A stretch of DNA of 64,000 nucleotides from the NCBI GenBank assembly GCA_002720475.1, contig PBIL01000002.1, positions 127,099-191,098 on the forward strand. Direction: 5' to 3'. Each line of letters starts with the position of its first letter. Position 1 is the first letter of the stretch. Both the position numbers and the translations under genes were made by a program. The notes beneath the pieces were generated by a model. The model was not told the DNA's origin. It searched no databases and was given only the letters and a program-made list of their open reading frames with translations. The stretch is from Roseovarius sp. (GTDB taxonomy: Bacteria; Pseudomonadota; Alphaproteobacteria; Rhodobacterales; Rhodobacteraceae). Below, in pieces: positions 1-64,000 of this stretch.

Positions 1-64
1 CCATCGCGGGGAGTCGCTTGTGCGCGAAGCGCAGCGGCATCGCGAGAGCAAGGATTGCTCCCGG

Positions 65-94
65 AAGGGGCGGCCCAAACGGCCGCCCCTTTCG
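65..94 (+). terminator. Rho-independent-type terminator of an upstream gene outside the window
   Basis: A perfect 11-bp stem (65-75 with 81-91) closes a five-base CAAAC loop, and the 3' arm runs into a short T-containing tail (TTTCGC). No coding sequence ending in bases 1-64 could be recognised, so the gene it serves lies to the left. The same TTTCGC tail follows the pntB terminator at the other end of the window. Confidence 0.7.
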
Positions 95-150
95 CTTGCC
101 TCGATTCGCGGGATCGTGCTGAACTCCGCCCATGACAGAGGAGTCCGCCC

Positions 151-1290
151 ATGGCGATCACGTCCCCGGAGTTCACCATCGGCATCGAGGAGGAATACCT
201 CCTCGTCGATCTCGACAGTCTTGCACTCGCCCCCGCGCCCGAGGCGCTGATGCGCGCCTGCGCGCAGGATCTCGAAAGCCAGGTCAGCCCCGAATTCCTG
301 ACATGCCAGATCGAGATCGGCACCAGGCCCTGCACCACCGTCGCCGAGGCGCGCGAGGACCTGCGCCGCCTGCGCCGCACCGTGGCGCGCCACGCCAGGG
401 CGCACAACCTCGCCCCCATCGCCGCTTCGTGCCATCCGTTCTCGGACTGGCGTGCGCAGTCCCACACCGACAAGCAACGCTACAACGAGTTGCAGCACGA
501 CCTCGCCGGGGTGGTGCGGCGGATGCTGATCTGCGGGATGCATGTGCATGTGGGGATCGAGCCGCCCGACCGGCGCATCGACCTGATGAACCAGCTCACC
601 TATTTCCTGCCGCATCTTCTGGCGCTCTCGTGCTCCTCGCCCTACTGGCAGGGGCAGGATACCGGGCTCGCGAGCTACCGGCTCACCGTCTTCGACAACC
701 TGCCGCGCACCGGGCCGCCGCCGCGGATGGAGAGTTTTGGCAGTTTCGAACGCTCGGTTCAGGCTCTGGTCGATCTGGGCGTGATCGAGGATGCCTCGAA
801 GATCTGGTGGGATCTGCGCCCCTCCTCGCGCTTTCCCACCATCGAATCGCGCATCTGCGACGTGCAGCCCCGTCTCGAGGACGCGCTGACACTGGCCGCG
901 CTCACGCAAGGACTGGCGCGGATGCTCTGGCGGCTGGCATTGAAGAACCAGCGCTGGCGCATCTATGACGGCTTCCTCGTCGCCGAGAACCGCTGGCGGG
1001 CGCAGCGTTACGGCACCACCGAGGGGCTGATCGACTTCGGCCGCGGCGAGATCGTCGACATGGCGGTGCTCGTCGAGGAAATTCTCGAGCTGATCGCAGA
1101 GGACGCGGCGTTCTTCGATTCGGTGGCCGAGATCGGGGCCGCGCGCGACATGCTGTCGCGCGGCACCAGCGCCGAGCGCCAGCGCGCGGTATTCGCGGCG
1201 GCGCGCGAAACCGGCCAGACCGAGGCCGAGGCGCTGCAATCGGTGGTGCGCCACCTGATCGAGGAATACCACGCCGATTGCGACGGCTGA
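151..1290 (+). CDS. ybdK: YbdK-type carboxylate-amine ligase (glutamate-cysteine ligase family 2)
   Basis: The 379-residue product begins with the glutamate-cysteine-ligase-2 signature [11 protein letters not shown] (residues 10-20), where the acidic run helps bind Mg-ATP. It continues with the collinear family blocks GMHVHVG and [12 protein letters not shown]. Length fits the YbdK family (about 370-380). The family makes a gamma-glutamyl-like amide bond from a carboxylate and an amine with ATP; E. coli YbdK has weak glutamate-cysteine ligase activity, and the natural substrate here is unknown. The ATG at 151 follows a GAGGAG ribosome site with good spacing. The gene stands alone, convergent with cobS and only 6 bp from its end, so it is probably its own transcript. 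Confidence 0.87.
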
Positions 1291-1296
1291 GCGCGC

Positions 1297-2283
1297 TCAG
1301 CGCACCGAGACGTTCGCCGCGCTCTCGGGCAGCTCCTCGTCAAAGCAGCGCTGGTAGAACTCCGCTACCGTCTGCCGTTCCAGCTCGTCGCACTTGTTGA
1401 GGAAGGTCAGGCGGAAGGCATAGCCCACATTGCGGAAGATCGTCGCGTTCTGCGCCCAGGCGATCACCGTGCGCGGGCTCATCACCGTCGAGAGCTCCCC
1501 GTTCATGAAAGCGGTGCGCGTGAGATCGGCGACCGTCACCATGCGGCTGATGGTCTTGCGCCCCTCGGCGGTGTTGTAGAGCGGGTTCTTGGCCAGCACG
1601 ATGGCGGTCTCGGCATCGTGGCTGAGGTAGTTGAGCGTGGCGACGAGCGACCAGCGGTCCATCTGACCCTGGTTGATCTGCTGCGTACCGTGATAAAGCC
1701 CCGTGGTGTCGCCCAGCCCCACCGTGTTGGCGGTGGCGAAGAGGCGGAAGAACGGGTTGGGGGTGATCACCTCGTTCTGGTCCAGAAGCGTCAGCTTGCC
1801 ATCGGCCTCCAGCACCCGCTGGATGACGAACATCACGTCGGCGCGGCCCGCATCGTATTCGTCGAAGACGATGGCGGTGGGGTTGCGCAGCGCCCAGGGC
1901 AGGATCCCCTCGTGGAATTCCGTGACCTGCTTGCCGTCGCGCAGCTTGATCGCGTCCTTGCCGATCAGGTCGATGCGGCTGATATGGCTGTCGAGGTTCA
2001 CGCGCACGCAGGGCCAGTTGAGACGCGCGGCGACCTGTTCGATATGGGTGGACTTGCCGGTGCCGTGATAGCCCTGGATCATCACCCGGCGGTTGTGGGA
2101 AAACCCCGCGAGGATGGCCAGCGTCGTGTCGGGGTCGAACTTGTAGGTCGAATCGAGTTCGGGCACCCGGTCCGTGCGCTCGGCAAATCCCTTCACGATC
2201 ATGTCGGTGTCGATGCCGAAAATCTCGCGGACCGCGATATCCTCGGTCGGTTTCGCGTTGCTGTCGATGAAGCCGTCCGCCAT
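1297..2283 (-). CDS. cobS: Cobaltochelatase subunit CobS (AAA+ ATPase)
   Basis: The 328-residue protein is the AAA+ motor of the aerobic ATP-dependent cobaltochelatase (CobN-CobS-CobT), which inserts Co2+ into hydrogenobyrinic acid a,c-diamide during cobalamin synthesis. Walker A (GYHGTGKST, residues 71-79) and a Walker B-like IVFDEYDA are clear, and the N-terminal block FGIDTDM is typical of CobS. The start is set at the ATG ending at 2283, where AAGGACAAGGGCGAC precedes the codon; an open frame runs further upstream but reads as noise and overlaps the neighbouring regulator gene. cobT, usually a genomic neighbour, is not in the window. No promoter was identified in the short space before 2369. 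Confidence 0.93.
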
Positions 2284-2368
2284 GTCGCCCTTGTCCTTCA
2301 GATCGCGTCGTCTTGCCCGTTCCGTCGTGCAACATATCGCGGGCAAGGGCAAGGGGAAGGGGGGCGGC

Positions 2369-3022
2369 TCATCCGGCCAGATCGGCGATCTCGCGCAGCG
2401 CCCCGGCATCCACGATCCGCACCTGACCGCGCGCAAGCGCCACGATCCCGCGCCGCGCCAGCGCGTCGAGTCGGCGCGAGACGACTTCGCGCGCCGTGCC
2501 TATCATCACCGCGATCTCGGCATGGGTGGCCTTGATCTCGCCGCCCGTCGCCCGCGCCAGCAGGCACTGCGCCAGCCGCGTCTCGATCCGCTGGAACGCC
2601 ACCCGGTCGAGCAGGTGCATCATGGATTGCAGCCGCGCGGCAAAGGCGGCAAAGACGAAGCCGCGAAAGCCGGGATCGTCATCCATCAGCCGCAGGAAGG
2701 TGTCGCGCGGCACCAGGACGATTTCCGAGGGCAGCACCGCCACCGCCTCTCCCGAATAGTCCTCGCCCCCCAAGAGGCCGAGCGTGGACTGCACGCAGCT
2801 TTGCCCCGGCGTGACCTCGTAGAGCAGGATTTCGCGCCCCGAAAGACCGGTGAGATAGACCTCGACCCGGCCGCGAAGCACGATCACGAAGCCCTTGACC
2901 GTCTCGCCGGGGCGAAAGAGCACCGCGCCCGCAGGCACCTCCATCGGCGCAAGCCGGTCCAGCGCCGCCGCAGCCTGACCGTCGAGCGCCGGCAGGCCCG
3001 TGGCGCGGGCGCGCCAGCCCAT
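2369..3022 (-). CDS. Crp/Fnr-family transcriptional regulator
   Basis: The 217-residue protein has an N-terminal cyclic-nucleotide-binding-like beta barrel (about residues 10-125; [20 protein letters not shown]) and a C-terminal winged helix (about 150-215) with the recognition block [20 protein letters not shown]. The N-terminal cysteine cluster of oxygen-sensing Fnr proteins is absent; cysteines occur only in GQSC and AQC. The ATG overlaps the stop of mmsB as TGATG, so it is the last gene of the valine operon and probably translationally coupled. That placement suggests, but does not prove, that it controls or senses branched-chain amino acid metabolism. The ligand is unknown. Confidence 0.87.
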
Positions 3023-3894
3023 CAGCCCCGCCCGCGTTTCTCGAATCGCGGCAGCATGGCCGAGAAATCGCGGCCCTTGCCGCCCTCCTCCTCGACGAAT
3101 TGCGCGTAAAGCTCGCAGGCCGCGCGGCCCATCGGCGTGTCGGCATCGGCCGCCTCGGCGGCCATCTGTGACAGCCGCAGATCCTTGAGCATCAGTTCGG
3201 CCGCAAATCCCGGCTTGTAATCGTTGTCGGCGGGCGATTTGGGGCCGATGCCCGGTGCCGGGCAATAGGCGTTCATCGACCAGCTATACCCCGAGGAGGT
3301 CGAGACCACGTCGAACATCGCCTGCCGGTCAAGCCCCAGCTTGTCGGCAAGCGCGAAGGCCTCGCAGGTGGCGATCATGGTGACGCCCAGAATCATGTTG
3401 TTGCAGATCTTGGCCGCCTGCCCGTTGCCGGACTGGCCGCAATGAACCGCCTTTTGTCCCATGACATCAAAGAGTTCACGGGCGATGTTGAACCCCTCTT
3501 CGCCGCCGCCCACCATGAAGGTGAGCGTGCCCGCCGCCGCCCCGCCGACGCCGCCCGACACGGGCGCATCAAGCGCGTGCAGCCCCGCCGCCGCCGCCTC
3601 GGCCGCCACGTCGCGCGCCGATTGCACATCGACGGTGGAACAGTCGAGCAGCACCGCGCCCGCCTGCATCGCCGGGATCACCTCGGCGGCCACCTTGCGC
3701 AGGATCTCGCCATTGGGCAGCATGGTGATGACCACCTCGGCCCCCTTCGCCGCCTCTGCCGCGCTGGCGGCCATCTTCACCCCCTCGACGCTGACATCGG
3801 CCATGTCGAAGCCGGTGACCGCGTGGCCCGCCCGGGCAAGGTTCGCCGCCATCGGCGCGCCCATGTTGCCCAGCCCGATGAATCCGATCTTCAT
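3022..3894 (-). CDS. mmsB: 3-hydroxyisobutyrate dehydrogenase
   Basis: The 290-residue enzyme oxidises 3-hydroxyisobutyrate to methylmalonate semialdehyde with NAD+ in valine degradation. The N-terminal Rossmann motif GFIGLGNMGAPMA (residues 4-16), the substrate-binding block DAPVSGGVGGAAAGTLTFMVGG and the catalytic-lysine segment GNGQAAKICNN are all present. Its ATG overlaps the stop of the upstream hydrolase gene by four bases (ATGA), and its own stop overlaps the regulator start. Together with the two upstream genes it accounts for consecutive steps of the pathway. The next enzyme, methylmalonate-semialdehyde dehydrogenase (mmsA), is not in the window. Confidence 0.94.
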   Translation of the reverse strand: MKIGFIGLGNMGAPMAANLARAGHAVTGFDMADVSVEGVKMAASAAEAAKGAEVVITMLPNGEILRKVAAEVIPAMQAGAVLLDCSTVDVQSARDVAAEAAAAGLHALDAPVSGGVGGAAAGTLTFMVGGGEEGFNIARELFDVMGQKAVHCGQSGNGQAAKICNNMILGVTMIATCEAFALADKLGLDRQAMFDVVSTSSGYSWSMNAYCPAPGIGPKSPADNDYKPGFAAELMLKDLRLSQMAAEAADADTPMGRAACELYAQFVEEEGGKGRDFSAMLPRFEKRGRG

Positions 3895-4943
3895 GTCTCC
3901 GCCTCCTCCTCCAGTTTCAGGGCCTCTGCGCCAAGCGGCATGAGCATCTGCGAGACCGCATGGCCCGGCAGGTTGTCAAGCTCATGTTTCCATTGCGGTT
4001 TGCGGTCCTTGTCGATGATTGCGGCGCGGATCCCCTCAAGGAAATCCCCCTGCTCCTGCGCCCGCCAGGTGAACCGGTATTCAAGGCCGAGGGCGCGCTC
4101 GATGGTCGCCGAGGGGCCGCGCAGCCGGTGGATCATCTCGACCGTGCAGGCCATCGACAGCGGCGAGTTGCGCCCCAGAACCTTCAGCGTGTCCCGCGCG
4201 AAATCGCTCTCCTCGCTGCGCAGGGAGCGCAGGATATCGGCCAGCGTCTCGCCGCCGAAATGCGCGTCGATCCTCTGACGGAGCACGCTCAGCCCACCCT
4301 GCGGGGCGGGTTCGCTCATCTGCGCGATCGCGTCGGTCGCACCGCTTTCGACAAGCTGCACGATCAGATCCGGCCAGTTGAGCATCGGAACGTAACTATC
4401 TGCAAAACCGGCCATGATTGCATCTTCCGGCCCCATGCGCGCGCCCGTCGTCCCGAGATATTCGCCAAGCCGGCCCGGCGCACGCGCCAGGAGCAGCGAG
4501 CCGCCCACATCAGGCACGAGCCCGATGCCGCATTCGGGCATGGCGATCTGCGTGCTCTCGCAGACCACGCGGTGCGATCCGTGGCAGGACACCCCCACGC
4601 CGCCGCCCATGACAAAGCCCTGCATCAGCGCCACGTAAGGTTTGGGGTAGCGCGCGATCTTGGCGTTGAGCCGGTATTCATCCGCCCAGAACCGCCGCCC
4701 GTAGGCGAAATCGCCCGCGCGGCCGGTATCGTAAAGCTGCTGGATGTCACCGCCCGCGCAGAACGCCCGGTCGCCCTCGGCGTCGATCAGGACCAGCGCC
4801 ACCTCCGGGTCAGCGCGCCAGGCGTCGAGCGCCGCCTCGATCGCCGTGCACATCTCGTAGGTCAGCGCGTTCAATGCCCTGGGCCGGGTCAGGGTGATCC
4901 GCCCCGCGCGCCCCTCCTTGCGGATATGGATGTCGCTGGTCAT
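3891..4943 (-). CDS. 3-hydroxyisobutyryl-CoA hydrolase (enoyl-CoA hydratase/isomerase superfamily)
   Basis: The 350-residue crotonase-fold protein carries FCAGGDIQQLYDTG (an oxyanion-hole segment), GFVMGGGVGVSCHGSHRVV (second oxyanion-hole glycines) and MPECGIGLVPDVGGS, with the glutamate placement typical of HIBCH-type hydrolases. It is longer than simple enoyl-CoA hydratases (about 260), as expected for HIBCH. It releases 3-hydroxyisobutyrate from its CoA ester, feeding MmsB encoded directly downstream. It starts four bases inside the acyl-CoA dehydrogenase gene (4940-4943). A general enoyl-CoA hydratase is the main alternative, made unlikely by length and neighbours. Confidence 0.88.
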   Translation of the reverse strand: MTSDIHIRKEGRAGRITLTRPRALNALTYEMCTAIEAALDAWRADPEVALVLIDAEGDRAFCAGGDIQQLYDTGRAGDFAYGRRFWADEYRLNAKIARYPKPYVALMQGFVMGGGVGVSCHGSHRVVCESTQIAMPECGIGLVPDVGGSLLLARAPGRLGEYLGTTGARMGPEDAIMAGFADSYVPMLNWPDLIVQLVESGATDAIAQMSEPAPQGGLSVLRQRIDAHFGGETLADILRSLRSEESDFARDTLKVLGRNSPLSMACTVEMIHRLRGPSATIERALGLEYRFTWRAQEQGDFLEGIRAAIIDKDRKPQWKHELDNLPGHAVSQMLMPLGAEALKLEEEAET

Positions 4944-6082
4944 CTCTCGCTCAGCATCTGCCGCGCCACGATCAGGCGCATGATCTCATTGGTGCCTTCG
5001 AGGATCTCGTGAACGCGCAGGTCGCGCACCAGCTTCTCGATCCCGTAATCGGCAAGATAGCCATATCCGCCGTGCAGTTGCAGGCACTGGTTGACGATGC
5101 GCGATCCCGCCTCGGTGACGAATTTCTTGGCCATGGCGCAGAACCTGGTGGCGTCGGGGGCCTCGGTATCGAGCTTCCACGCCGCCTGCCGCAGGAAGGT
5201 GCGCGCCGCCTGAAGTTCGATCTCCATGTCCGCCAGGCGGAATTGCAGGGCCTGGAACTCGCTGATCGGCCGTCCGAACGCCTTGCGCTCGGCCATGTAG
5301 GCCAGCGTCATGTCGAGCGCCTGCTGCGCCGCGCCGAGCGAGCAGGCGGCGATGTTGAGCCGCCCGCCATCCAGCCCGTTCATCGCATAAGTGAAACCTT
5401 TCCCCTCTTCTCCGACAAGATTCTCGGCCGGAATGTCGCAATTGTCAAACTGGACCTGGCGCGTCGGCTGCGCCTTCCAGCCCATCTTCTCCTCCAGTCC
5501 GCCAAAGCTCAGCCCCGGCCTGCCGTCCTCGACATAGACGGTCGAGATCCCCTTGGGCCCCTCGCCGCCGGTGCGCACCATGACCACATAGGCATCCGAA
5601 TAGCCGCCCCCCGAGATGAAGGCCTTGGTGCCGTTGAGCGTGTAGCCATCGTTGGTGCGCTCCGCGCGGGTGCGCAGCGCCGCCGCGTCCGAGCCCGATC
5701 CCGGCTCGGTCAGGCAATAGGAGAGCACCGTCTCCATGGTCATGGCCTTCGGCAGAACGCGCGCCTTCATCTCGGGGCTGGCGAACTTGTCGATCATCTT
5801 GGCGCACATGTTGTGGATCGACAGAAAGGCCGCCACCGCCGGGCAGGCCATCGACAATGCCTCGAAGACCAGCGTCGCATCGAGCCGCGTCAGACCGGAG
5901 CCGCCTGCGTCTTCGCTCACGTAAAGCCCGCCGAAACCGAGCGCACCGACCTCGGGCCAGAGATCCTTGGGGATCGTGCCCTCGGCCTCCCAGGTGCGGG
6001 CATGCGGCGCGATCCGCTCCTGACCAAAGGCATGGGCCATGTCGAAAATGGCGCTCTGTTCCTCGCTGAGGGCAAAATCCAT
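4940..6082 (-). CDS. Acyl-CoA dehydrogenase, probably isobutyryl-CoA dehydrogenase
   Basis: The 380-residue flavoprotein has the acyl-CoA dehydrogenase signature around CLTEPGSGSDAAALRTRA, FAD-binding QLHGGYGYL near the C terminus, and the catalytic glutamate within EILEGTNEIM. Position at the head of the hydrolase-mmsB operon points to isobutyryl-CoA as substrate (valine pathway, isobutyryl-CoA to methacryloyl-CoA). The methacryloyl-CoA hydratase is not encoded here, so a general crotonase must serve. The start at 6082 follows GGAGG; an upstream in-frame ATG at 6145 lacks a ribosome site and sits in the promoter region. Confidence 0.9.
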   Translation of the reverse strand: MDFALSEEQSAIFDMAHAFGQERIAPHARTWEAEGTIPKDLWPEVGALGFGGLYVSEDAGGSGLTRLDATLVFEALSMACPAVAAFLSIHNMCAKMIDKFASPEMKARVLPKAMTMETVLSYCLTEPGSGSDAAALRTRAERTNDGYTLNGTKAFISGGGYSDAYVVMVRTGGEGPKGISTVYVEDGRPGLSFGGLEEKMGWKAQPTRQVQFDNCDIPAENLVGEEGKGFTYAMNGLDGGRLNIAACSLGAAQQALDMTLAYMAERKAFGRPISEFQALQFRLADMEIELQAARTFLRQAAWKLDTEAPDATRFCAMAKKFVTEAGSRIVNQCLQLHGGYGYLADYGIEKLVRDLRVHEILEGTNEIMRLIVARQMLSER

Positions 6083-6127
6083 GGGGCCTCCTGTCCGGTG
6101 AATTGAACGCCTGTTTAATTTCCGATT

Positions 6128-6146
6128 CTTGCAGGAGTTTTGCAAG
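6128..6146. promoter_or_regulatory. Inverted repeat, candidate operator of the valine operon
   Basis: Perfect 6-bp arms CTTGCA and TGCAAG flank a 7-bp spacer, centred about 55 bp before the acyl-CoA dehydrogenase start on the reverse strand, in the only sizeable gap (6083-6259) between the valine operon and the scoB gene. The symmetry and position suit a dimeric repressor site. The binding protein is unknown; the Crp/Fnr gene at the end of the operon is one candidate, though the sequence does not resemble the classical Crp/Fnr consensus. Confidence 0.35.
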
Positions 6147-6259
6147 GGGCTTTATGACGGGTTCGATTCCGCGCAACCGCCGGGCGCACGAACATGGCCC
6201 GCTCCCGGACGAGCGAAGACGATCCGTCCTTCCCTGTCAAGGCAAGCGCGCCGGGCGCG

Positions 6260-6940
6260 TCAGTCGAGCCGCATCTCCGGCACGTTGTCCGGCACGTTGA
6301 GATGCGCCGTCGTCGCCTCGACGATCGCATCGACGCTCACACCCGGCGCGCGCTCGACCAGGGTCAGCCCGTCCTCGCCGGGGCGGATCACCGCGAGATC
6401 GGTCACGATCAGATCGACACGTCGCGCGGCGGTCAGCGGCAGGGTGCAGACCGGCACGATCTTTGAGGCCCCGCGCGCGCTGTGCTGCATCGCCACGACA
6501 ACCCGCCGCGCCCCGGCCACGAGATCCATTGCCCCGCCCATGCCCGGCACCATCTTGCCCGGCACCTTCCAGTTGGCGAGATGGCCGTTCTCGTCCACCT
6601 CGAGCCCGCCCAGCACCGTCATGTCCAGATGCCCGCCCCGGATCAGCCCGAAGCTCATCGCGCTGTCGATGGAGGCTGCCCCGGGGACGGCAGTGACAAA
6701 GCCGCCGCCCGCATCGGTCAGGTCCTTGTCCTCCATCCCCTCGGGCGGACGCGCGCCCAGACCGATCACCCCGTTCTCGGCCTGAAAGAACACGCCCCGT
6801 TCGGCGGGCACATAATTCGCCACCATCGAGGGCAGGCCGACGCCGAGATTGACCAGCGTGCCGGGCACGATCTCCTGCGCGACCCGCCGCGCGATCCGTT
6901 CCTTGGGATCCATGCCGATCTTTTCCATCTCGATGTTCAT
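6260..6940 (-). CDS. scoB: 3-oxoacid (acetate/acetoacetate-type) CoA-transferase subunit B
   Basis: The 226-residue protein is the catalytic beta subunit of a family I CoA-transferase. The active-site glutamate lies in FFQAENGVIGLG (about residues 51-62), and the family blocks VNLGVGLPSMVANYV and VPGMGGAMDLVAGARRV are clear. It moves CoA between short acyl groups such as acetoacetate and acetate, butyrate or succinate; the exact pair cannot be read from sequence. It follows subunit A by 14 bp, has a good GGGAGGA ribosome site, and ends the long operon that begins at fabI. ATG codons at 6940 and 6913 could both serve as starts. Confidence 0.9.
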   Translation of the reverse strand: MNIEMEKIGMDPKERIARRVAQEIVPGTLVNLGVGLPSMVANYVPAERGVFFQAENGVIGLGARPPEGMEDKDLTDAGGGFVTAVPGAASIDSAMSFGLIRGGHLDMTVLGGLEVDENGHLANWKVPGKMVPGMGGAMDLVAGARRVVVAMQHSARGASKIVPVCTLPLTAARRVDLIVTDLAVIRPGEDGLTLVERAPGVSVDAIVEATTAHLNVPDNVPEMRLD

Positions 6941-6954
6941 TCCGGCATCCTCCC

Positions 6955-7608
6955 TCAGGCCGCCCGGCCAAGCAGATGATCGACCAGCACACCGGGGGTC
7001 TTGACCGCATCCGGGGGGATCACGCCCACCGGCACGATCGCCTCGGCCTCGGCGATCACCGTGTCGGCGGCAAGCGCCATGATCGGGTTGAAATTATGCG
7101 CGGTCAGCGTGTATTCGAGATTGCCGACATAATCCGCCCGATGCGCCGCGATGAGCGCGAAATCGCCCCGGATCGGCAGTTCGAGAAGGTAGCGCCGGCC
7201 CTCGATCTCGATCACCTGCTTGCCCTCCTCGACCTCGGTGCCGAGCCCTGTCGCCGTCAGGATCCCGCCAAGCCCCACGCCGCCCGCGCGTATCCGCTCC
7301 ACCAGCGTGCCCTGCGGCACCAGATCGACCTCGATCTCGCCCGCCAGCATCCTGGCCTGCGTCTCGGGATTGAGCCCGATATGCGAGGTGATGACCCGCG
7401 CAACCGCGCCCGCGGTGATCAGCTTGCCGATGCCCAGGCCGGGCCGGGCCGTGTCATTGGCGACGATGGTCAGGCCGCGGATGCCGCGCGCCACAAGCGC
7501 GTCGATCATCCGGTGCGGAGAGCCGACGCCCATGAACCCGCCGATCAGCACCGTTGCGCCGTCGGGCATGCGCTCTGCCGCTTCTGAAGACCTCAATGCC
7601 TGTTTCAT
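6955..7608 (-). CDS. scoA: 3-oxoacid CoA-transferase subunit A
   Basis: The 217-residue alpha subunit shows the family I CoA-transferase blocks DGATVLIGGFMGVGSPHRM (residues 16-34), the GLTIVANDTA segment and PQGTLVERIRAGGVGLGG. It pairs with the product of the next gene to form the active transferase. Its start overlaps the ackA stop by four bases (ATGA). Sitting behind a phosphotransacylase and an acyl kinase, it probably supplies or drains the same short-chain acyl-CoA pool. Confidence 0.9.
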   Translation of the reverse strand: MKQALRSSEAAERMPDGATVLIGGFMGVGSPHRMIDALVARGIRGLTIVANDTARPGLGIGKLITAGAVARVITSHIGLNPETQARMLAGEIEVDLVPQGTLVERIRAGGVGLGGILTATGLGTEVEEGKQVIEIEGRRYLLELPIRGDFALIAAHRADYVGNLEYTLTAHNFNPIMALAADTVIAEAEAIVPVGVIPPDAVKTPGVLVDHLLGRAA

Positions 7609-8807
7609 GCCTCGAGCCTTTCTCTGTGAGCCGCGAGTGCTGCGGTCGCCCGCGCGATCACGATTTCCTCATCCGTCGGGATGGCCAACACCGTGACCGG
7701 CGCGCCCTCGGGAGAGATCACCGGCCCGTTCGCCGCGTTGCGCGCAGGATCGACATGCACCCCGAGCCAGCCCATGCCCTCGGCCACGCGCGCCCGGATG
7801 GTGCGGGAATTCTCGCCGATACCGCCGCAGAACACCACGCCGTCAAGCCCGCGCAGCGCCGCGGCAAGCCCGCCCAGCTCGCGCTGGATGCGGAACACGA
7901 AATAGTCGATCGCCTCGCGCGCGGCCTCGGTGTCGGACGCTTCGAGCGTGCGCATGTCGTTCGACAGCCCCGACATGCCCAGAAGCCCCGACCGCCGGTA
8001 GAGAAGGTCTTCGATGGCGGCGGCATCCATGCCCTCCTGCGCCATCAGGTAGAGCACCACGCCCGGATCGAGCTGGCCGCAGCGCGTGCCCATGGGCAGC
8101 CCGTCGAGCGCCGAGAACCCCATGGTCGAGGCGACAGAGCGCCCATCGCGGAGCGCGCACATCGACGCGCCGTTGCCCAGATGCGCCACGATCACCCGGC
8201 CCTGCGCGAGCGCGGGCCAGTCCCGCGCCAGGGCACCGGAGATGAACTCGTAGCTCAGCCCGTGAAAGCCGTAGCGCCGCACGCCCTTCTCGTAGAAGGC
8301 GCGTGGCAGCGCGAAGGTGTCGTTGACGAAGGGATGGCTGCGATGGAAGGCCGTGTCGAAACAGGCGACCTGGACCGCCGCCGGAAAGGCCGAGATGGCG
8401 GCGCGAATCCCGGCCAGATTGTGCGGCTGATGCAGCGGCGCGAAGGGCTCGAGCGCAGCGAGCCGCGCCAGCGCATCGCCCTCGATCACGATGGGCCCGT
8501 GATGATCGGGGCCGCCATGCACCACACGATGCCCGACCGCCGCGATCCCGAGCCCGGGAAAAAGCGCCTCGAGCGCCCGCAGAACGGTGGCAAGCGCACC
8601 ATCATGATCGGCGAAATCGGTGCGCATTCCCTCGGGCAGCGTCAGAGCCGTGCCGTCGTCGGCGCGCAGCACCAGGCTGCCCTCGCCGCCGATCCGGTCC
8701 ACGAGCCCCGTGGCCATGACCCCGAGCGCCGCCGAAAACAGACCGATCTTGAGCGAGGAAGAACCCGCGTTCAGCGTCAGGATCGCCTGTCCGTCTTCGG
8801 CTCTCAC
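7605..8807 (-). CDS. ackA: Acetate/propionate-family kinase
   Basis: The 400-residue protein has acetokinase-family motifs in order: LTLNAGSSSLK at the N terminus, GHRVVHGG, ACFDTAFH, RRYGFHGLS, IVAHLGNGAS and FCGGIGENS. It interconverts acyl phosphate plus ADP with a short fatty acid plus ATP, and the upstream MaoC-Pta fusion should supply the acyl phosphate. I chose GTG at 8807, preceded by GGAG, because it gives the normal family length and places the catalytic N terminus correctly; the ATG further upstream lies within the neighbouring gene. Substrate range (acetate, propionate or butyrate) is not determinable. Confidence 0.92.
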   Translation of the reverse strand: MRAEDGQAILTLNAGSSSLKIGLFSAALGVMATGLVDRIGGEGSLVLRADDGTALTLPEGMRTDFADHDGALATVLRALEALFPGLGIAAVGHRVVHGGPDHHGPIVIEGDALARLAALEPFAPLHQPHNLAGIRAAISAFPAAVQVACFDTAFHRSHPFVNDTFALPRAFYEKGVRRYGFHGLSYEFISGALARDWPALAQGRVIVAHLGNGASMCALRDGRSVASTMGFSALDGLPMGTRCGQLDPGVVLYLMAQEGMDAAAIEDLLYRRSGLLGMSGLSNDMRTLEASDTEAAREAIDYFVFRIQRELGGLAAALRGLDGVVFCGGIGENSRTIRARVAEGMGWLGVHVDPARNAANGPVISPEGAPVTVLAIPTDEEIVIARATAALAAHRERLEA

Positions 8808-8811
8808 GGCA

Positions 8812-10221
8812 TCACTCCGCCGCTGCCGCGGTCGGAGCGGAAGCGCCCGCAAGCCGCGCATGTTGCAGCGCCGCCACCGCGCAGGAGGCGAGCCGCGCCA
8901 TGGCGCTGTCGGAGCGCGAATTGAGGATCACCGGCACCCGCGCGCCGAGCACAAGCCCCGCCCCCTCGGCATGGCTGATATAGGCAAGCTGCTTGGCCAG
9001 CATGTTGCCCGCGTCGAGCCCCGGCACCACGAGGATATTGGCGCGCCCGGCCACCTCCGAGGTAAGCCCCTTGGTCCGCGCCGCGCCGATATCCACCGCG
9101 TTGTCCATCGCAAGCGGCCCATCGACGAGCCCGCCGGTGATCTGGCCGCGCTCGGCCATCTTGGACAGAAGGGCTGCATCCACAGACGAGGCGATCGCCG
9201 GGTTGACAGTCTCGACCGCCGAGAGCACGCCCACGCGCGGCACGTCGATGCCGATGGACAGCGCAAGGTCGATGGCATTCTGCACGATATCGACCTTGGT
9301 GGCGAGGTCGGGCGTGATGTTGATCGCCGCATCCGTGACAAGGATCGGATGATCCTGCCCCGGCACGTCCATCACGAAGACATGGGTGAAGCGCCTTCCG
9401 ATGCGCAGCCCCGTCGCCTTGTCGAGCATCGGGCGCAACAGGTCGTCGGTGTGCAGATGGCCTTTCATCACCGCCCCGGCGCGGCCCTCGTTCACCAGTT
9501 CGCAGGCGCGTCGGGCCGCGGCACCATGGTCGGGCAGCGCGATGATCTCGAACCCGTCGAGATCGGCCCCGATGGCGGCAGCGGCGGCGGCGATCTTGGC
9601 CGGATCGCCGATCAGGATGGGGGTGATGATGCTTTCCTCGGCAGCCTTGATCGCACCGCCGAGCGATTTTTCCTCTTCGGGGGCCACCACGGCCGTGACC
9701 AGGGGCGGCAGCGGGCGCGCCCGGGCCACCAGCGCCTCGAAATGGCGGTGGCGCTGCACGACAAGGCCGGGCACCTCGATGCCCTCCCAGACATGTTTCT
9801 CCGTGGGGGCGATCACCCGCGCCTCGCCATCGACGATCAGCGCATCATCACCCTTGCGCCGCACCTCGGTGGCCAGCGTCACCTGCCCGTCCGGCGCGAC
9901 CGCGCTGACCGTCACGGTGGTGATCAGCTCGTCGCCGGCATGGGCGCGCTCGTGAAAGTTCAGAATCTGCGCGCGATAGAGCGTGCCGGGCCCCGGCAGC
10001 TTCATCCCGAGTACCGCCGAGATCAGCGAGGCCACGAACATCCCCGGCGCGACGGCATCGGGCCGCCCGTCGTGATCGGCATCGTCCTGCGTCAGGTGCA
10101 TCGGGTTGTGATTGCCCGAGGCCGTGGCGAAGACATAGAGATCGTCGGTCGTCACCAGCCGGTTCAGCGACTCGCTGTCGCCGACGCGGATCTGTGACAA
10201 CGGACGGTTCTCGAATCTCAT
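8812..10221 (-). CDS. Bifunctional MaoC-like hydratase / phosphate acetyl(butyryl)transferase
   Basis: This 469-residue fusion has an N-terminal hot-dog MaoC-like domain (about residues 10-140) and a C-terminal phosphate acyltransferase (about 160-460; blocks VMKGHLHTDDLLRPM, VTDAAINITPDL and GLDAGNMLAKQL). The hydratase signature reads SGNHNPMH (35-42): asparagine 37 stands where the R-specific enoyl-CoA hydratases of the PhaJ type have the catalytic aspartate, while His42 is kept. The codon is a clean AAT. The transferase half should convert acyl-CoA plus phosphate to acyl phosphate for the kinase four bases downstream. Its start overlaps the DUF3141 stop (ATGA). Whether the N-terminal domain is still catalytic is open. 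Confidence 0.88.
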   Translation of the reverse strand: MRFENRPLSQIRVGDSESLNRLVTTDDLYVFATASGNHNPMHLTQDDADHDGRPDAVAPGMFVASLISAVLGMKLPGPGTLYRAQILNFHERAHAGDELITTVTVSAVAPDGQVTLATEVRRKGDDALIVDGEARVIAPTEKHVWEGIEVPGLVVQRHRHFEALVARARPLPPLVTAVVAPEEEKSLGGAIKAAEESIITPILIGDPAKIAAAAAAIGADLDGFEIIALPDHGAAARRACELVNEGRAGAVMKGHLHTDDLLRPMLDKATGLRIGRRFTHVFVMDVPGQDHPILVTDAAINITPDLATKVDIVQNAIDLALSIGIDVPRVGVLSAVETVNPAIASSVDAALLSKMAERGQITGGLVDGPLAMDNAVDIGAARTKGLTSEVAGRANILVVPGLDAGNMLAKQLAYISHAEGAGLVLGARVPVILNSRSDSAMARLASCAVAALQHARLAGASAPTAAAAE

Positions 10222-12704
10222 GACGCCTGCTCCTGCTTTTCGGACGCGCGTGCGCGCGCGGCCCGCTTCGTGTCGGCCTGCGCGGCGGGCGAGGGGGGCA
10301 TCCTGGACGGACCCACCGCCGAGAGCGGGTCAACCGTGACCGCCTCGTTGCGCCGCGCCACGCCCAGGACATCGCAGAACCGATGCAGCAGGGCAAGGGT
10401 GCCGGGGGACATCTCCTCCGGGTCGCCGGGCACATAATAGGCCACGCGGATCGCAAGATCACGCTCTTCCGGTGTCATCAGCAGCGCGGGCAGCGTCTCG
10501 ATGGCGCGCTCGGACTCGTAGGTGGCGATCAGCGTCTGTTCGGAAATGATCCGCGCGCGGGCCTCCGCCCCGAGGCTGGCAAAGGGCTCGTCCTCGTTGA
10601 GCACCCGGTTGGAGCGTTCCAGCCGGTCGCGGCGCACGCCCTTGCGGTTCTCGGCCAGCAGCACCAGCATCCGGATCACCGCCTCGGCAAAACCGCCCTC
10701 TTCCATGTGCTCGAGCGCCGCCTGGACCTGCGGCAGCGCGCGCAGTTCGGTCTGGTCCTTGAGGGTGCGGCGCAGCTCGTGCCGCCGCCCGAAGGCCCGC
10801 GCCCAGGGCGTGCCCCAGATCGAGAAAAACGCCAGTTCCACCATCATGTCGCGCTGATCGCGCCAGAGGTCGATCACCTGCGTCGCCGCCTCGATCCAGA
10901 GCGTCTCGGCCTTGACGAAGGGGTTGTCCGGCGCGGCGGCGTGCCGCTCGGCGCGGATCTTCTCGGCCATGCTCTCGACACTCTTCATCGCCGGGTTTCG
11001 CGATGCAAAGACCGCGCGGCTCGTGCGCTGGGGGTGGAGCGCCCGGCCCGCCTCGGCCATCGAGGGTGTGACGGCCGCCTTGACGAGCGGCCGCACCATC
11101 TGCTCGTAGAGCTGCGCCTGGATTTCGGAGCTGCGGGCGACGGCGGCGAAGGGGCGTTCATCCTCGAAGGGGTCGTCGATCGCGCGAATGTCGTCGAAGC
11201 CGCGCTCGACGAAGCTCACGGTGAAGCGGCGTTCCTGCCCTTCGCCCTGCACATCCTCGATGACCATCTCGTAAAGCCCCGGTGCCAGCGACTCGATGGT
11301 GGCCAGCGTCGAGGTCATCTCGGAATGCTCGCGCTTGGCGACCGACCCCGAGACGAAGATGCCCAGATGCCCGACCTGCTCGTGAACCATGTAGACGATC
11401 CGCTGGCCCCGGATGCGGATCTCGGCCACGTCGGCATAGGTCTCCGTGATCCAGTTCAGCGCCTGCTGCGGCGGCGTGATGTTGTCGCCGTGGCTGGCGA
11501 AGACGATGATCGGCGAGCGGATCGCCTTGAGATCGACGGGCCGCCCTGGCTCGAGCCGCGCCTCGTTCTTGACCAGCCTGTTGCCGACGAAGAGCTGTTC
11601 GACGATCCAGCGGATCTCGGGCTCGTTCAGCAGGAAGAAGCCACCCCACCAGGTCTCGAACTCCAGGAACCGGTCGAGGCCCTTGTCGATGTCGCGGTAG
11701 AGATCGACATATTTGCGGAACATCGTCCGCGCCGGGTTGAGCAGCTCGAAATTCTGCACCAGATGCGCCCCGTCGAAGAGTCCGCCACCGATATCCGAAA
11801 GGAACATCGGCACCCAGGCCCCGCCGAACACGCCGCCATTGTAGCGCATCGGGTTCTCGCCGATCCGCCCGGACCAGGGCGCGACCGGTGCCCCGTTGAC
11901 GACGATGGGACCGGTGATGTCGGGATTGGTCGCCGCCAGCAGCAGCGTGGCCCAGCCGCCCTGGCAGTTGCCGGTCACGATGGGCTTTGGCGCGTCGGGG
12001 TGACGGCGCATCACCTCGCGGACGAATTCGGCCTCGGCGCGGGTGACGTGGCTCAGGTACTGGCCGGGTTCCGGCAGACGCCGGAAGGCCACGAAATAGA
12101 CCGGATGGCCCGCCTTGAGCGCCACGCCGACCTGGCTGTCGGACTTGAACCCGCCGATCCCGGGGCCGTGCCCGGCACGCGGGTCGATGATGATGAAGGG
12201 CCGCCTGGTCTCGTCCACGCGGACGCCCTCGGGCGGCAGGATGCGCAGGAGCTGGTAATTGCACGGAAAGGGCAATTCGCGCCCGTCCACCACGACCTCG
12301 TAATCGTAGGCCAGAACCGGCGGGCACTCGGCCGCCTCATGCGCGAGGAAGATGTCGCCGCGCCGGCGCAGCGCATCGAGCGTCAGCACGCCGCGCTCGG
12401 CGGCATCGCGCAGATATTCGGACCAGGCCGCCGCGAGCGCCTTGTGCCCGCCCTCCTCGGTGGCGGCTGCGGTCTGGGCGCGGACCGCCTCGGCAAGCGC
12501 CGCCGCGCGCGCCCCGTGATCGGCCAGCATCCGCTCGCCGTTGCGCGACAGCGACGCACCCAGCATCTGCGCCACCATGCCGCCCTCGGACACCTCGCCG
12601 GAGGCCGTGGCCATTGCCTCTTTCATGCGCGCGGCAAGATCGGATTGCATGTCGAATGCCTCCGCCGCACGGGACGCATCGAGGAAATCGTACAGGTTTG
12701 CCAT
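10218..12704 (-). CDS. DUF3141 protein, PHA-synthase-like alpha/beta hydrolase (paralogue 1)
   Basis: This 828-residue protein belongs to the DUF3141 family, related to polyhydroxyalkanoate synthases. The nucleophile elbow is GNCQGG with Cys247, where PhaC also uses cysteine; the likely acid is Asp407 (FASHGDNITPP) and the base His446 (VGHLGIF), so a full Cys-Asp-His triad is visible. An alanine-rich helical region precedes the hydrolase core (about 130-460) and a long, mainly helical domain follows. There is no signal peptide. It is 14 bp behind fabI and overlaps the MaoC-Pta gene, suggesting action on hydroxyacyl- or acyl-CoA. No biochemical function is known to me for the family. Confidence 0.85.
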   Translation of the reverse strand: MANLYDFLDASRAAEAFDMQSDLAARMKEAMATASGEVSEGGMVAQMLGASLSRNGERMLADHGARAAALAEAVRAQTAAATEEGGHKALAAAWSEYLRDAAERGVLTLDALRRRGDIFLAHEAAECPPVLAYDYEVVVDGRELPFPCNYQLLRILPPEGVRVDETRRPFIIIDPRAGHGPGIGGFKSDSQVGVALKAGHPVYFVAFRRLPEPGQYLSHVTRAEAEFVREVMRRHPDAPKPIVTGNCQGGWATLLLAATNPDITGPIVVNGAPVAPWSGRIGENPMRYNGGVFGGAWVPMFLSDIGGGLFDGAHLVQNFELLNPARTMFRKYVDLYRDIDKGLDRFLEFETWWGGFFLLNEPEIRWIVEQLFVGNRLVKNEARLEPGRPVDLKAIRSPIIVFASHGDNITPPQQALNWITETYADVAEIRIRGQRIVYMVHEQVGHLGIFVSGSVAKREHSEMTSTLATIESLAPGLYEMVIEDVQGEGQERRFTVSFVERGFDDIRAIDDPFEDERPFAAVARSSEIQAQLYEQMVRPLVKAAVTPSMAEAGRALHPQRTSRAVFASRNPAMKSVESMAEKIRAERHAAAPDNPFVKAETLWIEAATQVIDLWRDQRDMMVELAFFSIWGTPWARAFGRRHELRRTLKDQTELRALPQVQAALEHMEEGGFAEAVIRMLVLLAENRKGVRRDRLERSNRVLNEDEPFASLGAEARARIISEQTLIATYESERAIETLPALLMTPEERDLAIRVAYYVPGDPEEMSPGTLALLHRFCDVLGVARRNEAVTVDPLSAVGPSRMPPSPAAQADTKRAARARASEKQEQAS

Positions 12705-12718
12705 TGTGCCCCCAGGGG

Positions 12719-13483
12719 TTACGCGGTGATCGAGAAGCCGCCGTCGATATCGTGCACGCCACCGGTCAGATGACCGGCCTCCCGCGAGGCGAGAAAGGCC
12801 GCCATGGCACCCACATCGTCGATGGTGGCCAGGTGGTGCGTGGGCGCGCGCGACGCGGCCGCGGCAAGCAATTCGTCGAACTGGTCGATGCCCGAGGCCG
12901 CCCGCGTCTGCATCGGGCCGGGCGAGAGCGCGTGGACCGAAATGCCCTTCTCGCCCAGTTCCGCCGCCGCGTAGCGCACGGCGCTTTCAAGCGCGGCCTT
13001 GACCGGCCCCATCATGTTGTAATGGCGCACAACGCGCGACGAGCCGAAGAAGGACATGGCCATGCAGGTGCCGCCCTCGGGCATCAGCGGCTCGGCCAGC
13101 CGGATCATTCTCAGGAAGGAATGCACCGAAATGTCCATGGCCATCCCGAAGCCCTCGGCGGAGCAGTCGATCACCCGCCCGTGCAGATCCGCGCGCGGCG
13201 CGAAGGCGATGGAATGCAGCAGCGTGTCGAGCCGCCCCCAGCGCTCGGCGACCGCCTCGAAGACCGCTTCGGTCTGGCCGGGCTGCGTCACGTCGAGCGG
13301 CAACACGATCTCGGCGCCCAGCGCCTCGGCGAGCGGGCGCACATGCGGCTCGGCCTTCTCGTTGAGATAGGTGATGGCGAGATCGGCACCCTGTGCCCGC
13401 ATCGCCCTGGCGCAACCGTAGGCGATAGACTGGTCGTTGGCGATCCCCACGACAAGAGCCTTCATGCCATCAAGAGAAAACAT
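12719..13483 (-). CDS. fabI: FabI-like enoyl-[acyl-carrier-protein] reductase, divergent
   Basis: The 254-residue short-chain-dehydrogenase-fold protein aligns along its length with FabI: GIANDQSIAYGCA cofactor loop, LDVTQPG, HSIAFAP, DISVHSF, and the catalytic pair Tyr155 and Lys162 (YNMMGPVK). The other conserved active-site tyrosine (Tyr146 of E. coli FabI, in SYLG) is replaced: the motif reads SFFG, giving Phe145. FabI reduces enoyl thioesters with NADH; here the substrate may be a CoA ester, given the operon. The ATG at 13483 matches the family N terminus, although its ribosome site is weak. It heads the six-gene reverse operon. Confidence 0.82.
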   Translation of the reverse strand: MFSLDGMKALVVGIANDQSIAYGCARAMRAQGADLAITYLNEKAEPHVRPLAEALGAEIVLPLDVTQPGQTEAVFEAVAERWGRLDTLLHSIAFAPRADLHGRVIDCSAEGFGMAMDISVHSFLRMIRLAEPLMPEGGTCMAMSFFGSSRVVRHYNMMGPVKAALESAVRYAAAELGEKGISVHALSPGPMQTRAASGIDQFDELLAAAASRAPTHHLATIDDVGAMAAFLASREAGHLTGGVHDIDGGFSITA

Positions 13484-13531
13484 CCCAAAACCCCAAACCC
13501 GATTCCCGTGGAGGGTATTGCCACAATGTAA

Positions 13532-13544
13532 CGTTGCCGCAACG
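13532..13544. promoter_or_regulatory. Inverted repeat between fabI-like gene and divergent DUF3141 gene
   Basis: CGTTGC and GCAACG, a perfect 6-bp inverted repeat with a one-base spacer, sits in the 129-bp divergent control region; further TTGCC and GCAA half-sites lie nearby (13518-13550). It is well placed to control both transcripts. TGC/GCA half-sites recall those recognised by PhaR-type PHA regulators, but that link is inference only. Confidence 0.35.
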
Positions 13545-13612
13545 CAGCAACACCGGACCGCCGCCGGCTCCACCGTCACGCCCTTGTCACGTTCAGGCGC
13601 TGAGTATCGCGG

Positions 13613-16024
13613 ATGCAGATCAGGCGAGAGGGTGACACAGCCGTGACGGACGACAAGCCGCAGGACAACGTTCCGCCACCTCCGGGCGGCGCGCCTGCGC
13701 CGGAAAAAGACTTGCCGGGCGAAGACACGAGGTCACATCTGGCGGAGTTGTCCGCGAAACTCATCGCAATGAATGCCGCGGCCGCCGGTCAGGCCGCGCG
13801 CGCCACCTCCGCCCACTGGGCCCGCACCGCCCGCGCGCTCGCCGGTCTCTGGGGGGGCGCGGCAAACGCGGCCCTTGACATGGCCCGCGCCGATCCGCTG
13901 CTGCTTGCTGCCGCCTGGCGCGACTATGCCACCGATGCCCGGCAGCGCGCGGCCCTGACCGCAGACACCCTGCGCGCGGCCGCGACGGCGGCGGACGCGC
14001 ATGAGAGCGCGGGGCTCAAGCCGGTGCTTGCCTTCGATTATGACATCGTGCTCGACGGAGCGACGCTGCCACGGCCGGTCAACTATGCGCTGGTGCGCAT
14101 CCGCCCACCCGAAGGCGTTCCGCCAACCCGTGCCGATCTGCGCCCCTGGGTGATCATCGACCCGCGCTCGGGCCAGGGCAGCGGCATCGGCGGCTTCAAG
14201 GCCGAAAGCGAGGTCGGCAACGCCCTGGCCGAGGGCCACCCGGTCTATTTCGTGATCTTCTCGCAATATCCCGAGCCGGGCCAGACGCTGGCCGATGTCG
14301 CCGCCGCCGAGGCCGAGTTCCTGCGCCGCATTCGGGATCTTCATCCGCTGACCGACAAGCCCTTCGTGACCGGCAACTGCCAGGGCGGATGGGCCACGAT
14401 GATCCTTGCCGCAACCCGGCCAGAGCTGACCGGACCGATCGTCATCGCCGGCGTGCCGCTGTCGCCCTGGGCGGGGCGGGCGGGGCAGAACCCGCTGCGC
14501 TATCTCGGCGGCTGGACCGGCGGCGCGCTGCCCGCGCAGATGGCCGCCGATCTCGGCGGCGGCCTCTTCGACGGCGCGGCGCTTGTGTCCAATTTCGAAA
14601 CCATGAACCCCGGGCGCGACCTGTGGCGCAAACATGCCGATCTCTTCGGCGAGATCGATACGCGGGCGGAGGACTATCTCGATTTCGACCGCTGGTGGTC
14701 GGGCTTCTATTTCATGAATGCCGCCGAGATCCGCTGGATCGTCGAGAACATCTTCACCGGAAACCGTCTGGCGCGCGGTCTTGCCGTGCTCGACGACGGG
14801 CTCCCGGTCGATCTGCGGGAAATCTCGGCCCCCATCGTCGTCTTTGCCAGCCATGGCGATGCGGTCTCGACGGTGCAGCAGGCGCTGCGCTGGATCCCCG
14901 ATGTCTGGGGCAGCGCCGCGCGTATCCGCGAAGCCGGGCGCACCATCATCTACACCACCCACGAGAGCGCCACGCATCTGAGCATCTTCGTCTCCGCCGA
15001 GGTGGCCGGAGATCATCACCGCCGCATCGGATCGGTGCTGCGCACCATCGAGGCCCTGCCGCCCGGTCTTTACGAGATGACCGTCGCCGAGGGCGGCCCC
15101 GATGCCGCGCCGGTCGTGAGCTTCGCCGCGCGCGAGACCTCGGCCATCCTCGCCCTGTGCGACCCGCCCGAGATGGACGCCGCCTTCGCCCGGGCAAGCG
15201 ACCTGGGCGACTGGCTCACGCGCGGCTATGACCTGACGCTCGTCCCCTGGATGCGCGCGCTGAGTTCGCCCGCCAGCGCCGATCTCTCGCGCCGTCTGCA
15301 TCCGCTGCGGCTACAGAACCGCCTCGCCTCCGATGCCAACCCGGTCATGAGCGCCGTGGCCGAAGCGGCGGTCCGCGCGCGCAGCGAGCGCCGCCCGGTG
15401 GGGCCCGAGAACCCCTTCTTCGCGTTCGAACGCCGACTGACCGAGATCGTCGAGCGCCAGCTTGACCTGACCCAGGCCGCCCGCGAGGCGCTGACCGAGC
15501 TGGGCTTTCTCGGTGCCTATGCCAGCCCCGCCTGGGCCCCGCCCGAGGCCCCGCCGGTGCCCGCACATCGCGCTTCTGCCGAAGCGGCGGCCGATACCGC
15601 CGCGGACATGGCCGTGCTTGCGCGGCTCGACAAGGGCGGGTTCGCGGAGGGGGTGGTGCGCATGTGCGTGCTCCTGTCGCGCGCGGGCGGCGCGGTCCGG
15701 CAGGACCGGATCGAACGCTTCTCGGACATGTTGCAGCGCCACGCGCCGTTCAGCTTCATGACACCGGAGGCACGTCGCCACCTGATCGAGGAACAGTCCC
15801 GCATCGTCGATCGCGCGGGCCCCGAGGCCGAGGCCACCCTGCCCGAAATCCTGCGCGACGAGGTGGACCGCTATCGCGCCGTCAACACCGTCATGGACGT
15901 GCTCGAGATCACCCCGGACAGCGCGCCGGAGCTGCGCGCCGCTTTCCGCGCCTTCCAGTCGGCGCTGCGCACGCGGGCGCGCAACTGGCGCGACGCCCCG
16001 TCGGCGCCCGAGCGCTCCGGCTGA
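13613..16024 (+). CDS. DUF3141 protein, PHA-synthase-like alpha/beta hydrolase (paralogue 2)
   Basis: This 803-residue paralogue of the reverse-strand DUF3141 protein keeps the triad: GNCQGG with Cys256, FASHGD with Asp416 and THLSIF with His455. It shares long blocks with paralogue 1 (GIGGFK, PEPGQ, GGGLFDGA, IRWIVE, FTGNRL/FVGNRL) but diverges in both ends and has a proline-rich N terminus. The pair is arranged head to head around the fabI-like gene, so this looks like an old duplication now under a shared control region. The ATG at 13613 lacks a clear ribosome site; a GTG at 13643 preceded by GAGAGGG is an equally good start. Function is unknown, presumably on related thioester substrates. 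Confidence 0.83.
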   Translation: MQIRREGDTAVTDDKPQDNVPPPPGGAPAPEKDLPGEDTRSHLAELSAKLIAMNAAAAGQAARATSAHWARTARALAGLWGGAANAALDMARADPLLLAAAWRDYATDARQRAALTADTLRAAATAADAHESAGLKPVLAFDYDIVLDGATLPRPVNYALVRIRPPEGVPPTRADLRPWVIIDPRSGQGSGIGGFKAESEVGNALAEGHPVYFVIFSQYPEPGQTLADVAAAEAEFLRRIRDLHPLTDKPFVTGNCQGGWATMILAATRPELTGPIVIAGVPLSPWAGRAGQNPLRYLGGWTGGALPAQMAADLGGGLFDGAALVSNFETMNPGRDLWRKHADLFGEIDTRAEDYLDFDRWWSGFYFMNAAEIRWIVENIFTGNRLARGLAVLDDGLPVDLREISAPIVVFASHGDAVSTVQQALRWIPDVWGSAARIREAGRTIIYTTHESATHLSIFVSAEVAGDHHRRIGSVLRTIEALPPGLYEMTVAEGGPDAAPVVSFAARETSAILALCDPPEMDAAFARASDLGDWLTRGYDLTLVPWMRALSSPASADLSRRLHPLRLQNRLASDANPVMSAVAEAAVRARSERRPVGPENPFFAFERRLTEIVERQLDLTQAAREALTELGFLGAYASPAWAPPEAPPVPAHRASAEAAADTAADMAVLARLDKGGFAEGVVRMCVLLSRAGGAVRQDRIERFSDMLQRHAPFSFMTPEARRHLIEEQSRIVDRAGPEAEATLPEILRDEVDRYRAVNTVMDVLEITPDSAPELRAAFRAFQSALRTRARNWRDAPSAPERSG

Positions 16025-16042
16025 GCCGGGCCGCACCAGCCG

Positions 16043-16582
16043 CTACCAGAAGGACGGATCGGCCAGTGCGGCAACGCAGCGCACGGGTCCGGCAAGCCGG
16101 GCAAGAGGGGCCTGCGTCAGCGGGCAGGCCAGCCATCCCTCGGGCTGCCCGAGCGGGAAGGGCGCGGGCAGGATCTCCTCGCTGACCGGCCGAAAGCCCA
16201 CGCGCCCGTAGAAATCCGGATCGCCATAGGTCACGGCGATGTCCACGCCCTCCTCGCGCAGCGCCGCCAGCCCGTGGACGATCAGCCTCCGGCCGATGCC
16301 CTGCCCCTGGCGGGCCGTTGCCACCGCCACCGGCGAGAGAAGAAACACGCTCCGGCCATCGCCCCCGTGGCCCAGCCGCGAAAAACAGATCGCCGCAATG
16401 ATCGCGCCGCTTTCCTGCGCAAGGAACACCCGCAGGTCCGGCGCGGGGGTCTGCGTGATCATGCGCCGCGCCAGATGTCCGACGGCCGCGCCCTCCTCAG
16501 GCCCCTCGGCGGCAGAGAAACTCTCGGTGAAGAGGGCCACGATCTCGGGCAAACGCCCCGCGGTATCGTCCGTGATATCCAT
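16043..16582 (-). CDS. GNAT-family N-acetyltransferase
   Basis: The 179-residue protein has the GNAT acetyl-CoA-binding motif A, with SPVAVATARQGQGIGRRLI (about residues 83-101), followed by GDPDFYGRVGF, as in YhbS-type acetyltransferases. The substrate is unknown. The ATG at 16582 gives the normal family length; the frame stays open far upstream, but that extension runs through the neighbouring reverse-strand genes. It is separated by 44 bp from the small secreted-peptide gene and lies convergent with the DUF3141 gene. It may be a separate unit or the tail of the sulfur operon. Confidence 0.85.
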   Translation of the reverse strand: MDITDDTAGRLPEIVALFTESFSAAEGPEEGAAVGHLARRMITQTPAPDLRVFLAQESGAIIAAICFSRLGHGGDGRSVFLLSPVAVATARQGQGIGRRLIVHGLAALREEGVDIAVTYGDPDFYGRVGFRPVSEEILPAPFPLGQPEGWLACPLTQAPLARLAGPVRCVAALADPSFW

Positions 16583-16626
16583 GCCTGTCTCTCCGCGCGC
16601 CGGGCACGGATGCCCAGCCCGGCCGC

Positions 16627-16803
16627 TCAGCGCGCGGGCGGCGGCGGGGCCGCGCAATGCCCGCCCGTTGCCGCCAGCCCCGAGCCGAACGCGATCATCG
16701 GCGGCGCGGCGTAGGGGTTGAGCGGCTGCGACTGCGCGTGATCGAGCACGAGCAGCCCCGCCACGCCGAGCGCCACCAGAAGCGTCACGTGCACCCGCCT
16801 CAT
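16627..16803 (-). CDS. Small secreted or membrane-anchored peptide, 58 residues
   Basis: A 58-codon frame starts with ATG overlapping the stop of the YeeE-type transporter gene by four bases (ATGA), the same coupling seen throughout this window. The product has a basic start (MRRVHV), a hydrophobic stretch (residues 7-20) and a plausible signal-peptidase site near AQSQ, leaving a mature peptide of about 34 residues rich in proline and glycine with one cysteine near its end (GGHC). I do not recognise a family. The coupling and secretion signal suggest a periplasmic accessory to the transporter and rhodanese. Confidence 0.55.
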   Translation of the reverse strand: MRRVHVTLLVALGVAGLLVLDHAQSQPLNPYAAPPMIAFGSGLAATGGHCAAPPPPAR

Positions 16804-17930
16804 TTCCGGGCCTCCAGCCCAAGCAGGGGCCGAAGCCGGATCCCCACCCAGGACCCGGCAAAGGCCGCCGCGAACCAGACCCAGCCATGCGCCGAGCCGG
16901 TGGCGATGCCGCTGAAGAAGGCACCGATATTGCATCCGAAGGCCAGCCGCGAGCTGTAGCCCAGCACCAGCCCCGCGACGATCACCGCCACCCAGGCCCG
17001 CGCGGGCAGCAGGCCCACCGGCGAGGCCAGCCCGGCGCGCCACCACGCCACCAGCGCCGCCCCCCCGATAAGCCCCAGATCGGTGAGCGAGGTGATGTCG
17101 AGCAGAAGGCTCGCCTGAACCTGCGCCGCGTTCGCCGGGGCGGACCAGAAGACCGAGCCCGAGAGATCGCCGCCCATGGCCACCACGCCCTTGGCGACCC
17201 AGAGGCCAAGACCGTAGACCACGCCCCAGGGCTGGCCCGCCACCACAAGATGCAGGATGGCGAGTGCGGCCAGCGCCAGCAAGGCCGCCCAGTAGCGCGC
17301 AGGCAGCCGGTGGCTGCCCTTGCGCCCCAGCGCCAGCGCCAGCGCCGTGATCCCCGCCAGCCCGGCAAGCGTGACGGCAAGGCCGCTCCCGCCTTCCAGC
17401 GCCATGACCGGCAGGCTGCCAAGCGCGGTCCACCAGCTCAGATGACAGGCCCCCGCGAAACTGCCGATGGCGAAGAAGGGCAGCGCCACCGCGCCCACGG
17501 CATTGCCGCTCCCGGCATTGACGAGCGTGCCCGAGCCGCAGCCGAGCACGACCTGCATCGCCGCCCCGAACACGAAGGCCCCGCCGATCATCGCCAGCCC
17601 GATGGGGGCGTGCGCGCCCTTCAACTCGGCCCCGTTGGCGGCCAGCAGGGGCAGCGCCGCGCAGGCGACGATGGCGATGGCCAGAAGCTGCGCCAGCAGC
17701 CCCGAGGCATCGCGCTCGAGGATCATCCGACGCCAGGGGCCCGTGAACCCGAAGCGAAACCCTTCGAGCGTCAGGCCGAAACCCAGCCCGATCAGCAGCA
17801 CCGCGCCCGAGCGCGGCCCCGCCAGCAGCGCCACGGCCGCCACCCCGGCCGCCACAAGGGCCAGCATCAGGCCGCGCGGCAAAAGACCCGGCGCGCGGGC
17901 CGCTTCGGGCGTGGCGGTCGCGGTCGTCAT
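16800..17930 (-). CDS. YeeE/YedE (TsuA-type) family transporter
   Basis: The 376-residue integral membrane protein has about nine or ten hydrophobic helices and the two pseudo-symmetric family motifs: VLGCGSGTLVNAGSGN with Cys131, and FGCNIGAFFSGIATGSAHGW with Cys333. In characterised TsuA proteins, such conserved cysteines relay thiosulfate across the inner membrane. Uptake of thiosulfate or a related sulfur compound is therefore likely here. The gene follows the secreted rhodanese by 8 bp and overlaps the small peptide gene, so the three form one operon. Exact substrate is inference from family and neighbours. Confidence 0.85.
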   Translation of the reverse strand: MTTATATPEAARAPGLLPRGLMLALVAAGVAAVALLAGPRSGAVLLIGLGFGLTLEGFRFGFTGPWRRMILERDASGLLAQLLAIAIVACAALPLLAANGAELKGAHAPIGLAMIGGAFVFGAAMQVVLGCGSGTLVNAGSGNAVGAVALPFFAIGSFAGACHLSWWTALGSLPVMALEGGSGLAVTLAGLAGITALALALGRKGSHRLPARYWAALLALAALAILHLVVAGQPWGVVYGLGLWVAKGVVAMGGDLSGSVFWSAPANAAQVQASLLLDITSLTDLGLIGGAALVAWWRAGLASPVGLLPARAWVAVIVAGLVLGYSSRLAFGCNIGAFFSGIATGSAHGWVWFAAAFAGSWVGIRLRPLLGLEARK

Positions 17931-17938
17931 CGCGGGCC

Positions 17939-18877
17939 TCAGTACTTGCCGGTGATCTTGTTGAGCAGGTTCTGGAACAGTCCCGGCACATTGGCCATCT
18001 CCAGCCCCGCATTGGACCAGCCAACGACCGATTCCGGGTAGAGCCGAACCCCCTCGATCCCGGCAAGCTCGCTCAGCGCGAACCAGTTGGTCGCGGCCCA
18101 GTGGCCGGTATTGCAGAAACTCACCAGCCGGTCTTCCGGGCCAAAGCCGTTCTCCTCGGCCAGCTGCCGCACCAGATCGGGCTTGATCAGCGCGGGCTCG
18201 TCCTGCCCGAACCAGCGGTCATGGGTGAAATACCGCGATTGCGGGATGGTGCCGGGGCGCGCTGCGGCGGCGTGCTTGGCCTCTCCGCGCCAGAACGCCT
18301 CGGGCCGCGCGTCGACAAGCTGCGCGTTCTCGCGCCCGTCCACGATCGCCTGCACATCCTCGCGCGTGGCAAGCCATTCCTCCGAGAAGGACACGGTGAT
18401 ATCCGAGGGCGCGACTTGCGGTGCCGCCCCCTTCTCGATCGGTGCGCCGGCCGCCGCCCAGGCGTTCATGCCGCCGTTGAGAATGGCAAGCGGCGCGATC
18501 CCGCTCGATTTCAGCGTCCAGTAGACCCGCGCCGCCGCCCCGAAATCGGTCTGGTTGGTGCCCTGGTGAACCACCACCACGGGCGTGTCGTGGCGGAGGC
18601 CGAGCCCGCGCAGCACCTCGGTCAGATGCGCCTCGGTGACAAGCTGGCCGGGGTTCTCTGCCGGGCCGCGAAAAACGCCGTAGGGCGCGTTGAGCGCGCC
18701 GGGAACATGGCCCTTTTCATAGGCTCCCGGGGCACGGATATCGAGCACGACGGGCGCCTCCGCCGCAAGCGCGGCGCGCAGCCCCTCCACATCGACAAGC
18801 GGCCCGAGCGCCTGCGCGGCCATCGGGAAGACGGCAAGCGCGAGGGTGAGCAGGGATCTACGGAACCGGGCGAACAT
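17939..18877 (-). CDS. Secreted tandem-rhodanese sulfurtransferase
   Basis: The 312-residue protein begins with a signal peptide (MFARFRRSLLTLALAVFPMAAQA, cleavage near residue 23) and has two rhodanese domains. The first (about 25-145) has no catalytic cysteine at its loop (HQGTNQTDFG). The second has the active loop with Cys255 (CNTGHWAATNW). It should transfer sulfane sulfur in the periplasm, for example from thiosulfate, and fits with the YeeE-type transporter encoded next. A perfect AAGGAGG ribosome site precedes the ATG at 18877; the open frame continues upstream, but only the 18877 start gives the signal peptide. Confidence 0.9.
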   Translation of the reverse strand: MFARFRRSLLTLALAVFPMAAQALGPLVDVEGLRAALAAEAPVVLDIRAPGAYEKGHVPGALNAPYGVFRGPAENPGQLVTEAHLTEVLRGLGLRHDTPVVVVHQGTNQTDFGAAARVYWTLKSSGIAPLAILNGGMNAWAAAGAPIEKGAAPQVAPSDITVSFSEEWLATREDVQAIVDGRENAQLVDARPEAFWRGEAKHAAAARPGTIPQSRYFTHDRWFGQDEPALIKPDLVRQLAEENGFGPEDRLVSFCNTGHWAATNWFALSELAGIEGVRLYPESVVGWSNAGLEMANVPGLFQNLLNKITGKY

Positions 18878-18941
18878 GGCGGACCTCCTTTTGCGCGAAA
18901 GCACGCGATCCCCCCAGAGATACGCGCCGCGCCCGGCAGCA

Positions 18942-19022
18942 ACAAGCCTTGTCACACCCTTTCACGCGCGTTTGACACCCGGTGCCGCGTCACTTCAGGC
19001 TGGACAAGCACCACGCTTGTCC
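18942..19022. promoter_or_regulatory. Two related palindromes in the rhodanese/LysR divergent region
   Basis: A perfect 8-bp inverted repeat GGACAAGC/GCTTGTCC with a 5-bp spacer lies at 19002-19022, and a second palindrome ACAAGCCTTGT lies at 18942-18952. Both share the ACAAG/CTTGT half-site and sit about 60 bp apart between divergent genes. A TTGACA hexamer (18972-18977) lies between them. This is the arrangement expected for LysR control of its own gene and of the divergent sulfur operon. Confidence 0.45.
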
Positions 19023-19062
19023 CAACCATGGCGGGAACCGGAACAACGCGAAAGGCCCGCGC

Positions 19063-19953
19063 ATGGCCAAGCCGCCCTTTACGCTCGTTCAACTCTCGGT
19101 GCTCGAGGCCATCGCGCGCTGCGGCGGGATCGGGGCGGCGGCGCGCGATCTGGGACTGTCGCAACCCTCGGTCTCCAACCACCTGTCGCAGATCGAGGAG
19201 AAGCTGCGCACGCGCCTCTTCGACCGCTCCGGCCACCGGCTCGAGGCCAATGCCCTCTTGATGCCGCTCCTGCCCCGGCTGCGCGCGCTGCTGCAGATAT
19301 CCGAGGAGGTGGCGGGCGCGCTCGGCGGGCTGGCGACGCTGGAATCCGGGCGGCTCTCGATCGGCTATTCCACCCATCAGTTCATCATGGACATCCTCGC
19401 CACCTTCCGCCATCGCCATCCGGGCGTGCGGATCGAGGCGCGCTGCCACGGCTCCTACGACCTGCTGGAGGGGCTGCGGCGCGGGGCCTATGAGGCCTGT
19501 TTCGTCACCCTGACCGAGCCCGAGCCCGATCTTGTCAGCCTGGAGTTGAGGCGCGAGGACGTGATGCTCATGGTCGGCCGCGAAAGCCCGCTGGCGACGC
19601 GCGCGCGCATTTCCTGGGCCGAGGTCGGCGATCTCGACCTCATTCGCCGCGAAGGCGCCTCGGGGACGCGGCGGCTGTTCGATGCCGTGGCCGCGCGCCA
19701 GGGCATCAGCCCGCGCACGGCGATCGACCTCGGTTCATGGGAGTCGATGCGCCTTGCGGCGGCCGAAGGGGTGGGCGTGGGCGTGGCCATGGCGGGAGAG
19801 ATCGAGCCCGACGATCCGCGCATCGTGGCCCTTGCACTCGAGGAGCCGGTGCCGCGGCTCGGCCATCACCTTGTCACCCTGCCCGAACAGCGCGACATGG
19901 GCGCGGTCGCCGCGCTGTTCGAGATCGCGGCGCAGCGGCGCATGATGACGTGA
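19063..19953 (+). CDS. LysR-family transcriptional regulator
   Basis: The 296-residue protein has an N-terminal winged helix-turn-helix (residues 1-65; GGIGAAARDLGLSQPSVSNHL) and a LysR substrate-binding domain from about residue 90. The start at 19063 follows GAAAGG and gives the standard LysR N terminus. It is divergent from the rhodanese-YeeE operon and 142 bp upstream of, and co-oriented with, the aminoethylphosphonate operon. LysR regulators occur with both kinds of cluster. I lean slightly to phosphonate control by gene order, but the palindromes in its own upstream region leave the sulfur operon as a real alternative target. Confidence 0.9.
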   Translation: MAKPPFTLVQLSVLEAIARCGGIGAAARDLGLSQPSVSNHLSQIEEKLRTRLFDRSGHRLEANALLMPLLPRLRALLQISEEVAGALGGLATLESGRLSIGYSTHQFIMDILATFRHRHPGVRIEARCHGSYDLLEGLRRGAYEACFVTLTEPEPDLVSLELRREDVMLMVGRESPLATRARISWAEVGDLDLIRREGASGTRRLFDAVAARQGISPRTAIDLGSWESMRLAAAEGVGVGVAMAGEIEPDDPRIVALALEEPVPRLGHHLVTLPEQRDMGAVAALFEIAAQRRMMT

Positions 19954-19981
19954 GGTCAGGCAATAGGGAACCCATCCGTAA

Positions 19982-19998
19982 TATTTGCAACCCAAATA
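19982..19998. promoter_or_regulatory. Inverted repeat upstream of the phosphonate-uptake operon
   Basis: TATTTG and CAAATA, perfect 6-bp arms with a 5-bp spacer, lie in the AT-rich 142-bp gap before the binding-protein gene, about 100 bp before its start. The size and the T-N11-A feature fit a LysR-type site, and a LysR gene ends 29 bp to the left. The region further downstream includes a TTTAAT at 20014-20019 that could be a -10 element. Confidence 0.35.
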
Positions 19999-20095
19999 AA
20001 TACGTGAGTTTCATTTAATCGTCACAGAATCGTGCAATGCCATCAATGGGGAAAAATGCGGTAACATCCCACCACAAACACCTGGAGGACACCCG

Positions 20096-22153
20096 ATGCG
20101 TTCCAAGATGATCTCGCTGCTCACGGGCACCACGGCGCTCGCGCTGAGCGGCACCATGGCGCTGGCCGCCTGCCCGCCCGCCACCGTGGCCGACATGAAG
20201 GGGCTTTCGCCGACCTTCCCGCAGCAATTCGAACTGGCCGAGTTCGAAAGCGCGGCAAGCTGCGATCTGGGCTTTGCCGAGAACCCCGCCATCGCCGATC
20301 TCAACGCGCGCATCACGGGCAACCCGGACCTGCCGCCGCTGGCCGAGCGCCTGCCCGAGGAGCCGCTGGTCGTCGCGCCCTACACGGCCATCGGCCAGTA
20401 TGGCGGCACGCTCACCGGGGCCTCGCGCGGCACCGAATCGGGCACCTCCGATATCCTGTCGGTGCGCCATGTGAACCTCGTGCGCTATGCCGACGATCTC
20501 AAGACCATCGTGCCCAATGTCGCCAAGGGCTGGGCATGGAACGACGATTACACGCAGCTGACCTTCACCCTGCGCAAGGGGCACAAATGGTCCGACGGCG
20601 CGCCCTTCACCGCGCATGACGTGGCCTTCTGGTACAACGACATCCTCACCAACCCGGCGATCACCGAGAAGGTGCCGGGCCGCTGGCTCTTCAACGATGA
20701 ACCCGCCAAGGTCGAGGCGGTGGACGATCTGACCGTCCGCTTCACCTTCCCCGCGCCGCAGCCCAACCTCATCAACCGCTGGGCGATGGATTACGGCCAG
20801 ACCTTCCTGCCGCGGCATTTCCTCGGCCGCTTCATGGACAAGTATAACGACGATGCCGCCGCGCTGCGCGCCGAGCACGGCTTTGCCAGCGAGAAGGAAG
20901 CCGTGGACTTCTACTACGGTGCGTCGGACTGGAAGGACGTGCCCTCGCCTCTGCTGAAGGATCCGGCCAAGGCCGCCGCCATCGGCACCGCCGTCATGCC
21001 GACCCTCGAAAGCCACATCCTCGTGGCCGAGGATTCCAACGGCCGCCGGCTTGTCGCCAACCCCTATTTCCACATGGTGGACACGGCCGGCAACCAGCTG
21101 CCCTATATCAACGAGATCCGCGAGGATTACATCCCCGAGCGCGACGTGGTGAACCTCAAGGTGATGAACGGCGAGATCACCTGGAAACAGCAGGCGATGG
21201 AACTCAACGACTTCCCGCTGCTCAAGGAGAACGAGGCCAAGGGCAACTACACCGTGACCCTTGCGCCGACCCTGGGCGAGACGGTCTACTACTCCTTCGC
21301 GCGCAACCACAAGGATCCGGTCCTGCGCGAGATCTTCAACGATCCGCGCTTCAGCCAGGCCATGTCGATGGGCCTCGACCGCGGGGAAATCCGCGAGATC
21401 GTCTATCTCGGCCAGGGCACGCCCGCCCAGGCCATCCCGGTCGAGGCGCGCACCGTCGATTTCGTGCCGGAATACGCGCTCACCCAGTTCACCCAGCATG
21501 ACGTTGATGCGGCCAATGCGCTGCTCGACGAGATGGGGCTGACCAAGGGGCCCGGCGGCAAGCGGATGCGCCCCGACGGCAAGCCGCTGGCCATCCGCAT
21601 CCTCTTTGCCAGCCAGGGCAGCCCGGTGCAGCTGCACGAACTGGCCCGTGGCATGTGGGAGGATCTGGGCATCACCGTCGATCTGCGCGAAGTGACCTCG
21701 GACGAATACCGCGCCACGGCGAATGCCAATGACGTGGACGTGTTCATCTGGAAGAATGACGGCATCTCCGGCCCGTTCATCGCGCAGGACGCCACCATGC
21801 TGGTGCCGCCCTTCGGCGATTTCTTCAACCCCGGCGGCGGCTTCGAATGGGCCAAGTGGCACCAGACCGACGGTGCCGAGGGCATCGAGCCGCCCGCCGA
21901 CATCAAGAAGCTGTGGGATCTCGCCGACCAGTTCCTCTCGGTGCCGCTCGGCTCGGAGGACTCGAGCCGGATCGGCGAGGAGATCGTGCGCATCCATGCC
22001 GACAACATGCTCAAGATCGGCGTCGTGGCGGAGATCCCCTCGCCCTACGTCTATCACAACAGCCTGCAGAACGTGCAGCCGCTCACGGCCAAGACCTATG
22101 ACTATTACTGGACCTATCCCTACCGTCCGCAACAGTGGTTCCTTGAGAACTGA
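20096..22153 (+). CDS. ABC transporter substrate-binding protein, peptide/nickel (family 5) type
   Basis: The 685-residue periplasmic protein starts with a signal peptide (residues 1-24, cleavage after MALA). The family 5 extracellular solute-binding fold follows, with blocks such as LRKGHKWSDGAPFTAHDVAFWYNDI and AMSMGLDRGEIREIVYLGQGTPA. At 685 residues it is long for the family (about 500-600). The ATG follows a good GGAGG. It heads an operon with two permeases, two ATPases, phnW, phnX and a phosphonate-ester-hydrolase-like enzyme, so the ligand is probably a phosphonate such as 2-aminoethylphosphonate or an ester of it, not a peptide. That substrate call is from context only. Confidence 0.87.
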   Translation: MRSKMISLLTGTTALALSGTMALAACPPATVADMKGLSPTFPQQFELAEFESAASCDLGFAENPAIADLNARITGNPDLPPLAERLPEEPLVVAPYTAIGQYGGTLTGASRGTESGTSDILSVRHVNLVRYADDLKTIVPNVAKGWAWNDDYTQLTFTLRKGHKWSDGAPFTAHDVAFWYNDILTNPAITEKVPGRWLFNDEPAKVEAVDDLTVRFTFPAPQPNLINRWAMDYGQTFLPRHFLGRFMDKYNDDAAALRAEHGFASEKEAVDFYYGASDWKDVPSPLLKDPAKAAAIGTAVMPTLESHILVAEDSNGRRLVANPYFHMVDTAGNQLPYINEIREDYIPERDVVNLKVMNGEITWKQQAMELNDFPLLKENEAKGNYTVTLAPTLGETVYYSFARNHKDPVLREIFNDPRFSQAMSMGLDRGEIREIVYLGQGTPAQAIPVEARTVDFVPEYALTQFTQHDVDAANALLDEMGLTKGPGGKRMRPDGKPLAIRILFASQGSPVQLHELARGMWEDLGITVDLREVTSDEYRATANANDVDVFIWKNDGISGPFIAQDATMLVPPFGDFFNPGGGFEWAKWHQTDGAEGIEPPADIKKLWDLADQFLSVPLGSEDSSRIGEEIVRIHADNMLKIGVVAEIPSPYVYHNSLQNVQPLTAKTYDYYWTYPYRPQQWFLEN

Positions 22154-22165
22154 GGTCTGAAACCC

Positions 22166-22194
22166 GCCCGCTCCGGCCGCGCGCCGGGGCGGGC
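22166..22194 (+). other. Intercistronic stem-loop between binding protein and permease genes
   Basis: Arms of 12 bases (22166-22177 and 22183-22194) pair with one G-T wobble around a CGCGC loop, 12 bases after the binding-protein stop. No T-run follows. Such hairpins commonly stabilise the 3' end of binding-protein mRNA or attenuate read-through, letting the binding protein outnumber the membrane complex. Confidence 0.55.
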
Positions 22195-22214
22195 ACGGCC
22201 TTGGGGGAAGGCAG

Positions 22215-23207
22215 ATGGCCCGTTTCCTGATCGAACGGCTCTTCGGCATGATCGTGACGCTGTTTCTCGTCTCGATCATGGTGTTCTTCATCATGGAACT
22301 GCCGCCCGGCGACTATGCCGAGCGCTATGCCTTCCGCAAGTATTCCGGCACCGGCATCACCATGACCGAGGCCGACGTGCAGGCGATCCGGGCCGAGCTC
22401 GGCCTCGACGCGCCCGCCATCACCCGCTATCTCGACTGGATGGGCGGCATCGTGCTGAACGGCGATTTCGGCCCCGCCTATGCCTTCGACACCTCGGTGA
22501 ACAACATCATCGGCGACAAGGTTTGGCTCACGCTCGGGCTGCTCTTTGCCACGCTGATCGTGACCTATGTCATCTCGATCCCGGTGGGCATCTATGCCGC
22601 CGTGCGCCGCGGCGGGCTGGCCGATTACGGGCTGACGATCTTTTCCTATCTCGGGCTTGCGCTGCCGAACTTCCTGCTGGCGCTGGTGATGCTCTATTTC
22701 GCCAATCTCTGGTTCGGCGCCTCGATCGGCGGACTGTTCAGCCCGCAATATGCCGAGGCCCCCTGGTCGGCGGCCAAGTTCTGGGATCTGGTCAAGCATC
22801 TCTGGCTGCCCGCCGCCGTGCTGGCCTGGTCGGCCATGGCCTATCAGATCCAGACCGTGCGCGCGACCATGTCGGACGAGCTGGGCAAGCTCTCGGTCAT
22901 GGCGGCACGCGCCCGCGGCGTTCCCGAGGCGCGTCTGCTGCTGAAATACCCCGCGCGGCTCGCCATCAACCCGGTGGTCTCGACCATCGGCTTCGACGTC
23001 AACCGGATCTTCTCGGAACTGCCCATCGTGGCGGTGGTGCTGGGGCTGACGGAACTGGGCGATCTGCTGCTGAAATCCTACCTCGATCTGGACATGAACG
23101 TGGCCGGGGCGATCCTGCTGCTGCTCACCGTGGTGATCGTGGTGATGAATTTCGTCTCGGACCTGCTTCTAGCATGGCTCGATCCGCGTATCCGGCTGGG
23201 AGGATGA
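22215..23207 (+). CDS. ABC transporter permease, DppB/OppB type
   Basis: The 330-residue inner-membrane permease has an N-terminal helix typical of DppB (IERLFGMIVTLFLVSIMVFF), then a periplasmic segment and five further helices. The cytoplasmic coupling loop lies near MAARARGVPEARLLLKY. It forms the channel with the product of the next gene. A GGGGGAAGG ribosome site precedes the ATG. It is the third component of a complete importer whose enzyme neighbours indicate phosphonate uptake. Confidence 0.9.
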   Translation: MARFLIERLFGMIVTLFLVSIMVFFIMELPPGDYAERYAFRKYSGTGITMTEADVQAIRAELGLDAPAITRYLDWMGGIVLNGDFGPAYAFDTSVNNIIGDKVWLTLGLLFATLIVTYVISIPVGIYAAVRRGGLADYGLTIFSYLGLALPNFLLALVMLYFANLWFGASIGGLFSPQYAEAPWSAAKFWDLVKHLWLPAAVLAWSAMAYQIQTVRATMSDELGKLSVMAARARGVPEARLLLKYPARLAINPVVSTIGFDVNRIFSELPIVAVVLGLTELGDLLLKSYLDLDMNVAGAILLLLTVVIVVMNFVSDLLLAWLDPRIRLGG

Positions 23208-23211
23208 CGCC

Positions 23212-24372
23212 ATGACCGACATGACCGATACGCCCCATACCCGCCCCGAGACCGCCGCCGAGCGGCGCGAGCGCCGCAAGCGCGAACGCTACTATTCCGC
23301 CAGCCAGTGGACGCTCATCTGGTGGCGCTTCCGCCGCCACCGCGCGGCCATGGCGGCGGCCTTCGTTCTGGGGCTGATGATCGTTCTGGGCCTCTTCGCC
23401 GAGGTCTTCGCGCCCTACGGCACCACCGAGCGCAATCGCGATTACCTCTCCGGCCCGCCGCAGGTGCCGATGTTCTGCGATCACAACGGCTGTTCGCTGC
23501 GCCCCTTCGTCCACGGCACCCGGACCGAGCGCGATCCGGTCACGCTGCGCGCCGTCGCCATGCCCGATCCCGAAACGCGGCGCTACGTCGCCTTCTTCGT
23601 CGAGGGCCAGCCCACGCATCTGCTGGGCGTCATCCCGATCCAGACACGGCTCTTCGGGCTCGAGGACGGCTCGCGCCTGCATCTGTGGGGCACCGACCAG
23701 ATGGGGCGCGACGTGTTCTCGCGCACGCTATACGCCACGCGCACCTCGCTCTCGATCGGGGTGGCGGGGGTGCTCATCTCCTTCGTGCTCGCGCTCGCCA
23801 TCGGCGGGGCGGCGGGCTATTTCGGCGGCTGGATCGACAACGTGATCCAGCGCGTGACCGAGGTGGTGCGCGTGATCCCGGTTATCCCGCTCTACATGGG
23901 CCTTGCCGCGGCGATGCCCAAGGACTGGTCCTCGACCCAGGTCTATTTCGCCATGACGATCATCCTCGGCCTCTTCGGCTGGCCGACGCTGGCGCGGCGG
24001 ATCCGAAGCCAGCTCCTGTCGATCCGGGGCGAGGATTACGTGCTCGCCGCGGAACTGGCCGGCGCGCGCCCTGCCCGCGTGATCGCCACGCACATGCTGC
24101 CCTCCTTCACCAGCTTCATCATCGTCGATCTGGTGATCTCCTTCCCCTACATGATCCTGTCGGAAACCGCGCTCAGCTTCGTCGGCCTCGGGCTGCGCCC
24201 GCCCTCGGTCTCCTGGGGGGTGATGCTGCAACAGGCGCAATCGGTGCAGGCCATCGAACAGGCGCCCTGGCTCTTCATCCCGGCGGCTTTCGTGGTGCTG
24301 GCGGTGCTGGCCTTCACCGTGCTCGGCGACGGGCTGCGCGACGCGGCAGACCCCTATTCGGAGGCGCGCTGA
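23212..24372 (+). CDS. ABC transporter permease, DppC/OppC type, with enlarged periplasmic loop
   Basis: The 386-residue permease has a charged cytoplasmic N terminus, a first helix near residue 45-65, then an unusually long loop of roughly 100 residues before the standard HLWGTDQMGRDVFSR block. The loop includes a CDHNGC cysteine pair that could form a periplasmic disulfide. Coupling-loop sequence EDYVLAAELAGARPARVI is normal. Typical DppC proteins are about 300 residues, so the extra loop is a real addition and may help recognise the binding protein. Its stop overlaps the next start (TGATG). Confidence 0.88.
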   Translation: MTDMTDTPHTRPETAAERRERRKRERYYSASQWTLIWWRFRRHRAAMAAAFVLGLMIVLGLFAEVFAPYGTTERNRDYLSGPPQVPMFCDHNGCSLRPFVHGTRTERDPVTLRAVAMPDPETRRYVAFFVEGQPTHLLGVIPIQTRLFGLEDGSRLHLWGTDQMGRDVFSRTLYATRTSLSIGVAGVLISFVLALAIGGAAGYFGGWIDNVIQRVTEVVRVIPVIPLYMGLAAAMPKDWSSTQVYFAMTIILGLFGWPTLARRIRSQLLSIRGEDYVLAAELAGARPARVIATHMLPSFTSFIIVDLVISFPYMILSETALSFVGLGLRPPSVSWGVMLQQAQSVQAIEQAPWLFIPAAFVVLAVLAFTVLGDGLRDAADPYSEAR

Positions 24373-25370
24373 TGCTCACGGTCGAGAACCTCACGATCAG
24401 CTTCCGCACCGACGAGGGGCGCATCACCCCGGTGCAGGATGTGGGATTCTCGGTGGCCGAGGGGCGCACGCTCGGCATCGTGGGCGAGAGCGGCTCGGGC
24501 AAATCCGTCTCGACCAAGGCATTGATGCGGCTTCTGCCCGGCAATGCCGAGATCGGCCGCGAGGCGCGGATGCGCTACACCTCCAAAAGCGGCGAGGACA
24601 TCGCCATCGAGGCGCTGAAGCCCGGATCGCGCGCCCTGCGCCGCCTGCGCGGCGGCGAGATCGGCATGATCTTCCAGGAACCGATGGCCAGCTTCTCACC
24701 CGTTTACACCATCGGCAACCAGATCATGGAGACGGTCCGCCTGCATCGCGGCCTCAACGGTACCGCCGCGCGTGATCTGGCAGTGGAGATGCTGACCAAG
24801 GTCGGCATCTCGAACCCCGGCGCGCGGGTTGACCAATACCCGCACGAACTCTCGGGCGGGATGCGGCAGCGCGCGATGATCGCGCTGGCGCTCTCGGCCG
24901 GGCCGCGCCTTCTGATCGCGGACGAGCCCACCACCGCGCTCGACGTGACGATCCAGGCGCAGGTGCTCGACCTCATGCGCGACCTGCAACGCGATCTGGG
25001 CATGGGGATGATCTTCATCACCCATGATCTCGGCGTGATCGCCCATGTCGCCGATGACGTGGCGGTGATGTATCTGGGCACCATCGTCGAGACGGGCACG
25101 GCGCGCGAGGTGCTGAAATCGCCTGCCCATCCCTATACGCGCGGACTGATCAAGGCGATCCCGCGGCTCGACCGGCTCGATGCGCGGCTCGAGGCGGTGC
25201 CGGGCGACATCCCCTCGCCCTCGGCGCGGCCCACGGGCTGCCCCTTCCACACCCGCTGCGCCGAGGCCATCGCGGGGCTGTGCGAGCGCGTGACGCCGCC
25301 CGAAGTGCGGCTTGCCCAGGGCCGGCGCGTGCGCTGTCACCTGCATGACGAGACGAGGGCCGTGGCATGA
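24372..25370 (+). CDS. ABC transporter ATP-binding protein, DppD/OppD type
   Basis: The 332-residue ATPase has Walker [10 protein letters not shown]-loop [12 protein letters not shown], signature LSGGMRQR, Walker [13 protein letters not shown] and switch histidine in [10 protein letters not shown]. The C-terminal oligopeptide-transporter extension carries the cysteine-containing motif GCPFHTRC, which in this family can bind an Fe-S cluster. The true start is the ATG at 24372, overlapping the permease stop; the open frame continues upstream inside the permease gene only as an overlap artefact. Confidence 0.92.
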
Positions 25371-26509
25371 GCAGAGGCGACAGCGAAACGCTCTTCGAGA
25401 TCCGCGATCTGGAGGTGAGCTTCGATGTGGGCAAGCGCGGTTTCTTCTCGGGCACGCGCAAGCAGCTCAAGGCCGTGGACGGCGTGAGCTTCGACATCCG
25501 CCGCGGCGAGACCGTGGGCCTTGTGGGCGAAAGCGGCTCTGGCAAGACCACCGTGGGCCGCGCCATCCTGCGGGTGATCGAGCCGTCGGGCGGCCAGGTG
25601 CTCTATCACGGGCGGCGGGGCGATCTCGACCTGGCCCATGCCACGTCAGAGGAGCTGCGCGCGGCGCGCGCAGAGATGCAGATGGTGTTCCGAGAGGGCG
25701 GGCTCGACCTCGCGCCGCTCGGGCCGCGGGCGCTGCGCCCGCTTCGCTCGCGCATGAGCCTCGTCTTTCAGGATCCCTATTCGAGCCTCAACCCCCGCAT
25801 GACCGTGCGCGACATCATCGCCGAGCCGCTGGTCGCGGGCGGGCTGATGCGCGACCGGGGCCAGATCGACGCCCGTGTGCGCGAGATCGCGGCGCGCTGC
25901 AAGCTCGACCTGGAGCATCTGCGCCGCTTTCCGCATGCGTTTTCCGGCGGCCAGCGACAGCGGATCTGCATCGCCCGCGCCCTCGTGGCGGGGCCCGATT
26001 TCGTCGTCTGCGACGAGAGCGTGTCGGCGCTCGACGTCTCGATCCAGGCAGAGATCATCAACCTTCTGAAGGATTTGCAGGAAGAGACCGGCGTCTCCTT
26101 CCTGTTCATCGCACATGATCTGAGCGTGGTTGCCCGCATCAGCCACCGCGTCGCGGTGATGTATGTGGGCCGCTTCGTGGAATACGCCCCGACCGAAAGC
26201 CTCTTCTTCCACCCGCGCCACCCCTATACCCACGCGCTCCTCTCGGCCGTGCCGGAGCCGGACCCGGATCTGCCCTTCCGCCCCGAGCGGCTCCAGGGCG
26301 AGATCCCCAACCCTGCCGACGCGCCGCAGGGCTGCCGGTTCCATACCCGCTGCCCCTTCGCACGCCCGCGCTGCGCGCAAGAGGTGCCGGACTGGCGCGA
26401 ACTGACCTCAGATCATTACGTCGCCTGTCACTATGCCGAGGAATTCGATTTCCGTAGAGCAAGGGAAACGGCGCACACGGACCCCGTGAAGGAAAGAGAA
26501 CCCACGTGA
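25367..26509 (+). CDS. ABC transporter ATP-binding protein, DppF/OppF type
   Basis: The 380-residue ATPase has Walker [10 protein letters not shown], signature FSGGQRQR, Walker [13 protein letters not shown] and C-terminal GCRFHTRC. Between Walker A and the Q-loop there is an insertion of about 25 residues: a QMVFREGG segment precedes the true Q-loop [14 protein letters not shown], which looks like a small internal duplication. Its ATG overlaps the previous stop by four bases. With the first ATPase it powers the importer. Confidence 0.9.
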
Positions 26510-27693
26510 CCACCCCGACAATCGAGCCGCCGCGCGGCGGCGAGCCGTGGCTCCTGACCCCGGGGCCGCTCTCCACCTCCTACAGCGTCAAGGCGGCCAT
26601 GCTGCGCGATCTGGGCAGCTGGGACAGCGATTTCCGCGCGATGACGGCGCGGCTGCGCGCCTCTCTCGTGGCGATGCTCGGGCCGGGGGGCGAGGATTTC
26701 ACCTGCGTGCCGATGCAGGGCTCGGGCTCTTTCGTGGTCGAGGCGATGCTGGGCACGCTGGTGCCGCGCGGGGCCAAGGCGCTTGTGCTGGCCAACGGGG
26801 CCTACGGGCATCGCGCGGCGGCGGCCATGCGGCAGATGGGGCGCGCGGTGGAGATGCTCGACAAGGGCGATTACCTCCCGCCGCGCGGGGATGAGGTGGC
26901 AGCCCTCCTCGTCCGCGATCCGGCCATCAGCCATGTCGTGGCGATCCATTGCGAGACCTCGAGCGGCATCCTCAACCCTCTTTCGGAGATCGCCGAGGCC
27001 GTCGCCGCCGCGGGCCGCCGTCTGCTGGTCGATTCCATGTCCGCCTTCGGGGCCGTCCCCCTGCCCGAGGGCCTGCCCTTCGACGCGCTGGTAAGTTCCG
27101 CCAACAAGTGCATCGAGGGCGTGCCCGGCTTCGGCTTTGCCCTCGTCCGCCGGGCGGTTCTGGAGGCGGCACAGGGCAATTCCCATTCGCTCGCGCTCGA
27201 TCTGCACGCGCAATGGGCCGAGTTCGAACGCTCCGGCCAGTGGCGCTATACGCCGCCCACCCACACGGTCGCAGCCTTCCTCCAGGCGCTTGACGAACAC
27301 GCGGCCGAGGGCGGGGTGGCCGCGCGCGGCGCGCGCTACGGCACGAACCGCGATACGCTGGTGGCGGGGATGCGAGGGCTCGGCTTCGAGACGCTTCTGG
27401 CCGATCGCTGGCTCTCGCCGATCATCACCACCTTCTTCTGCCCCGCCGATCCGGCCTTTGCCTTTTCCGAGTTCTACGACAGGATGAAGGTGCGCGGCTT
27501 CATCCTCTATCCAGGCAAGCTCACCGTCGTGGACAGTTTCCGCATGGGCCATATCGGGCGGTTCGATGCGGGCGTGATGCGCGCCGCGGTGGCCGCCGTG
27601 GCCGAGGTTCTGGGAGAGATGGGCGTCGCCTCCGCCGCGCCGCCCGAGACGGCACTGGCGGAAAAACGGCGCGCGGAAAGGGAGATGACATGA
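26506..27693 (+). CDS. phnW: 2-aminoethylphosphonate--pyruvate transaminase
   Basis: The 395-residue fold-type I PLP enzyme has the PhnW N-terminal block LLTPGPLSTSYSVK, the cofactor aspartate Asp176 in LLVDSMSAFG and the Schiff-base lysine Lys201 in SSANKCIEGVPGFGF. It transfers the amino group of AEP to pyruvate, giving phosphonoacetaldehyde and alanine. The start is GTG at 26506, overlapping the ATPase stop as GTGA with a GGAAAGAG ribosome site. The next gene encodes the enzyme that uses its product. It is slightly longer than usual (about 370) through a C-terminal alanine-rich tail. Confidence 0.94.
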   Translation: MTTPTIEPPRGGEPWLLTPGPLSTSYSVKAAMLRDLGSWDSDFRAMTARLRASLVAMLGPGGEDFTCVPMQGSGSFVVEAMLGTLVPRGAKALVLANGAYGHRAAAAMRQMGRAVEMLDKGDYLPPRGDEVAALLVRDPAISHVVAIHCETSSGILNPLSEIAEAVAAAGRRLLVDSMSAFGAVPLPEGLPFDALVSSANKCIEGVPGFGFALVRRAVLEAAQGNSHSLALDLHAQWAEFERSGQWRYTPPTHTVAAFLQALDEHAAEGGVAARGARYGTNRDTLVAGMRGLGFETLLADRWLSPIITTFFCPADPAFAFSEFYDRMKVRGFILYPGKLTVVDSFRMGHIGRFDAGVMRAAVAAVAEVLGEMGVASAAPPETALAEKRRAEREMT

Positions 27694-28475
27694 CCAGGTT
27701 CGAGGCGGTGATTTTCGACTGGGCGGGCACGCTCATCGATTTCGGCTCCTTCGCGCCGATGGGGGCCTTCGTCGAGGCTTTCGCGCAGTTCGGCGTGAGC
27801 GTGAGCATCGCCGATGCGCGCGGCCCGATGGGGGCCCCCAAGCGCGAGCATATCCGGGCCATGATGGCCCTGCCGCATGTGGCCGAAGCCTGGCGCGCGG
27901 CGCAAGGATCGGAGCCCGACGAGGCCGCCATCGACCGGCTCTACGAGGTCTTCGTGCCGCTCAACGAGGAGGTCGTGGCGCGCTACGCAACTCTCGTGCC
28001 CGGCGCGTCGGAAACGCTCGGCTGGCTCGCCGGACAGGGCATCCGCGTGGGCACGACCACGGGCTATACGCGCTCGATCATGGCGCGCGTGCTGCCCGTT
28101 GTGGCCGGGCAGGGCTTTGCCCCGGAGGTCTGTGTCTGCGCCGATGACGTGCCCAAGGGGCGCCCCGGCCCCTGGCAGATGTATCGTGCCTTTGCCGAGA
28201 TGACGCTCCTGCCCGGCCCCCATATCGTCAAGGTCGATGACACGCCGCCGGGCATCATGGAGGGCCGCGCCACCGGCTGCACGGTGGTGGGCGTGGCGCT
28301 CTCGGGCAATATCGCCGGGCGCACACCGGAGGAAATCGCGGCGCTGTCGGACGCCGGGCGCGAGGCGATCCGCGCGCGGGCGGGCGCGGAGCTGCGCGCC
28401 GCAGGGGCCGATCACGTCATCGATTCCATCGCCGATCTGCCCGCGCTGCTGACGCGCCTCGACGCGGAGGGCTGA
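27690..28475 (+). CDS. phnX: Phosphonoacetaldehyde hydrolase (phosphonatase)
   Basis: The 261-residue HAD-superfamily enzyme has the nucleophile Asp10 in FDWAGTLIDF and the PhnX-specific Schiff-base lysine Lys51 in GAPKREHIRAMM. These correspond to Asp12 and Lys53 of the Bacillus cereus enzyme. It cleaves the C-P bond of phosphonoacetaldehyde to acetaldehyde and phosphate. With PhnW it gives a complete route from AEP to phosphate. The start overlaps the phnW stop (ATGA) and its stop overlaps the next start (TGATG). Confidence 0.94.
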   Translation: MTRFEAVIFDWAGTLIDFGSFAPMGAFVEAFAQFGVSVSIADARGPMGAPKREHIRAMMALPHVAEAWRAAQGSEPDEAAIDRLYEVFVPLNEEVVARYATLVPGASETLGWLAGQGIRVGTTTGYTRSIMARVLPVVAGQGFAPEVCVCADDVPKGRPGPWQMYRAFAEMTLLPGPHIVKVDDTPPGIMEGRATGCTVVGVALSGNIAGRTPEEIAALSDAGREAIRARAGAELRAAGADHVIDSIADLPALLTRLDAEG

Positions 28476-29971
28476 TGGCCCCGGCGCAGAACCTCCTGCT
28501 GATCACGCTCGATCAGCTGCGCGCCGATGCGGTGTCCGGCGCGCTGCACGGGATCGTGCCCACCCCCGCGCTCGACCGGCTGCGCGCGGAGGGCACCGCC
28601 TTTGCCAACTGTTTCACCGCCGCCGTGCCCTGCGGCCCCGCGCGCGCCTCGCTTCTGACCGGGCTTTACGCCTTCAACCATCGCGGCATCCGCAACGGCA
28701 CGCCGGTGGCGGGGCATCACGCGACGCTCGGCACCGAATTGCGCCGCGCCGGGGCCGAGCCGCTCCTTTTCGGCTATTGCGACATGGCCGCCGACCCGAG
28801 CGAGCACCCGCCCGGCGATCCCGACCTTGCCACCTACGAATTGCCCGCGCGCGGCTTTCGAGAGATCGTCGAGATGCGCTTCGAGGCCCCGCTCGCCTGG
28901 ATCGGCCACCTGCGCCGCCGTGGCTATGACCTGCCCGCGCCGCTACCGCAACGCTGGTTCGGCCTCTACCGGCCGGTGGGCGAGGGGTTGCGCGCGCCCG
29001 CCCTCTACCGCGCGGAGGACAGCGATACCGCCTGGCTCACCGACCGCACGCTCGAGGCGCTCGAGGCGCGGCGCGACGGGGCGTGGTGCGCGCATCTGAC
29101 CTATATCCGCCCGCACCCGCCGCTGGTGGCCCCCGAGCCGTGGAACCGCCTTGCCGACGCGGCGCTCATCCCCGCGCCCGCGCCCGCGCCCGCAGGCTCC
29201 GATCACCCGTTCCGCGCCGCCTGGTTTTCGGCCCCCGCCCAGCACGGGCTTTTCTGGGGGTTCGACGGGCGTTGCGACCGGCTGTCGCCCGAAGACGTGG
29301 CCGATCTGCGCGCCACCTATCTCGGGCTTCTGGCCGAGGTCGATCACCATCTGGGCCGGATCCTCGACTGGCTCGACACCACCGGCCAGGCCGGGCGCAC
29401 GCTGGTGGTGCTGCTCTCGGATCATGGCGAGATGCTGGGCGATCAGGGCTACTGGGGCAAGGACAACGTGCTCGCCTCCGCCCATCACGTGCCCCTCCTC
29501 GTGCGCGGCCCGGACATCGCGGCGGGGCATGAGGTCTCGGAGGTGGTCTCGACCGTGGACCTGGCCCCGACCATCCTTGACCTGCTGGGGGCCGAGGTGC
29601 CGCCCGCGATGGACGGCACGTCGCTCAGGCCCTTCCTCGAGGGCCGGACGCCCGAAACCTGGCGCGGCCTCGCCCTGACCGAGATCGACCTTGCGGAGCC
29701 GCGCGCGCCCACAAGGTTCGAGCGCGCGCTCGGGCTTGGCCCGCTCACCGCCAATGCCGCGATCCTGCGCGACGCCACCCACAGCCTCGTGCATTTCAAC
29801 GGCGGGCTGGCACCGATGCTCTTCGACCGGCGCCGCGATCCGGGGGAGCAACACGACATGGCCGCCACACCAGAGGGTGCCGCGCAGGTGGCACGGCTGC
29901 GCGCCGCACTCATCGACCTGCGGATGACGCGCGCGGACCGGCGGCTCACCCACCTGTCGCATCTGCCCTGA
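28475..29971 (+). CDS. Formylglycine-dependent hydrolase, phosphonate monoester hydrolase-like (sulfatase superfamily)
   Basis: The 498-residue protein has the formylglycine motif CGPAR with Cys53, metal ligands Asp13, Gln14, Asp316 and His317, and active-site residues His214 and Lys329. An Asp-Gln pair at the N-terminal metal site is what I recall for phosphonate monoester hydrolases, where sulfatases usually have Asp-Asp. No signal peptide is visible, so it acts in the cytoplasm and needs a formylglycine-generating enzyme encoded elsewhere. It is the last gene of the AEP operon and could free AEP from an imported ester before PhnW acts. A phosphodiesterase or sulfatase role remains possible. 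It overlaps the convergent ELM1-family gene by 26 bp. Confidence 0.8.
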   Translation: MAPAQNLLLITLDQLRADAVSGALHGIVPTPALDRLRAEGTAFANCFTAAVPCGPARASLLTGLYAFNHRGIRNGTPVAGHHATLGTELRRAGAEPLLFGYCDMAADPSEHPPGDPDLATYELPARGFREIVEMRFEAPLAWIGHLRRRGYDLPAPLPQRWFGLYRPVGEGLRAPALYRAEDSDTAWLTDRTLEALEARRDGAWCAHLTYIRPHPPLVAPEPWNRLADAALIPAPAPAPAGSDHPFRAAWFSAPAQHGLFWGFDGRCDRLSPEDVADLRATYLGLLAEVDHHLGRILDWLDTTGQAGRTLVVLLSDHGEMLGDQGYWGKDNVLASAHHVPLLVRGPDIAAGHEVSEVVSTVDLAPTILDLLGAEVPPAMDGTSLRPFLEGRTPETWRGLALTEIDLAEPRAPTRFERALGLGPLTANAAILRDATHSLVHFNGGLAPMLFDRRRDPGEQHDMAATPEGAAQVARLRAALIDLRMTRADRRLTHLSHLP

Positions 29972-31070
29972 CCGCTTCCCCGCCGGGGGGCATGTCGAAG
30001 AGCGCGCGCACCCGCTCTGCCGCGCGATGCGCGCCCGCCAGCGGATCGGCCTGCGCCGCCGCGAACCACGTCTCGCCACCGGCGATCAATTCCGGGGCCT
30101 CTTCCAGCCAGCGCGCCTGCCCCTGCGCCACAAGGGCGGCCTGTATCCGCCCAACATCGCGCCGCATCCGCACCGGCGCGAGCCGCATGGCAAGCCGGTG
30201 GCTGAGCGGCTTCACACCGTAATTGTGCGCGCGCCGCCACCATTGGCCCGGCTCGGCCGGATCGAAGACATAGAGCGGGCGGGCCATGGCCGCGGCCTCG
30301 GCCAGCATCGACATGCTCTCGCCGGTGACGACGAAGCGGTCCGCGAGCCCCAGAAAGCCGCGATAGGGGTTCTCGGGCCAATCCTCCTTCGCGTCGGACC
30401 AGTAGCAGGCCGAAGGCACCTTGAGCGCCGCCCGGAAGGCCGCGCGCGCGGGCGCGGGGGTGCGCGCGCTGTCGCTGACCAGGACGCTGCCCCCCGTCGC
30501 CGCCACCAGCCGGTTGACCCCCGCCGCCAGCCGCCGCCCGGTCTCGGGCGTAAAGACATAGGCCCCGCTGTCGCCGCCGATGAGCACCGTCGTCCAGGGC
30601 CGCGGCAGATGCGCCAGACGGGGCGCGAGACGCGCGGCCTCATCCGCCACGCTCGTCCGCGTCATCGCGTGCAGCGGCAGCGGGTTGACCAGAATCCTTC
30701 CGCCCTCGGGCAGGAAATACTGCGGCGTCGTGACGACGAGATCGTAGGTTTCGGGCCGCGCCCAGGGACGGCCCACATGCACCAGCCTGACCCGCCCCCC
30801 GGCCCGTGCCCGGATCCAGCGCGCCACCGGCTCGTTGCGCCGTCCGGCGCTGATCACCAGATCGGGCCAGGGCGGCTCAAGGGCCGAGGAGGCCGCCCGG
30901 TCGATGCCCAGAAGCGTCTTTCCCAGCACGAGATGCGGCAGCAATTCCCAGGCGCGCGCGCGGATGCGCTTTTCCTCCACCGGCCAGCCAAGCGCCCCGG
31001 CCAGCGCCAGCACCTGCGTGTTGTCGCCCGCCTTGCGGCCCAGAAGAACCCAGAGTTTCCCTTGCATCAT
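29946..31070 (-). CDS. ELM1/GtrOC1-family protein (paralogue 1)
   Basis: The 374-residue protein matches the ELM1 family (mitochondrial-fission ELM1, DUF1022), which is predicted to have a glycosyltransferase GT-B-like fold. Visible family blocks are WVLLGRKAGDNTQVLALAGALG at the start, ISAGRRNEPVARWIR, TTPQYF and the C-terminal GESMSMLAEA with FDPAEP. No activity is established for bacterial members that I can cite. Two adjacent ATG codons (31070, 31067) are possible starts. It borders the sphingolipid region, which holds a second ELM1 protein at 37927-39042; a role in glycosylating a lipid headgroup is inference. Confidence 0.8.
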   Translation of the reverse strand: MMQGKLWVLLGRKAGDNTQVLALAGALGWPVEEKRIRARAWELLPHLVLGKTLLGIDRAASSALEPPWPDLVISAGRRNEPVARWIRARAGGRVRLVHVGRPWARPETYDLVVTTPQYFLPEGGRILVNPLPLHAMTRTSVADEAARLAPRLAHLPRPWTTVLIGGDSGAYVFTPETGRRLAAGVNRLVAATGGSVLVSDSARTPAPARAAFRAALKVPSACYWSDAKEDWPENPYRGFLGLADRFVVTGESMSMLAEAAAMARPLYVFDPAEPGQWWRRAHNYGVKPLSHRLAMRLAPVRMRRDVGRIQAALVAQGQARWLEEAPELIAGGETWFAAAQADPLAGAHRAAERVRALFDMPPGGEAVRADATGG

Positions 31071-31170
31071 CCCGCCGCTTGCGTTCAAAGGGGCGCGGTC
31101 CGGCCCGATCCTGCTATGCACCGGATCGCGCCCTGACTTAAAGCCCAGACCGCCCGAAAGACGCCCCAAG

Positions 31171-32100
31171 ATGTTCAACACCACGCCCCGGGAAATCCGC
31201 GCCCTTGCCAGCCGTCACCTGATCCTCGGCGCGTGCTTCTTCCTGCCCAAACCCCGCCGCCTCGCGCTTGAACGGCGGCTGCGCGGGCGCGAGGAATACC
31301 GGAAACTGAAGGAGGCCGACTGGGTGCTCATGTCCTGGGGCAAGAGCGGGCGCACCTGGTTCCGGGTGATGCTGTCGCGCTTCTACCAGCTTCATTTCGG
31401 CCTGCCGACCGAGAACATGCTGGAGTTCGACAATTTCCACCGGATGAACCCGGCCGCGCCCAAGGTGCTGTTCAGCCACAACAACTACATGCGCGACTAC
31501 CTGGGCGAGTGGGAGCGGCTGGACCATTTCCGGGGCAAGCGCGTCGTGCTGCTTGTGCGCGACCCGCGCGACGTGGCGGTATCGCAGTATTTCCAGTGGA
31601 AATACCGGATGCTGCCCGGCAAGAAGGAGCTGAACTTCTACCCGCCCCACGGGGCGGAGGTGGAGATTTTCGAGTTCGTCTCGAACCCCGATTGCGGCAT
31701 CCCGCGCATCGTGGACTATTTCAACGGCTGGGCACGCGCCATGCCGATGATGGGCGATGACCTTCTGCTGATCCGCTACGAGGACATGCGCGCCGATCCT
31801 GCCACGGCACTTGAGCGCGCGGTGACGCATACCGGCACGCCGGGAAGCCCCGATCATATCGAGGCCGCGCGCGACTATGCCGCCTATGAGAACATGAAGA
31901 AGCGCGAGGCGAAGAACGAGGGGATGCGCGCCAGCGGCCAGCGGGTGAAACCGGGCGACGAGAGCAATCCCGACAGCTTCAAGGTCCGGCGCGGCAAGGT
32001 CGGCGGCTACCGTGACTATTTCACGCCCGAGGAACTGGCGGCCGTGGATGCCATGGTGGAGGGGCGGCTCGATCCGGTCTTCGGATATACGGCAGGGTAA
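31171..32100 (+). CDS. PAPS-dependent sulfotransferase
   Basis: The 309-residue protein has the 5'-phosphosulfate-binding loop WGKSGRTW (residues 56-63, Lys58), a variant of the usual PKSGTTW, and the 3'-phosphate-binding block LLVRDPRDVAVSQYF (about 127-141). It should transfer sulfate from PAPS to a hydroxyl or amine of a small molecule or lipid. It has no signal peptide, so it acts in the cytoplasm. It stands divergent from the first ELM1 gene and next to the ceramide synthase operon, suggesting a sphingolipid headgroup or sugar as acceptor, but the substrate is not known. Confidence 0.87.
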   Translation: MFNTTPREIRALASRHLILGACFFLPKPRRLALERRLRGREEYRKLKEADWVLMSWGKSGRTWFRVMLSRFYQLHFGLPTENMLEFDNFHRMNPAAPKVLFSHNNYMRDYLGEWERLDHFRGKRVVLLVRDPRDVAVSQYFQWKYRMLPGKKELNFYPPHGAEVEIFEFVSNPDCGIPRIVDYFNGWARAMPMMGDDLLLIRYEDMRADPATALERAVTHTGTPGSPDHIEAARDYAAYENMKKREAKNEGMRASGQRVKPGDESNPDSFKVRRGKVGGYRDYFTPEELAAVDAMVEGRLDPVFGYTAG

Positions 32101-32300
32101 GCGGGCGCGAGAGCACGACCGTGCGCCGGGTCAAAGGCGCGAGCGGACGGTTGCTGCCAGGCAACCTTGCGCGGATTCAAGGCGCGGCACACGCCGCCGC
32201 GCAGCGCCCGACCGCCCCCCGCACAGGCGCTTTTGCAACGTCTGAACACGCTCAATCGTTGAAGTATTCTTCCCCATGAAGCGGCGACCAAAATCGGATG

Positions 32301-32324
32301 AGCGCCCTTCTGCAGTCGGGCGCT
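32301..32324. repeat. Inverted repeat in the gap after the sulfotransferase gene
   Basis: AGCGCCC and GGGCGCT (7-bp arms) enclose a 10-base loop in the 260-bp convergent gap 32101-32360. It lacks a T-run on either strand and is about 200 bp from the sulfotransferase stop, so a terminator role is weak. Nothing else recognisable lies in this gap. Confidence 0.25.
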
Positions 32325-32360
32325 GCGCGGCTCGTCAGTCTTGCGTCATAGAGTCGCCCC

Positions 32361-33023
32361 TCAGCCGCGCCCGCCAAGCCCCTTCGCCATGCGCAGCAGC
32401 TTCTTGCCGGTATGGGTGCCCAGGCGCGAGATCCGCTGCGCCTGAAGCGCGAGCGGGTCCGAGCGCACCCAGTTCACCTGCACCATGCGCCGTTCGCCGT
32501 CGAAGCGCTTGTAGCCGTGATAGCTGTTGTTCGACCGCTTGAAGGCCAGGAGCGTGCCGCCGAGCGGCGTCACCTCGGCCACGTAATCCTCGATATCGTG
32601 CTTGCCGCGCAGCATCCGCAGCTTGCCGCCCTCCTGCGTCCATTCGGGGTTGAAGTAGAGCAGCACGGTCATGATCTTCGACCAGTGGTCGGTGTGGATG
32701 TTGCCGTCGCTCGGCTCCGAGAGCTTGCGCACGGTGATGGTCTTGGTGGTGCGGCTGAGGTCGATGTCGAACTTGCGCGAGATCAGGCGCTCGAATTCGG
32801 GGCTGTCGAGATCCTCGAGGATCTGCGCGAAGAGCGGGCCGTACTCAAGGCTTTCGGGTCTGAAATTGGCGGGCCGGTCGATATGCGGATAGTCCGCGTT
32901 GACCCGGTCGAGCATGTCGGCCGGGATCACCCCTGTTGCGACCGTGAAGCTGAACGGATCGGTGGTCAGCGGGGCCTTTTCTACGGCGTCGAAGTTGAGA
33001 AGTCTGGTCATCGTGGTTGTCAT
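32361..33023 (-). CDS. 2-oxoglutarate/Fe(II)-dependent oxygenase
   Basis: The 220-residue protein shows the facial triad of a 2OG-Fe(II) dioxygenase: His110 and Asp112 (NIHTDHW) and His169 (NSYHGYK), with a nearby arginine (Arg178 or Arg179) to hold 2-oxoglutarate. Its double-stranded beta-helix core resembles the prolyl-4-hydroxylase-like group. It starts four bases inside the NTP-transferase gene, so it is the third gene of the ceramide synthase operon. Hydroxylation of the lipid or its headgroup is a reasonable inference; the true substrate is unknown. Confidence 0.82.
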   Translation of the reverse strand: MTTTMTRLLNFDAVEKAPLTTDPFSFTVATGVIPADMLDRVNADYPHIDRPANFRPESLEYGPLFAQILEDLDSPEFERLISRKFDIDLSRTTKTITVRKLSEPSDGNIHTDHWSKIMTVLLYFNPEWTQEGGKLRMLRGKHDIEDYVAEVTPLGGTLLAFKRSNNSYHGYKRFDGERRMVQVNWVRSDPLALQAQRISRLGTHTGKKLLRMAKGLGGRG

Positions 33024-33883
33024 GTCTGCATCTCTCTAGAGGATGAAGGAAGAGGGGCGGCTTGCGGCGCGCGGGCCGCACTGGCGTAACGCTGGAGCAC
33101 AACATAATCATCGACCGAGTCGACATCCACCGAGGCATGGGCATAGGGCAGGACGACCACGCCCACGCGCAGCCCCGCCTTGCGCGACAGAAGCGCGAGC
33201 GCGCGCTCGAGCGTGAGCCAGCCCAGCCGGTAGCGCAGCACCGCCCAGAGCCCGAGCATCCGGATCACCACGCGCGGCTTCTTGCGCTCGCGCTCGATCT
33301 GCCGCCAGAAATCGGCCATCCGGCGGCCGTCGGCGGTGAGAAAGGCGAAAAGGTTGCAGCCGCAATACTGCCCGTCGGCAAAGCGCAGCACGGTCTTCTT
33401 CAGGTCCGGATAGGCCCCGCGCACCAGATCGTAGGGCGCGAGCCCCACCACCACGTCGCAGCCCGAGCGCGCCGCGTCGCGGCAGAAGTGATCGACGATC
33501 TCGCTTGTCAGCAGCGGGTGATCGGCGGTGGTGATCATCACCTTGCGGTCTTCGGGAAAACCCGTGAGCATCGCGTAGGCGCTGCTCGACGGGGTGGGGC
33601 CGGGCGCGGTCCAGCTTACCCGCCCTTGCCCGATCATCCCCGAGAGCACGTCCGAGCCCTGGACCACAGCCTCGGCCGGGCCGCTCAGATGCACCGAGGC
33701 CACCGGCGCGGCCCCCTCAAGGGCGGAAATCACCCGCGCGATCATCGGCCGCCCGTCGATCTCGATCAGCGCCTTGCTCGCCACGCCCGCGTGATCGCGC
33801 AGCGCGTCGCGCGCATCGCGCTCTCCGGCAAGGATGACGGCGGCGAAATCGGGGGCTTGGGTATCTGCGGCGGGTCGGGTCAT
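33020..33883 (-). CDS. NTP-transferase (MobA-like nucleotidyltransferase) domain protein
   Basis: The 287-residue protein has a Rossmann-like nucleotidyltransferase start (FAAVILAGER, then SKALIEIDGRPMI) and the metal-binding aspartate segment MITTADHPLL. A C-terminal region of about 70 residues may be membrane-associated (WAVLRYRLGWLTLERALALL). Such proteins link a nucleoside monophosphate to a phosphorylated sugar or alcohol. It lies between the ceramide synthase and oxygenase genes (13-bp gap and 4-bp overlap), so it may activate a headgroup precursor. No specific substrate can be read. Confidence 0.72.
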   Translation of the reverse strand: MTRPAADTQAPDFAAVILAGERDARDALRDHAGVASKALIEIDGRPMIARVISALEGAAPVASVHLSGPAEAVVQGSDVLSGMIGQGRVSWTAPGPTPSSSAYAMLTGFPEDRKVMITTADHPLLTSEIVDHFCRDAARSGCDVVVGLAPYDLVRGAYPDLKKTVLRFADGQYCGCNLFAFLTADGRRMADFWRQIERERKKPRVVIRMLGLWAVLRYRLGWLTLERALALLSRKAGLRVGVVVLPYAHASVDVDSVDDYVVLQRYASAARAPQAAPLPSSSREMQT

Positions 33884-33896
33884 CGGTCGGGCGGCC

Positions 33897-35045
33897 TCAG
33901 AGCGGCTTCTGATAGAGGCGGTAGCGCTTGTGGATCGTGCTGCCGATTTCCTCGATGATGTGGCGCATACCGTCGTTATCCTCCAGAATCCAGCCCATCT
34001 CGACACGGGTGACGCCGCGCCGGATCATCTGCCTGCGCACCGCGTCGATCACCAGGAAGGCCAGCGTCGGGCCGAGCCGCGAATACTGGTGTTCCTTGCG
34101 CACACCCATCAGCGCCACGCGCGTGCTCTTCGCGCCCCGCACCTTGAGCCGCCACAGCAGCCTGGCCCAGCCGAAGGGGAATAGACGCCCGCGCAGGTCG
34201 TGGATCATCTCGTTGAGGTTCGGGAAGGCCGCGATGAAGGCCACCGCGCGCCCGTCGATCTCGGCGAACTGGATGTAATCGTCCGGCAGAAGCAGGGTCA
34301 GCGCCTTGGCGGTCTCGTCGAACTCTTCCGGCGTGAAGGGCACGAACCCCCAGTTGTCGGACCAGGCATCGTTGAAGATGTCGCGCATGGCGGCGAAATC
34401 GGCGGCCTTGTCCCTGCGGTTGAAGGGGCGGATGCGCACCTTGCGGCTGGCGCGCTCGGCCAGCTTGGTCATCACCGGCGGGGCCACGAAATCGGGCTGC
34501 ACCATGTAGGTCAGCAGATCCTTGACGCCGACATAGCCCTGCGCCTCGATCCGCGGACCGTAATAGCGCGGCGCGTGGCCCATCATGATGAAGGGGGGGC
34601 TGTCGAAATTCTCGACCAGAAGGCCGATCTCCTCGTTGATCGAGAGATTGTAGGGCCCGCGCACCTGCGCGGCACCGCGCGCGCGCAGCCACTCCTCGGC
34701 CGTCCCGAAGAGCGCCGCGAACACGGCGGCGTCATCCACCGCCTCGATCATCCCGAAATAGCCGAGCCTGCCGCCCGCCACCTCGGGCTGCATCCTGTCC
34801 ATCTGCGCGGTGATGCGGCCCACCGGTTCGCCCGCGCGCCACGCCACCCATCGGGCCACCTCGCAATGCGCGAAAAGCGGCTTGTTGTGATAGACGCGCT
34901 GTTTCTGCTCGATCAGAAGCGGCGGCACGAAGGCCGGATCCCCGGCATGAATCCGCTCGGGCAGCTTCAGGAACGCGCGTGCCGCGCGGCCCGCATCTGC
35001 CGGGCGGACCTCGATCGGGGCGCTTGCGGGCGCGCTTGGGGTCAT
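33897..35045 (-). CDS. bcerS: GNAT-type bacterial ceramide synthase homologue (N-acyltransferase)
   Basis: The 382-residue protein has two GNAT-like halves. Its blocks (FLKLPERIHAGDPAFVPPL near the N terminus, then GYFGMIEAVDD, RGPYNLSINEEIGLLVENFDSPP and AWSDNWGFVPFT) match the long family that includes E. coli YghO and, as I recall, the Caulobacter bacterial ceramide synthase bCerS. bCerS N-acylates the sphingoid base to give (dihydro)ceramide. The presence of Spt, AcpR, CerR and AasR homologues 7-11 kb away supports this role. The ATG at 35045 is preceded by AAAGG; a far longer open frame upstream is antisense to the acyltransferase gene. Many family members are annotated only as hypothetical. 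Confidence 0.72.
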   Translation of the reverse strand: MTPSAPASAPIEVRPADAGRAARAFLKLPERIHAGDPAFVPPLLIEQKQRVYHNKPLFAHCEVARWVAWRAGEPVGRITAQMDRMQPEVAGGRLGYFGMIEAVDDAAVFAALFGTAEEWLRARGAAQVRGPYNLSINEEIGLLVENFDSPPFIMMGHAPRYYGPRIEAQGYVGVKDLLTYMVQPDFVAPPVMTKLAERASRKVRIRPFNRRDKAADFAAMRDIFNDAWSDNWGFVPFTPEEFDETAKALTLLLPDDYIQFAEIDGRAVAFIAAFPNLNEMIHDLRGRLFPFGWARLLWRLKVRGAKSTRVALMGVRKEHQYSRLGPTLAFLVIDAVRRQMIRRGVTRVEMGWILEDNDGMRHIIEEIGSTIHKRYRLYQKPL

Positions 35046-35267
35046 GCTGTGCCTTTCGATCTGCCGGGCGGGGTCTCGCATCCCGCCCTGCCCTCTTGCG
35101 GGCGCTCTAGCCTTGCCGCATCGGGGCCGGGCAGGGCAAGCCCCCCACGCCGCGCGCGGCGCGAAACCCGTAAGATTGTTACAACCCCGTGCGCCATAGG
35201 CGGCGATCCCTTGCCACAAAAGGCTTGCGGATCGGGGACCGAACCTTGATGAACCGGAAACCGGATT

Positions 35268-36257
35268 TTGATCGTGCAGGGGGCCGTCTTGGCCAAGTTC
35301 ATCCTCGGAAGCCATCTTCGCCACAGGGCGGTCGAAAGCCGGGCCGCCGCCCATGTCCTGTGGTTCGTCGATCTGGCCTTCATCGGCACGGTGAGCGGTT
35401 TTTTCCGGGTGCTGCCGCTGCCCTGGGCCTCGGCCACGGGGGCGCGGTTCGGCCGGTTTCTGGGCCGCATCTTCCGCAACCGCACCCGGCACGTGCGCGC
35501 CAACCTGTCGCTTGCCCTGCCCGGAACCCCGCCCGAGGTGATCGACCGGCTGGCCGAGGAGGTCTGGGGCAACGCGGGCGCGGTCTTTGCCGAATACCCC
35601 CATCTGGCCAAGTTCACCGACCCGAAGCGCGGCCTTCTGCGCATCGAGACGGTCGAGCCCGACCCGCCCTATTGCCGCCCCGGCACGCCCGTGGTCTTCG
35701 TCGCCGCCCATCTCGCCAACTGGGAAGTGGCCTGCGCCGCGATGACGCAGATGGGCATCCGCTCCTATGCGCTCTATGCGCCGCTGGCCAATCCGTGGCT
35801 GGACAGGCTCATGCTGCGCCACCGCGCCAAGCTCGGCTGCGAGACGGTCTCGCGCGAGGCGGGGCTGCGCGTCTTCCTTCAGGCGCTCAAGAGGGGCGAG
35901 GCCCCGGCGATGATCATCGACCGGCGCGTGGATGGGGGCAAGCCGATCCCGTTCTTCGGCGCGGAAAAGGACAGCTCCACCCTGCCCGCGGGTCTTGCCC
36001 TGCGCTTTGGCGCGCCGCTCGTGCCGGTGCAGGTCGAGCGTCACCCCGGCGCGCGCTTCACCGTGCGCTTTCACGCGCCGCTTGCCCCGCGCAACCCCGA
36101 GGCCGACACGGACGCACAGGCGCTTGACCTCACCCGCCAGATCCACGAGCGGTTCGAGGAGTGGATCACGGCGCGGCCCGGCGAATGGCTCTGCACCAGC
36201 AAAATCTGGCACGGTTCTGTTCTTCGGGCGAAAACCGACGTATATAGACAAGTCTGA
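35268..36257 (+). CDS. LpxL/HtrB-like lysophospholipid acyltransferase (paralogue 1)
   Basis: The protein (up to 329 residues) belongs to the lipid A biosynthesis acyltransferase family. The catalytic H-x4-E motif is intact (AAHLANWE, His148 and Glu153 from this start), followed by IIDRRVDGG and PVQVERHPGARF. A hydrophobic segment near residues 28-45 would anchor it to the inner membrane. The start is uncertain: TTG at 35268, GTG at 35274 and TTG at 35289 (the last after CAGGGGG) are all possible. It is divergent from the ceramide synthase operon, so it could acylate lipid A or a sphingolipid. Confidence 0.8.
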   Translation: MIVQGAVLAKFILGSHLRHRAVESRAAAHVLWFVDLAFIGTVSGFFRVLPLPWASATGARFGRFLGRIFRNRTRHVRANLSLALPGTPPEVIDRLAEEVWGNAGAVFAEYPHLAKFTDPKRGLLRIETVEPDPPYCRPGTPVVFVAAHLANWEVACAAMTQMGIRSYALYAPLANPWLDRLMLRHRAKLGCETVSREAGLRVFLQALKRGEAPAMIIDRRVDGGKPIPFFGAEKDSSTLPAGLALRFGAPLVPVQVERHPGARFTVRFHAPLAPRNPEADTDAQALDLTRQIHERFEEWITARPGEWLCTSKIWHGSVLRAKTDVYRQV

Positions 36258-36285
36258 CGACGCGCTCGCATCAAAGAGGCCACAC

Positions 36286-36933
36286 ATGTCCGACCACAAA
36301 CCCAGCCGCCGTCACCGCGTGGACGAGTCGGTCCGGCTCTTCGGGAACCCGCTTCTGGAAAGGCTCAGCCATGTTCACCCGATCGTGCCGCTCCTGGTCT
36401 GGGGGCCGGTCGCGGGCTGGCTGATCTGGCGGGCGGCCGCGGTGCATGGCATCGGCTGGGGCGGGCTCGCGCTGATCGGGCTTGCGGGGCTCGCGACCTG
36501 GACGCTGGCGGAATACCTGCTGCACCGCTATCTCTTTCATTTCGAGCCGAAGACCGATCTGGGCCGCCGCTTCATCTACCTCTTTCACGGCGTTCACCAT
36601 GACACGCCGCAGGACAAGACGCGGCTCTTGATGCCGCCAGCGGGCGCGCTGCCGATAATCGCGGTACTCTACCTGATCTTCTGGCTGGTCCTGCCCTATC
36701 CCTGGGCCGAGCCGTTCACGGGCTTCTTCATCGTCGGCTACCTGATCTACGATTACATCCACTACGCCACGCATCACTTTCCGATGCGGCACCCGGCGCT
36801 GCAATTCCTCAAGCATTACCACATGCGTCACCACTTCTCGAACGAGCACGGGCGCTACGGCGTCTCGTCACCCTTCTGGGACTGGGTGTTCGGCACCTAT
36901 CCGGAGAAGTCCGAGCGCGCCGCGCGCCGCTGA
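36286..36933 (+). CDS. Fatty-acid hydroxylase / sterol-desaturase family di-iron membrane protein
   Basis: The 215-residue membrane protein has the histidine clusters of the FA2H/sterol-desaturase family: HRYLFH, HGVHH, HHFPMRH and HYHMRHH, between roughly four hydrophobic helices. These histidines bind the di-iron centre. Members 2-hydroxylate the N-acyl chain of ceramides in eukaryotes and act on other lipids in bacteria. Position between two acyltransferase genes and opposite the ceramide genes makes a ceramide acyl or base hydroxylase likely. The ATG follows AAGAGG. Carotenoid or other lipid substrates cannot be excluded. Confidence 0.85.
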   Translation: MSDHKPSRRHRVDESVRLFGNPLLERLSHVHPIVPLLVWGPVAGWLIWRAAAVHGIGWGGLALIGLAGLATWTLAEYLLHRYLFHFEPKTDLGRRFIYLFHGVHHDTPQDKTRLLMPPAGALPIIAVLYLIFWLVLPYPWAEPFTGFFIVGYLIYDYIHYATHHFPMRHPALQFLKHYHMRHHFSNEHGRYGVSSPFWDWVFGTYPEKSERAARR

Positions 36934-36986
36934 GGCGCCGCGCCCGTGCAAGTTCACCGCGCCACGAGGGGTGCCGGGATGGAGCC

Positions 36987-37934
36987 ATGGCGAAATATTA
37001 CCTGCTGCCCAAGCACCTGATGGACCGCCTGCCGGCGGCACAGACGCCGGTCTGGCTGCTGGAGGCGGCCGTGTTCCATCTGCTCTACGGGCTGGCGCGG
37101 CTCATGCCCCTGCCGCTGGCCACGCGGGTCTTTGCCGCCTGTCTCGGGGTCGTCGGCCGTCGCAATTCCAACAAGCTTCGCCCGGTCCGGCGCAACCTTG
37201 CGGTGATGATGCCCGAGGCGAGCGAGGCGGCGCGCGAGGCCGTGGCGCGCGAGATCTTTCGCTCGGCCGGTCACGCGGCGGTGGAGCTGTTCCTGCTCGA
37301 CCGGATATGGCGCAGGCGCGCGCACTATCTCGAATTTGCGATCCACCCGGAGGCCGAAGCGGCGATCCGCCGCAAGGAACCGATCGTCTTTGCCACCGCC
37401 CATGTCGGAGCCTGGCAGCTCACCAATCTCATCGGGCGCGAGCATGACCTGTCCATCGCCGTGCTCTACGCGCCCGACCGCAACCCCTGGATGGACCGGT
37501 TCTTTCGCGCGCGGCGGCGGCATTTCGGCGGCCCGCTGGTGCCGAGCGCGGGCGGCGCGCGCGACGTGATGCGCGAACTGGCCGCCGGGCGCTCGGTCGG
37601 CGCGGCCTTCGACACGCGCATCGACGAGGGCGAGCCGGTGCCGTTCTTCGGCGTGCCCGCCCTGACCAACACGCTGCCCGCGCTGCTGTCGCTGCGCGGC
37701 TATCCGCTCATCCCGATCCGGGCGGTGCGCCTGCCCGGCACGCGCTACCGGATCGAGGTCATGGCCCCGCTCGCCCCCGCCGACCCTGACGCCCCGCGCA
37801 AGGCGCAGGTTCTGGATATCACCACGCGGCTCAATGCCGTGTTCGAGGACTGGATCCGCGAGGATCCGGGCCAGTGGCTGTGCATGAAACGGCGCTGGCC
37901 CAAGCCGCGCCCAGCTCAGGCCGCCGATGTCTGA
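36987..37934 (+). CDS. LpxL-like lysophospholipid acyltransferase (paralogue 2), active-site variant
   Basis: The 315-residue protein belongs to the same family as paralogue 1 and keeps the surrounding blocks (TAHVGAW, DTRIDEGEPVPFFG, PIRAVRLPGTRY). The catalytic H-x4-D/E motif reads HVGAWQ: His139 is present, but Gln144 replaces the acidic partner, and the codon is an unambiguous CAG. It may be inactive, catalyse slowly, or use another residue. It overlaps the second ELM1 gene by 8 bp, so the two are coupled. A lipid-modifying role with the neighbouring hydroxylase is inferred. Confidence 0.78.
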   Translation: MAKYYLLPKHLMDRLPAAQTPVWLLEAAVFHLLYGLARLMPLPLATRVFAACLGVVGRRNSNKLRPVRRNLAVMMPEASEAAREAVAREIFRSAGHAAVELFLLDRIWRRRAHYLEFAIHPEAEAAIRRKEPIVFATAHVGAWQLTNLIGREHDLSIAVLYAPDRNPWMDRFFRARRRHFGGPLVPSAGGARDVMRELAAGRSVGAAFDTRIDEGEPVPFFGVPALTNTLPALLSLRGYPLIPIRAVRLPGTRYRIEVMAPLAPADPDAPRKAQVLDITTRLNAVFEDWIREDPGQWLCMKRRWPKPRPAQAADV

Positions 37935-39042
37935 GCCGCGCGTCTGGGTGCTCGACGCCTATCGCGCGGGCGAGCGCACGCAGCTGCGCGCGCTGGCAAC
38001 GGCGCTTGGCTGGCCCTTCGAGATCAAGCGGCTTTGCTATCGCCGCTTCGGGCAGGCAAGCGCGCTCTTGCTGCGCAACGACCTGAGCGGCATCGACCGC
38101 GCGGCCTCCGATCCGCTCGTGCCGCCCTGGCCCGATCTGGTCCTCTCCATCGGCATGCGCAACGAGCCGGTGGCGCGCTGGATCCGTGACCGATCGGGCG
38201 GGCGCGCGAAACTGGTCTTTCTCGGGCGGCAATGGGCCGATCCGCGCCATTTCGACCTGGTGATCACCACGCCGCAATACCCGGTGCCCGAACGCGCCAA
38301 CGTGCTGCGCAACGCGCTGCCGCTGCACGGGGTGACGCGGGCGCGGCTTGACGCGGCGGCGCAACTCTGGGCACCGCGGCTTGCGCATCTGCGGCGGCCC
38401 TGGCTCGCGGTGAATATCGGCGGCACGAGCGGGCCCTATGCCTTTGGCCGCCACGCCGCCGCGCGTCTTGTGCGCGACACGCTGGCACTGGCGCGGGCGC
38501 GGGGGGCCTCGCTTCTGGTGAGTTCGAGCGCGCGCACACCCGCCTGCGCGCTCGATGCCTTTGCCGCGCAGCGGGAGGTGCCGATGCAGCTCTATCGCTG
38601 GCGGCGCGACGATCCGGACAATCCCTATCTGGGCTTTCTGGCGCTCGCCGACGAGGTGATCGTGACCGCCGACAGCATCTCCATGCTGGCCGAGGCCCAT
38701 GCCACGGGCAAGCCGCTCTACATGTTCGACACCGGTGCCGGGCGGTTTTCCATGCGTCACGACATGCACCGCGCGGCAGGCGAGGCACAGGCGGCGCGGG
38801 CGCGGGCCAGAGCCGATGCAGACCGCGCGGATCACGCCGCGGGCGCGCTTGCCTATCGCGCGCTCATGCGCTTGGGCTGGTCCTATCTGAGCCGCGACAT
38901 CAGCCGGCTGCACCTGCGGCTGGTCCGGTCCGGGCGCGCGGTCTGGCTGGGCGATCCGCCGACACCGGGGCCCGAAGCCCCGGACACCGACGACATGGCC
39001 CGCGCCACGGCCGCGATCCGCGCGCTCATCCCGCGCGGCTGA
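37927..39042 (+). CDS. ELM1/GtrOC1-family protein (paralogue 2)
   Basis: The 371-residue protein is a paralogue of the protein at 29946-31070. It shares SIGMRNEPVARWIRDRSGG, ITTPQYPVPERAN, NIGGTSGPYAFG and TADSISMLAEAHATGKPLYMFD. The GT-B-like layout suggests nucleotide-sugar binding, though no catalytic residue is established. Its start lies inside the acyltransferase gene (8-bp overlap), and its stop overlaps the convergent ABC exporter gene by 17 bp. Two copies flanking the sphingolipid genes make a linked function plausible. Confidence 0.8.
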   Translation: MSEPRVWVLDAYRAGERTQLRALATALGWPFEIKRLCYRRFGQASALLLRNDLSGIDRAASDPLVPPWPDLVLSIGMRNEPVARWIRDRSGGRAKLVFLGRQWADPRHFDLVITTPQYPVPERANVLRNALPLHGVTRARLDAAAQLWAPRLAHLRRPWLAVNIGGTSGPYAFGRHAAARLVRDTLALARARGASLLVSSSARTPACALDAFAAQREVPMQLYRWRRDDPDNPYLGFLALADEVIVTADSISMLAEAHATGKPLYMFDTGAGRFSMRHDMHRAAGEAQAARARARADADRADHAAGALAYRALMRLGWSYLSRDISRLHLRLVRSGRAVWLGDPPTPGPEAPDTDDMARATAAIRALIPRG

Positions 39043-40732
39043 GCCTGCCGCCCACCTCGAGCCGGTGAACCACGTCGGCGGCCTGTGCCATGCCCTCGTT
39101 ATGGGTGATGGCAAGGATGGTCAGCTCGTCCCGCAGCGCCTTCAAGGTGGCGATGATCTCGGCCTCGCTCTCGGGGTCGAGCGCGCTGGTCGCCTCGTCG
39201 AGGATCAGCAGGCGCGGCGCGTTGATCAGCGCGCGGGCGATGGCGATGCGCTGGCGCTGCCCGCCCGAGAGCCTGCCGCCGCGCTCGCCCACCAGCGTCT
39301 CCAGCCCCTCGGGCAGCGCGCGCACGAACGCCCACGCCCCGGCCTTTTCCAGCGCCGCACGCGCCTGCGCCTCGGAAATCGCCGGATCGCCCAGCGTGAC
39401 ATTGTGCAGGACCGTATCGTGCAGAAGCACCGTCTCCTGCGGCACATAGCCCACCATCCGCCGCCAGGCGCGCAGGTCTATGGTCTCGAAGGGGACCCCG
39501 TCGATGCGTATCTCGCCGCTCTCGGGGCGCAGAAGGCCGATGATCAGGTCGATCACCGTGGTCTTGCCCGAGCCCGACGGACCGACGAGCGTGGTGATCC
39601 GGTGCGCCGGGATCTCGAGATCGAGCCCGCTCAGAACCGAATGCCCCTCATAGGCGAACCGCAGGCCCTCCAGGGTGATGCCCCGCTCCAGCACCGGCGT
39701 GACATGGCCGCCAAGATGTTCCTGCTCGGCCTCGGCGCGCGCGCTCGTGTCCCTGAGCGACCAGAAGGCGCTCTCGGCCTGGGCAAGTTTCTGATACTGT
39801 TTCTGCACCTTGCCGAGAAAGGCGAAGGTCCGCCCGAGCGCCACCGAGAGGATGAGCACGGTGGCGAATTCCATCTTCAGGACTCCGATGGCCAGATAGA
39901 CGCCGAGCGCGATCAGCATGACGAACATCAGATCCTGCCCTGCGTCGAGCGCCGCCCCCGCCAGAACCTGCTTGCGCAGCGCCTTGTTGAGGCGGTTGGT
40001 CTCGCCCTGAAGCATCCGGTCGGTCAGACCCTCGCGCGCCATCGCCTTGAGCGGCTTGACCGATTGCAGCGTGTCGGTGAGATGCGACATGAGCGAGATC
40101 ATCAGCTCGGTCTGCCGCTTGCCCGCCCGCCGCGTCATCCTGACCAGGAAATGCGACAGCCAGATCACCGCAGCACCCGCCATCAGGCTGACGGCCGTCG
40201 CCTGCCAGGAGACCGCAAGCGCGACGGAACCATAGACGACCGCCTGGATGAGAAAGGTCAGCGCGGTCGCGCCATTGAGATAGGCGTCCGAGGCGCGCTG
40301 CGCCTCGGTGGCCAGCGCATTGGTCAGCCGCCCCGCGGGCTGGTGCAGGAAGAAGCTCCAGCGGCTGCGCATCATGTTGCGCAGCACCTCGAGCCGCAGA
40401 TCGGTTGCCACCCGCGCCGCCGTATAGCCCACCTGCCGCTGCGCCGCGAGCAGAAGGACCGCCTTGAGCGTCGCCATCGCCACGATCAGGAGCAGAAGCG
40501 CACCAAGCGTGGCGGGCACCCCGAGCCAGGCCAGCACGTCGAGCACGATCTGCTCGAGCTGTCCGGGCGGCTCGGCCGTCTCTGTCCCCTCGCCCGAGGC
40601 GAGCGCGATATTGAGCATCGGCAGCATCGCCGAGAGGCCCAGCCCCTCGGCCAGCCCCGACAGGAACAGCGCCAGCACCATCAGGAAACTCGGCATCGGA
40701 TAGGCGCGGAAGAGGTGGATCATCAGGCGCAT
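39026..40732 (-). CDS. MsbA-like ABC exporter (fused membrane and ATPase domains)
   Basis: The 568-residue half-transporter has an N-terminal six-helix membrane domain (about residues 5-310) and a C-terminal ATPase with Walker A GPSGSGKTT, signature LSGGQRQR and Walker B LLILDEATSALD. Such homodimers flip lipids or lipid-linked sugars. As the last gene on the strand of the spt operon (72 bp after the metallophosphoesterase), it is a good candidate for moving the sphingolipid across the inner membrane. The ATG at 40732 follows GGAGAG. A toxin or peptide exporter role is less likely because no partner protein is present. Confidence 0.85.
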   Translation of the reverse strand: MRLMIHLFRAYPMPSFLMVLALFLSGLAEGLGLSAMLPMLNIALASGEGTETAEPPGQLEQIVLDVLAWLGVPATLGALLLLIVAMATLKAVLLLAAQRQVGYTAARVATDLRLEVLRNMMRSRWSFFLHQPAGRLTNALATEAQRASDAYLNGATALTFLIQAVVYGSVALAVSWQATAVSLMAGAAVIWLSHFLVRMTRRAGKRQTELMISLMSHLTDTLQSVKPLKAMAREGLTDRMLQGETNRLNKALRKQVLAGAALDAGQDLMFVMLIALGVYLAIGVLKMEFATVLILSVALGRTFAFLGKVQKQYQKLAQAESAFWSLRDTSARAEAEQEHLGGHVTPVLERGITLEGLRFAYEGHSVLSGLDLEIPAHRITTLVGPSGSGKTTVIDLIIGLLRPESGEIRIDGVPFETIDLRAWRRMVGYVPQETVLLHDTVLHNVTLGDPAISEAQARAALEKAGAWAFVRALPEGLETLVGERGGRLSGGQRQRIAIARALINAPRLLILDEATSALDPESEAEIIATLKALRDELTILAITHNEGMAQAADVVHRLEVGGRLSRAG

Positions 40733-40804
40733 GGCTTGGCTCTCCGGTTGGGTGTGCGCTCCTATCGCCCCGGAGCGCGGCAATGTCCACCGCCTGCCCG
40801 GGCG

Positions 40805-41692
40805 TTACGGCTCGGCATGGGCGCGGATGAGGTGATGGGTGGCCGCATGGCCGGTTTCCATGCCGCCGGGCGCGTGTCGCCGGGCGGTGAGCGTGACCTG
40901 CCAGCCCCCGGCAACGGGGGCGATGTGATAGCGGTGCCAGGCGGCCGCCTCGGGACGGGTGGCCGAGGCCGAGGGCACGCCGATCACCGGGGCCACGCCG
41001 CTTGCCGTTTCCATCTGCTGATGATGGCTGCGATGGCTGTGGCCGTGAAGCACCAGCTCCACCCCCTCCTGCGCCAGCACGGCGCAGAGCGCGGGCGCGT
41101 CCAGAAGCCGCTTGCGCGCCCGCACCGTGCCGCCCAGCGGCGGGTGATGCACCATGACGACACGGCAGAGCCCCTCGGCGCGTGCCCCTGCCAGAAGCGC
41201 CGCCAGCCGGTCAAGCTGTGCCGCCCCCACGGCACCCACGGCGCGGCCCGGGGCAGAGGCCACGGCGCTCGACAGACCGATGAGCGCAAGGCCCCCGCGC
41301 CGCCGGAGCCAGGGAAATCCGCCCCCGTCATCGCCCTGCCAGAAGGGCCGCCACGATTGCGCGCCCGCCTCCCAGGCTCCGCGCACCAGCGCGTCGTGAT
41401 TGCCGGGGATCACCATGACGCCTTCCGGCTTGCCCAGCGCATCGAGCCAGCCGCGCGCCTGCGCGTATTCCTGCGGCAGGCCGAGGTTGGTCAGGTCCCC
41501 CGTCACCGCGATCAGGTCCGGTGCCGCCGCGTGAATGTCGGCCACCAGCCGCGCCAGAACCTCGGGCCGATGGATGAGATGGCGCTTGCGCCGCCATGAC
41601 AAGAGGCTGAGCGCGCGCTTGTTCAGCACGGCGCGCCAGTCCACGCGATCAGGCAGCGGCAGATGCACATCCGACAGATGCGCCAGACGCAT
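40805..41692 (-). CDS. Calcineurin-like metallophosphoesterase
   Basis: The 295-residue protein shows the five metallophosphoesterase motifs: LSDVH (Asp8, His10), GDLTN (Asp66), GNHD (Asn98, His99), VHHPP and GHSH. The two-metal centre hydrolyses phosphomono- or diesters. It follows spt by 41 bp in the same direction. In this setting it may remove phosphate from a lipid or headgroup intermediate, but cyclic nucleotides or nucleotide sugars are equally possible substrates. The ATG at 41692 is the first codon that gives the conserved N-terminal strand; open frame upstream enters spt. Confidence 0.87.
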   Translation of the reverse strand: MRLAHLSDVHLPLPDRVDWRAVLNKRALSLLSWRRKRHLIHRPEVLARLVADIHAAAPDLIAVTGDLTNLGLPQEYAQARGWLDALGKPEGVMVIPGNHDALVRGAWEAGAQSWRPFWQGDDGGGFPWLRRRGGLALIGLSSAVASAPGRAVGAVGAAQLDRLAALLAGARAEGLCRVVMVHHPPLGGTVRARKRLLDAPALCAVLAQEGVELVLHGHSHRSHHQQMETASGVAPVIGVPSASATRPEAAAWHRYHIAPVAGGWQVTLTARRHAPGGMETGHAATHHLIRAHAEP

Positions 41693-41733
41693 GCCGCGCT
41701 CGGGGCTCTCCTCCACCGTGCGTAGCCCCGCCG

Positions 41734-42933
41734 CTACTCCGCGACCGCCGTGGCGGCCCCGGCGCGCACGCTCTCGAAGGCGGCGAGGATCCGGTCGATC
41801 TGGTCGAACGTGTGCCCCGCGCTCAGGCTGCATCGCAGGAGCGAGGCACCCTCGGGCGCGGCGGGCGGCACCACGAGGTTGACATAGACCCCCTGATCGA
41901 GCAGCGCGTTCCACATGCGCGCGGCTTCCTCGTGCGAGGGCACCTGCACCGCGATCACCGGGCTTGGCGCGGAGGCAAGCCGGTAGCCGAGCACCTGGAG
42001 CCCGGCATGGAGCCTGCGGGCATTGGCCCAGATCTGCGCCTTGAGCTCGGGGCGCGCGCGCACTGCCCGCAGCGCGGCATGAGCCGCCGCGATGCTCGCC
42101 GGGCTGGGCGAGGCGGTGAAGATATAGGGCCGGCTGCCATAGCGCAGAAGCTGCAATTCCGGGTGGCGGCTCACGCAGAAGCCGCCCAGCGAGGCGAGGC
42201 TCTTGGAAAACGTGCCGGTGATGAAATCCACCTGATCGAGGATCCCCGCCTCCTCGCAGAGGCCCCGCCCCGTCTCGCCATAGACGGCAAAGGAATGGGC
42301 CTCGTCAACCATGAACCAGGCACCGAACTCCTTGGCCACGGCGCACAGATCGGCCAGGGGCGCGGTATCGCCCCACATGCTGTAGAGCCCCTCGGCGATC
42401 ACCAGCGCCCCCTCCGCCGCGCCGCCCAGACGGCGCAGCCGCTTGCGCAGGTCTTCCGCATCGTTGTGCCTGAAGGCGAAGAAATCCGCCCCGCTGATGC
42501 GGCAGCCGTCATAGATGCAGGCGTGGCTGTGGGCATCCAGAACCACCTTGTCGCCGGGTTGCAAGAGCGCCATGAGCAGGCCCAGATTGGTCTGGTAGCC
42601 GGTGGAAAACACCATCGCCGAGGGCACGCCGTAGAACCGCGCGAATGCTTCCTCGAGCGCGGCATGGCTCGAGAAGCTGCCATTGGCCATGCGCGAGCCG
42701 GTGGTGCCCGAGCCCTCTTCGTGCATCGCGGCGCAGCCCGCCTCGATGATCTCGGGATCGAAGGTCAGGCCGAGATAGTTGTTGGTGCCGACAAGGATCG
42801 TGGGGCGGCCCGCGATCACCGCCTCGGTGGGCGAAAGGAACCGCTCCATCACGATGCGGCTCGGGTCGGCCTCAAGGCTGCGCAGCCCGTCGCGGACCTG
42901 CGCCATCTCGGTGAAACGTGCGGTGATGCTCAT
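41734..42933 (-). CDS. spt: Serine palmitoyltransferase
   Basis: The 399-residue alpha-oxoamine synthase condenses serine with an acyl thioester to 3-ketosphinganine. It resembles Sphingomonas Spt more than KBL or AONS: GTNNYLGLTFDP, VFSTGYQTNLG, EGLYSMWGD and PPAAPEGASLLRCS are near-identical in type. Active-site residues are present: His137 (stacking on PLP), Asp210 and His213 (VDEAHS), Lys244 (GTFSKS) and Arg367. An acyl carrier protein gene overlaps its start (ATGA), as in Caulobacter. 5-aminolevulinate and biotin enzymes share the fold, but the pathway neighbours settle the call. Confidence 0.88.
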   Translation of the reverse strand: MSITARFTEMAQVRDGLRSLEADPSRIVMERFLSPTEAVIAGRPTILVGTNNYLGLTFDPEIIEAGCAAMHEEGSGTTGSRMANGSFSSHAALEEAFARFYGVPSAMVFSTGYQTNLGLLMALLQPGDKVVLDAHSHACIYDGCRISGADFFAFRHNDAEDLRKRLRRLGGAAEGALVIAEGLYSMWGDTAPLADLCAVAKEFGAWFMVDEAHSFAVYGETGRGLCEEAGILDQVDFITGTFSKSLASLGGFCVSRHPELQLLRYGSRPYIFTASPSPASIAAAHAALRAVRARPELKAQIWANARRLHAGLQVLGYRLASAPSPVIAVQVPSHEEAARMWNALLDQGVYVNLVVPPAAPEGASLLRCSLSAGHTFDQIDRILAAFESVRAGAATAVAE

Positions 42934-43187
42934 GCCCGGTCCTCGACAAGTTGTGCGATCTTGGCGGCCAGTTCGCGGATCGTGGTGATGTCGGCCATCA
43001 TGTTGAGCGGCAGGCCGACGTCATAGTGATCCTCGATCTCCACCAGCAATTCCATGAGGTTGACCGAATCGAGGCTCAGATCGTCGGCCAGTTTCGTGTC
43101 GGGGCCAAGGTTTCCGGCGGCCTTGGGGAAGCGCCCCAGAAAGCCGTAAAGCGTCTCGATGATCTCGTCCGGCGTCTCAGATGACAT
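42930..43187 (-). CDS. acpR: Acyl carrier protein of sphingolipid synthesis
   Basis: The 85-residue protein has the phosphopantetheine site Ser41 in LSLDSVNLMEL (DSV in place of the usual DSL), with acidic helix II after it. It would carry the acyl chain delivered by the AMP-dependent synthetase to Spt, as AcpR does in Caulobacter. Both ends overlap neighbours: 11 bp with cerR and 4 bp with spt. It is clearly different from a housekeeping AcpP in sequence around the site and in gene context. Confidence 0.87.
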   Translation of the reverse strand: MSSETPDEIIETLYGFLGRFPKAAGNLGPDTKLADDLSLDSVNLMELLVEIEDHYDVGLPLNMMADITTIRELAAKIAQLVEDRA

Positions 43188-44127
43188 GGCTCTTGCCTCT
43201 CTCGGTTTGCGGCCCCGGCCGGGCCCAGAGCGCCCGCAGCCCCTCGGCCAGCGGGATTTGCGGCACCCAGCCGGTGGCGGCGCTCAGCGCAGTATTGTCG
43301 GCCACCCAGTCGGGGTGGCGCAATTCGCGCAGCTTGCCGGGGCTCAGCATCGGCTGATAGCCGAAAAGCCGCGCGGCGAAAAGATTGGCCGTGGCGACAG
43401 GGCGCAGGATCGCGCCGGGCAGCGGCACGCGCCAGCCGCGCCCGCGCCCCGCGACGGCCTCGACGATGGTGGCGATCTCCTCCCAGGAATAGCCGCCCGG
43501 ATGCCCGTCATCGAGCTCGAACGTGCCGGGCACGGGAGGCGCGACGAGCGCAAGAACGGCCCGCGCCAGATCCTCGACATGCAGAAGCGAGGCGCGCGCG
43601 CCCGTAATCCCGGGCAAGGGCACGATGCCCCGCGCCATGGTCTCGAAGAGCGGCACAAGCTCTCGGTCCCCGGGGCCGTAGAGCGCGGGCGGGCGCAGGA
43701 TCGCGTGATCGAGCCCCGAGTCCGCAAGCCGCGCCTCACCCTCCCGCTTGCTCGCGGCGTAAGGCGACAGCTGCGGCTCGCGCGCGGCGAGCGAGGAAAT
43801 CAGGATCACGCGCGGCGGCGTGTGCTGTGCGTGCGCCACGCGCGCCACACGCGCCACGCCCTCGGCATTCACGGGCCGGAAATCGCGCGCGTCGCGGCCC
43901 CGCACGACGCCTGCCACATGAATGACGGTGCCCGCCCCCTCGATCAGACGCGCGAGCGCGGCCTCGTCCTCAAGCCCTCCGGTCACGCTCTCAAGCGCGG
44001 GATGGTCGATGGCGAGCGGGCTGCGGTGCACCAGCGCACGCACGCCATGGCCCTCGGACAGGAGCCGCGCGACGATGGCCCGCCCGACGAAGCCCGCAGC
44101 CCCCGTGACCGCGACCAGCCGGGTCAT
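43177..44127 (-). CDS. cerR: NAD-dependent epimerase/dehydratase family protein, ceramide reductase homologue
   Basis: The 316-residue extended SDR has TGAAGFVG (residues 8-15) for NAD(P) binding and catalytic Tyr123 and Lys127 (YAASK). In Caulobacter the corresponding gene, CerR, reduces the 3-keto group of the sphingoid intermediate, a role done by unrelated enzymes in eukaryotes. Position between the acyl-ACP synthetase and AcpR genes, overlapping both (4 bp and 11 bp), matches that arrangement. A nucleotide-sugar epimerase is the alternative by fold alone. Confidence 0.82.
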   Translation of the reverse strand: MTRLVAVTGAAGFVGRAIVARLLSEGHGVRALVHRSPLAIDHPALESVTGGLEDEAALARLIEGAGTVIHVAGVVRGRDARDFRPVNAEGVARVARVAHAQHTPPRVILISSLAAREPQLSPYAASKREGEARLADSGLDHAILRPPALYGPGDRELVPLFETMARGIVPLPGITGARASLLHVEDLARAVLALVAPPVPGTFELDDGHPGGYSWEEIATIVEAVAGRGRGWRVPLPGAILRPVATANLFAARLFGYQPMLSPGKLRELRHPDWVADNTALSAATGWVPQIPLAEGLRALWARPGPQTERGKSHVI

Positions 44128-45941
44128 GCAATGTAACGGATCGGTGCCTCGTCCACGGTCTCGGGCTGCGAGTCGGCGGGCTTCACGGTGGCGGGCTGCA
44201 TCGGCACCGCGGCCGCCGCCTGTTGCCGTGCCAAATGATCCAGCCGCGCACGCGCGCGCGCCAGCTTGCCCGAGGAGGTGCGCGGCAGCGTCCGGGTCGG
44301 CACCAGTTCCACCCGGCAGTCGATACCGAATTCGCTGCGCACCATGCCGATGATGGTCTTGACCAGACGCGCGCGCTTGATCTCGTCGCGCTCGCGGCAC
44401 TGCACCACGATCACCGCCTCCTCGTGACGCCCGTCCTCGGACGGGACCGAGAAGGCCGCGACATCGTTGTAGTTCACGCCCGGCTGGCTCTTGGCCAGAT
44501 GCTCGAGATCCTGCGGCCAGATGTTGCGGCCGTGAATGATGATCATGTCCTTCTTGCGGCCCGTCAGGAACAGCCGCCCGCCCGCGAGATAGCCGATATC
44601 GCCGGTGTTGAGCCAGCGATCGGCGCTCAGCGCCTCGCGCGTCATCTCCTTGTCCTGGAAATAGCCGCTCATCACGCTCGGGCCACGCAGGTGGATGACG
44701 CCCGCGTGCCGTTCGGGCAGGGCGCGGCCCTGCTCGTCGCGGATCTCGATCTCGAAGCTGGGCAGCAGCGCGCCGCAATCGACATAGCGGGCCACGCGGC
44801 GCTCTGTCCCCTCCGCCTCGGCCGGGTCGAGCGGCCGCGCGATACCGTCGCGCTGCATGGCCTCGGAATCGATATGGTCGATGCCCACCTCTTCCTCAAG
44901 CGGCAGGAAGCTGATCCCGAGCGAACATTCCGCCATGCCGTAGCAGGGCAGGAAGGCGGTCTTGCGGAACCCGGCGGGGGCCAGCACCTCGGCAAAGCGT
45001 TCGAGCGGCTCTGGGCTGATCATCTCGGCACCCACACAGGCCACGCGCAGCGCGCTGAGGTCAAGCCCCTCGGCATCGTGCGGGCGCACACGCATCACCG
45101 CCAGTTCATAGGCGAAGGGCGGGGCCGAGGTGATCGTGGCGCGGTTCACGGACATCATCTCGAGCCACTTGCGCGGGCGCATGGCGAAATCATGGGTGCC
45201 GAGGAAATCCACCGAACGCTGCGTCGCCATCGGCATGATGATGAAGGCGACAAGCCCCATGTCGTGATAGAAGGGCAGCCAGGAGCTGAACCTGTCGCCC
45301 TCGTGCAGCTTCAGGCCGTTCTCGGCCATGTCGCGGATATTGGCCAGAACCGTCTTCTGGTCGATCACAACGCCGCGCGGAAAGCGCGTGCTGCCCGAGG
45401 TATACTGGATATAGGCGGTGCTCCCGGGCGTCACGCCGGGCAGATCGCCCGCCGCTTCGGGCAGCGCGTCGAAGGTCTCGGGCGTGCCGACAAGGGCGAG
45501 GTCCATGCCCGCCACCGCCTCTTGCAGGAAATCCGCCCATTCCGGCGTCGCCATCGCCGCCGAGGCACCGCAATTGCGGATGAGCTGCGCAAGCTGCGCC
45601 ACATAGGCCGCGTGCCCGCCGATCTGGATCGTCGCGGGCAGCGGCACCGGCACGAGGCCGGCATACTGGCAGGCCCAGAAGAAGCGCACGAAATGCGGCG
45701 AGGTCTCGGCCACCAGCGCCACGCGCCCGCCGGGCGCGATGCCAAGGCCGCTCAGACGGCGCGCCAGCGCGATCGCCTCCTCGCGCAACTCGGCATAGGT
45801 CGCGGAGGCGTAGATCTCGCCCCGCGCGCTGAAGAAGTTCACCCCCGTCGTGCCCTGCGCGGCATAGTCGAGCGCCTCGCACAGGGTGGAGAAATCAGCC
45901 TTTCGCAAGGCAAGATCATGCGAACTGCCGGTCGCTTGCAT
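44124..45941 (-). CDS. aasR: AMP-dependent acyl-ACP/CoA synthetase of sphingolipid synthesis
   Basis: The 605-residue adenylate-forming enzyme has a P-loop TSGSTRFPRG (departing from the usual TSGSTGxPKG), YGMAE, the TGDIGY and GRKKDMIIIHGRNIWPQDLE hinge region, and the C-terminal catalytic lysine in RTSSGKL. It activates a fatty acid for loading on AcpR, like Caulobacter AasR; its overall look is also close to fatty-acyl-AMP ligases. It heads the four-gene operon. The start at 45941 follows AAGGA, with a TTGACA-containing promoter-like sequence about 90-115 bp upstream. Confidence 0.85.
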   Translation of the reverse strand: MQATGSSHDLALRKADFSTLCEALDYAAQGTTGVNFFSARGEIYASATYAELREEAIALARRLSGLGIAPGGRVALVAETSPHFVRFFWACQYAGLVPVPLPATIQIGGHAAYVAQLAQLIRNCGASAAMATPEWADFLQEAVAGMDLALVGTPETFDALPEAAGDLPGVTPGSTAYIQYTSGSTRFPRGVVIDQKTVLANIRDMAENGLKLHEGDRFSSWLPFYHDMGLVAFIIMPMATQRSVDFLGTHDFAMRPRKWLEMMSVNRATITSAPPFAYELAVMRVRPHDAEGLDLSALRVACVGAEMISPEPLERFAEVLAPAGFRKTAFLPCYGMAECSLGISFLPLEEEVGIDHIDSEAMQRDGIARPLDPAEAEGTERRVARYVDCGALLPSFEIEIRDEQGRALPERHAGVIHLRGPSVMSGYFQDKEMTREALSADRWLNTGDIGYLAGGRLFLTGRKKDMIIIHGRNIWPQDLEHLAKSQPGVNYNDVAAFSVPSEDGRHEEAVIVVQCRERDEIKRARLVKTIIGMVRSEFGIDCRVELVPTRTLPRTSSGKLARARARLDHLARQQAAAAVPMQPATVKPADSQPETVDEAPIRYIA

Positions 45942-46029
45942 CGGAGTGTCCTTCGTTCTTGGGGCCTCACCCTGCCGTGTTCCCGGCATTGGGCCTGACT
46001 GCTCGCCACCTGTGGTGAATGCCCTTCCG

Positions 46030-46057
46030 ATAGATACAAGCGGTCATTTTATGTCAA
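46030..46057 (-). promoter_or_regulatory. Candidate sigma-70-type promoter of the sphingolipid operon
   Basis: On the reverse strand a perfect TTGACA (46057-46052) is followed, after 15-17 bases, by the weaker TATCTATC region (46036-46029). It lies about 90 bp before the aasR start, in the 240-bp gap 45942-46181. No other clear element was seen in that gap. Confidence 0.45.
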
Positions 46058-46181
46058 GCGTGCTGCCGGATACCGCCGCTATCGCCGCCGAAACATAGGC
46101 GATATCCTGCGATTTCCGTCACGAATGGTTTCCGTTTCGTAACAGAGTCACGACATCCTCAGGGCGTACGGCCCCGTCGCA

Positions 46182-46685
46182 TCAGCCTTTCGTACCCAGG
46201 ATCTCGGGCCATCGGGTATCTGCCCGTGAGATGAAACCGGGAACATCCGTCTCCCACCGGGCCTGAATGTCATCGTTGAAGTTGAGGTAGAGCTTGCCAT
46301 CCACGATGGACCAGTTACCCGGCTGTGTCGAATAGAGCTTGCCCTTCGCCGCCACCGCCCAGGCGCAGAAACCGCCATATTGCGGGGCGTAGCGCTCCGG
46401 ATCGGCGGCAAATCGGTCACGGTTCCCGGCCGAGGCGAAATGCCAGACCGCGCCCCGCCATTCATGGGCATGGGCCGGATCGCCTGCCACCGGGCGGCCT
46501 TCTGTGAAATAGGCCACCGGATCGGTGCCGCGGATCGCCACGCCATCGACGGCAAAGACCGGTGCGGCGGCCAGTTCCTCGAACCCGCCACCCCAGAGCC
46601 GCAGGCCCGCATATGCCGCGCCGCCAAGCGCCGCAAGCCCGCATGCGGCCAGGATCAGCCTGCGCCGGTTGACTGTTGTTGCCAT
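46182..46685 (-). CDS. YHS-domain protein, exported or lipoprotein
   Basis: The 167-residue protein has an N-terminal RRR followed by a hydrophobic stretch (a Tat-like signal, or a lipoprotein signal with LAAC) and a YHS domain: AVDGVAIRGTDPVAYFTEGRPV, then WHFASAGNRDRFAADPERYAPQYGGFCAWAVA. YHS domains often bind metal, and the one cysteine of this domain (GGFC) may contribute. The ATG has an ideal AAGGAGG ribosome site. It is divergent from the thioesterase gene. Its function is unknown. Confidence 0.82.
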   Translation of the reverse strand: MATTVNRRRLILAACGLAALGGAAYAGLRLWGGGFEELAAAPVFAVDGVAIRGTDPVAYFTEGRPVAGDPAHAHEWRGAVWHFASAGNRDRFAADPERYAPQYGGFCAWAVAAKGKLYSTQPGNWSIVDGKLYLNFNDDIQARWETDVPGFISRADTRWPEILGTKG

Positions 46686-46866
46686 GTCATCCCTCCTTGT
46701 GAACCCTGCTGTCCGCGATATAGGGCGGGCCCGCCTGAAATGCGCATCACGATCTCGCCAGCGCCGCCCGCACGGCAGGCCCGCTCCGCGCACCCCGGAG
46801 ACCCTATCGCATCGCCGCGAATCTGCGCTAGTCTGCCACCAGACCAGCTTGTCGAAAGGCCCGCCC

Positions 46867-47346
46867 ATGCCCTGCCCCGCCCCGTTCCGCTCCTCCCTTC
46901 ATCGCGTCGAGGAAGGCTGGATCGACTATAACGGCCACATGAACATGGGCTATTACACGGTGCTTCTGGACCGCTGCGCCGACGAGGCCTTTGCCGAGAT
47001 GGGCTTCGGCCCCGATTACGCGGCGTGCCGCGGGCTGACCACCTACACCGCCGAGTTCCACATCCGCTACCTGCGCGAGGTCAAGCTGGGCGACCGGCTT
47101 TTCAGCACCTTCCACCTGCTCGACCATGACGCGAAGCGGTTCCACTCCTTCCAGGAACTCTATCACGAGGAGGGCTGGCTTGCCGCCACCGGCGAGGGGC
47201 TGACGCTGCATGTCGATCTCTCCGGCCCCCGCGTCGTGCCCATGCCCGAGGACATCGCCGCGCGGGTGGCCGCCATGGCGCGCGCCCATGCCGCGCTCCC
47301 GCGGCCCGAGGGGGTGGGCAGCCGCATCGGCATCCGGCGCAAGTGA
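46867..47346 (+). CDS. 4HBT-type thioesterase
   Basis: The 159-residue hot-dog protein has the thioesterase core WIDYNGHMNMGYY (residues 18-30), followed by FHIRYLREVKLGD. Its best family match is the short-chain acyl-CoA/betainyl-CoA thioesterase-like group, but substrate cannot be fixed. The ATG at 46867 follows GTCGAAAGG. An upstream open frame in the same phase continues into the divergent YHS gene and is not coding. Confidence 0.82.
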   Translation: MPCPAPFRSSLHRVEEGWIDYNGHMNMGYYTVLLDRCADEAFAEMGFGPDYAACRGLTTYTAEFHIRYLREVKLGDRLFSTFHLLDHDAKRFHSFQELYHEEGWLAATGEGLTLHVDLSGPRVVPMPEDIAARVAAMARAHAALPRPEGVGSRIGIRRK

Positions 47347-47349
47347 TCC

Positions 47350-48351
47350 TCAGCGCAGCCGCAGCACGGGTGCCGGGCCCACGGGCACCGGCCCGAGCCA
47401 GACGCGCCCGCCGCGCAGCCCGAGCGGGATGTCCAGCGTCTCGGGATTTCCGGCCATCCGCGCCATCATGCCAAGGCCGGACTCGACGCTGCCCGCGAGC
47501 CCCTCGGGCAGCACGCCCGCCACGCGCATCAGCGTCACGATCTCGCGCCAGTTGCGCGCCTTGAGCGTGATCTCGCCCTCGGGAATGCCCCTGGCGTCCA
47601 CCTCCACGCCGCCCGCCGCCTGAAGATGCAGATCCCCCCATCGTCCGTCGGCAAGCGCCACCTTGATGCGGCGGGGCTGCGGGCGGGCGCGCTCGATCGC
47701 GCTGCGATCCCAGGGCTTGTCGAAGGTCACGGTCATGTCCGCGCTGGCCCCGCTGATCTGCTGCGGCAGGCGGTTCTCCGGGTCGAGCAGCGCACGCCAG
47801 GGCGCGGCGAGGGTCAGCCCCTCGGCCCGCAGCCCGAGCCGGTAGCTTGCCCCCTCGAGCCGTTCGGCCGCAAGCGTCAGCGCCGAAAGCGCGGTGGTCT
47901 CCTCGGCCCGCGCCTCGGGCGTCACGCGCAGGAATTCGGCCGTCAGCGTCATCCGCCGCAGCGCAAGCGCCGTGTCCGGCGCGATCACCAGCGAGGCGCG
48001 CATGTCCCGGCTCTCGACCAGGAATTTCTCCTGCGGGGTGGCGACAAGCTGCCGGTCGGGCCAGACCGCGATGACGTGATGGGGCGTGTAGCTCAGCGCG
48101 TTGATCTGGAACTGCGGCACCTCCCAGGCAAGGCCGGTGGCCGGATCGGCCAGCACGAGATCGGTAAATACGGTGTCGAACCGGTTGGGAAAGCCCTGCA
48201 CGTCAAGGCTGCCCGCCTCGGCCACCCAGCCCTCGGCGCGGCGCGCATCCAGCCAGCGGGCGAATCCGGTCTCGAGTCCGCGGCTGCCCAGAACCCAGTA
48301 GCCGCCCCAGAGCGAGGCGCCGACGACAAGAACCGCGAGGAGGATGCGCAT
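47350..48351 (-). CDS. DUF2125 domain protein
   Basis: The 333-residue protein has one N-terminal hydrophobic anchor (MRILLAVLVVGASLWGGYWV) and a long extracytoplasmic domain of the DUF2125 family, common in Rhodobacterales and without known function. The ATG at 48351 is preceded by AAAGGGG, a better site than that of the upstream in-frame ATG at 48369, which would give six more residues. It lies convergent with the thioesterase gene and divergent from chaC. Confidence 0.83.
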   Translation of the reverse strand: MRILLAVLVVGASLWGGYWVLGSRGLETGFARWLDARRAEGWVAEAGSLDVQGFPNRFDTVFTDLVLADPATGLAWEVPQFQINALSYTPHHVIAVWPDRQLVATPQEKFLVESRDMRASLVIAPDTALALRRMTLTAEFLRVTPEARAEETTALSALTLAAERLEGASYRLGLRAEGLTLAAPWRALLDPENRLPQQISGASADMTVTFDKPWDRSAIERARPQPRRIKVALADGRWGDLHLQAAGGVEVDARGIPEGEITLKARNWREIVTLMRVAGVLPEGLAGSVESGLGMMARMAGNPETLDIPLGLRGGRVWLGPVPVGPAPVLRLR

Positions 48352-48424
48352 GGCCAAAGCCCCTTTCATGCCCTGTGCCCCCCGTGTTTATAAGGGCGCG
48401 CACGCAAGGAACAGGGGAAACGGC

Positions 48425-48949
48425 ATGTGGGTGTTCGGCTATGGGTCGCTGGTGTGGAATCCGGGTTTCGAGACGGCCGAGCGGGTGATCGCGCGGCTGC
48501 CCGGCTATCGGCGCAGCTTCTGCATGCGCTCGATCCACCATCGCGGCACGCCCGAGGCACCGGGGCTGGTTCTGGCGCTCGACCGGGTGGAGGGCGGCGC
48601 CTGCGAGGGGGTGGCGCTGCGCGCCGAGACCGCGCGCGCCGAAGAGGTGCTGGCCTATCTGCGCGCGCGCGAACTCATCTCCTCGGCCTATCTGGAGCGG
48701 CGGCTCGAGGGGGCGCTGGCCGATGGCCGCCGGGTCGAGGCACTGACCTATGTGGTCGATCCCGCGCATGAGCAATATTGCGGCGGGCTCGATCTGGAGG
48801 AACAGGCGCAGATCATCGCCCGCGCCCGGGGCGGCCGGGGGCATAATGCCGACTATCTCTTCAACACCGCCGCCCATCTGGCCGAGCTTGGTCTCAGCGA
48901 TGGCGAGTTGGACTGGCTTGCGCGGCGGGTGCGCCACATCCGTGGATAA
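48425..48949 (+). CDS. chaC: Glutathione-specific gamma-glutamylcyclotransferase (ChaC)
   Basis: The 174-residue protein starts with the ChaC signature FGYGSLVWNPGF (residues 4-15) and continues with the family blocks RSFCMRSIHHRGTPEAPGL and GRRVEALTYVVD. The family splits glutathione into 5-oxoproline and Cys-Gly. An open frame extends upstream, but the start at 48425, after GGGGAAACGGC, is the normal ChaC N terminus. It is 66 bp before the ExbB-like gene in the same direction. Confidence 0.87.
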   Translation: MWVFGYGSLVWNPGFETAERVIARLPGYRRSFCMRSIHHRGTPEAPGLVLALDRVEGGACEGVALRAETARAEEVLAYLRARELISSAYLERRLEGALADGRRVEALTYVVDPAHEQYCGGLDLEEQAQIIARARGGRGHNADYLFNTAAHLAELGLSDGELDWLARRVRHIRG

Positions 48950-49015
48950 GCCTTGGCTTGCCTGCCCAAGCCGCGTAGGGTTGCGACGATAAAACACCGT
49001 GTCGGGAGCGTCCAG

Positions 49016-50236
49016 ATGGACCAGCCGGACCGCGAGGTCGAGCCGCAGTTTTCCTACCCCTACCGCCAGATCGTGCTCATGCTCATCGTTCTGGGGCTGA
49101 CCGGTTTCGGTGCCTTTCTCGCCGCGCCCCGCGTGATGCCGGTCTTCGAGGCGAACCCCTGGCTCAACGGGTTCATCTTCTTCGTCTTCGTGCTGGGCGT
49201 GATCGCCACCTTCTGGCAGGTGATCCAGCTCATCGGCTCGGCGCGCTGGATCGAGGGCTTTGCCGCGCAGGTGCCGGGGCACGAGATCACGCGCCCGCCC
49301 GCCATGCTCGCGCCGCTCGCCACCATGCTGCGCGGGCGCGGGCGGCGGATGCAGATCGCCTCCACCTCCGCCCGCTCGATCCTCGACTCGGTCGCGCAGC
49401 GCATCGACGAGGCACGCGAGATCACCCGCTACATCGTCAGCCTGCTGATCTTTCTCGGGCTTCTGGGCACGTTCTACGGGCTTGCCACCACCGTTCCGGC
49501 CGTGGTGGACACGATCCGCAGCCTTGCCCCGCAGGAGGGCGAGCAGGGCGTGGACATCTTCAACCGGCTGATGACCGGGCTCGAGGCGCAGCTTGGCGGC
49601 ATGGGCGTGGCCTTCGCCTCCTCGCTTCTGGGGCTCTCGGGCTCGCTCGTCGTCGGGCTGCTGGAACTGTTCGCCGGTCACGGGCAGAACCGCTTCTACC
49701 GCGAGCTCGAGGAGTGGATCTCGACCATCACCCGGCTCGGGTTCGCCGAGGGCGAGGGCGAGGGCAGCGGCGTGGTCCATGTGCTCGACCAGATGGCCGA
49801 GCAGATGGCCGAACAGATGGAGACGCTGCAATCGCTCTTCGCCCAGGCCGAGATGGGCCGCGCCGTGGTCGATGAGAAACTCGGCGTGCTGGCTGAATCC
49901 ATCGAGCGGCTGACCCACCGGATGAGCGAGCAGAACCCGGTGCAGTTGGCGCTTCTGCGCGTGGCCGAAGGGCAGGAACGGCTCACCGAGGCGATAGAGG
50001 CGCGCGAGACATCGGAAGGGCTCGATGCCGAGAGCCGGATGCGCCTGCGCTCGATCGACGTGCAGATGCTGCGCATCCTCGAGGAAATCAGCGCCGGGCG
50101 GCAGGAGACGATGACCGAATTGCGCAGCGATCTTGCCGCGCTTACCCGCCTTCTGGGCCAGATGCGCGCCCCCCCGCCGCGCCCGGTGCGCCCGGTGGTG
50201 CCGCGCGCCGCCGGCGAGCCGGGCGGAGAGGGCTGA
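49016..50236 (+). CDS. MotA/TolQ/ExbB-type proton channel protein
   Basis: The 406-residue inner-membrane protein has helices near residues 18-37, 50-70, 138-158 and 195-220; the last two form the MotA/TolQ/ExbB core (IFLGLLGTFYGLATTVPAVVD, GMGVAFASSLLGLSGS). A long cytoplasmic helical tail (about 225-385) and a proline-rich end (PPPRPVRPVVPRA) follow. It should use proton flow to drive its partner encoded next. The stop is one base from the start of that gene's ATG. Which envelope process they power is unknown. Confidence 0.83.
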   Translation: MDQPDREVEPQFSYPYRQIVLMLIVLGLTGFGAFLAAPRVMPVFEANPWLNGFIFFVFVLGVIATFWQVIQLIGSARWIEGFAAQVPGHEITRPPAMLAPLATMLRGRGRRMQIASTSARSILDSVAQRIDEAREITRYIVSLLIFLGLLGTFYGLATTVPAVVDTIRSLAPQEGEQGVDIFNRLMTGLEAQLGGMGVAFASSLLGLSGSLVVGLLELFAGHGQNRFYRELEEWISTITRLGFAEGEGEGSGVVHVLDQMAEQMAEQMETLQSLFAQAEMGRAVVDEKLGVLAESIERLTHRMSEQNPVQLALLRVAEGQERLTEAIEARETSEGLDAESRMRLRSIDVQMLRILEEISAGRQETMTELRSDLAALTRLLGQMRAPPPRPVRPVVPRAAGEPGGEG

Positions 50237-50237
50237 G

Positions 50238-52238
50238 ATGGCGCTGGCGCGGCGCACGGGCGCGCGGCTCCAGGGCGCGATCTGGCCGGGCTTCGTCGAT
50301 GCGATGACCGGGCTTCTGCTGGTGCTGATGTTCGTGCTCACCATCTTCATGATCGTGCAATTCGTGCTGCGCGAGGAGATCACCGGCCAGGCGACACAGC
50401 TCGACCGGCTCTCGGCCGAGGTGGCGGCGCTCTCGCGCGCGCTGGGTCTTGCCGAGGATCGCAACGCCACCGTGTCCGAGCGGGTGGGCGCGCTCACGGC
50501 CACGCTGGGCGACGCGCGGGCGCGTGCCGAGGCACAGGCCGCCCTCATCGCCCGCCTGCGCCGCGAGGGCGAGAGCCAGGCCGCGGCGCTCGATGCCGCG
50601 CAGGCGCGCATCGCCTCCTTCGAGGACCAGGTGGCCAGCCTTCTGGCCGAGCGGGACCGCGCGCTCGGGCAGGTGGCAGAGCTCGAGGACGCGCGCGCGG
50701 AGCTTCGTGACGAGAAGGCCGCGCTCGACCTTGCCCTTGCCGGGCTGCGCGAGGAGGTGGATGCCCAGGCCGAGGCGGCGCGGCTTGCCGCCGCCCGGCG
50801 CGAGGCGCTCGAGGCGCTGATCGCCGATCTGCGCGCCCGCAATGCCGAAGCCGCCTCCGCGCAGGCCGCGCTCGAAGCCGACAGGGCCGCGCTCGAGACC
50901 CGGCTGAGCGAGGAAGAGGCCGCCCGGCTGGCCGAGGCGGCCGCCGCCGAGGCCCTGCGCAAGAAGCTCGAAGGGGCCGAGGCGGAGCTTACCGCGATGA
51001 CGCTGGCGCTGGAGGAAGAACGCCGCCGCGCCGAGGAAACGCTGACCCTTCTGGCTGCGGCCGAAAGAGAACAGGCGGATCTCAACAGCCAGTTGGCGCA
51101 GGCGCTTCTGGCCGCCGAGACGCGCGACAAGACGCTGGAGGAGACGCGCGGGGATCTGGCCGAGACCCGCGACCGGGTGGCCCGGCTCGAGACCGCGCTT
51201 GCCGAGGCGCAGGCGACACGGCAAGAGGCGGAATCCACGCTCGGCCAGACCGGCGCCACGCTCGACGAGACCCGCGCCGCCCTTGCCGAGGCCGAGGCGC
51301 GCATCGCCCGGCTGGAGGCGCAACTGGCCGAGGCGGTGGCCGCGCGCGAGACCGAGGCGCTCGATGCCAAACAGGTGCGCGAGCGGCTGGCGGCGGCCCT
51401 GGCCGCGCGCCGGGCGGCCGAGGCGCAGGCGGCGGAGCAGATGACCGCGGCCGAGCGTCAGGCCGCGCTTCTCTCCGAGGCGCGCAAGCGGCTCTCCGAA
51501 GAGCAGGCGGTCTCCGAGGCCGCCCGGCGCGAGCAGGCGCTGCTCAACGCCCAGGTCTCGGCGCTGCGCACCCAGCTTTCGGAATTGCAGGCGCTGCTTG
51601 ACGATGCGCGCGAGGCCGAGGCCGAGGCCGAGGTGCAGATCCAGTCGCTCGGAAACCAGCTCAACACCGCGCTTGCCCGCGTCGCCGCCGAGGAACGCCG
51701 CCGCCGCAAGGCCGAGGAAGAACGCGCGGCGCTGCTTCAGGCCGAGGCCGAACGGCTGGCGGCGGAAAAGGCCGATCTGGAGAAATACCGCTCGGATTTC
51801 TTCGGGCGGATGCGCGAGATCCTCGGCCAGCAGGAAGGGGTGCGCATCGTCGGCGACCGCTTCGTGTTCTCCTCAGAGGTGCTTTTCGCCCCCGGCTCGG
51901 CCGATCTGTCGGACGCGGGCCGACGCGAGATCGCCAATGTCGCCGGCATCCTGCGCGGCGTCATCGACGAGATTCCGCCCGGCATCGACTGGGTCTTGCA
52001 GGTCGATGGCCATACCGATGACGTGCCGCTTCTGCCCGGCGCGCGGTTCGAGGACAACTGGGCGCTGAGCCAGGCGCGGGCGCTTTCGGTGGTGCGCTAC
52101 ATGGTCGATGCGCTCGGCTTTCCGCCCGAGCGCCTCTCGGCCAACGGCTATGGCGAGTTCCAGCCCGTCAACCCCGCCGACACGCCCGAGGCGCGCGCCC
52201 AGAACCGCCGGATCGAGCTCAAGCTGACCACGCGCTAG
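50238..52238 (+). CDS. Membrane-anchored coiled-coil OmpA-domain protein, MotB/TolR-like partner
   Basis: The 666-residue protein has a single N-terminal helix (about residues 22-44; LLLVLMFVLTIFMIVQFVL) headed by a MotB-like aspartate (FVDAMTG), then about 470 residues of alanine/glutamate/arginine-rich coiled coil. A C-terminal OmpA peptidoglycan-binding domain (about 560-666; VDGHTDDVPL and NGYGEFQPVNPADTPEARAQNRRIEL) follows. This design links the proton channel to the cell wall across the periplasm. Extreme GC3 and low-complexity coiled coil give long spurious frames on the other strand. Confidence 0.85.
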   Translation: MALARRTGARLQGAIWPGFVDAMTGLLLVLMFVLTIFMIVQFVLREEITGQATQLDRLSAEVAALSRALGLAEDRNATVSERVGALTATLGDARARAEAQAALIARLRREGESQAAALDAAQARIASFEDQVASLLAERDRALGQVAELEDARAELRDEKAALDLALAGLREEVDAQAEAARLAAARREALEALIADLRARNAEAASAQAALEADRAALETRLSEEEAARLAEAAAAEALRKKLEGAEAELTAMTLALEEERRRAEETLTLLAAAEREQADLNSQLAQALLAAETRDKTLEETRGDLAETRDRVARLETALAEAQATRQEAESTLGQTGATLDETRAALAEAEARIARLEAQLAEAVAARETEALDAKQVRERLAAALAARRAAEAQAAEQMTAAERQAALLSEARKRLSEEQAVSEAARREQALLNAQVSALRTQLSELQALLDDAREAEAEAEVQIQSLGNQLNTALARVAAEERRRRKAEEERAALLQAEAERLAAEKADLEKYRSDFFGRMREILGQQEGVRIVGDRFVFSSEVLFAPGSADLSDAGRREIANVAGILRGVIDEIPPGIDWVLQVDGHTDDVPLLPGARFEDNWALSQARALSVVRYMVDALGFPPERLSANGYGEFQPVNPADTPEARAQNRRIELKLTTR

Positions 52239-52244
52239 GCGCGC

Positions 52245-53200
52245 TCAGCGCCTGACCGCCACATCCGCGTGCCGCGTGGCGATGAGCGTCTCGCCGCGCC
52301 AGAGCCGGACATGGCCGCGATAGGCCCCCTCGGGCCAGCCGCCGGGCGGGGCCTTGCGCCCGACCGCGCGGTAAAGCTGCACCTCGGGATCGTCAAGCGC
52401 GATCTCCTGGCGAAAGATTTCGCCCTGCGGACCCTGCGCCTCGAGACCGAGCCGGTCGCCGGGCTCTGCATGAAAGACATGGCCATAGAGCACGAGCGCT
52501 GCGTCCGGGGCCATGGTCATGCGCCGCGCCGCGCCGGATTGCACATCGGCGAAGGCGGGCACACCGTCCGAGAATCCGGCGGTGAAGAGCCCGGCCGCGT
52601 GATAGGGCAGATCCACCGCCCAGAGCGTCGGGCCGCCGGTGCCGCAGGTCCTGCCCGCGCCGGGGTCGAAGGGATCGACGATGCGGCCCTCGTGCAAGAC
52701 GCCCAGATGCAGATGCGGCGCATTGGTCAGCCCGCTCAGCCCGACCGCGCCGAGCACGTCGCCGGTCCTTACCCGCCTGCCCGGCGCGACGGTGAGCGAG
52801 CCGCGCTTCATGTGGCAATAGAGCGTCTGCCAGCCCTGCCCGTGGTCGAGCCGCACGGCATTGCCGCATTCGCGCCCCTCGATCCGGCCCCGGTTCCCGG
52901 GCGTGACAGGGGTGTCCTCGACGCCGTCGCGCACGGCCGCCACCACGCCCGGTGCCGCCGCCAGCACCGCGACGCCCGCCTCCATGGCCGCCAAATCGGG
53001 CAGCATGAAATCCACACCGCGATGATCGTCGCGACTCTTGATTCCGCAGGTATAATCGCGCTGGTCCGGGCCGGGATCGGCGTCCACGTAATCCTCGATC
53101 ACGCAGGTCCGCCCGTACTCGCAGGCAAGCGGCAGGGCAAGGCGCGGCGGATCGGCGGCGGCCGGGGCCGCCGCCAGCAGAAGGGCAAGCGCCCCCGCCC

Positions 53201-53204
<4 letters not shown>
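52245..53204 (-). CDS. Secreted M23-family metallopeptidase
   Basis: The 319-residue protein has a signal peptide (residues 1-17) and a LytM/M23 domain with zinc ligands His61 and Asp65 (HRGVD) and His166 of the HLH motif (164-166, APHLHLG). It probably cuts peptidoglycan cross-links in the periplasm. The C-terminal half beyond residue 190 has no recognised domain. It overlaps the clpA stop by four bases, an unusual partner for a cytoplasmic chaperone gene. Confidence 0.87.
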
Positions 53205-55537
<2,333 letters not shown>

Positions 55538-55694
55538 GGTCGTGCTCCTTCTGATCTTGGTCGTCAGGCATCCTGCCCGACAACCTTGGCCTCATAGTGT
55601 TAAAGTTTGGTCGATGAGGGCAAGGCTTCAAGGAATATTTTGCAAATCCGCCTCACATTTCATCAGCCTTTCGGGCGTGTGTCGTAACATTGCA

Positions 55695-56462
55695 TCAGAA
55701 CCGGTCCTTGCGGCGGCGGATCTCGGCGAAGACCTCCGCCTCGGGCGCATCCCCGAGGTCAAGCCGTGCGCGGATCGCCGGATCGTGCGCGCGCAGGAAG
55801 GGGTTCGTGGCCAGTTCCTCCTCCAGCGTGGAGGGAACGGTAGGACGATTTTCGGCGCGGGCCAGGTCGATCTCGCGCAGGCGCGCGGCCAGGCGCGGGT
55901 TCTCCGGGTCGATGGTCAGGGCAAAGAGCGCGTTGGCGGCCGTGTATTCGTGGCCCGAGAAGACCCGCGTTTCGGGCGGCAGCGCCGCCAGCTTGCAAAG
56001 GCTCGCGTGCATCTGCGCCATCGTCCCCTCGAACACCCGCCCGCAGCCGAGCGCCATCAGGCTGTCGGCGGTAAAGACCGCGCCGCTTTCGGGGAAATGA
56101 TAGGCGACATGGCCCAGCGTGTGCCCCGGCACCTCGATGACATGGCCGCGCGCGCGCCCCACCTGCACCGTATCGCCTTCGGCCACGGCCAGATCGAGCG
56201 GCGGCAGGCGGTGCGCGTCCGCCGCCGCCCCGATTACCCGCGCCGGGGCCTCCGCCAGAAGCGCCGCAAGCCCCTGCACATGGTCGTCGTGGTGATGGGT
56301 GAGCAGCACATCCGAAAGCGTCCAGCCCCGCGCGCGCAGCGCCGCCAGAACCGGCGCGGCCTCGGGCACGTCCACCACCGCCGTTGCCCCCGTCGCCGGA
56401 TCATGCGCGAGATAGGCGTAATTGTCCGAAAGACAGGGAAGGGTGACGATTTCCAAGGTCAT
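55695..56462 (-). CDS. gloB: Hydroxyacylglutathione hydrolase (glyoxalase II)
   Basis: The 255-residue metallo-beta-lactamase-fold enzyme has THHHDDH (two-metal site), VPGHTLGHVAYHF, FTADSLMALGCGR and the C-terminal GHEYTAANALFA characteristic of glyoxalase II. It hydrolyses S-lactoylglutathione to lactate and glutathione. The start at 56462 follows GGGGGAAC. It is divergent from the methyltransferase gene, a pairing commonly seen in this group. Confidence 0.93.
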   Translation of the reverse strand: MTLEIVTLPCLSDNYAYLAHDPATGATAVVDVPEAAPVLAALRARGWTLSDVLLTHHHDDHVQGLAALLAEAPARVIGAAADAHRLPPLDLAVAEGDTVQVGRARGHVIEVPGHTLGHVAYHFPESGAVFTADSLMALGCGRVFEGTMAQMHASLCKLAALPPETRVFSGHEYTAANALFALTIDPENPRLAARLREIDLARAENRPTVPSTLEEELATNPFLRAHDPAIRARLDLGDAPEAEVFAEIRRRKDRF

Positions 56463-56526
56463 GTTCGGTTCCCCCGTGCCACATCCGGTGCTAGCCTGAG
56501 TCTGACGCAACAACGGCGGCACTTCA

Positions 56527-57288
56527 ATGCATCTCGACGTGCAGGATCTGCGAAACTTCTACTACCGCAACCCCTTGGGCCGCGCGGTGCAGAAGGTGCT
56601 GCGCGCCCAGCTTGCCGCCTTCTGGCCGGAGGCGCAGGGGCAGACGGTCGCCGGATTCGGCTTTGCCGTGCCCTTCCTGCGCCCCTATCTCGCCGATGCG
56701 CGCCGCGTGGTGGGGCTCATGCCCGCGCCGCAGGGCGTGATCGGCTGGCCGCAGGGGATGCCCAATGTCTCGGTGCTCTGCGAGGAAACGCTCTGGCCGC
56801 TGGAGACGGGCCATGTGGACAAGCTGCTCGTGGTGCACGGGCTCGAGACGTCGGAGCGGCCGGGCGACCTGCTCGAGGAATGCTGGCGCGTGCTTGGCCC
56901 CGGCGGCTCGGCGCTCTTCGTGGTGCCGAACCGCGCCGGGCTCTGGTCGCGCTCGGACCGCACGCCGTTCGGCTTCGGGCGGCCCTATAGCCAGAGCCAG
57001 CTCGAAACCCAGTTGAAACAGCATAATTTCCTGCCCGAACGCCACGCCACCGCGCTGTTCCAGCCGCCCTCGGACCGCCCCTTCTGGCGGCGCACCGCCG
57101 GCATGTGGGAACGCATGGGCGCGCGGTTGTCGATGGTCGTGTCGGGCGGTGTGCTCATGGTCGAGGCCACCAAGCGCGTGCAGGCACCAAGCGGGCCGGG
57201 GCTGCGCGAAAAGGTCCGGCGGCCGCTCGGCGTGCTCGTCCCGCAGCCAGAGGCCAAGCCGGTCGGTGCGCGGACCGGCCTGCCCTGA
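56527..57288 (+). CDS. SAM-dependent methyltransferase
   Basis: The 253-residue class I methyltransferase has a degenerate N-terminal glycine motif ([15 protein letters not shown]) and the later blocks [23 protein letters not shown] and [13 protein letters not shown] typical of the family. The SAM-binding glycine-rich motif is imperfect, so binding should be tested. Substrate is unknown. It ends 18 bp from the convergent nusB gene. Confidence 0.8.
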
Positions 57289-57306
57289 AGGGCGGCGCGG
57301 GACCGC

Positions 57307-57783
57307 TCAGAACGCCTCGGGGCGTGCCTCGCGCGCCATGTGGTCAAGCACGGCATTGACGAATTTCGCCTCGCGCCCTTCGGGGTAGAACGCCTTGGCC
57401 ACATCGACGAATTCCATGATCACCACCTTGGGCGGCGTGCCGGTCTCGACCATCTCGGCCCCTGCCGCGCGGAAAAGCGCGCGCAGCACCGGGTCGATCC
57501 GCGCGATCGGCCATTTCGCCACCAGCGCCCGGTCGGTCATCTGGTCTATCTTCGCCTGCCAGGTCACCGCCGCGTCGAGCAACTGCCCGAAGAGCGCGGC
57601 ATCGCCCTCGGCCATCTCCACCCCCTCCTCGAGCTCCGCGCCGAAGCGGTAGTCGAGAAATTCGCGCCGCACCGTCTCGACGGTCTGGCCTGACTGCTCC
57701 ATCTGATAGAGCGCCTGCACGGCATAGAGCCGCGCGGCGGACTTGAGGGAATGGCGGTTTCGGGGGGCGCGCGTGTCGCTCAT
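57307..57783 (-). CDS. nusB: Transcription antitermination protein NusB
   Basis: The 158-residue helical protein has the NusB pattern: SAARLYAVQALYQME near the N terminus and FVNAVLDHMAREARPE at the end. With NusE it binds the boxA RNA of rRNA operons. It overlaps ribH by four bases (ATGA), the usual ribH-nusB arrangement. Confidence 0.93.
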   Translation of the reverse strand: MSDTRAPRNRHSLKSAARLYAVQALYQMEQSGQTVETVRREFLDYRFGAELEEGVEMAEGDAALFGQLLDAAVTWQAKIDQMTDRALVAKWPIARIDPVLRALFRAAGAEMVETGTPPKVVIMEFVDVAKAFYPEGREAKFVNAVLDHMAREARPEAF

Positions 57784-58325
57784 GCTTTGGGCGTATCCTT
57801 GGCAGCACCCGCGATCCGGTATTCCCCGGAGGCTGGGACGAACCCCACCCCCTTGCGCGGGCCGCCCCATTTACGGGCGAGCGCGACCAGATGCAAGGCC
57901 GCCGCCGCCGCGCCAGCCCCCTTGTTCATCCGCGCCGGATCGGCGCGGGCCTCGGCCTGTTCGCGGGTCTCCACCGTCAGGATGCCGTTGCCGATGCACA
58001 GCCCCTGAAGCCCCAGCAACATGAGCCCGCGCGAACTGTCGTTGCAGACGGTCTCGTAATGGGTCGTCTCCCCCCGGATCACGCAGCCGAGCGCCACGTA
58101 GCCATCGAAATTCGACAGGCGTTCGGCAATGCCGATCGCCGTGGGGATCTCCAGCGCGCCGGGCACCTCGGCGATCTCATGAGTGGCACCCGTCGCAGCG
58201 ATCTCGGCCTCAGCCCCCGCGATCAGCATGTCGGCGATGTCACGGTAGAAGGGGGCCACCACGACAAGCAGCTTCACGGGCCGCTCGAACGTGGCGCGCG
58301 GCAGGATGTATTCGTGTTCGGCCAT
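57780..58325 (-). CDS. ribH: 6,7-dimethyl-8-ribityllumazine synthase
   Basis: The 181-residue lumazine synthase has VPGALEIPTA and the catalytic-region block GCVIRGETTHYETVCNDSSRG. It joins 5-amino-6-ribitylaminouracil with 3,4-dihydroxy-2-butanone 4-phosphate, which is made by the enzyme encoded immediately upstream. Gap to ribB is one base; overlap with nusB is four. Confidence 0.94.
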   Translation of the reverse strand: MAEHEYILPRATFERPVKLLVVVAPFYRDIADMLIAGAEAEIAATGATHEIAEVPGALEIPTAIGIAERLSNFDGYVALGCVIRGETTHYETVCNDSSRGLMLLGLQGLCIGNGILTVETREQAEARADPARMNKGAGAAAAALHLVALARKWGGPRKGVGFVPASGEYRIAGAAKDTPKA

Positions 58326-58326
58326 C

Positions 58327-59475
58327 TCACTGCTCCTTCAGGGGGCGCGTGCCCACGATGCTCAGCCCGTAGGCGTCAAGCCCCAGGTAGCGCGTGTCCG
58401 GGCTGTCGGTCAGCAGGATCAGCTCGTGAATCCCCAGAACCGCCATGATCTGCGCGCCAAGCCCGGTCTGCTTGATGATGCGCGGGGCGTCGTCATCGGC
58501 CATCTCGCCGGCCAGCCGGGGCCGCGGCTGGCGGAAGAGGAAGACCGCGCCGCGCCCCTCGCGGGCGATGATCTGCATGGCGCGCGGCAGCTTGCCTGCC
58601 GGGCCATGGGCGGGATCGGCCCCGATCCCCAGCACGTCCTCCAGCGCGTTGAGCGCATGCGCCCGCGTGAGCACCGGCCGCCCGTCGGCGATGTCGCCCT
58701 TGATCAGCACCACATGCTCGGTCCCGGTGATCTGGTCGGCGAAGATCCGCATCTCCCAGTCCCCGCCATGGCAGGAAGTGACCCGCTCGCGGCCCGTTTC
58801 GATCACCAGGTTGTCATGCTTGTGGCGATAGGCGATCAGGTCGGAGATGGTGCCGATCTTCAGCCCGTGCCGCGCGGCGAAGCCGATCAGGTCCGGCAGC
58901 CGCGCCATCGTGCCGTCCTCGTTCATGATCTCGCAGATCACGCCCGAGGGGTTCAGCCCGGCGAGCCGCGCGATATCCACCGCCGCCTCGGTATGGCCCG
59001 CCCGCACCAGCACGCCGCCGCGCCGCGCGCGCAGCGGAAAGACATGGCCGGGCGTGGCCAGGCTTGCCATCGTGGTCTGCTCGTTGATCGCCATGGCGAT
59101 GGTGCGCGCGCGGTCATGGGCGGAAATCCCGGTCGTGACCCCCTCGCGCGCCTCGATCGAGACGGTAAAGGCCGTCTCGTGGCGCGAGGAATTGTTGACC
59201 GCCATCATCGGCAGGCCCAGCCGGTCGATCCGATCGGCCGTCATCGGAAGACAGATCAGGCCGCGCCCGTGCGTGGCCATGAAGTTGATCGCCTCGGGCG
59301 TGGCGAACTCGGCGGCGATGACCAGATCGCCCTCGTTCTCGCGGTCCTCGTGATCGACCAGGATGAACATGCGCCCGGCGCGCGCCTCCGCGATGATCTC
59401 CTCGATGGGAGAGATCGCCTCGCGCAGATCGGCCTCCACCGGCCCCGGCGTCTCGAATGCGGCTCTCTCGGTCAT
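58327..59475 (-). CDS. ribB: 3,4-dihydroxy-2-butanone 4-phosphate synthase with degenerate GTP cyclohydrolase II domain
   Basis: The 382-residue protein has an active-looking DHBP synthase half (residues about 20-220; [10 protein letters not shown] at 41-50, [10 protein letters not shown]). The C-terminal half is GTP cyclohydrolase II-like but lacks the zinc cysteines (CxSEC and RCDC region), so it should not open GTP. This matches the RibBX type of proteobacterial RibBA proteins. GTP cyclohydrolase II must be supplied by another gene. The ATG at 59475 follows AAGGGG; the frame is open another 576 bp upstream, but that stretch reads as non-coding. Confidence 0.92.
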
Positions 59476-59936
59476 GGCGCGCCCCTTTGTCCAAGCCCCG
59501 CCCGGATAGCGCAGCCGCGCGGCAATGGCCAGCACGGTTTGGCGCAACACCGGCACGAAACGCCGCGATGTCGGGGCCGGAGCCAACAGCGACCGACCGC
59601 GCCGCGAACGTCGCGACTGGCCTGGCACCGCCTTTGGAGTGCGCCGCGCATCGACGGGCCGCGGCGCGGCGATCCAGCGGTCGTTCTGCCATGCTTCATG
59701 GCAGCCAGATCCGAAAAAGTGTCGAGCCGCGCGCAGGGTGCAGCCAAATCGCCGGGCCGTGGGGGCGGCCCGGCGATGCGCGGCGGCGTGCAAGCACGCC
59801 TTGAGTCCGCGCGGGGGAAGTAATCGAACGGCGACGACAGGCCAGAACCAGCACCCAGGCCCATCCCCGCAATTTCCGGTTTGCACCCGGCCCGCATCGT
59901 GCGCAATCTGTCCCCCGACCATCCGAGGAGACCACG
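59476..59936. other. 461-bp intergenic region between ribB and the SHMT-like gene
   Basis: No protein gene, tRNA or FMN riboswitch signature (the conserved RFN blocks) was recognised. It holds a perfect 10-bp inverted repeat (59750-59759 and 59766-59775) around a TGGGGG loop, GC-only in the stem. The region must contain promoters for both divergent genes, but no clear hexamers were found. Long open frames here are typical of GC-rich non-coding DNA. Confidence 0.5.
59750..59775. repeat. GC-rich perfect inverted repeat
   Basis: Arms CGCCGGGCCG and CGGCCCGGCG with a six-base loop form a very stable hairpin on either strand, about 160-190 bp before the SHMT-like gene. There is no T-run, so a terminator is doubtful; a regulatory or small-RNA element is possible. 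Confidence 0.35.
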
Positions 59937-61253
59937 ATGCCCCTTGCCCGCCGTCCCTGGGTGCCCGGCCCCAGCGAAGACCTGACCCAGAGGCTCGCCA
60001 CGCGAACCGCCACCGAGCCGCCAGAGACCACCGCCGCGCGCATCGAGGCACTGGCCGGAGAGAACCGCCGCATCCACGAGCGCGAGTGCTTCAACCTCAA
60101 CCCCGCCACCAATGTCATGAACCCGCGCGCCGAGGCGCTGCTCGCCTCCGGCATCGGATCGCGCCCCTCTCTGGGTTATCCCGGCGACAAATACGAGATG
60201 GGGCTTGAGGCGATCGAGGAGATCGAGGTCATCGCCGCCGAGCTTGCCGCGGAGGTGTTCGGCGCGGCCCATGCGGAAATCCGCGTGCCGTCCGGCGCCA
60301 TCGCCAATCTCATGGCCTTCATGGCCACCTGCCGCCCCGGCGACCGGATCATCGCGCCGCCCGCCGCGATCGGCGGCCATGTCACCCATCACGCGCCGGG
60401 CTGCGCGGGTCTCTATGGCCTTTCCGTCACCGAGGCCCCGGTCGCTGCCGACGGCTATACCGTGGACGTGGAGGCGCTGCGCGCCCTGGCGCAGGAGATC
60501 CGGCCGCGGCTGATCACGCTCGGCGCCTCGCTCAACCTGACCGAGCACCCCGTGGCCGAGGTGCGCGCCATCGCCGAGGAGGTGGGCGCGCATCTGCTCT
60601 TCGACGCCGCCCATCAATGCGGCATCATCGCGGGCGGTGCCTGGAAGAACCCGCTCGACGAGGGCGCGCATCTGATGACGATGAGCACCTACAAGAGCCT
60701 CGGCGGCCCGCCGGGCGGGCTGATCGTGACGAACGAGGCCGATCTCGCGCAGCGGCTCGACGCCATCGCCTTTCCCGGCCTCACCGCCAATTTCGATGCC
60801 GCCAAATCCGCGGCCCTCGCCATCACGCTCTGCGACTGGAAGAGCCATGGCCGCGCCTATGCCGCGCAGATGGTGGCCACGGCGCAGGCGCTGGCCGGGG
60901 CGCTCGAGGCCGAGGGGCTGCCGGTCTTCAGGACGCGCGGCAGCGCCACAAACTCGCATCAGTTCGCGCTCGAGGCGGCGGCGTTCGGCGGCGGGCAGGC
61001 GGCGTCGAAACGGCTAAGGCAGGCGGGGTTTCTCGCCTGCGGCATCGGCCTGCCGGTGGCACCTGTCGCGGGCGACATGAACGGGCTTCGCATCGGCACG
61101 CCGGAGCTTGTCCGCTGGGGCATGACGCCGGAACACGCCCCGCGCATGGCCGCGCTCATCGCGCGCGCGCTGCGCGGCAACGATCCCGCCGCGCTCCTGC
61201 CCGAAGTGTCGGACTGGCGGCAGAGCTTCGACCGGCTGCACTACGTCACCTGA
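59937..61253 (+). CDS. SHMT-like fold-type I PLP enzyme
   Basis: The 438-residue protein resembles serine hydroxymethyltransferase: LNPATNVMNPRAEALLASGIGSRPSLGYPGDKYE at the N terminus, cofactor Asp223 and His226 (FDAAHQ) and Schiff-base Lys253 in MSTYKSLGGPPGG. It departs from GlyA in the folate and substrate regions, so it may be an aldolase or hydroxymethyltransferase acting on a related beta-hydroxy amino acid (for example an alpha-methylserine or threonine aldolase type). It is monocistronic. The housekeeping glyA would be elsewhere. Confidence 0.75.
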   Translation: MPLARRPWVPGPSEDLTQRLATRTATEPPETTAARIEALAGENRRIHERECFNLNPATNVMNPRAEALLASGIGSRPSLGYPGDKYEMGLEAIEEIEVIAAELAAEVFGAAHAEIRVPSGAIANLMAFMATCRPGDRIIAPPAAIGGHVTHHAPGCAGLYGLSVTEAPVAADGYTVDVEALRALAQEIRPRLITLGASLNLTEHPVAEVRAIAEEVGAHLLFDAAHQCGIIAGGAWKNPLDEGAHLMTMSTYKSLGGPPGGLIVTNEADLAQRLDAIAFPGLTANFDAAKSAALAITLCDWKSHGRAYAAQMVATAQALAGALEAEGLPVFRTRGSATNSHQFALEAAAFGGGQAASKRLRQAGFLACGIGLPVAPVAGDMNGLRIGTPELVRWGMTPEHAPRMAALIARALRGNDPAALLPEVSDWRQSFDRLHYVT

Positions 61254-61259
61254 GCGGCG

Positions 61260-62540
61260 TCAGTGCAGCTTCCTGCGGATCCGCTGCACCATCCACCAGA
61301 CTCCCGCCACGATGGGCAGCGTCACCGCGGCCGTCAGCATCCCCTTGCTCAGCCCCAGCGATCCGGCCACCGGGTAGAGCAGATAACCGGCCAGCGACAC
61401 CGCGTAATAGCTGATCGCCACGACCGAGAGCCCCTCGACCGTGCGTTGCAGGCGCAATTGCAAATCCGCGCGCCTGTCCATGCTTTCAAGCAGCGCCTGG
61501 TTCTGCGCGCTGCGCTCCACATCCACCCGCGTGCGCAAAAGGTTGCCCGCGCGCGTCGCCCGCTCCGACATGGCGCTCAGCCGCTCCTTCGTGGCCGTCA
61601 CGGTGCGCATCGCCGGATCGTAGCGGCGCATCATGAACTCGTTGAAGGTCTGCCGCCCCTCGAACCGGTCCTCGCGCAAGGCACCGATACGCTGATGCAC
61701 GATCTGCTCATAGGCCGCCGTGGCCCCGAAGCGGAAGGAGGATTGCGCCACCAGCGCCTCGAGCTCCGCCGAGACATGCAAGAGGCCCTTGAGCGTCTCC
61801 TCGGCGGGCTGCGCGCCCTCGGTCATGTCCTGCACGAGGCGCGAGAGCCGCGTTTCCGTCACCCCCATCTGGCGGCCCATCTCGCGCACCCGGGCAAAAC
61901 CCAGCATCGACATGGTCTTGTAGGTCTCGATCTCGCAAAGCCGCTGCACGATCCGCCCGATCCGCCGATGCCCCGTGCCGGGGGCCACATGCAGCGAGAA
62001 GCGCTGGTGCCCGGCCTGGTCGATGCGGAAATCCCCCGCGATGACCCCCGCATCGTCCAGAACCCGCGCCACCGCCACGCTTTCGGCGACGAACCAGGCG
62101 TCGATATCGGCGCGCGTGGCCTCCTTGCTCTGCCAGGGCACCACCCGGATCATCGCCGAGGTGATCCGCACCCCCGGTGCCGCCTCGAGCCAGTCGCCGG
62201 GAAACACGTCGAAATCCGCCGGATCGAAGGGGCGGCTGCTCACCCCGTCGGAAAAGACGGTATAGGTCACCATCTCGGTATGGCTCTCCCACTTGAGCAC
62301 ATGCCGCCCGATCTCGCCCGAGTAATGCGTGGCACCGGGCTGCGGATGCTTGGCCCCGTAGCGGTCCAGCAAGGCCACGAGATGCGCCATGTCCGCCGCC
62401 CGGTCACGCTTGGCCGCGTCCTGCGGCTGCTTGATCGCCAGGAAAACGGCGGTGCAGGGCGCGCTCAGCGTCGGAAAGGGGCGCGCGTGCAGCTCGTTGG
62501 CCAGCATGTAGCGCAGCGGGTGATCCTGAAGGGGGGCCAT
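61260..62540 (-). CDS. DUF3422 family membrane protein
   Basis: The 426-residue protein starts with DHPLRYMLANELHARPFPTL, the hallmark of DUF3422, and ends with two hydrophobic helices (about residues 370-420) and a basic tail (RIRRKLH). The body is soluble and helical, so the C-terminal hairpin likely anchors it to the inner membrane. No function is known for the family. It ends 7 bp from the convergent SHMT-like gene. Confidence 0.87.
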   Translation of the reverse strand: MAPLQDHPLRYMLANELHARPFPTLSAPCTAVFLAIKQPQDAAKRDRAADMAHLVALLDRYGAKHPQPGATHYSGEIGRHVLKWESHTEMVTYTVFSDGVSSRPFDPADFDVFPGDWLEAAPGVRITSAMIRVVPWQSKEATRADIDAWFVAESVAVARVLDDAGVIAGDFRIDQAGHQRFSLHVAPGTGHRRIGRIVQRLCEIETYKTMSMLGFARVREMGRQMGVTETRLSRLVQDMTEGAQPAEETLKGLLHVSAELEALVAQSSFRFGATAAYEQIVHQRIGALREDRFEGRQTFNEFMMRRYDPAMRTVTATKERLSAMSERATRAGNLLRTRVDVERSAQNQALLESMDRRADLQLRLQRTVEGLSVVAISYYAVSLAGYLLYPVAGSLGLSKGMLTAAVTLPIVAGVWWMVQRIRRKLH

Positions 62541-62759
62541 GCAACTCTCTCCACGGGGTTGTTCGTAACCTAGCCGTTCGCGCGGCCCAGAAAAACAGGA
62601 AAATCGCGCGATTCCCGAACCTTAGCAGCATACAGCGGTGCACTGCCCAAAATCCCGCCGCCAGCGGGTGACGGAAATGCGCGGCCGGCCCGTGAAAGCT
62701 GCTGTCGCCGGGACCCTGCCCGGCGCGCGATCGCCCCGAAACCAGCGACAGGATCCGCC

Positions 62760-63140
62760 ATGAAACCGATTGTCTTGACCGCTTTCGCCCTCGCGCTTCT
62801 CGCCGCCTCCCCCGTCCAGGCACAGGGCAAGGGCTTTGCACGCATGGATGCCGACAAGGACGGCAAACTCTCCTCGACCGAGTATCAGGAGATGCTCGGG
62901 ATCGCGTTCACCCGGCTTGACCGCAACGGGGACGGCGCACTGCGCGGCGCGGAACTGACGCCGCCGCGCGGCAAGCGGGACCTCAGCCGACGCGACCTTG
63001 ACGGCGACGGGGCCGTGACCCGCGCCGAGTTCGTGACCCTGCCGCCGGTCTTTGCACTTGCCGATACCGATGGCGACGGCGCGCTCTCGCGTGCCGAGTT
63101 CGACCGCCTGCGCGACACGGCCCGCGCCGCCCGCAACTGA
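62760..63140 (+). CDS. Secreted EF-hand calcium-binding protein
   Basis: The 126-residue protein has a signal peptide (residues 1-21, cleavage after VQA) and four EF-hand loops: [36 protein letters not shown] and [12 protein letters not shown]. Each has Asp at 1, 3 and 5 or a close equivalent and Glu at 12. It should bind Ca2+ in the periplasm or outside the cell. Its partner is unknown. It has its own 219-bp upstream region facing DUF3422. Confidence 0.87.
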
Positions 63141-63172
63141 TGCCTTACCCCCCTCTGCACGGGAGCAAGACC

Positions 63173-63244
63173 GTGACCCGCGCGCGCACCGTCACCGGCC
63201 CCGAGGGCCGACAGGTGCCGTTCCGGAACCGCTGGCGCCGCTGA
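63173..63244 (+). CDS. Possible 23-residue small protein behind the EF-hand gene
   Basis: A GTG at 63173 with a GGGAG ribosome site 8 bases upstream opens a short frame ending in RNRWRR before a TGA. The same frame could also start at the ATG at 63140, which overlaps the EF-hand stop (TGATG) and would give 34 residues. The product is basic. I do not recognise it, and it may be chance. Confidence 0.2.
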   Translation: MTRARTVTGPEGRQVPFRNRWRR

Positions 63245-63260
63245 GCGCGCCCGCCAATGC

Positions 63261-63288
63261 GAAAGGGCGCGGCCATCCGGCCGCGCCC
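63261..63288 (-). terminator. Terminator of pntB
   Basis: A perfect 10-bp stem (63265-63274 with 63279-63288) with an ATCC loop on the forward strand lies 23 bp past the pntB stop. On the reverse strand the stem is followed by TTTCGC, the same tail as the terminator at the left end of the window. Confidence 0.7.
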
Positions 63289-63310
63289 CCGTCCCGTCCC
63301 ACGGTGCCGA

Positions 63311-64000
63311 TCACTCGATCAGCGGCAGCAGGCTCGACACGCTGGCCTTGGCGTCGCCGTAGAACATCCGCGTGTTCTCCTTGTAGAAGAGCGGGTTCTC
63401 GATCCCGGAATAACCCGTGCCCTGCCCGCGCTTCGAGACAATGACCTGCTTGGCCTTCCACACCTCCAGCACCGGCATCCCGGCGATGGGGCTGTTGGGG
63501 TCGTCCTGCGCCGCCGGGTTCACGATGTCGTTCGAGCCGATGACGATCACCACATCCGTGTCGGGGAAATCCTCGTTGATCTCGTCCATCTCCAGCACGA
63601 TGTCGTAGGGCACTTTCGCCTCGGCCAGGAGCACGTTCATGTGCCCCGGCAGGCGGCCCGCCACCGGGTGGATGGCAAAACGCACGGTCTTGCCCCTGGC
63701 ACGCAGCTTCTGGGTCAGTTCGCTGACCGCACCCTGCGCCTGCGCCACCGCCATGCCGTAGCCCGGCACGATGATGACCGAGTCCGCCTCGTTGAGCGCG
63801 CTTGCCACGCCTTCGGCGTCGATGGCGATCTGCTCGCCCTCGATCTCCGCCGCCGGGCCTTGCGCCCCGCCGAAGCCGCCGAGGATGACGCTCACGAACT
63901 GGCGGTTCATCGCCTTGCACATGATGTAGCTCAGGATCGCACCCGAAGAGCCAACCAGCGCGCCCACCACGATCAGGAGGTCATTGCCCAGGCTGAAGCC
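63311..64000 (-). CDS. pntB: NAD(P) transhydrogenase subunit beta, 3' part
   Basis: The frame runs off the right edge with no start inside the window; 229 C-terminal residues are visible. They include the end of the membrane domain ([28 protein letters not shown]) and the NADP(H)-binding domain [53 protein letters not shown] and [18 protein letters not shown]. The complex couples proton inflow to reduction of NADP+ by NADH. pntA should lie just outside. Confidence 0.95.

Follow-up and report, generated by a model that had tools for sequence, protein, structure and literature searches.

Several bacterial sphingolipid systems close to the one studied here have been described. In Caulobacter crescentus, the five ceramide genes, with aasR-cerR-acpR-spt in that order, belong to the cluster CC_1152-CC_1168 (PMC11324152, PMC9386255); of the 17 Caulobacter cluster genes, 16 have orthologues in Hyphomonas, and CC_1153 is described as a CofC-like nucleotidyltransferase (PMC11324152). 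A further ceramide set is that of E. coli BL21(DE3), ECD_02850-02854, whose Spt, AcpR and AasR were put to the test in PMC9386255. Sphingomonas is naturally without lipid A, and Caulobacter can lose lipid A if sphingolipids are present (PMC10964400). A 2020 type-strain survey of Alphaproteobacteria described sphingolipids as apparently confined to Sphingomonadales (PMC7179689), and Rhodothalassium salexigens, an alphaproteobacterium outside that order and of another order than Roseovarius, has ceramides and an spt gene, its dihydroceramides being reported as simple, without glycosylation or phosphorylation (PMC11762602).

The window analysed here is a stretch of 64,000 nucleotides from a Roseovarius sp. 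contig, in which the original prediction, made from the letters alone, had placed a complete ceramide gene set together with tailoring and export genes. All 15 genes that it named are open frames within 29946-45941, each with a Pfam match to the family proposed (among them ELM1 twice, NTP_transf_3, Lip_A_acyltrans twice, FA_hydroxylase, Aminotran_1_2, PP-binding, epimerase and AMP-binding, and for bCerS a GNAT match of 24.4 bits against a cut-off of 20.7):

29946..31070, (-), ELM1a, putative glycosyltransferase (PF06258; 48% identity to ELM1b)
31171..32100, (+), ST, PAPS-dependent sulfotransferase (PF00685, 1.2e-20)
32361..33023, (-), 2OG-Fe(II) oxygenase, variable cluster member (PF13640)
33020..33883, (-), NTP transferase (PF12804; 37% identity to the Hyphomonas gene adjoining bCerS in locus L108)
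33897..35045, (-), bCerS, GNAT-type bacterial ceramide synthase homologue (48% identity to YghO of E. coli BL21)
35268..36257, (+), LpxL1, LpxL-family acyltransferase (PF03279; HX4E motif)
36286..36933, (+), fatty acid hydroxylase family protein (PF04116; His boxes)
36987..37934, (+), LpxL2, LpxL-family acyltransferase (PF03279; HX4Q motif)
37927..39042, (+), ELM1b, putative glycosyltransferase, GT-B fold (Pfam ELM1 match)
39026..40732, (-), ABC exporter with fused TMD-NBD, candidate flippase (PF00005, PF00664)
40805..41692, (-), MPE, calcineurin-like metallophosphoesterase (PF00149)
41734..42933, (-), spt, serine palmitoyltransferase (NF047599; match to PDB SPT 2x8u; tree)
42930..43187, (-), acpR, specialised acyl carrier protein (PF00550; DSV Ser motif)
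43177..44127, (-), cerR, ceramide/3-ketosphinganine reductase homologue, extended SDR (PF01370; GAAGFVG and YAASK motifs)
44124..45941, (-), aasR, acyl-ACP synthetase of the FAAL family (PF00501, 4.5e-57; NF006624 above cut-off)

The five ceramide genes do lie within 12 kb, bCerS (33897) to AasR (45941) spanning 12.0 kb. The interval itself holds the genes as predicted and is too narrow for the cluster, which extends beyond it: another contig, outside the window, carries homologues of the Caulobacter ceramide kinase and of CC_1161, the third of the ELM1 proteins and one more sulfotransferase.

Ceramide synthesis by the locus is well supported, by profile cut-offs, by an Spt tree with an outgroup and by kinship to the BL21 set. 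Firstly, Spt scores 572.9 bits on the NCBI equivalog model NF047599 (cut-off 500) and matches the PDB serine palmitoyltransferase 2x8u at 1.4e-126, while staying below the alphaproteobacterial model NF047603 (471 versus a cut-off of 670); AasR scores 726.7 bits on NF006624 (cut-off 600). Secondly, a split with support 99 separates 47 Spt sequences, including that of the window, from 7 paralogous PLP-enzyme sequences (13 loci offered, of which 7 passed the coverage filter), which places the window's enzyme as predicted. Thirdly, on unrooted trees, the window's Spt splits with the E. coli BL21 and betaproteobacterial Spt (support 75), and its bCerS, AasR and CerR with the homologues of E. coli BL21 and Sulfuritalea (supports 96, 100 and 88). 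Sequences of the window's cluster type (type A) alone, and those of a distant, Hyphomonas-like type (type B) with Hyphomonas, group with support 100 each in all four trees. The bCerS, AasR and CerR trees hold homologues from Spt loci only, with no other SDR or GNAT families, and therefore show kinship to the BL21 set rather than exclusion from other families. The genes acpR and spt overlap, acpR directly preceding spt, with aasR upstream and cerR in between; the DSV of AcpR is preserved across the aligned Roseovarius orthologues, and AasR is expected to load AcpR. E. coli BL21(DE3) is the named relative of the core (Spt 50%, bCerS 48%, AasR 45%, CerR 42% and AcpR 33% identity), but its neighbouring genes are unlike those of the Roseovarius cluster, and E. 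coli keeps lipid A.

The likeness to Caulobacter goes beyond the five genes and their order, since homologues also exist for the positions CC_1153, CC_1160 (ceramide kinase) and CC_1161, with 37%, 30% and 34% identity, the comparison being made through the Hyphomonas sequences. The window's NTP transferase is by this comparison the apparent counterpart of the Caulobacter pathway gene CC_1153, a point that the original prediction had missed. A DAGK_cat homologue adjoins the third ELM1 gene in all six type A genomes tested, and we rejected on this ground a cluster working without ceramide kinase. Unlike in Caulobacter, the core proteins branch with E. coli BL21 and Sulfuritalea, away from Hyphomonas, lipid A genes have been lost, and an ABC exporter, three ELM1 proteins, two LpxL proteins, sulfotransferases and a fatty acid hydroxylase replace the second LptF/LptG pair: LptF/G matches number two in 6/6 type A genomes, with no second pair, four in 3/3 type B genomes and two in 4/4 genomes without a cluster. 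In other alphaproteobacteria (L082 and L083, Kiloniellales; L112, Rhodospirillales; L078; L080), an ABC exporter homologue adjoins aasR-cerR-acpR-spt as in the window, and in L083 and L112 a fatty acid hydroxylase and an NTP transferase lie beside bCerS, again as in the window; no LpxL, ELM1, MPE or ST homologue was detected in these five loci. The predicted MsbA-like exporter held only at the level of the superfamily, none of the 25 NCBIfam models shown reaching an exporter cut-off.

Across 84 Roseovarius genomes, type A was found in 14, type B in 6 and both in none; with type B, which the original prediction had missed, the genus has two kinds of sphingolipid cluster. Type A genomes form one clade, which also holds one type B genome; a tree of the capsule locus likewise puts a type B genome (G079) inside the type A group, but we judge it weak, since 11 of the 40 genomes lacked genes and were left out of it. 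The block from the NTP transferase to aasR is collinear in 12 Roseovarius loci, up to the end of each contig, two of them (L058, L060) being short enough that only part of the block is visible; this shared order goes beyond chance. The 2OG oxygenase gene belongs to the cluster in L054-L057 and L059 and is missing in R. mucosus (L061), R. tolerans (L064) and Roseovarius sp. 217 (L063), so that its predicted membership applies to part of the clade. In the window, R. mucosus and G071, the block has ELM1a and ST directly next to it; in G081 and G084 these two genes lie about 10 kb past aasR.

ST has phosphosulfate-binding motifs in an alignment with cytosolic sulfotransferase 18: SWGKSGRTW, RDPRDVA and RRGKVGGYRDYF, whose roles in binding we assume, are conserved wherever the contig reaches. 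The ELM1 proteins have a GT-B fold and may act as glycosyltransferases; because their best fold matches are GT-B-fold epimerases, we keep sugar transfer conditional. For MPE (predicted model, pLDDT 74.2), the Foldseek list is headed by Rv0805 and also contains acid sphingomyelinase, with LpxH ranking behind both, and we rejected its identification as LpxH. Regarding LpxL1 and LpxL2 as a displaced housekeeping LpxL was unsupported, their identity to six canonical Roseovarius genes being 25-32%, and the idea that the HX4Q of LpxL2 signals inactivity was dropped because canonical Roseovarius LpxL carry HX4N.

Absent from the original prediction is a loss of lipid A genes, which puts the probable purpose of the cluster in another light. 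In genome-wide tallies, which are the unbiased counts, LpxC is missing in 13/14 type A genomes versus 1/70 others, and so is LpxB (Fisher p 3e-13 for each; these values take no account of the common descent of the type A genomes, which belong to a single clade). If only genomes of 90% completeness or more are counted, 10/11 type A and 0/61 others lack both, and LpxC and LpxB matches were obtained in each of the six type B genomes. Of the 10 type A loci read, 9 have an empty lpxA-lpxI-lpxB site behind fabZ, among them that of the window's own genome (L175) and that on a 4.17-Mb chromosome contig (L172); the 23 non-type-A loci compared were fetched by LpxB coordinates and thus contain lpxB by construction. 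Among 11 LpxK proteins examined from type A genomes, 9 have had the P-loop destroyed through differing changes; in the controls it is intact (6/6). R. tolerans still has an LpxI-like gene and an LpxK with an intact P-loop, and one MAG (G103) has the cluster together with lpxA, lpxB and lpxC. The fabZ locus of this MAG belongs with those of the R. mucosus group (support 100) and its cluster proteins with those of R. tolerans, and it may therefore be chimeric or recombinant. A BamA-locus tree, if loss is assumed to be irreversible, requires lipid A genes to have been lost four separate times after cluster gain, so that each arrival of the cluster may render lipid A dispensable. In the library searched, no paper pairs Roseovarius with lpxC.

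The transport machinery was kept. WaaA, the Kdo transferase, and the Lpt exporter genes are present in the type A genomes examined (WaaA loci fetched via LpxK matches, LptD loci via LptF/G matches), with LptF, LptG, LptD and SurA in 4/4 type A loci read and BamA in 10/10; in the window's own genome, of which the assembly is 74% complete, WaaA was not located. This retention, like the gene content and the coupling to lipid A gene loss, is read directly from the genomes. KdsA is kept in 14/14 type A genomes; we dropped it as proof of Kdo on a new lipid because kdsA sits elsewhere in these genomes in a capsule locus, which from its gene names we take to be kps-like. WaaA is the better argument, being under ordinary constraint in type A genomes even where loss of the lipid A genes would leave it without lipid IVA, its known acceptor.

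The presence of the cluster in species almost all without lipid A genes suggests that a sphingolipid took the place of lipid A. AasR would load AcpR, Spt would condense the acyl group with serine, bCerS would N-acylate the product and CerR reduce it; the ceramide could then be hydroxylated, phosphorylated by the satellite ceramide-kinase and CC_1161 homologues, glycosylated by the ELM1 proteins, O-acylated by LpxL1 and LpxL2 and sulfated by ST and the second sulfotransferase, before the ABC protein flipped it and the retained Lpt machinery carried it outwards. Enzyme substrates, the order of the steps, the structure of the lipid and its membrane location we infer from the sequences. We consider it probable that in the type A clade the main lipid of the outer leaflet is this decorated, flipped and Lpt-exported ceramide lipid instead of lipid A, and that it perhaps still carries Kdo. 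We put forward more tentatively that LPS itself may have been rebuilt on ceramide, WaaA adding Kdo to a sphingolipid that bears phosphate or sugar, the LpxL paralogues acylating it further and the normal Lpt system exporting it. As a precedent described in the literature, Sphingomonas, with a glycosphingolipid instead of LPS, shares sphingolipid synthesis and the absence of lipid A; it differs in belonging to another bacterial order, and Roseovarius type A in retaining WaaA. Against replacement, the link of type A to the loss of lipid A genes is correlational and seen within a single clade, the MAG G103 combines the cluster with lpxA, lpxB and lpxC, R. tolerans has kept its LpxI-like gene and the P-loop of LpxK, WaaA was not located in the window's own genome, and 3-OH fatty acids are usual in lipid A. 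The genus description of Roseovarius lists C12:1 3-OH and C10:0 3-OH fatty acids in the part consulted (PMC8267831), which could derive from lipids other than lipid A.

The product might instead be a minor phosphosphingolipid, like the ceramide phosphoglycerate of Caulobacter, the lipid A loss being unrelated and the outer leaflet being made up of phospholipids or some other lipid. The homologues of CerK, CC_1161 and CC_1153 would fit such a product, as would the coexistence of type B clusters with LpxC; the near-perfect coupling of type A to lipid A gene loss speaks against it, as does the finding that six type A genomes each yielded no LpxL homologue besides LpxL1 and LpxL2. Among 62 non-type-A loci compared, moreover, homologues of ST, 2OG, LpxL and MPE number 0 and of ELM1 1, and we regard this explanation as unlikely. 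It is quite doubtful that the sulfotransferases, ELM1 and glycosyltransferase-like proteins modify capsule or another polysaccharide and are chance neighbours of the ceramide genes: a capsule locus exists, the enzyme substrates are putative and ELM1a and ST change position between genomes, but ELM1 proteins occur in 6/6 type A and 0/7 other Roseovarius genomes tested, and ELM1b stands among the ceramide genes in a conserved order. The co-occurrence of ELM1 with type A backs the decoration and export of the sphingolipid that the original prediction had proposed, which stay a proposal. That lpx genes are missing merely through faulty assembly or binning is scarcely credible, for all that the window's genome is incomplete and several type A genomes are MAGs, since R. 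mucosus DSM 17069, R. tolerans DSM 11457, Roseovarius sp. 217, R. autotrophicus and the genome with the 4.17-Mb contig agree (98-100% complete) and the fabZ locus is intact as far as the gap.

Why lipid A is essential in most Gram-negatives yet dispensable in few is an open question (PMC10964400). Roseovarius holds three states, namely lpx genes without a cluster, lpx genes with type B, and type A without lpxA, lpxB and lpxC, with R. tolerans and the MAG G103 as possible intermediates between states. The replacement of lipid A can be tested in the culturable type strains R. mucosus DSM 17069 and R. tolerans DSM 11457, and the genus is a natural experiment on which sphingolipid features allow lipid A loss.

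The ceramide cluster, at positions 29946-45941 of the window, comprises 15 genes arranged as follows.

aasR-cerR-acpR-spt-MPE-ABC, minus strand: ceramide genes, then a metallophosphoesterase (MPE) and an exporter (ABC)
LpxL1-FAH-LpxL2-ELM1b, plus strand: two LpxL homologues, a fatty acid hydroxylase (FAH) and a putative GT-B-fold glycosyltransferase
bCerS-NTPT-2OG, minus strand: bCerS, an NTP transferase (NTPT) and a 2OG-Fe(II) oxygenase (2OG)
ST, plus strand: sulfotransferase, grouped with bCerS-NTPT-2OG and ELM1a
ELM1a, minus strand: putative GT-B-fold glycosyltransferase, grouped with bCerS-NTPT-2OG and ST

The first four genes of the aasR-to-ABC run overlap one another by a few bases. Pfam bore out each family assigned to these genes by the original prediction. 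The proposed Spt homologue was recognised by the NCBI equivalog model of 'BetaP' type (572.9 bits, cut-off 500) and fell below the 'AlphaP'-type cut-off (471.2 versus 670); alignments to solved bacterial SPTs run over almost all of it (best E 1.4e-126), with the lysine (TFSKS), DEAH and arginine (LLRCS) blocks lining up. AasR, also predicted, exceeded the cut-off of the NCBI fatty acyl-AMP ligase model. A sulfatase-family gene (PF00884; 28475-29971, plus strand) immediately adjoins ELM1a in the host, near a class-V aminotransferase gene (26506-27693).

The host sits closest to Roseovarius, the nearest named genomes being R. autotrophicus SHN287, R. mucosus DSM 17069, R. tolerans DSM 11457 and Roseovarius sp. 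217, together with MAGs. A bCerS search of 84 Roseovarius genomes found the window's cluster (type A) in 14 (at least 593 bits) and a distant one (type B) in six (243-269 bits); no genome carried both, and 64 had no bCerS match. Type B resembles the Hyphomonas/Caulobacter set, Caulobacter being represented by Hyphomonas sequences in our alignments. The type B locus of G008 (L095) unites homologues of ceramide kinase and CC_1161, an LptF/LptG pair, bCerS and an NTP transferase; the kinase homologue and an additional LptF/LptG pair adjoin bCerS in G008, G075 and G001. In all four trees (Spt, bCerS, AasR, CerR), three type B genomes cluster with Hyphomonas (support 100), while type A joins betaproteobacteria (Sulfuritalea) and E. 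coli BL21 (support 75, 96, 100 and 88, respectively), with Methylotenera also among its betaproteobacterial relatives in the Spt tree only. Since the two types group with different relatives, the genus probably gained sphingolipid genes on two or more occasions. An spt homologue also adjoins an annotated carrier protein in plasmid records (H2, H3, H4, H8-H11) from Pseudomonas, Rahnella, Klebsiella, Roseomonas and Diaphorobacter, suggesting that ceramide genes are mobile.

Type A coincides with the loss of lipid A genes, as judged by family profiles in genomes of uneven quality. LpxC and LpxB are each absent from 13 of 14 type A genomes versus 1 of 70 others (Fisher p = 3e-13 each, an association confined to one clade). 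The exceptions outside type A are G097 for LpxC (81% complete) and G092 for LpxB (85%); in G089 the LpxB match is below cut-off only. With genomes under 90% complete excluded, both genes are lacking in 10 of 11 type A genomes versus 0 of 61 others. The lone type A exception for both is the MAG G103, and all six type B genomes match both. In G075 (type B; C1:3239433-3240478) and G032 (C1:1955718-1956748), both otherwise lipid A-positive, lpxB lies in two overlapping pieces in different frames, suggesting a frameshift, sequencing error or recoding. LpxL (PF03279) gave exactly two matches per genome in six of six type A genomes, both within the cluster, and one or two matches elsewhere in seven other Roseovarius.

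In lipid A-positive Roseovarius, lpxA, lpxI and lpxB follow fabZ. Type A retains bamA-ompH-fabZ, and the genes beyond are gone in 9 of 10 loci (G018, G019, G080 and G081 not being counted), including R. mucosus, sp. 217, R. autotrophicus, G071 and the host (L175); R. tolerans, among the nine, keeps an LpxI-like gene. For the host, whose assembly is 74% complete, the direct evidence of lpx loss is L175. The tenth locus, that of G103, retains all three genes.

The Kdo transferase WaaA adjoins LpxK in 11 of 11 type A loci and carries PF04413 in lipid A-negative genomes (five proteins scanned). Eight full-length lipid A-negative WaaA retain 101-107 of 111 residues invariant in six controls, and diverge no faster than controls. 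In the same eight cases, LpxK still has 71-133 of 155 such residues. The Walker A motif of LpxK, GGTGKT, is intact in six of six controls, R. tolerans and G103, and destroyed in 9 of 11 type A proteins, with different changes per lineage. An LpxK search of the host assembly (74% complete) gave no hit, and WaaA was not located in it. LptF, LptG, LptD and SurA are retained in four of four type A loci, the host's included. All 14 type A genomes have KdsA at full score, which proves little because kdsA lies within a kps-like capsule locus. In part of the genus, as at L189, L191, L194 and L223, it adjoins genes that by their sequences look kpsT/kpsE-like and a putative sugar-phosphate mutase gene; these neighbours are absent from 11 of 40 loci, at least one owing to a short contig.

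A tree built on BamA-OmpH-FabZ(-RseP) from 33 genomes places the 10 type A genomes included and one type B genome (G079) in one clade (support 100); since BamA itself takes part in outer-membrane assembly, other genes are wanted for the species history. On the assumption that lost lipid A is never regained, the tree requires four losses, still four without G103; one suffices if both G103 and G079 are left out. Several losses are favoured, because the state of LpxK is staggered and the P-loop changes differ. G103 (L062, L179, L182, L183) combines a type A cluster with lpxA, lpxI, lpxB, lpxC and an LpxK whose P-loop is intact. The fabZ locus of G103 and its cluster place it differently in trees, so the genome may be transitional or recombinant, or the bin chimeric.

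Among 62 non-type-A loci, all reached through Spt, no homologue of LpxL, ST, 2OG or MPE was found, and an ELM1 homologue occurred in one, a Parvularculaceae sphingolipid locus (L081:12290, plus strand). ABC, FAH and NTPT homologues are common to type A and some alphaproteobacterial loci. Sulfotransferase complement differs among close relatives: in the satellite, a block on another contig, G084 has four such genes (L144: 4689-5714, 11250-12212, 13592-14605, 14650-15606) and G081 three (L141). Beside the satellite's ceramide-kinase homologue lie two paralogous proteins of about 316 aa with a DPD motif (L140:7900-8850 and 13310-14269; L144:7126-8106 and 12530-13504). The L140 pair (62% identity) has no Pfam match, and these proteins are possibly a GT-A-like glycosyltransferase family without a name.

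Sphingomonas, without lipid A, uses glycosphingolipids, and in Caulobacter lipid A is dispensable when sphingolipids are made (PMC10964400; PMC6445935). From the gene content, the simplest account of type A Roseovarius is that a decorated ceramide lipid would occupy the outer leaflet in lipid A's place: ceramide would be made, then decorated, and the retained Lpt bridge reused as its candidate export route. That WaaA stays under constraint points to Kdo still being attached to something; on a bold reading, its acceptor would be the sphingolipid itself.
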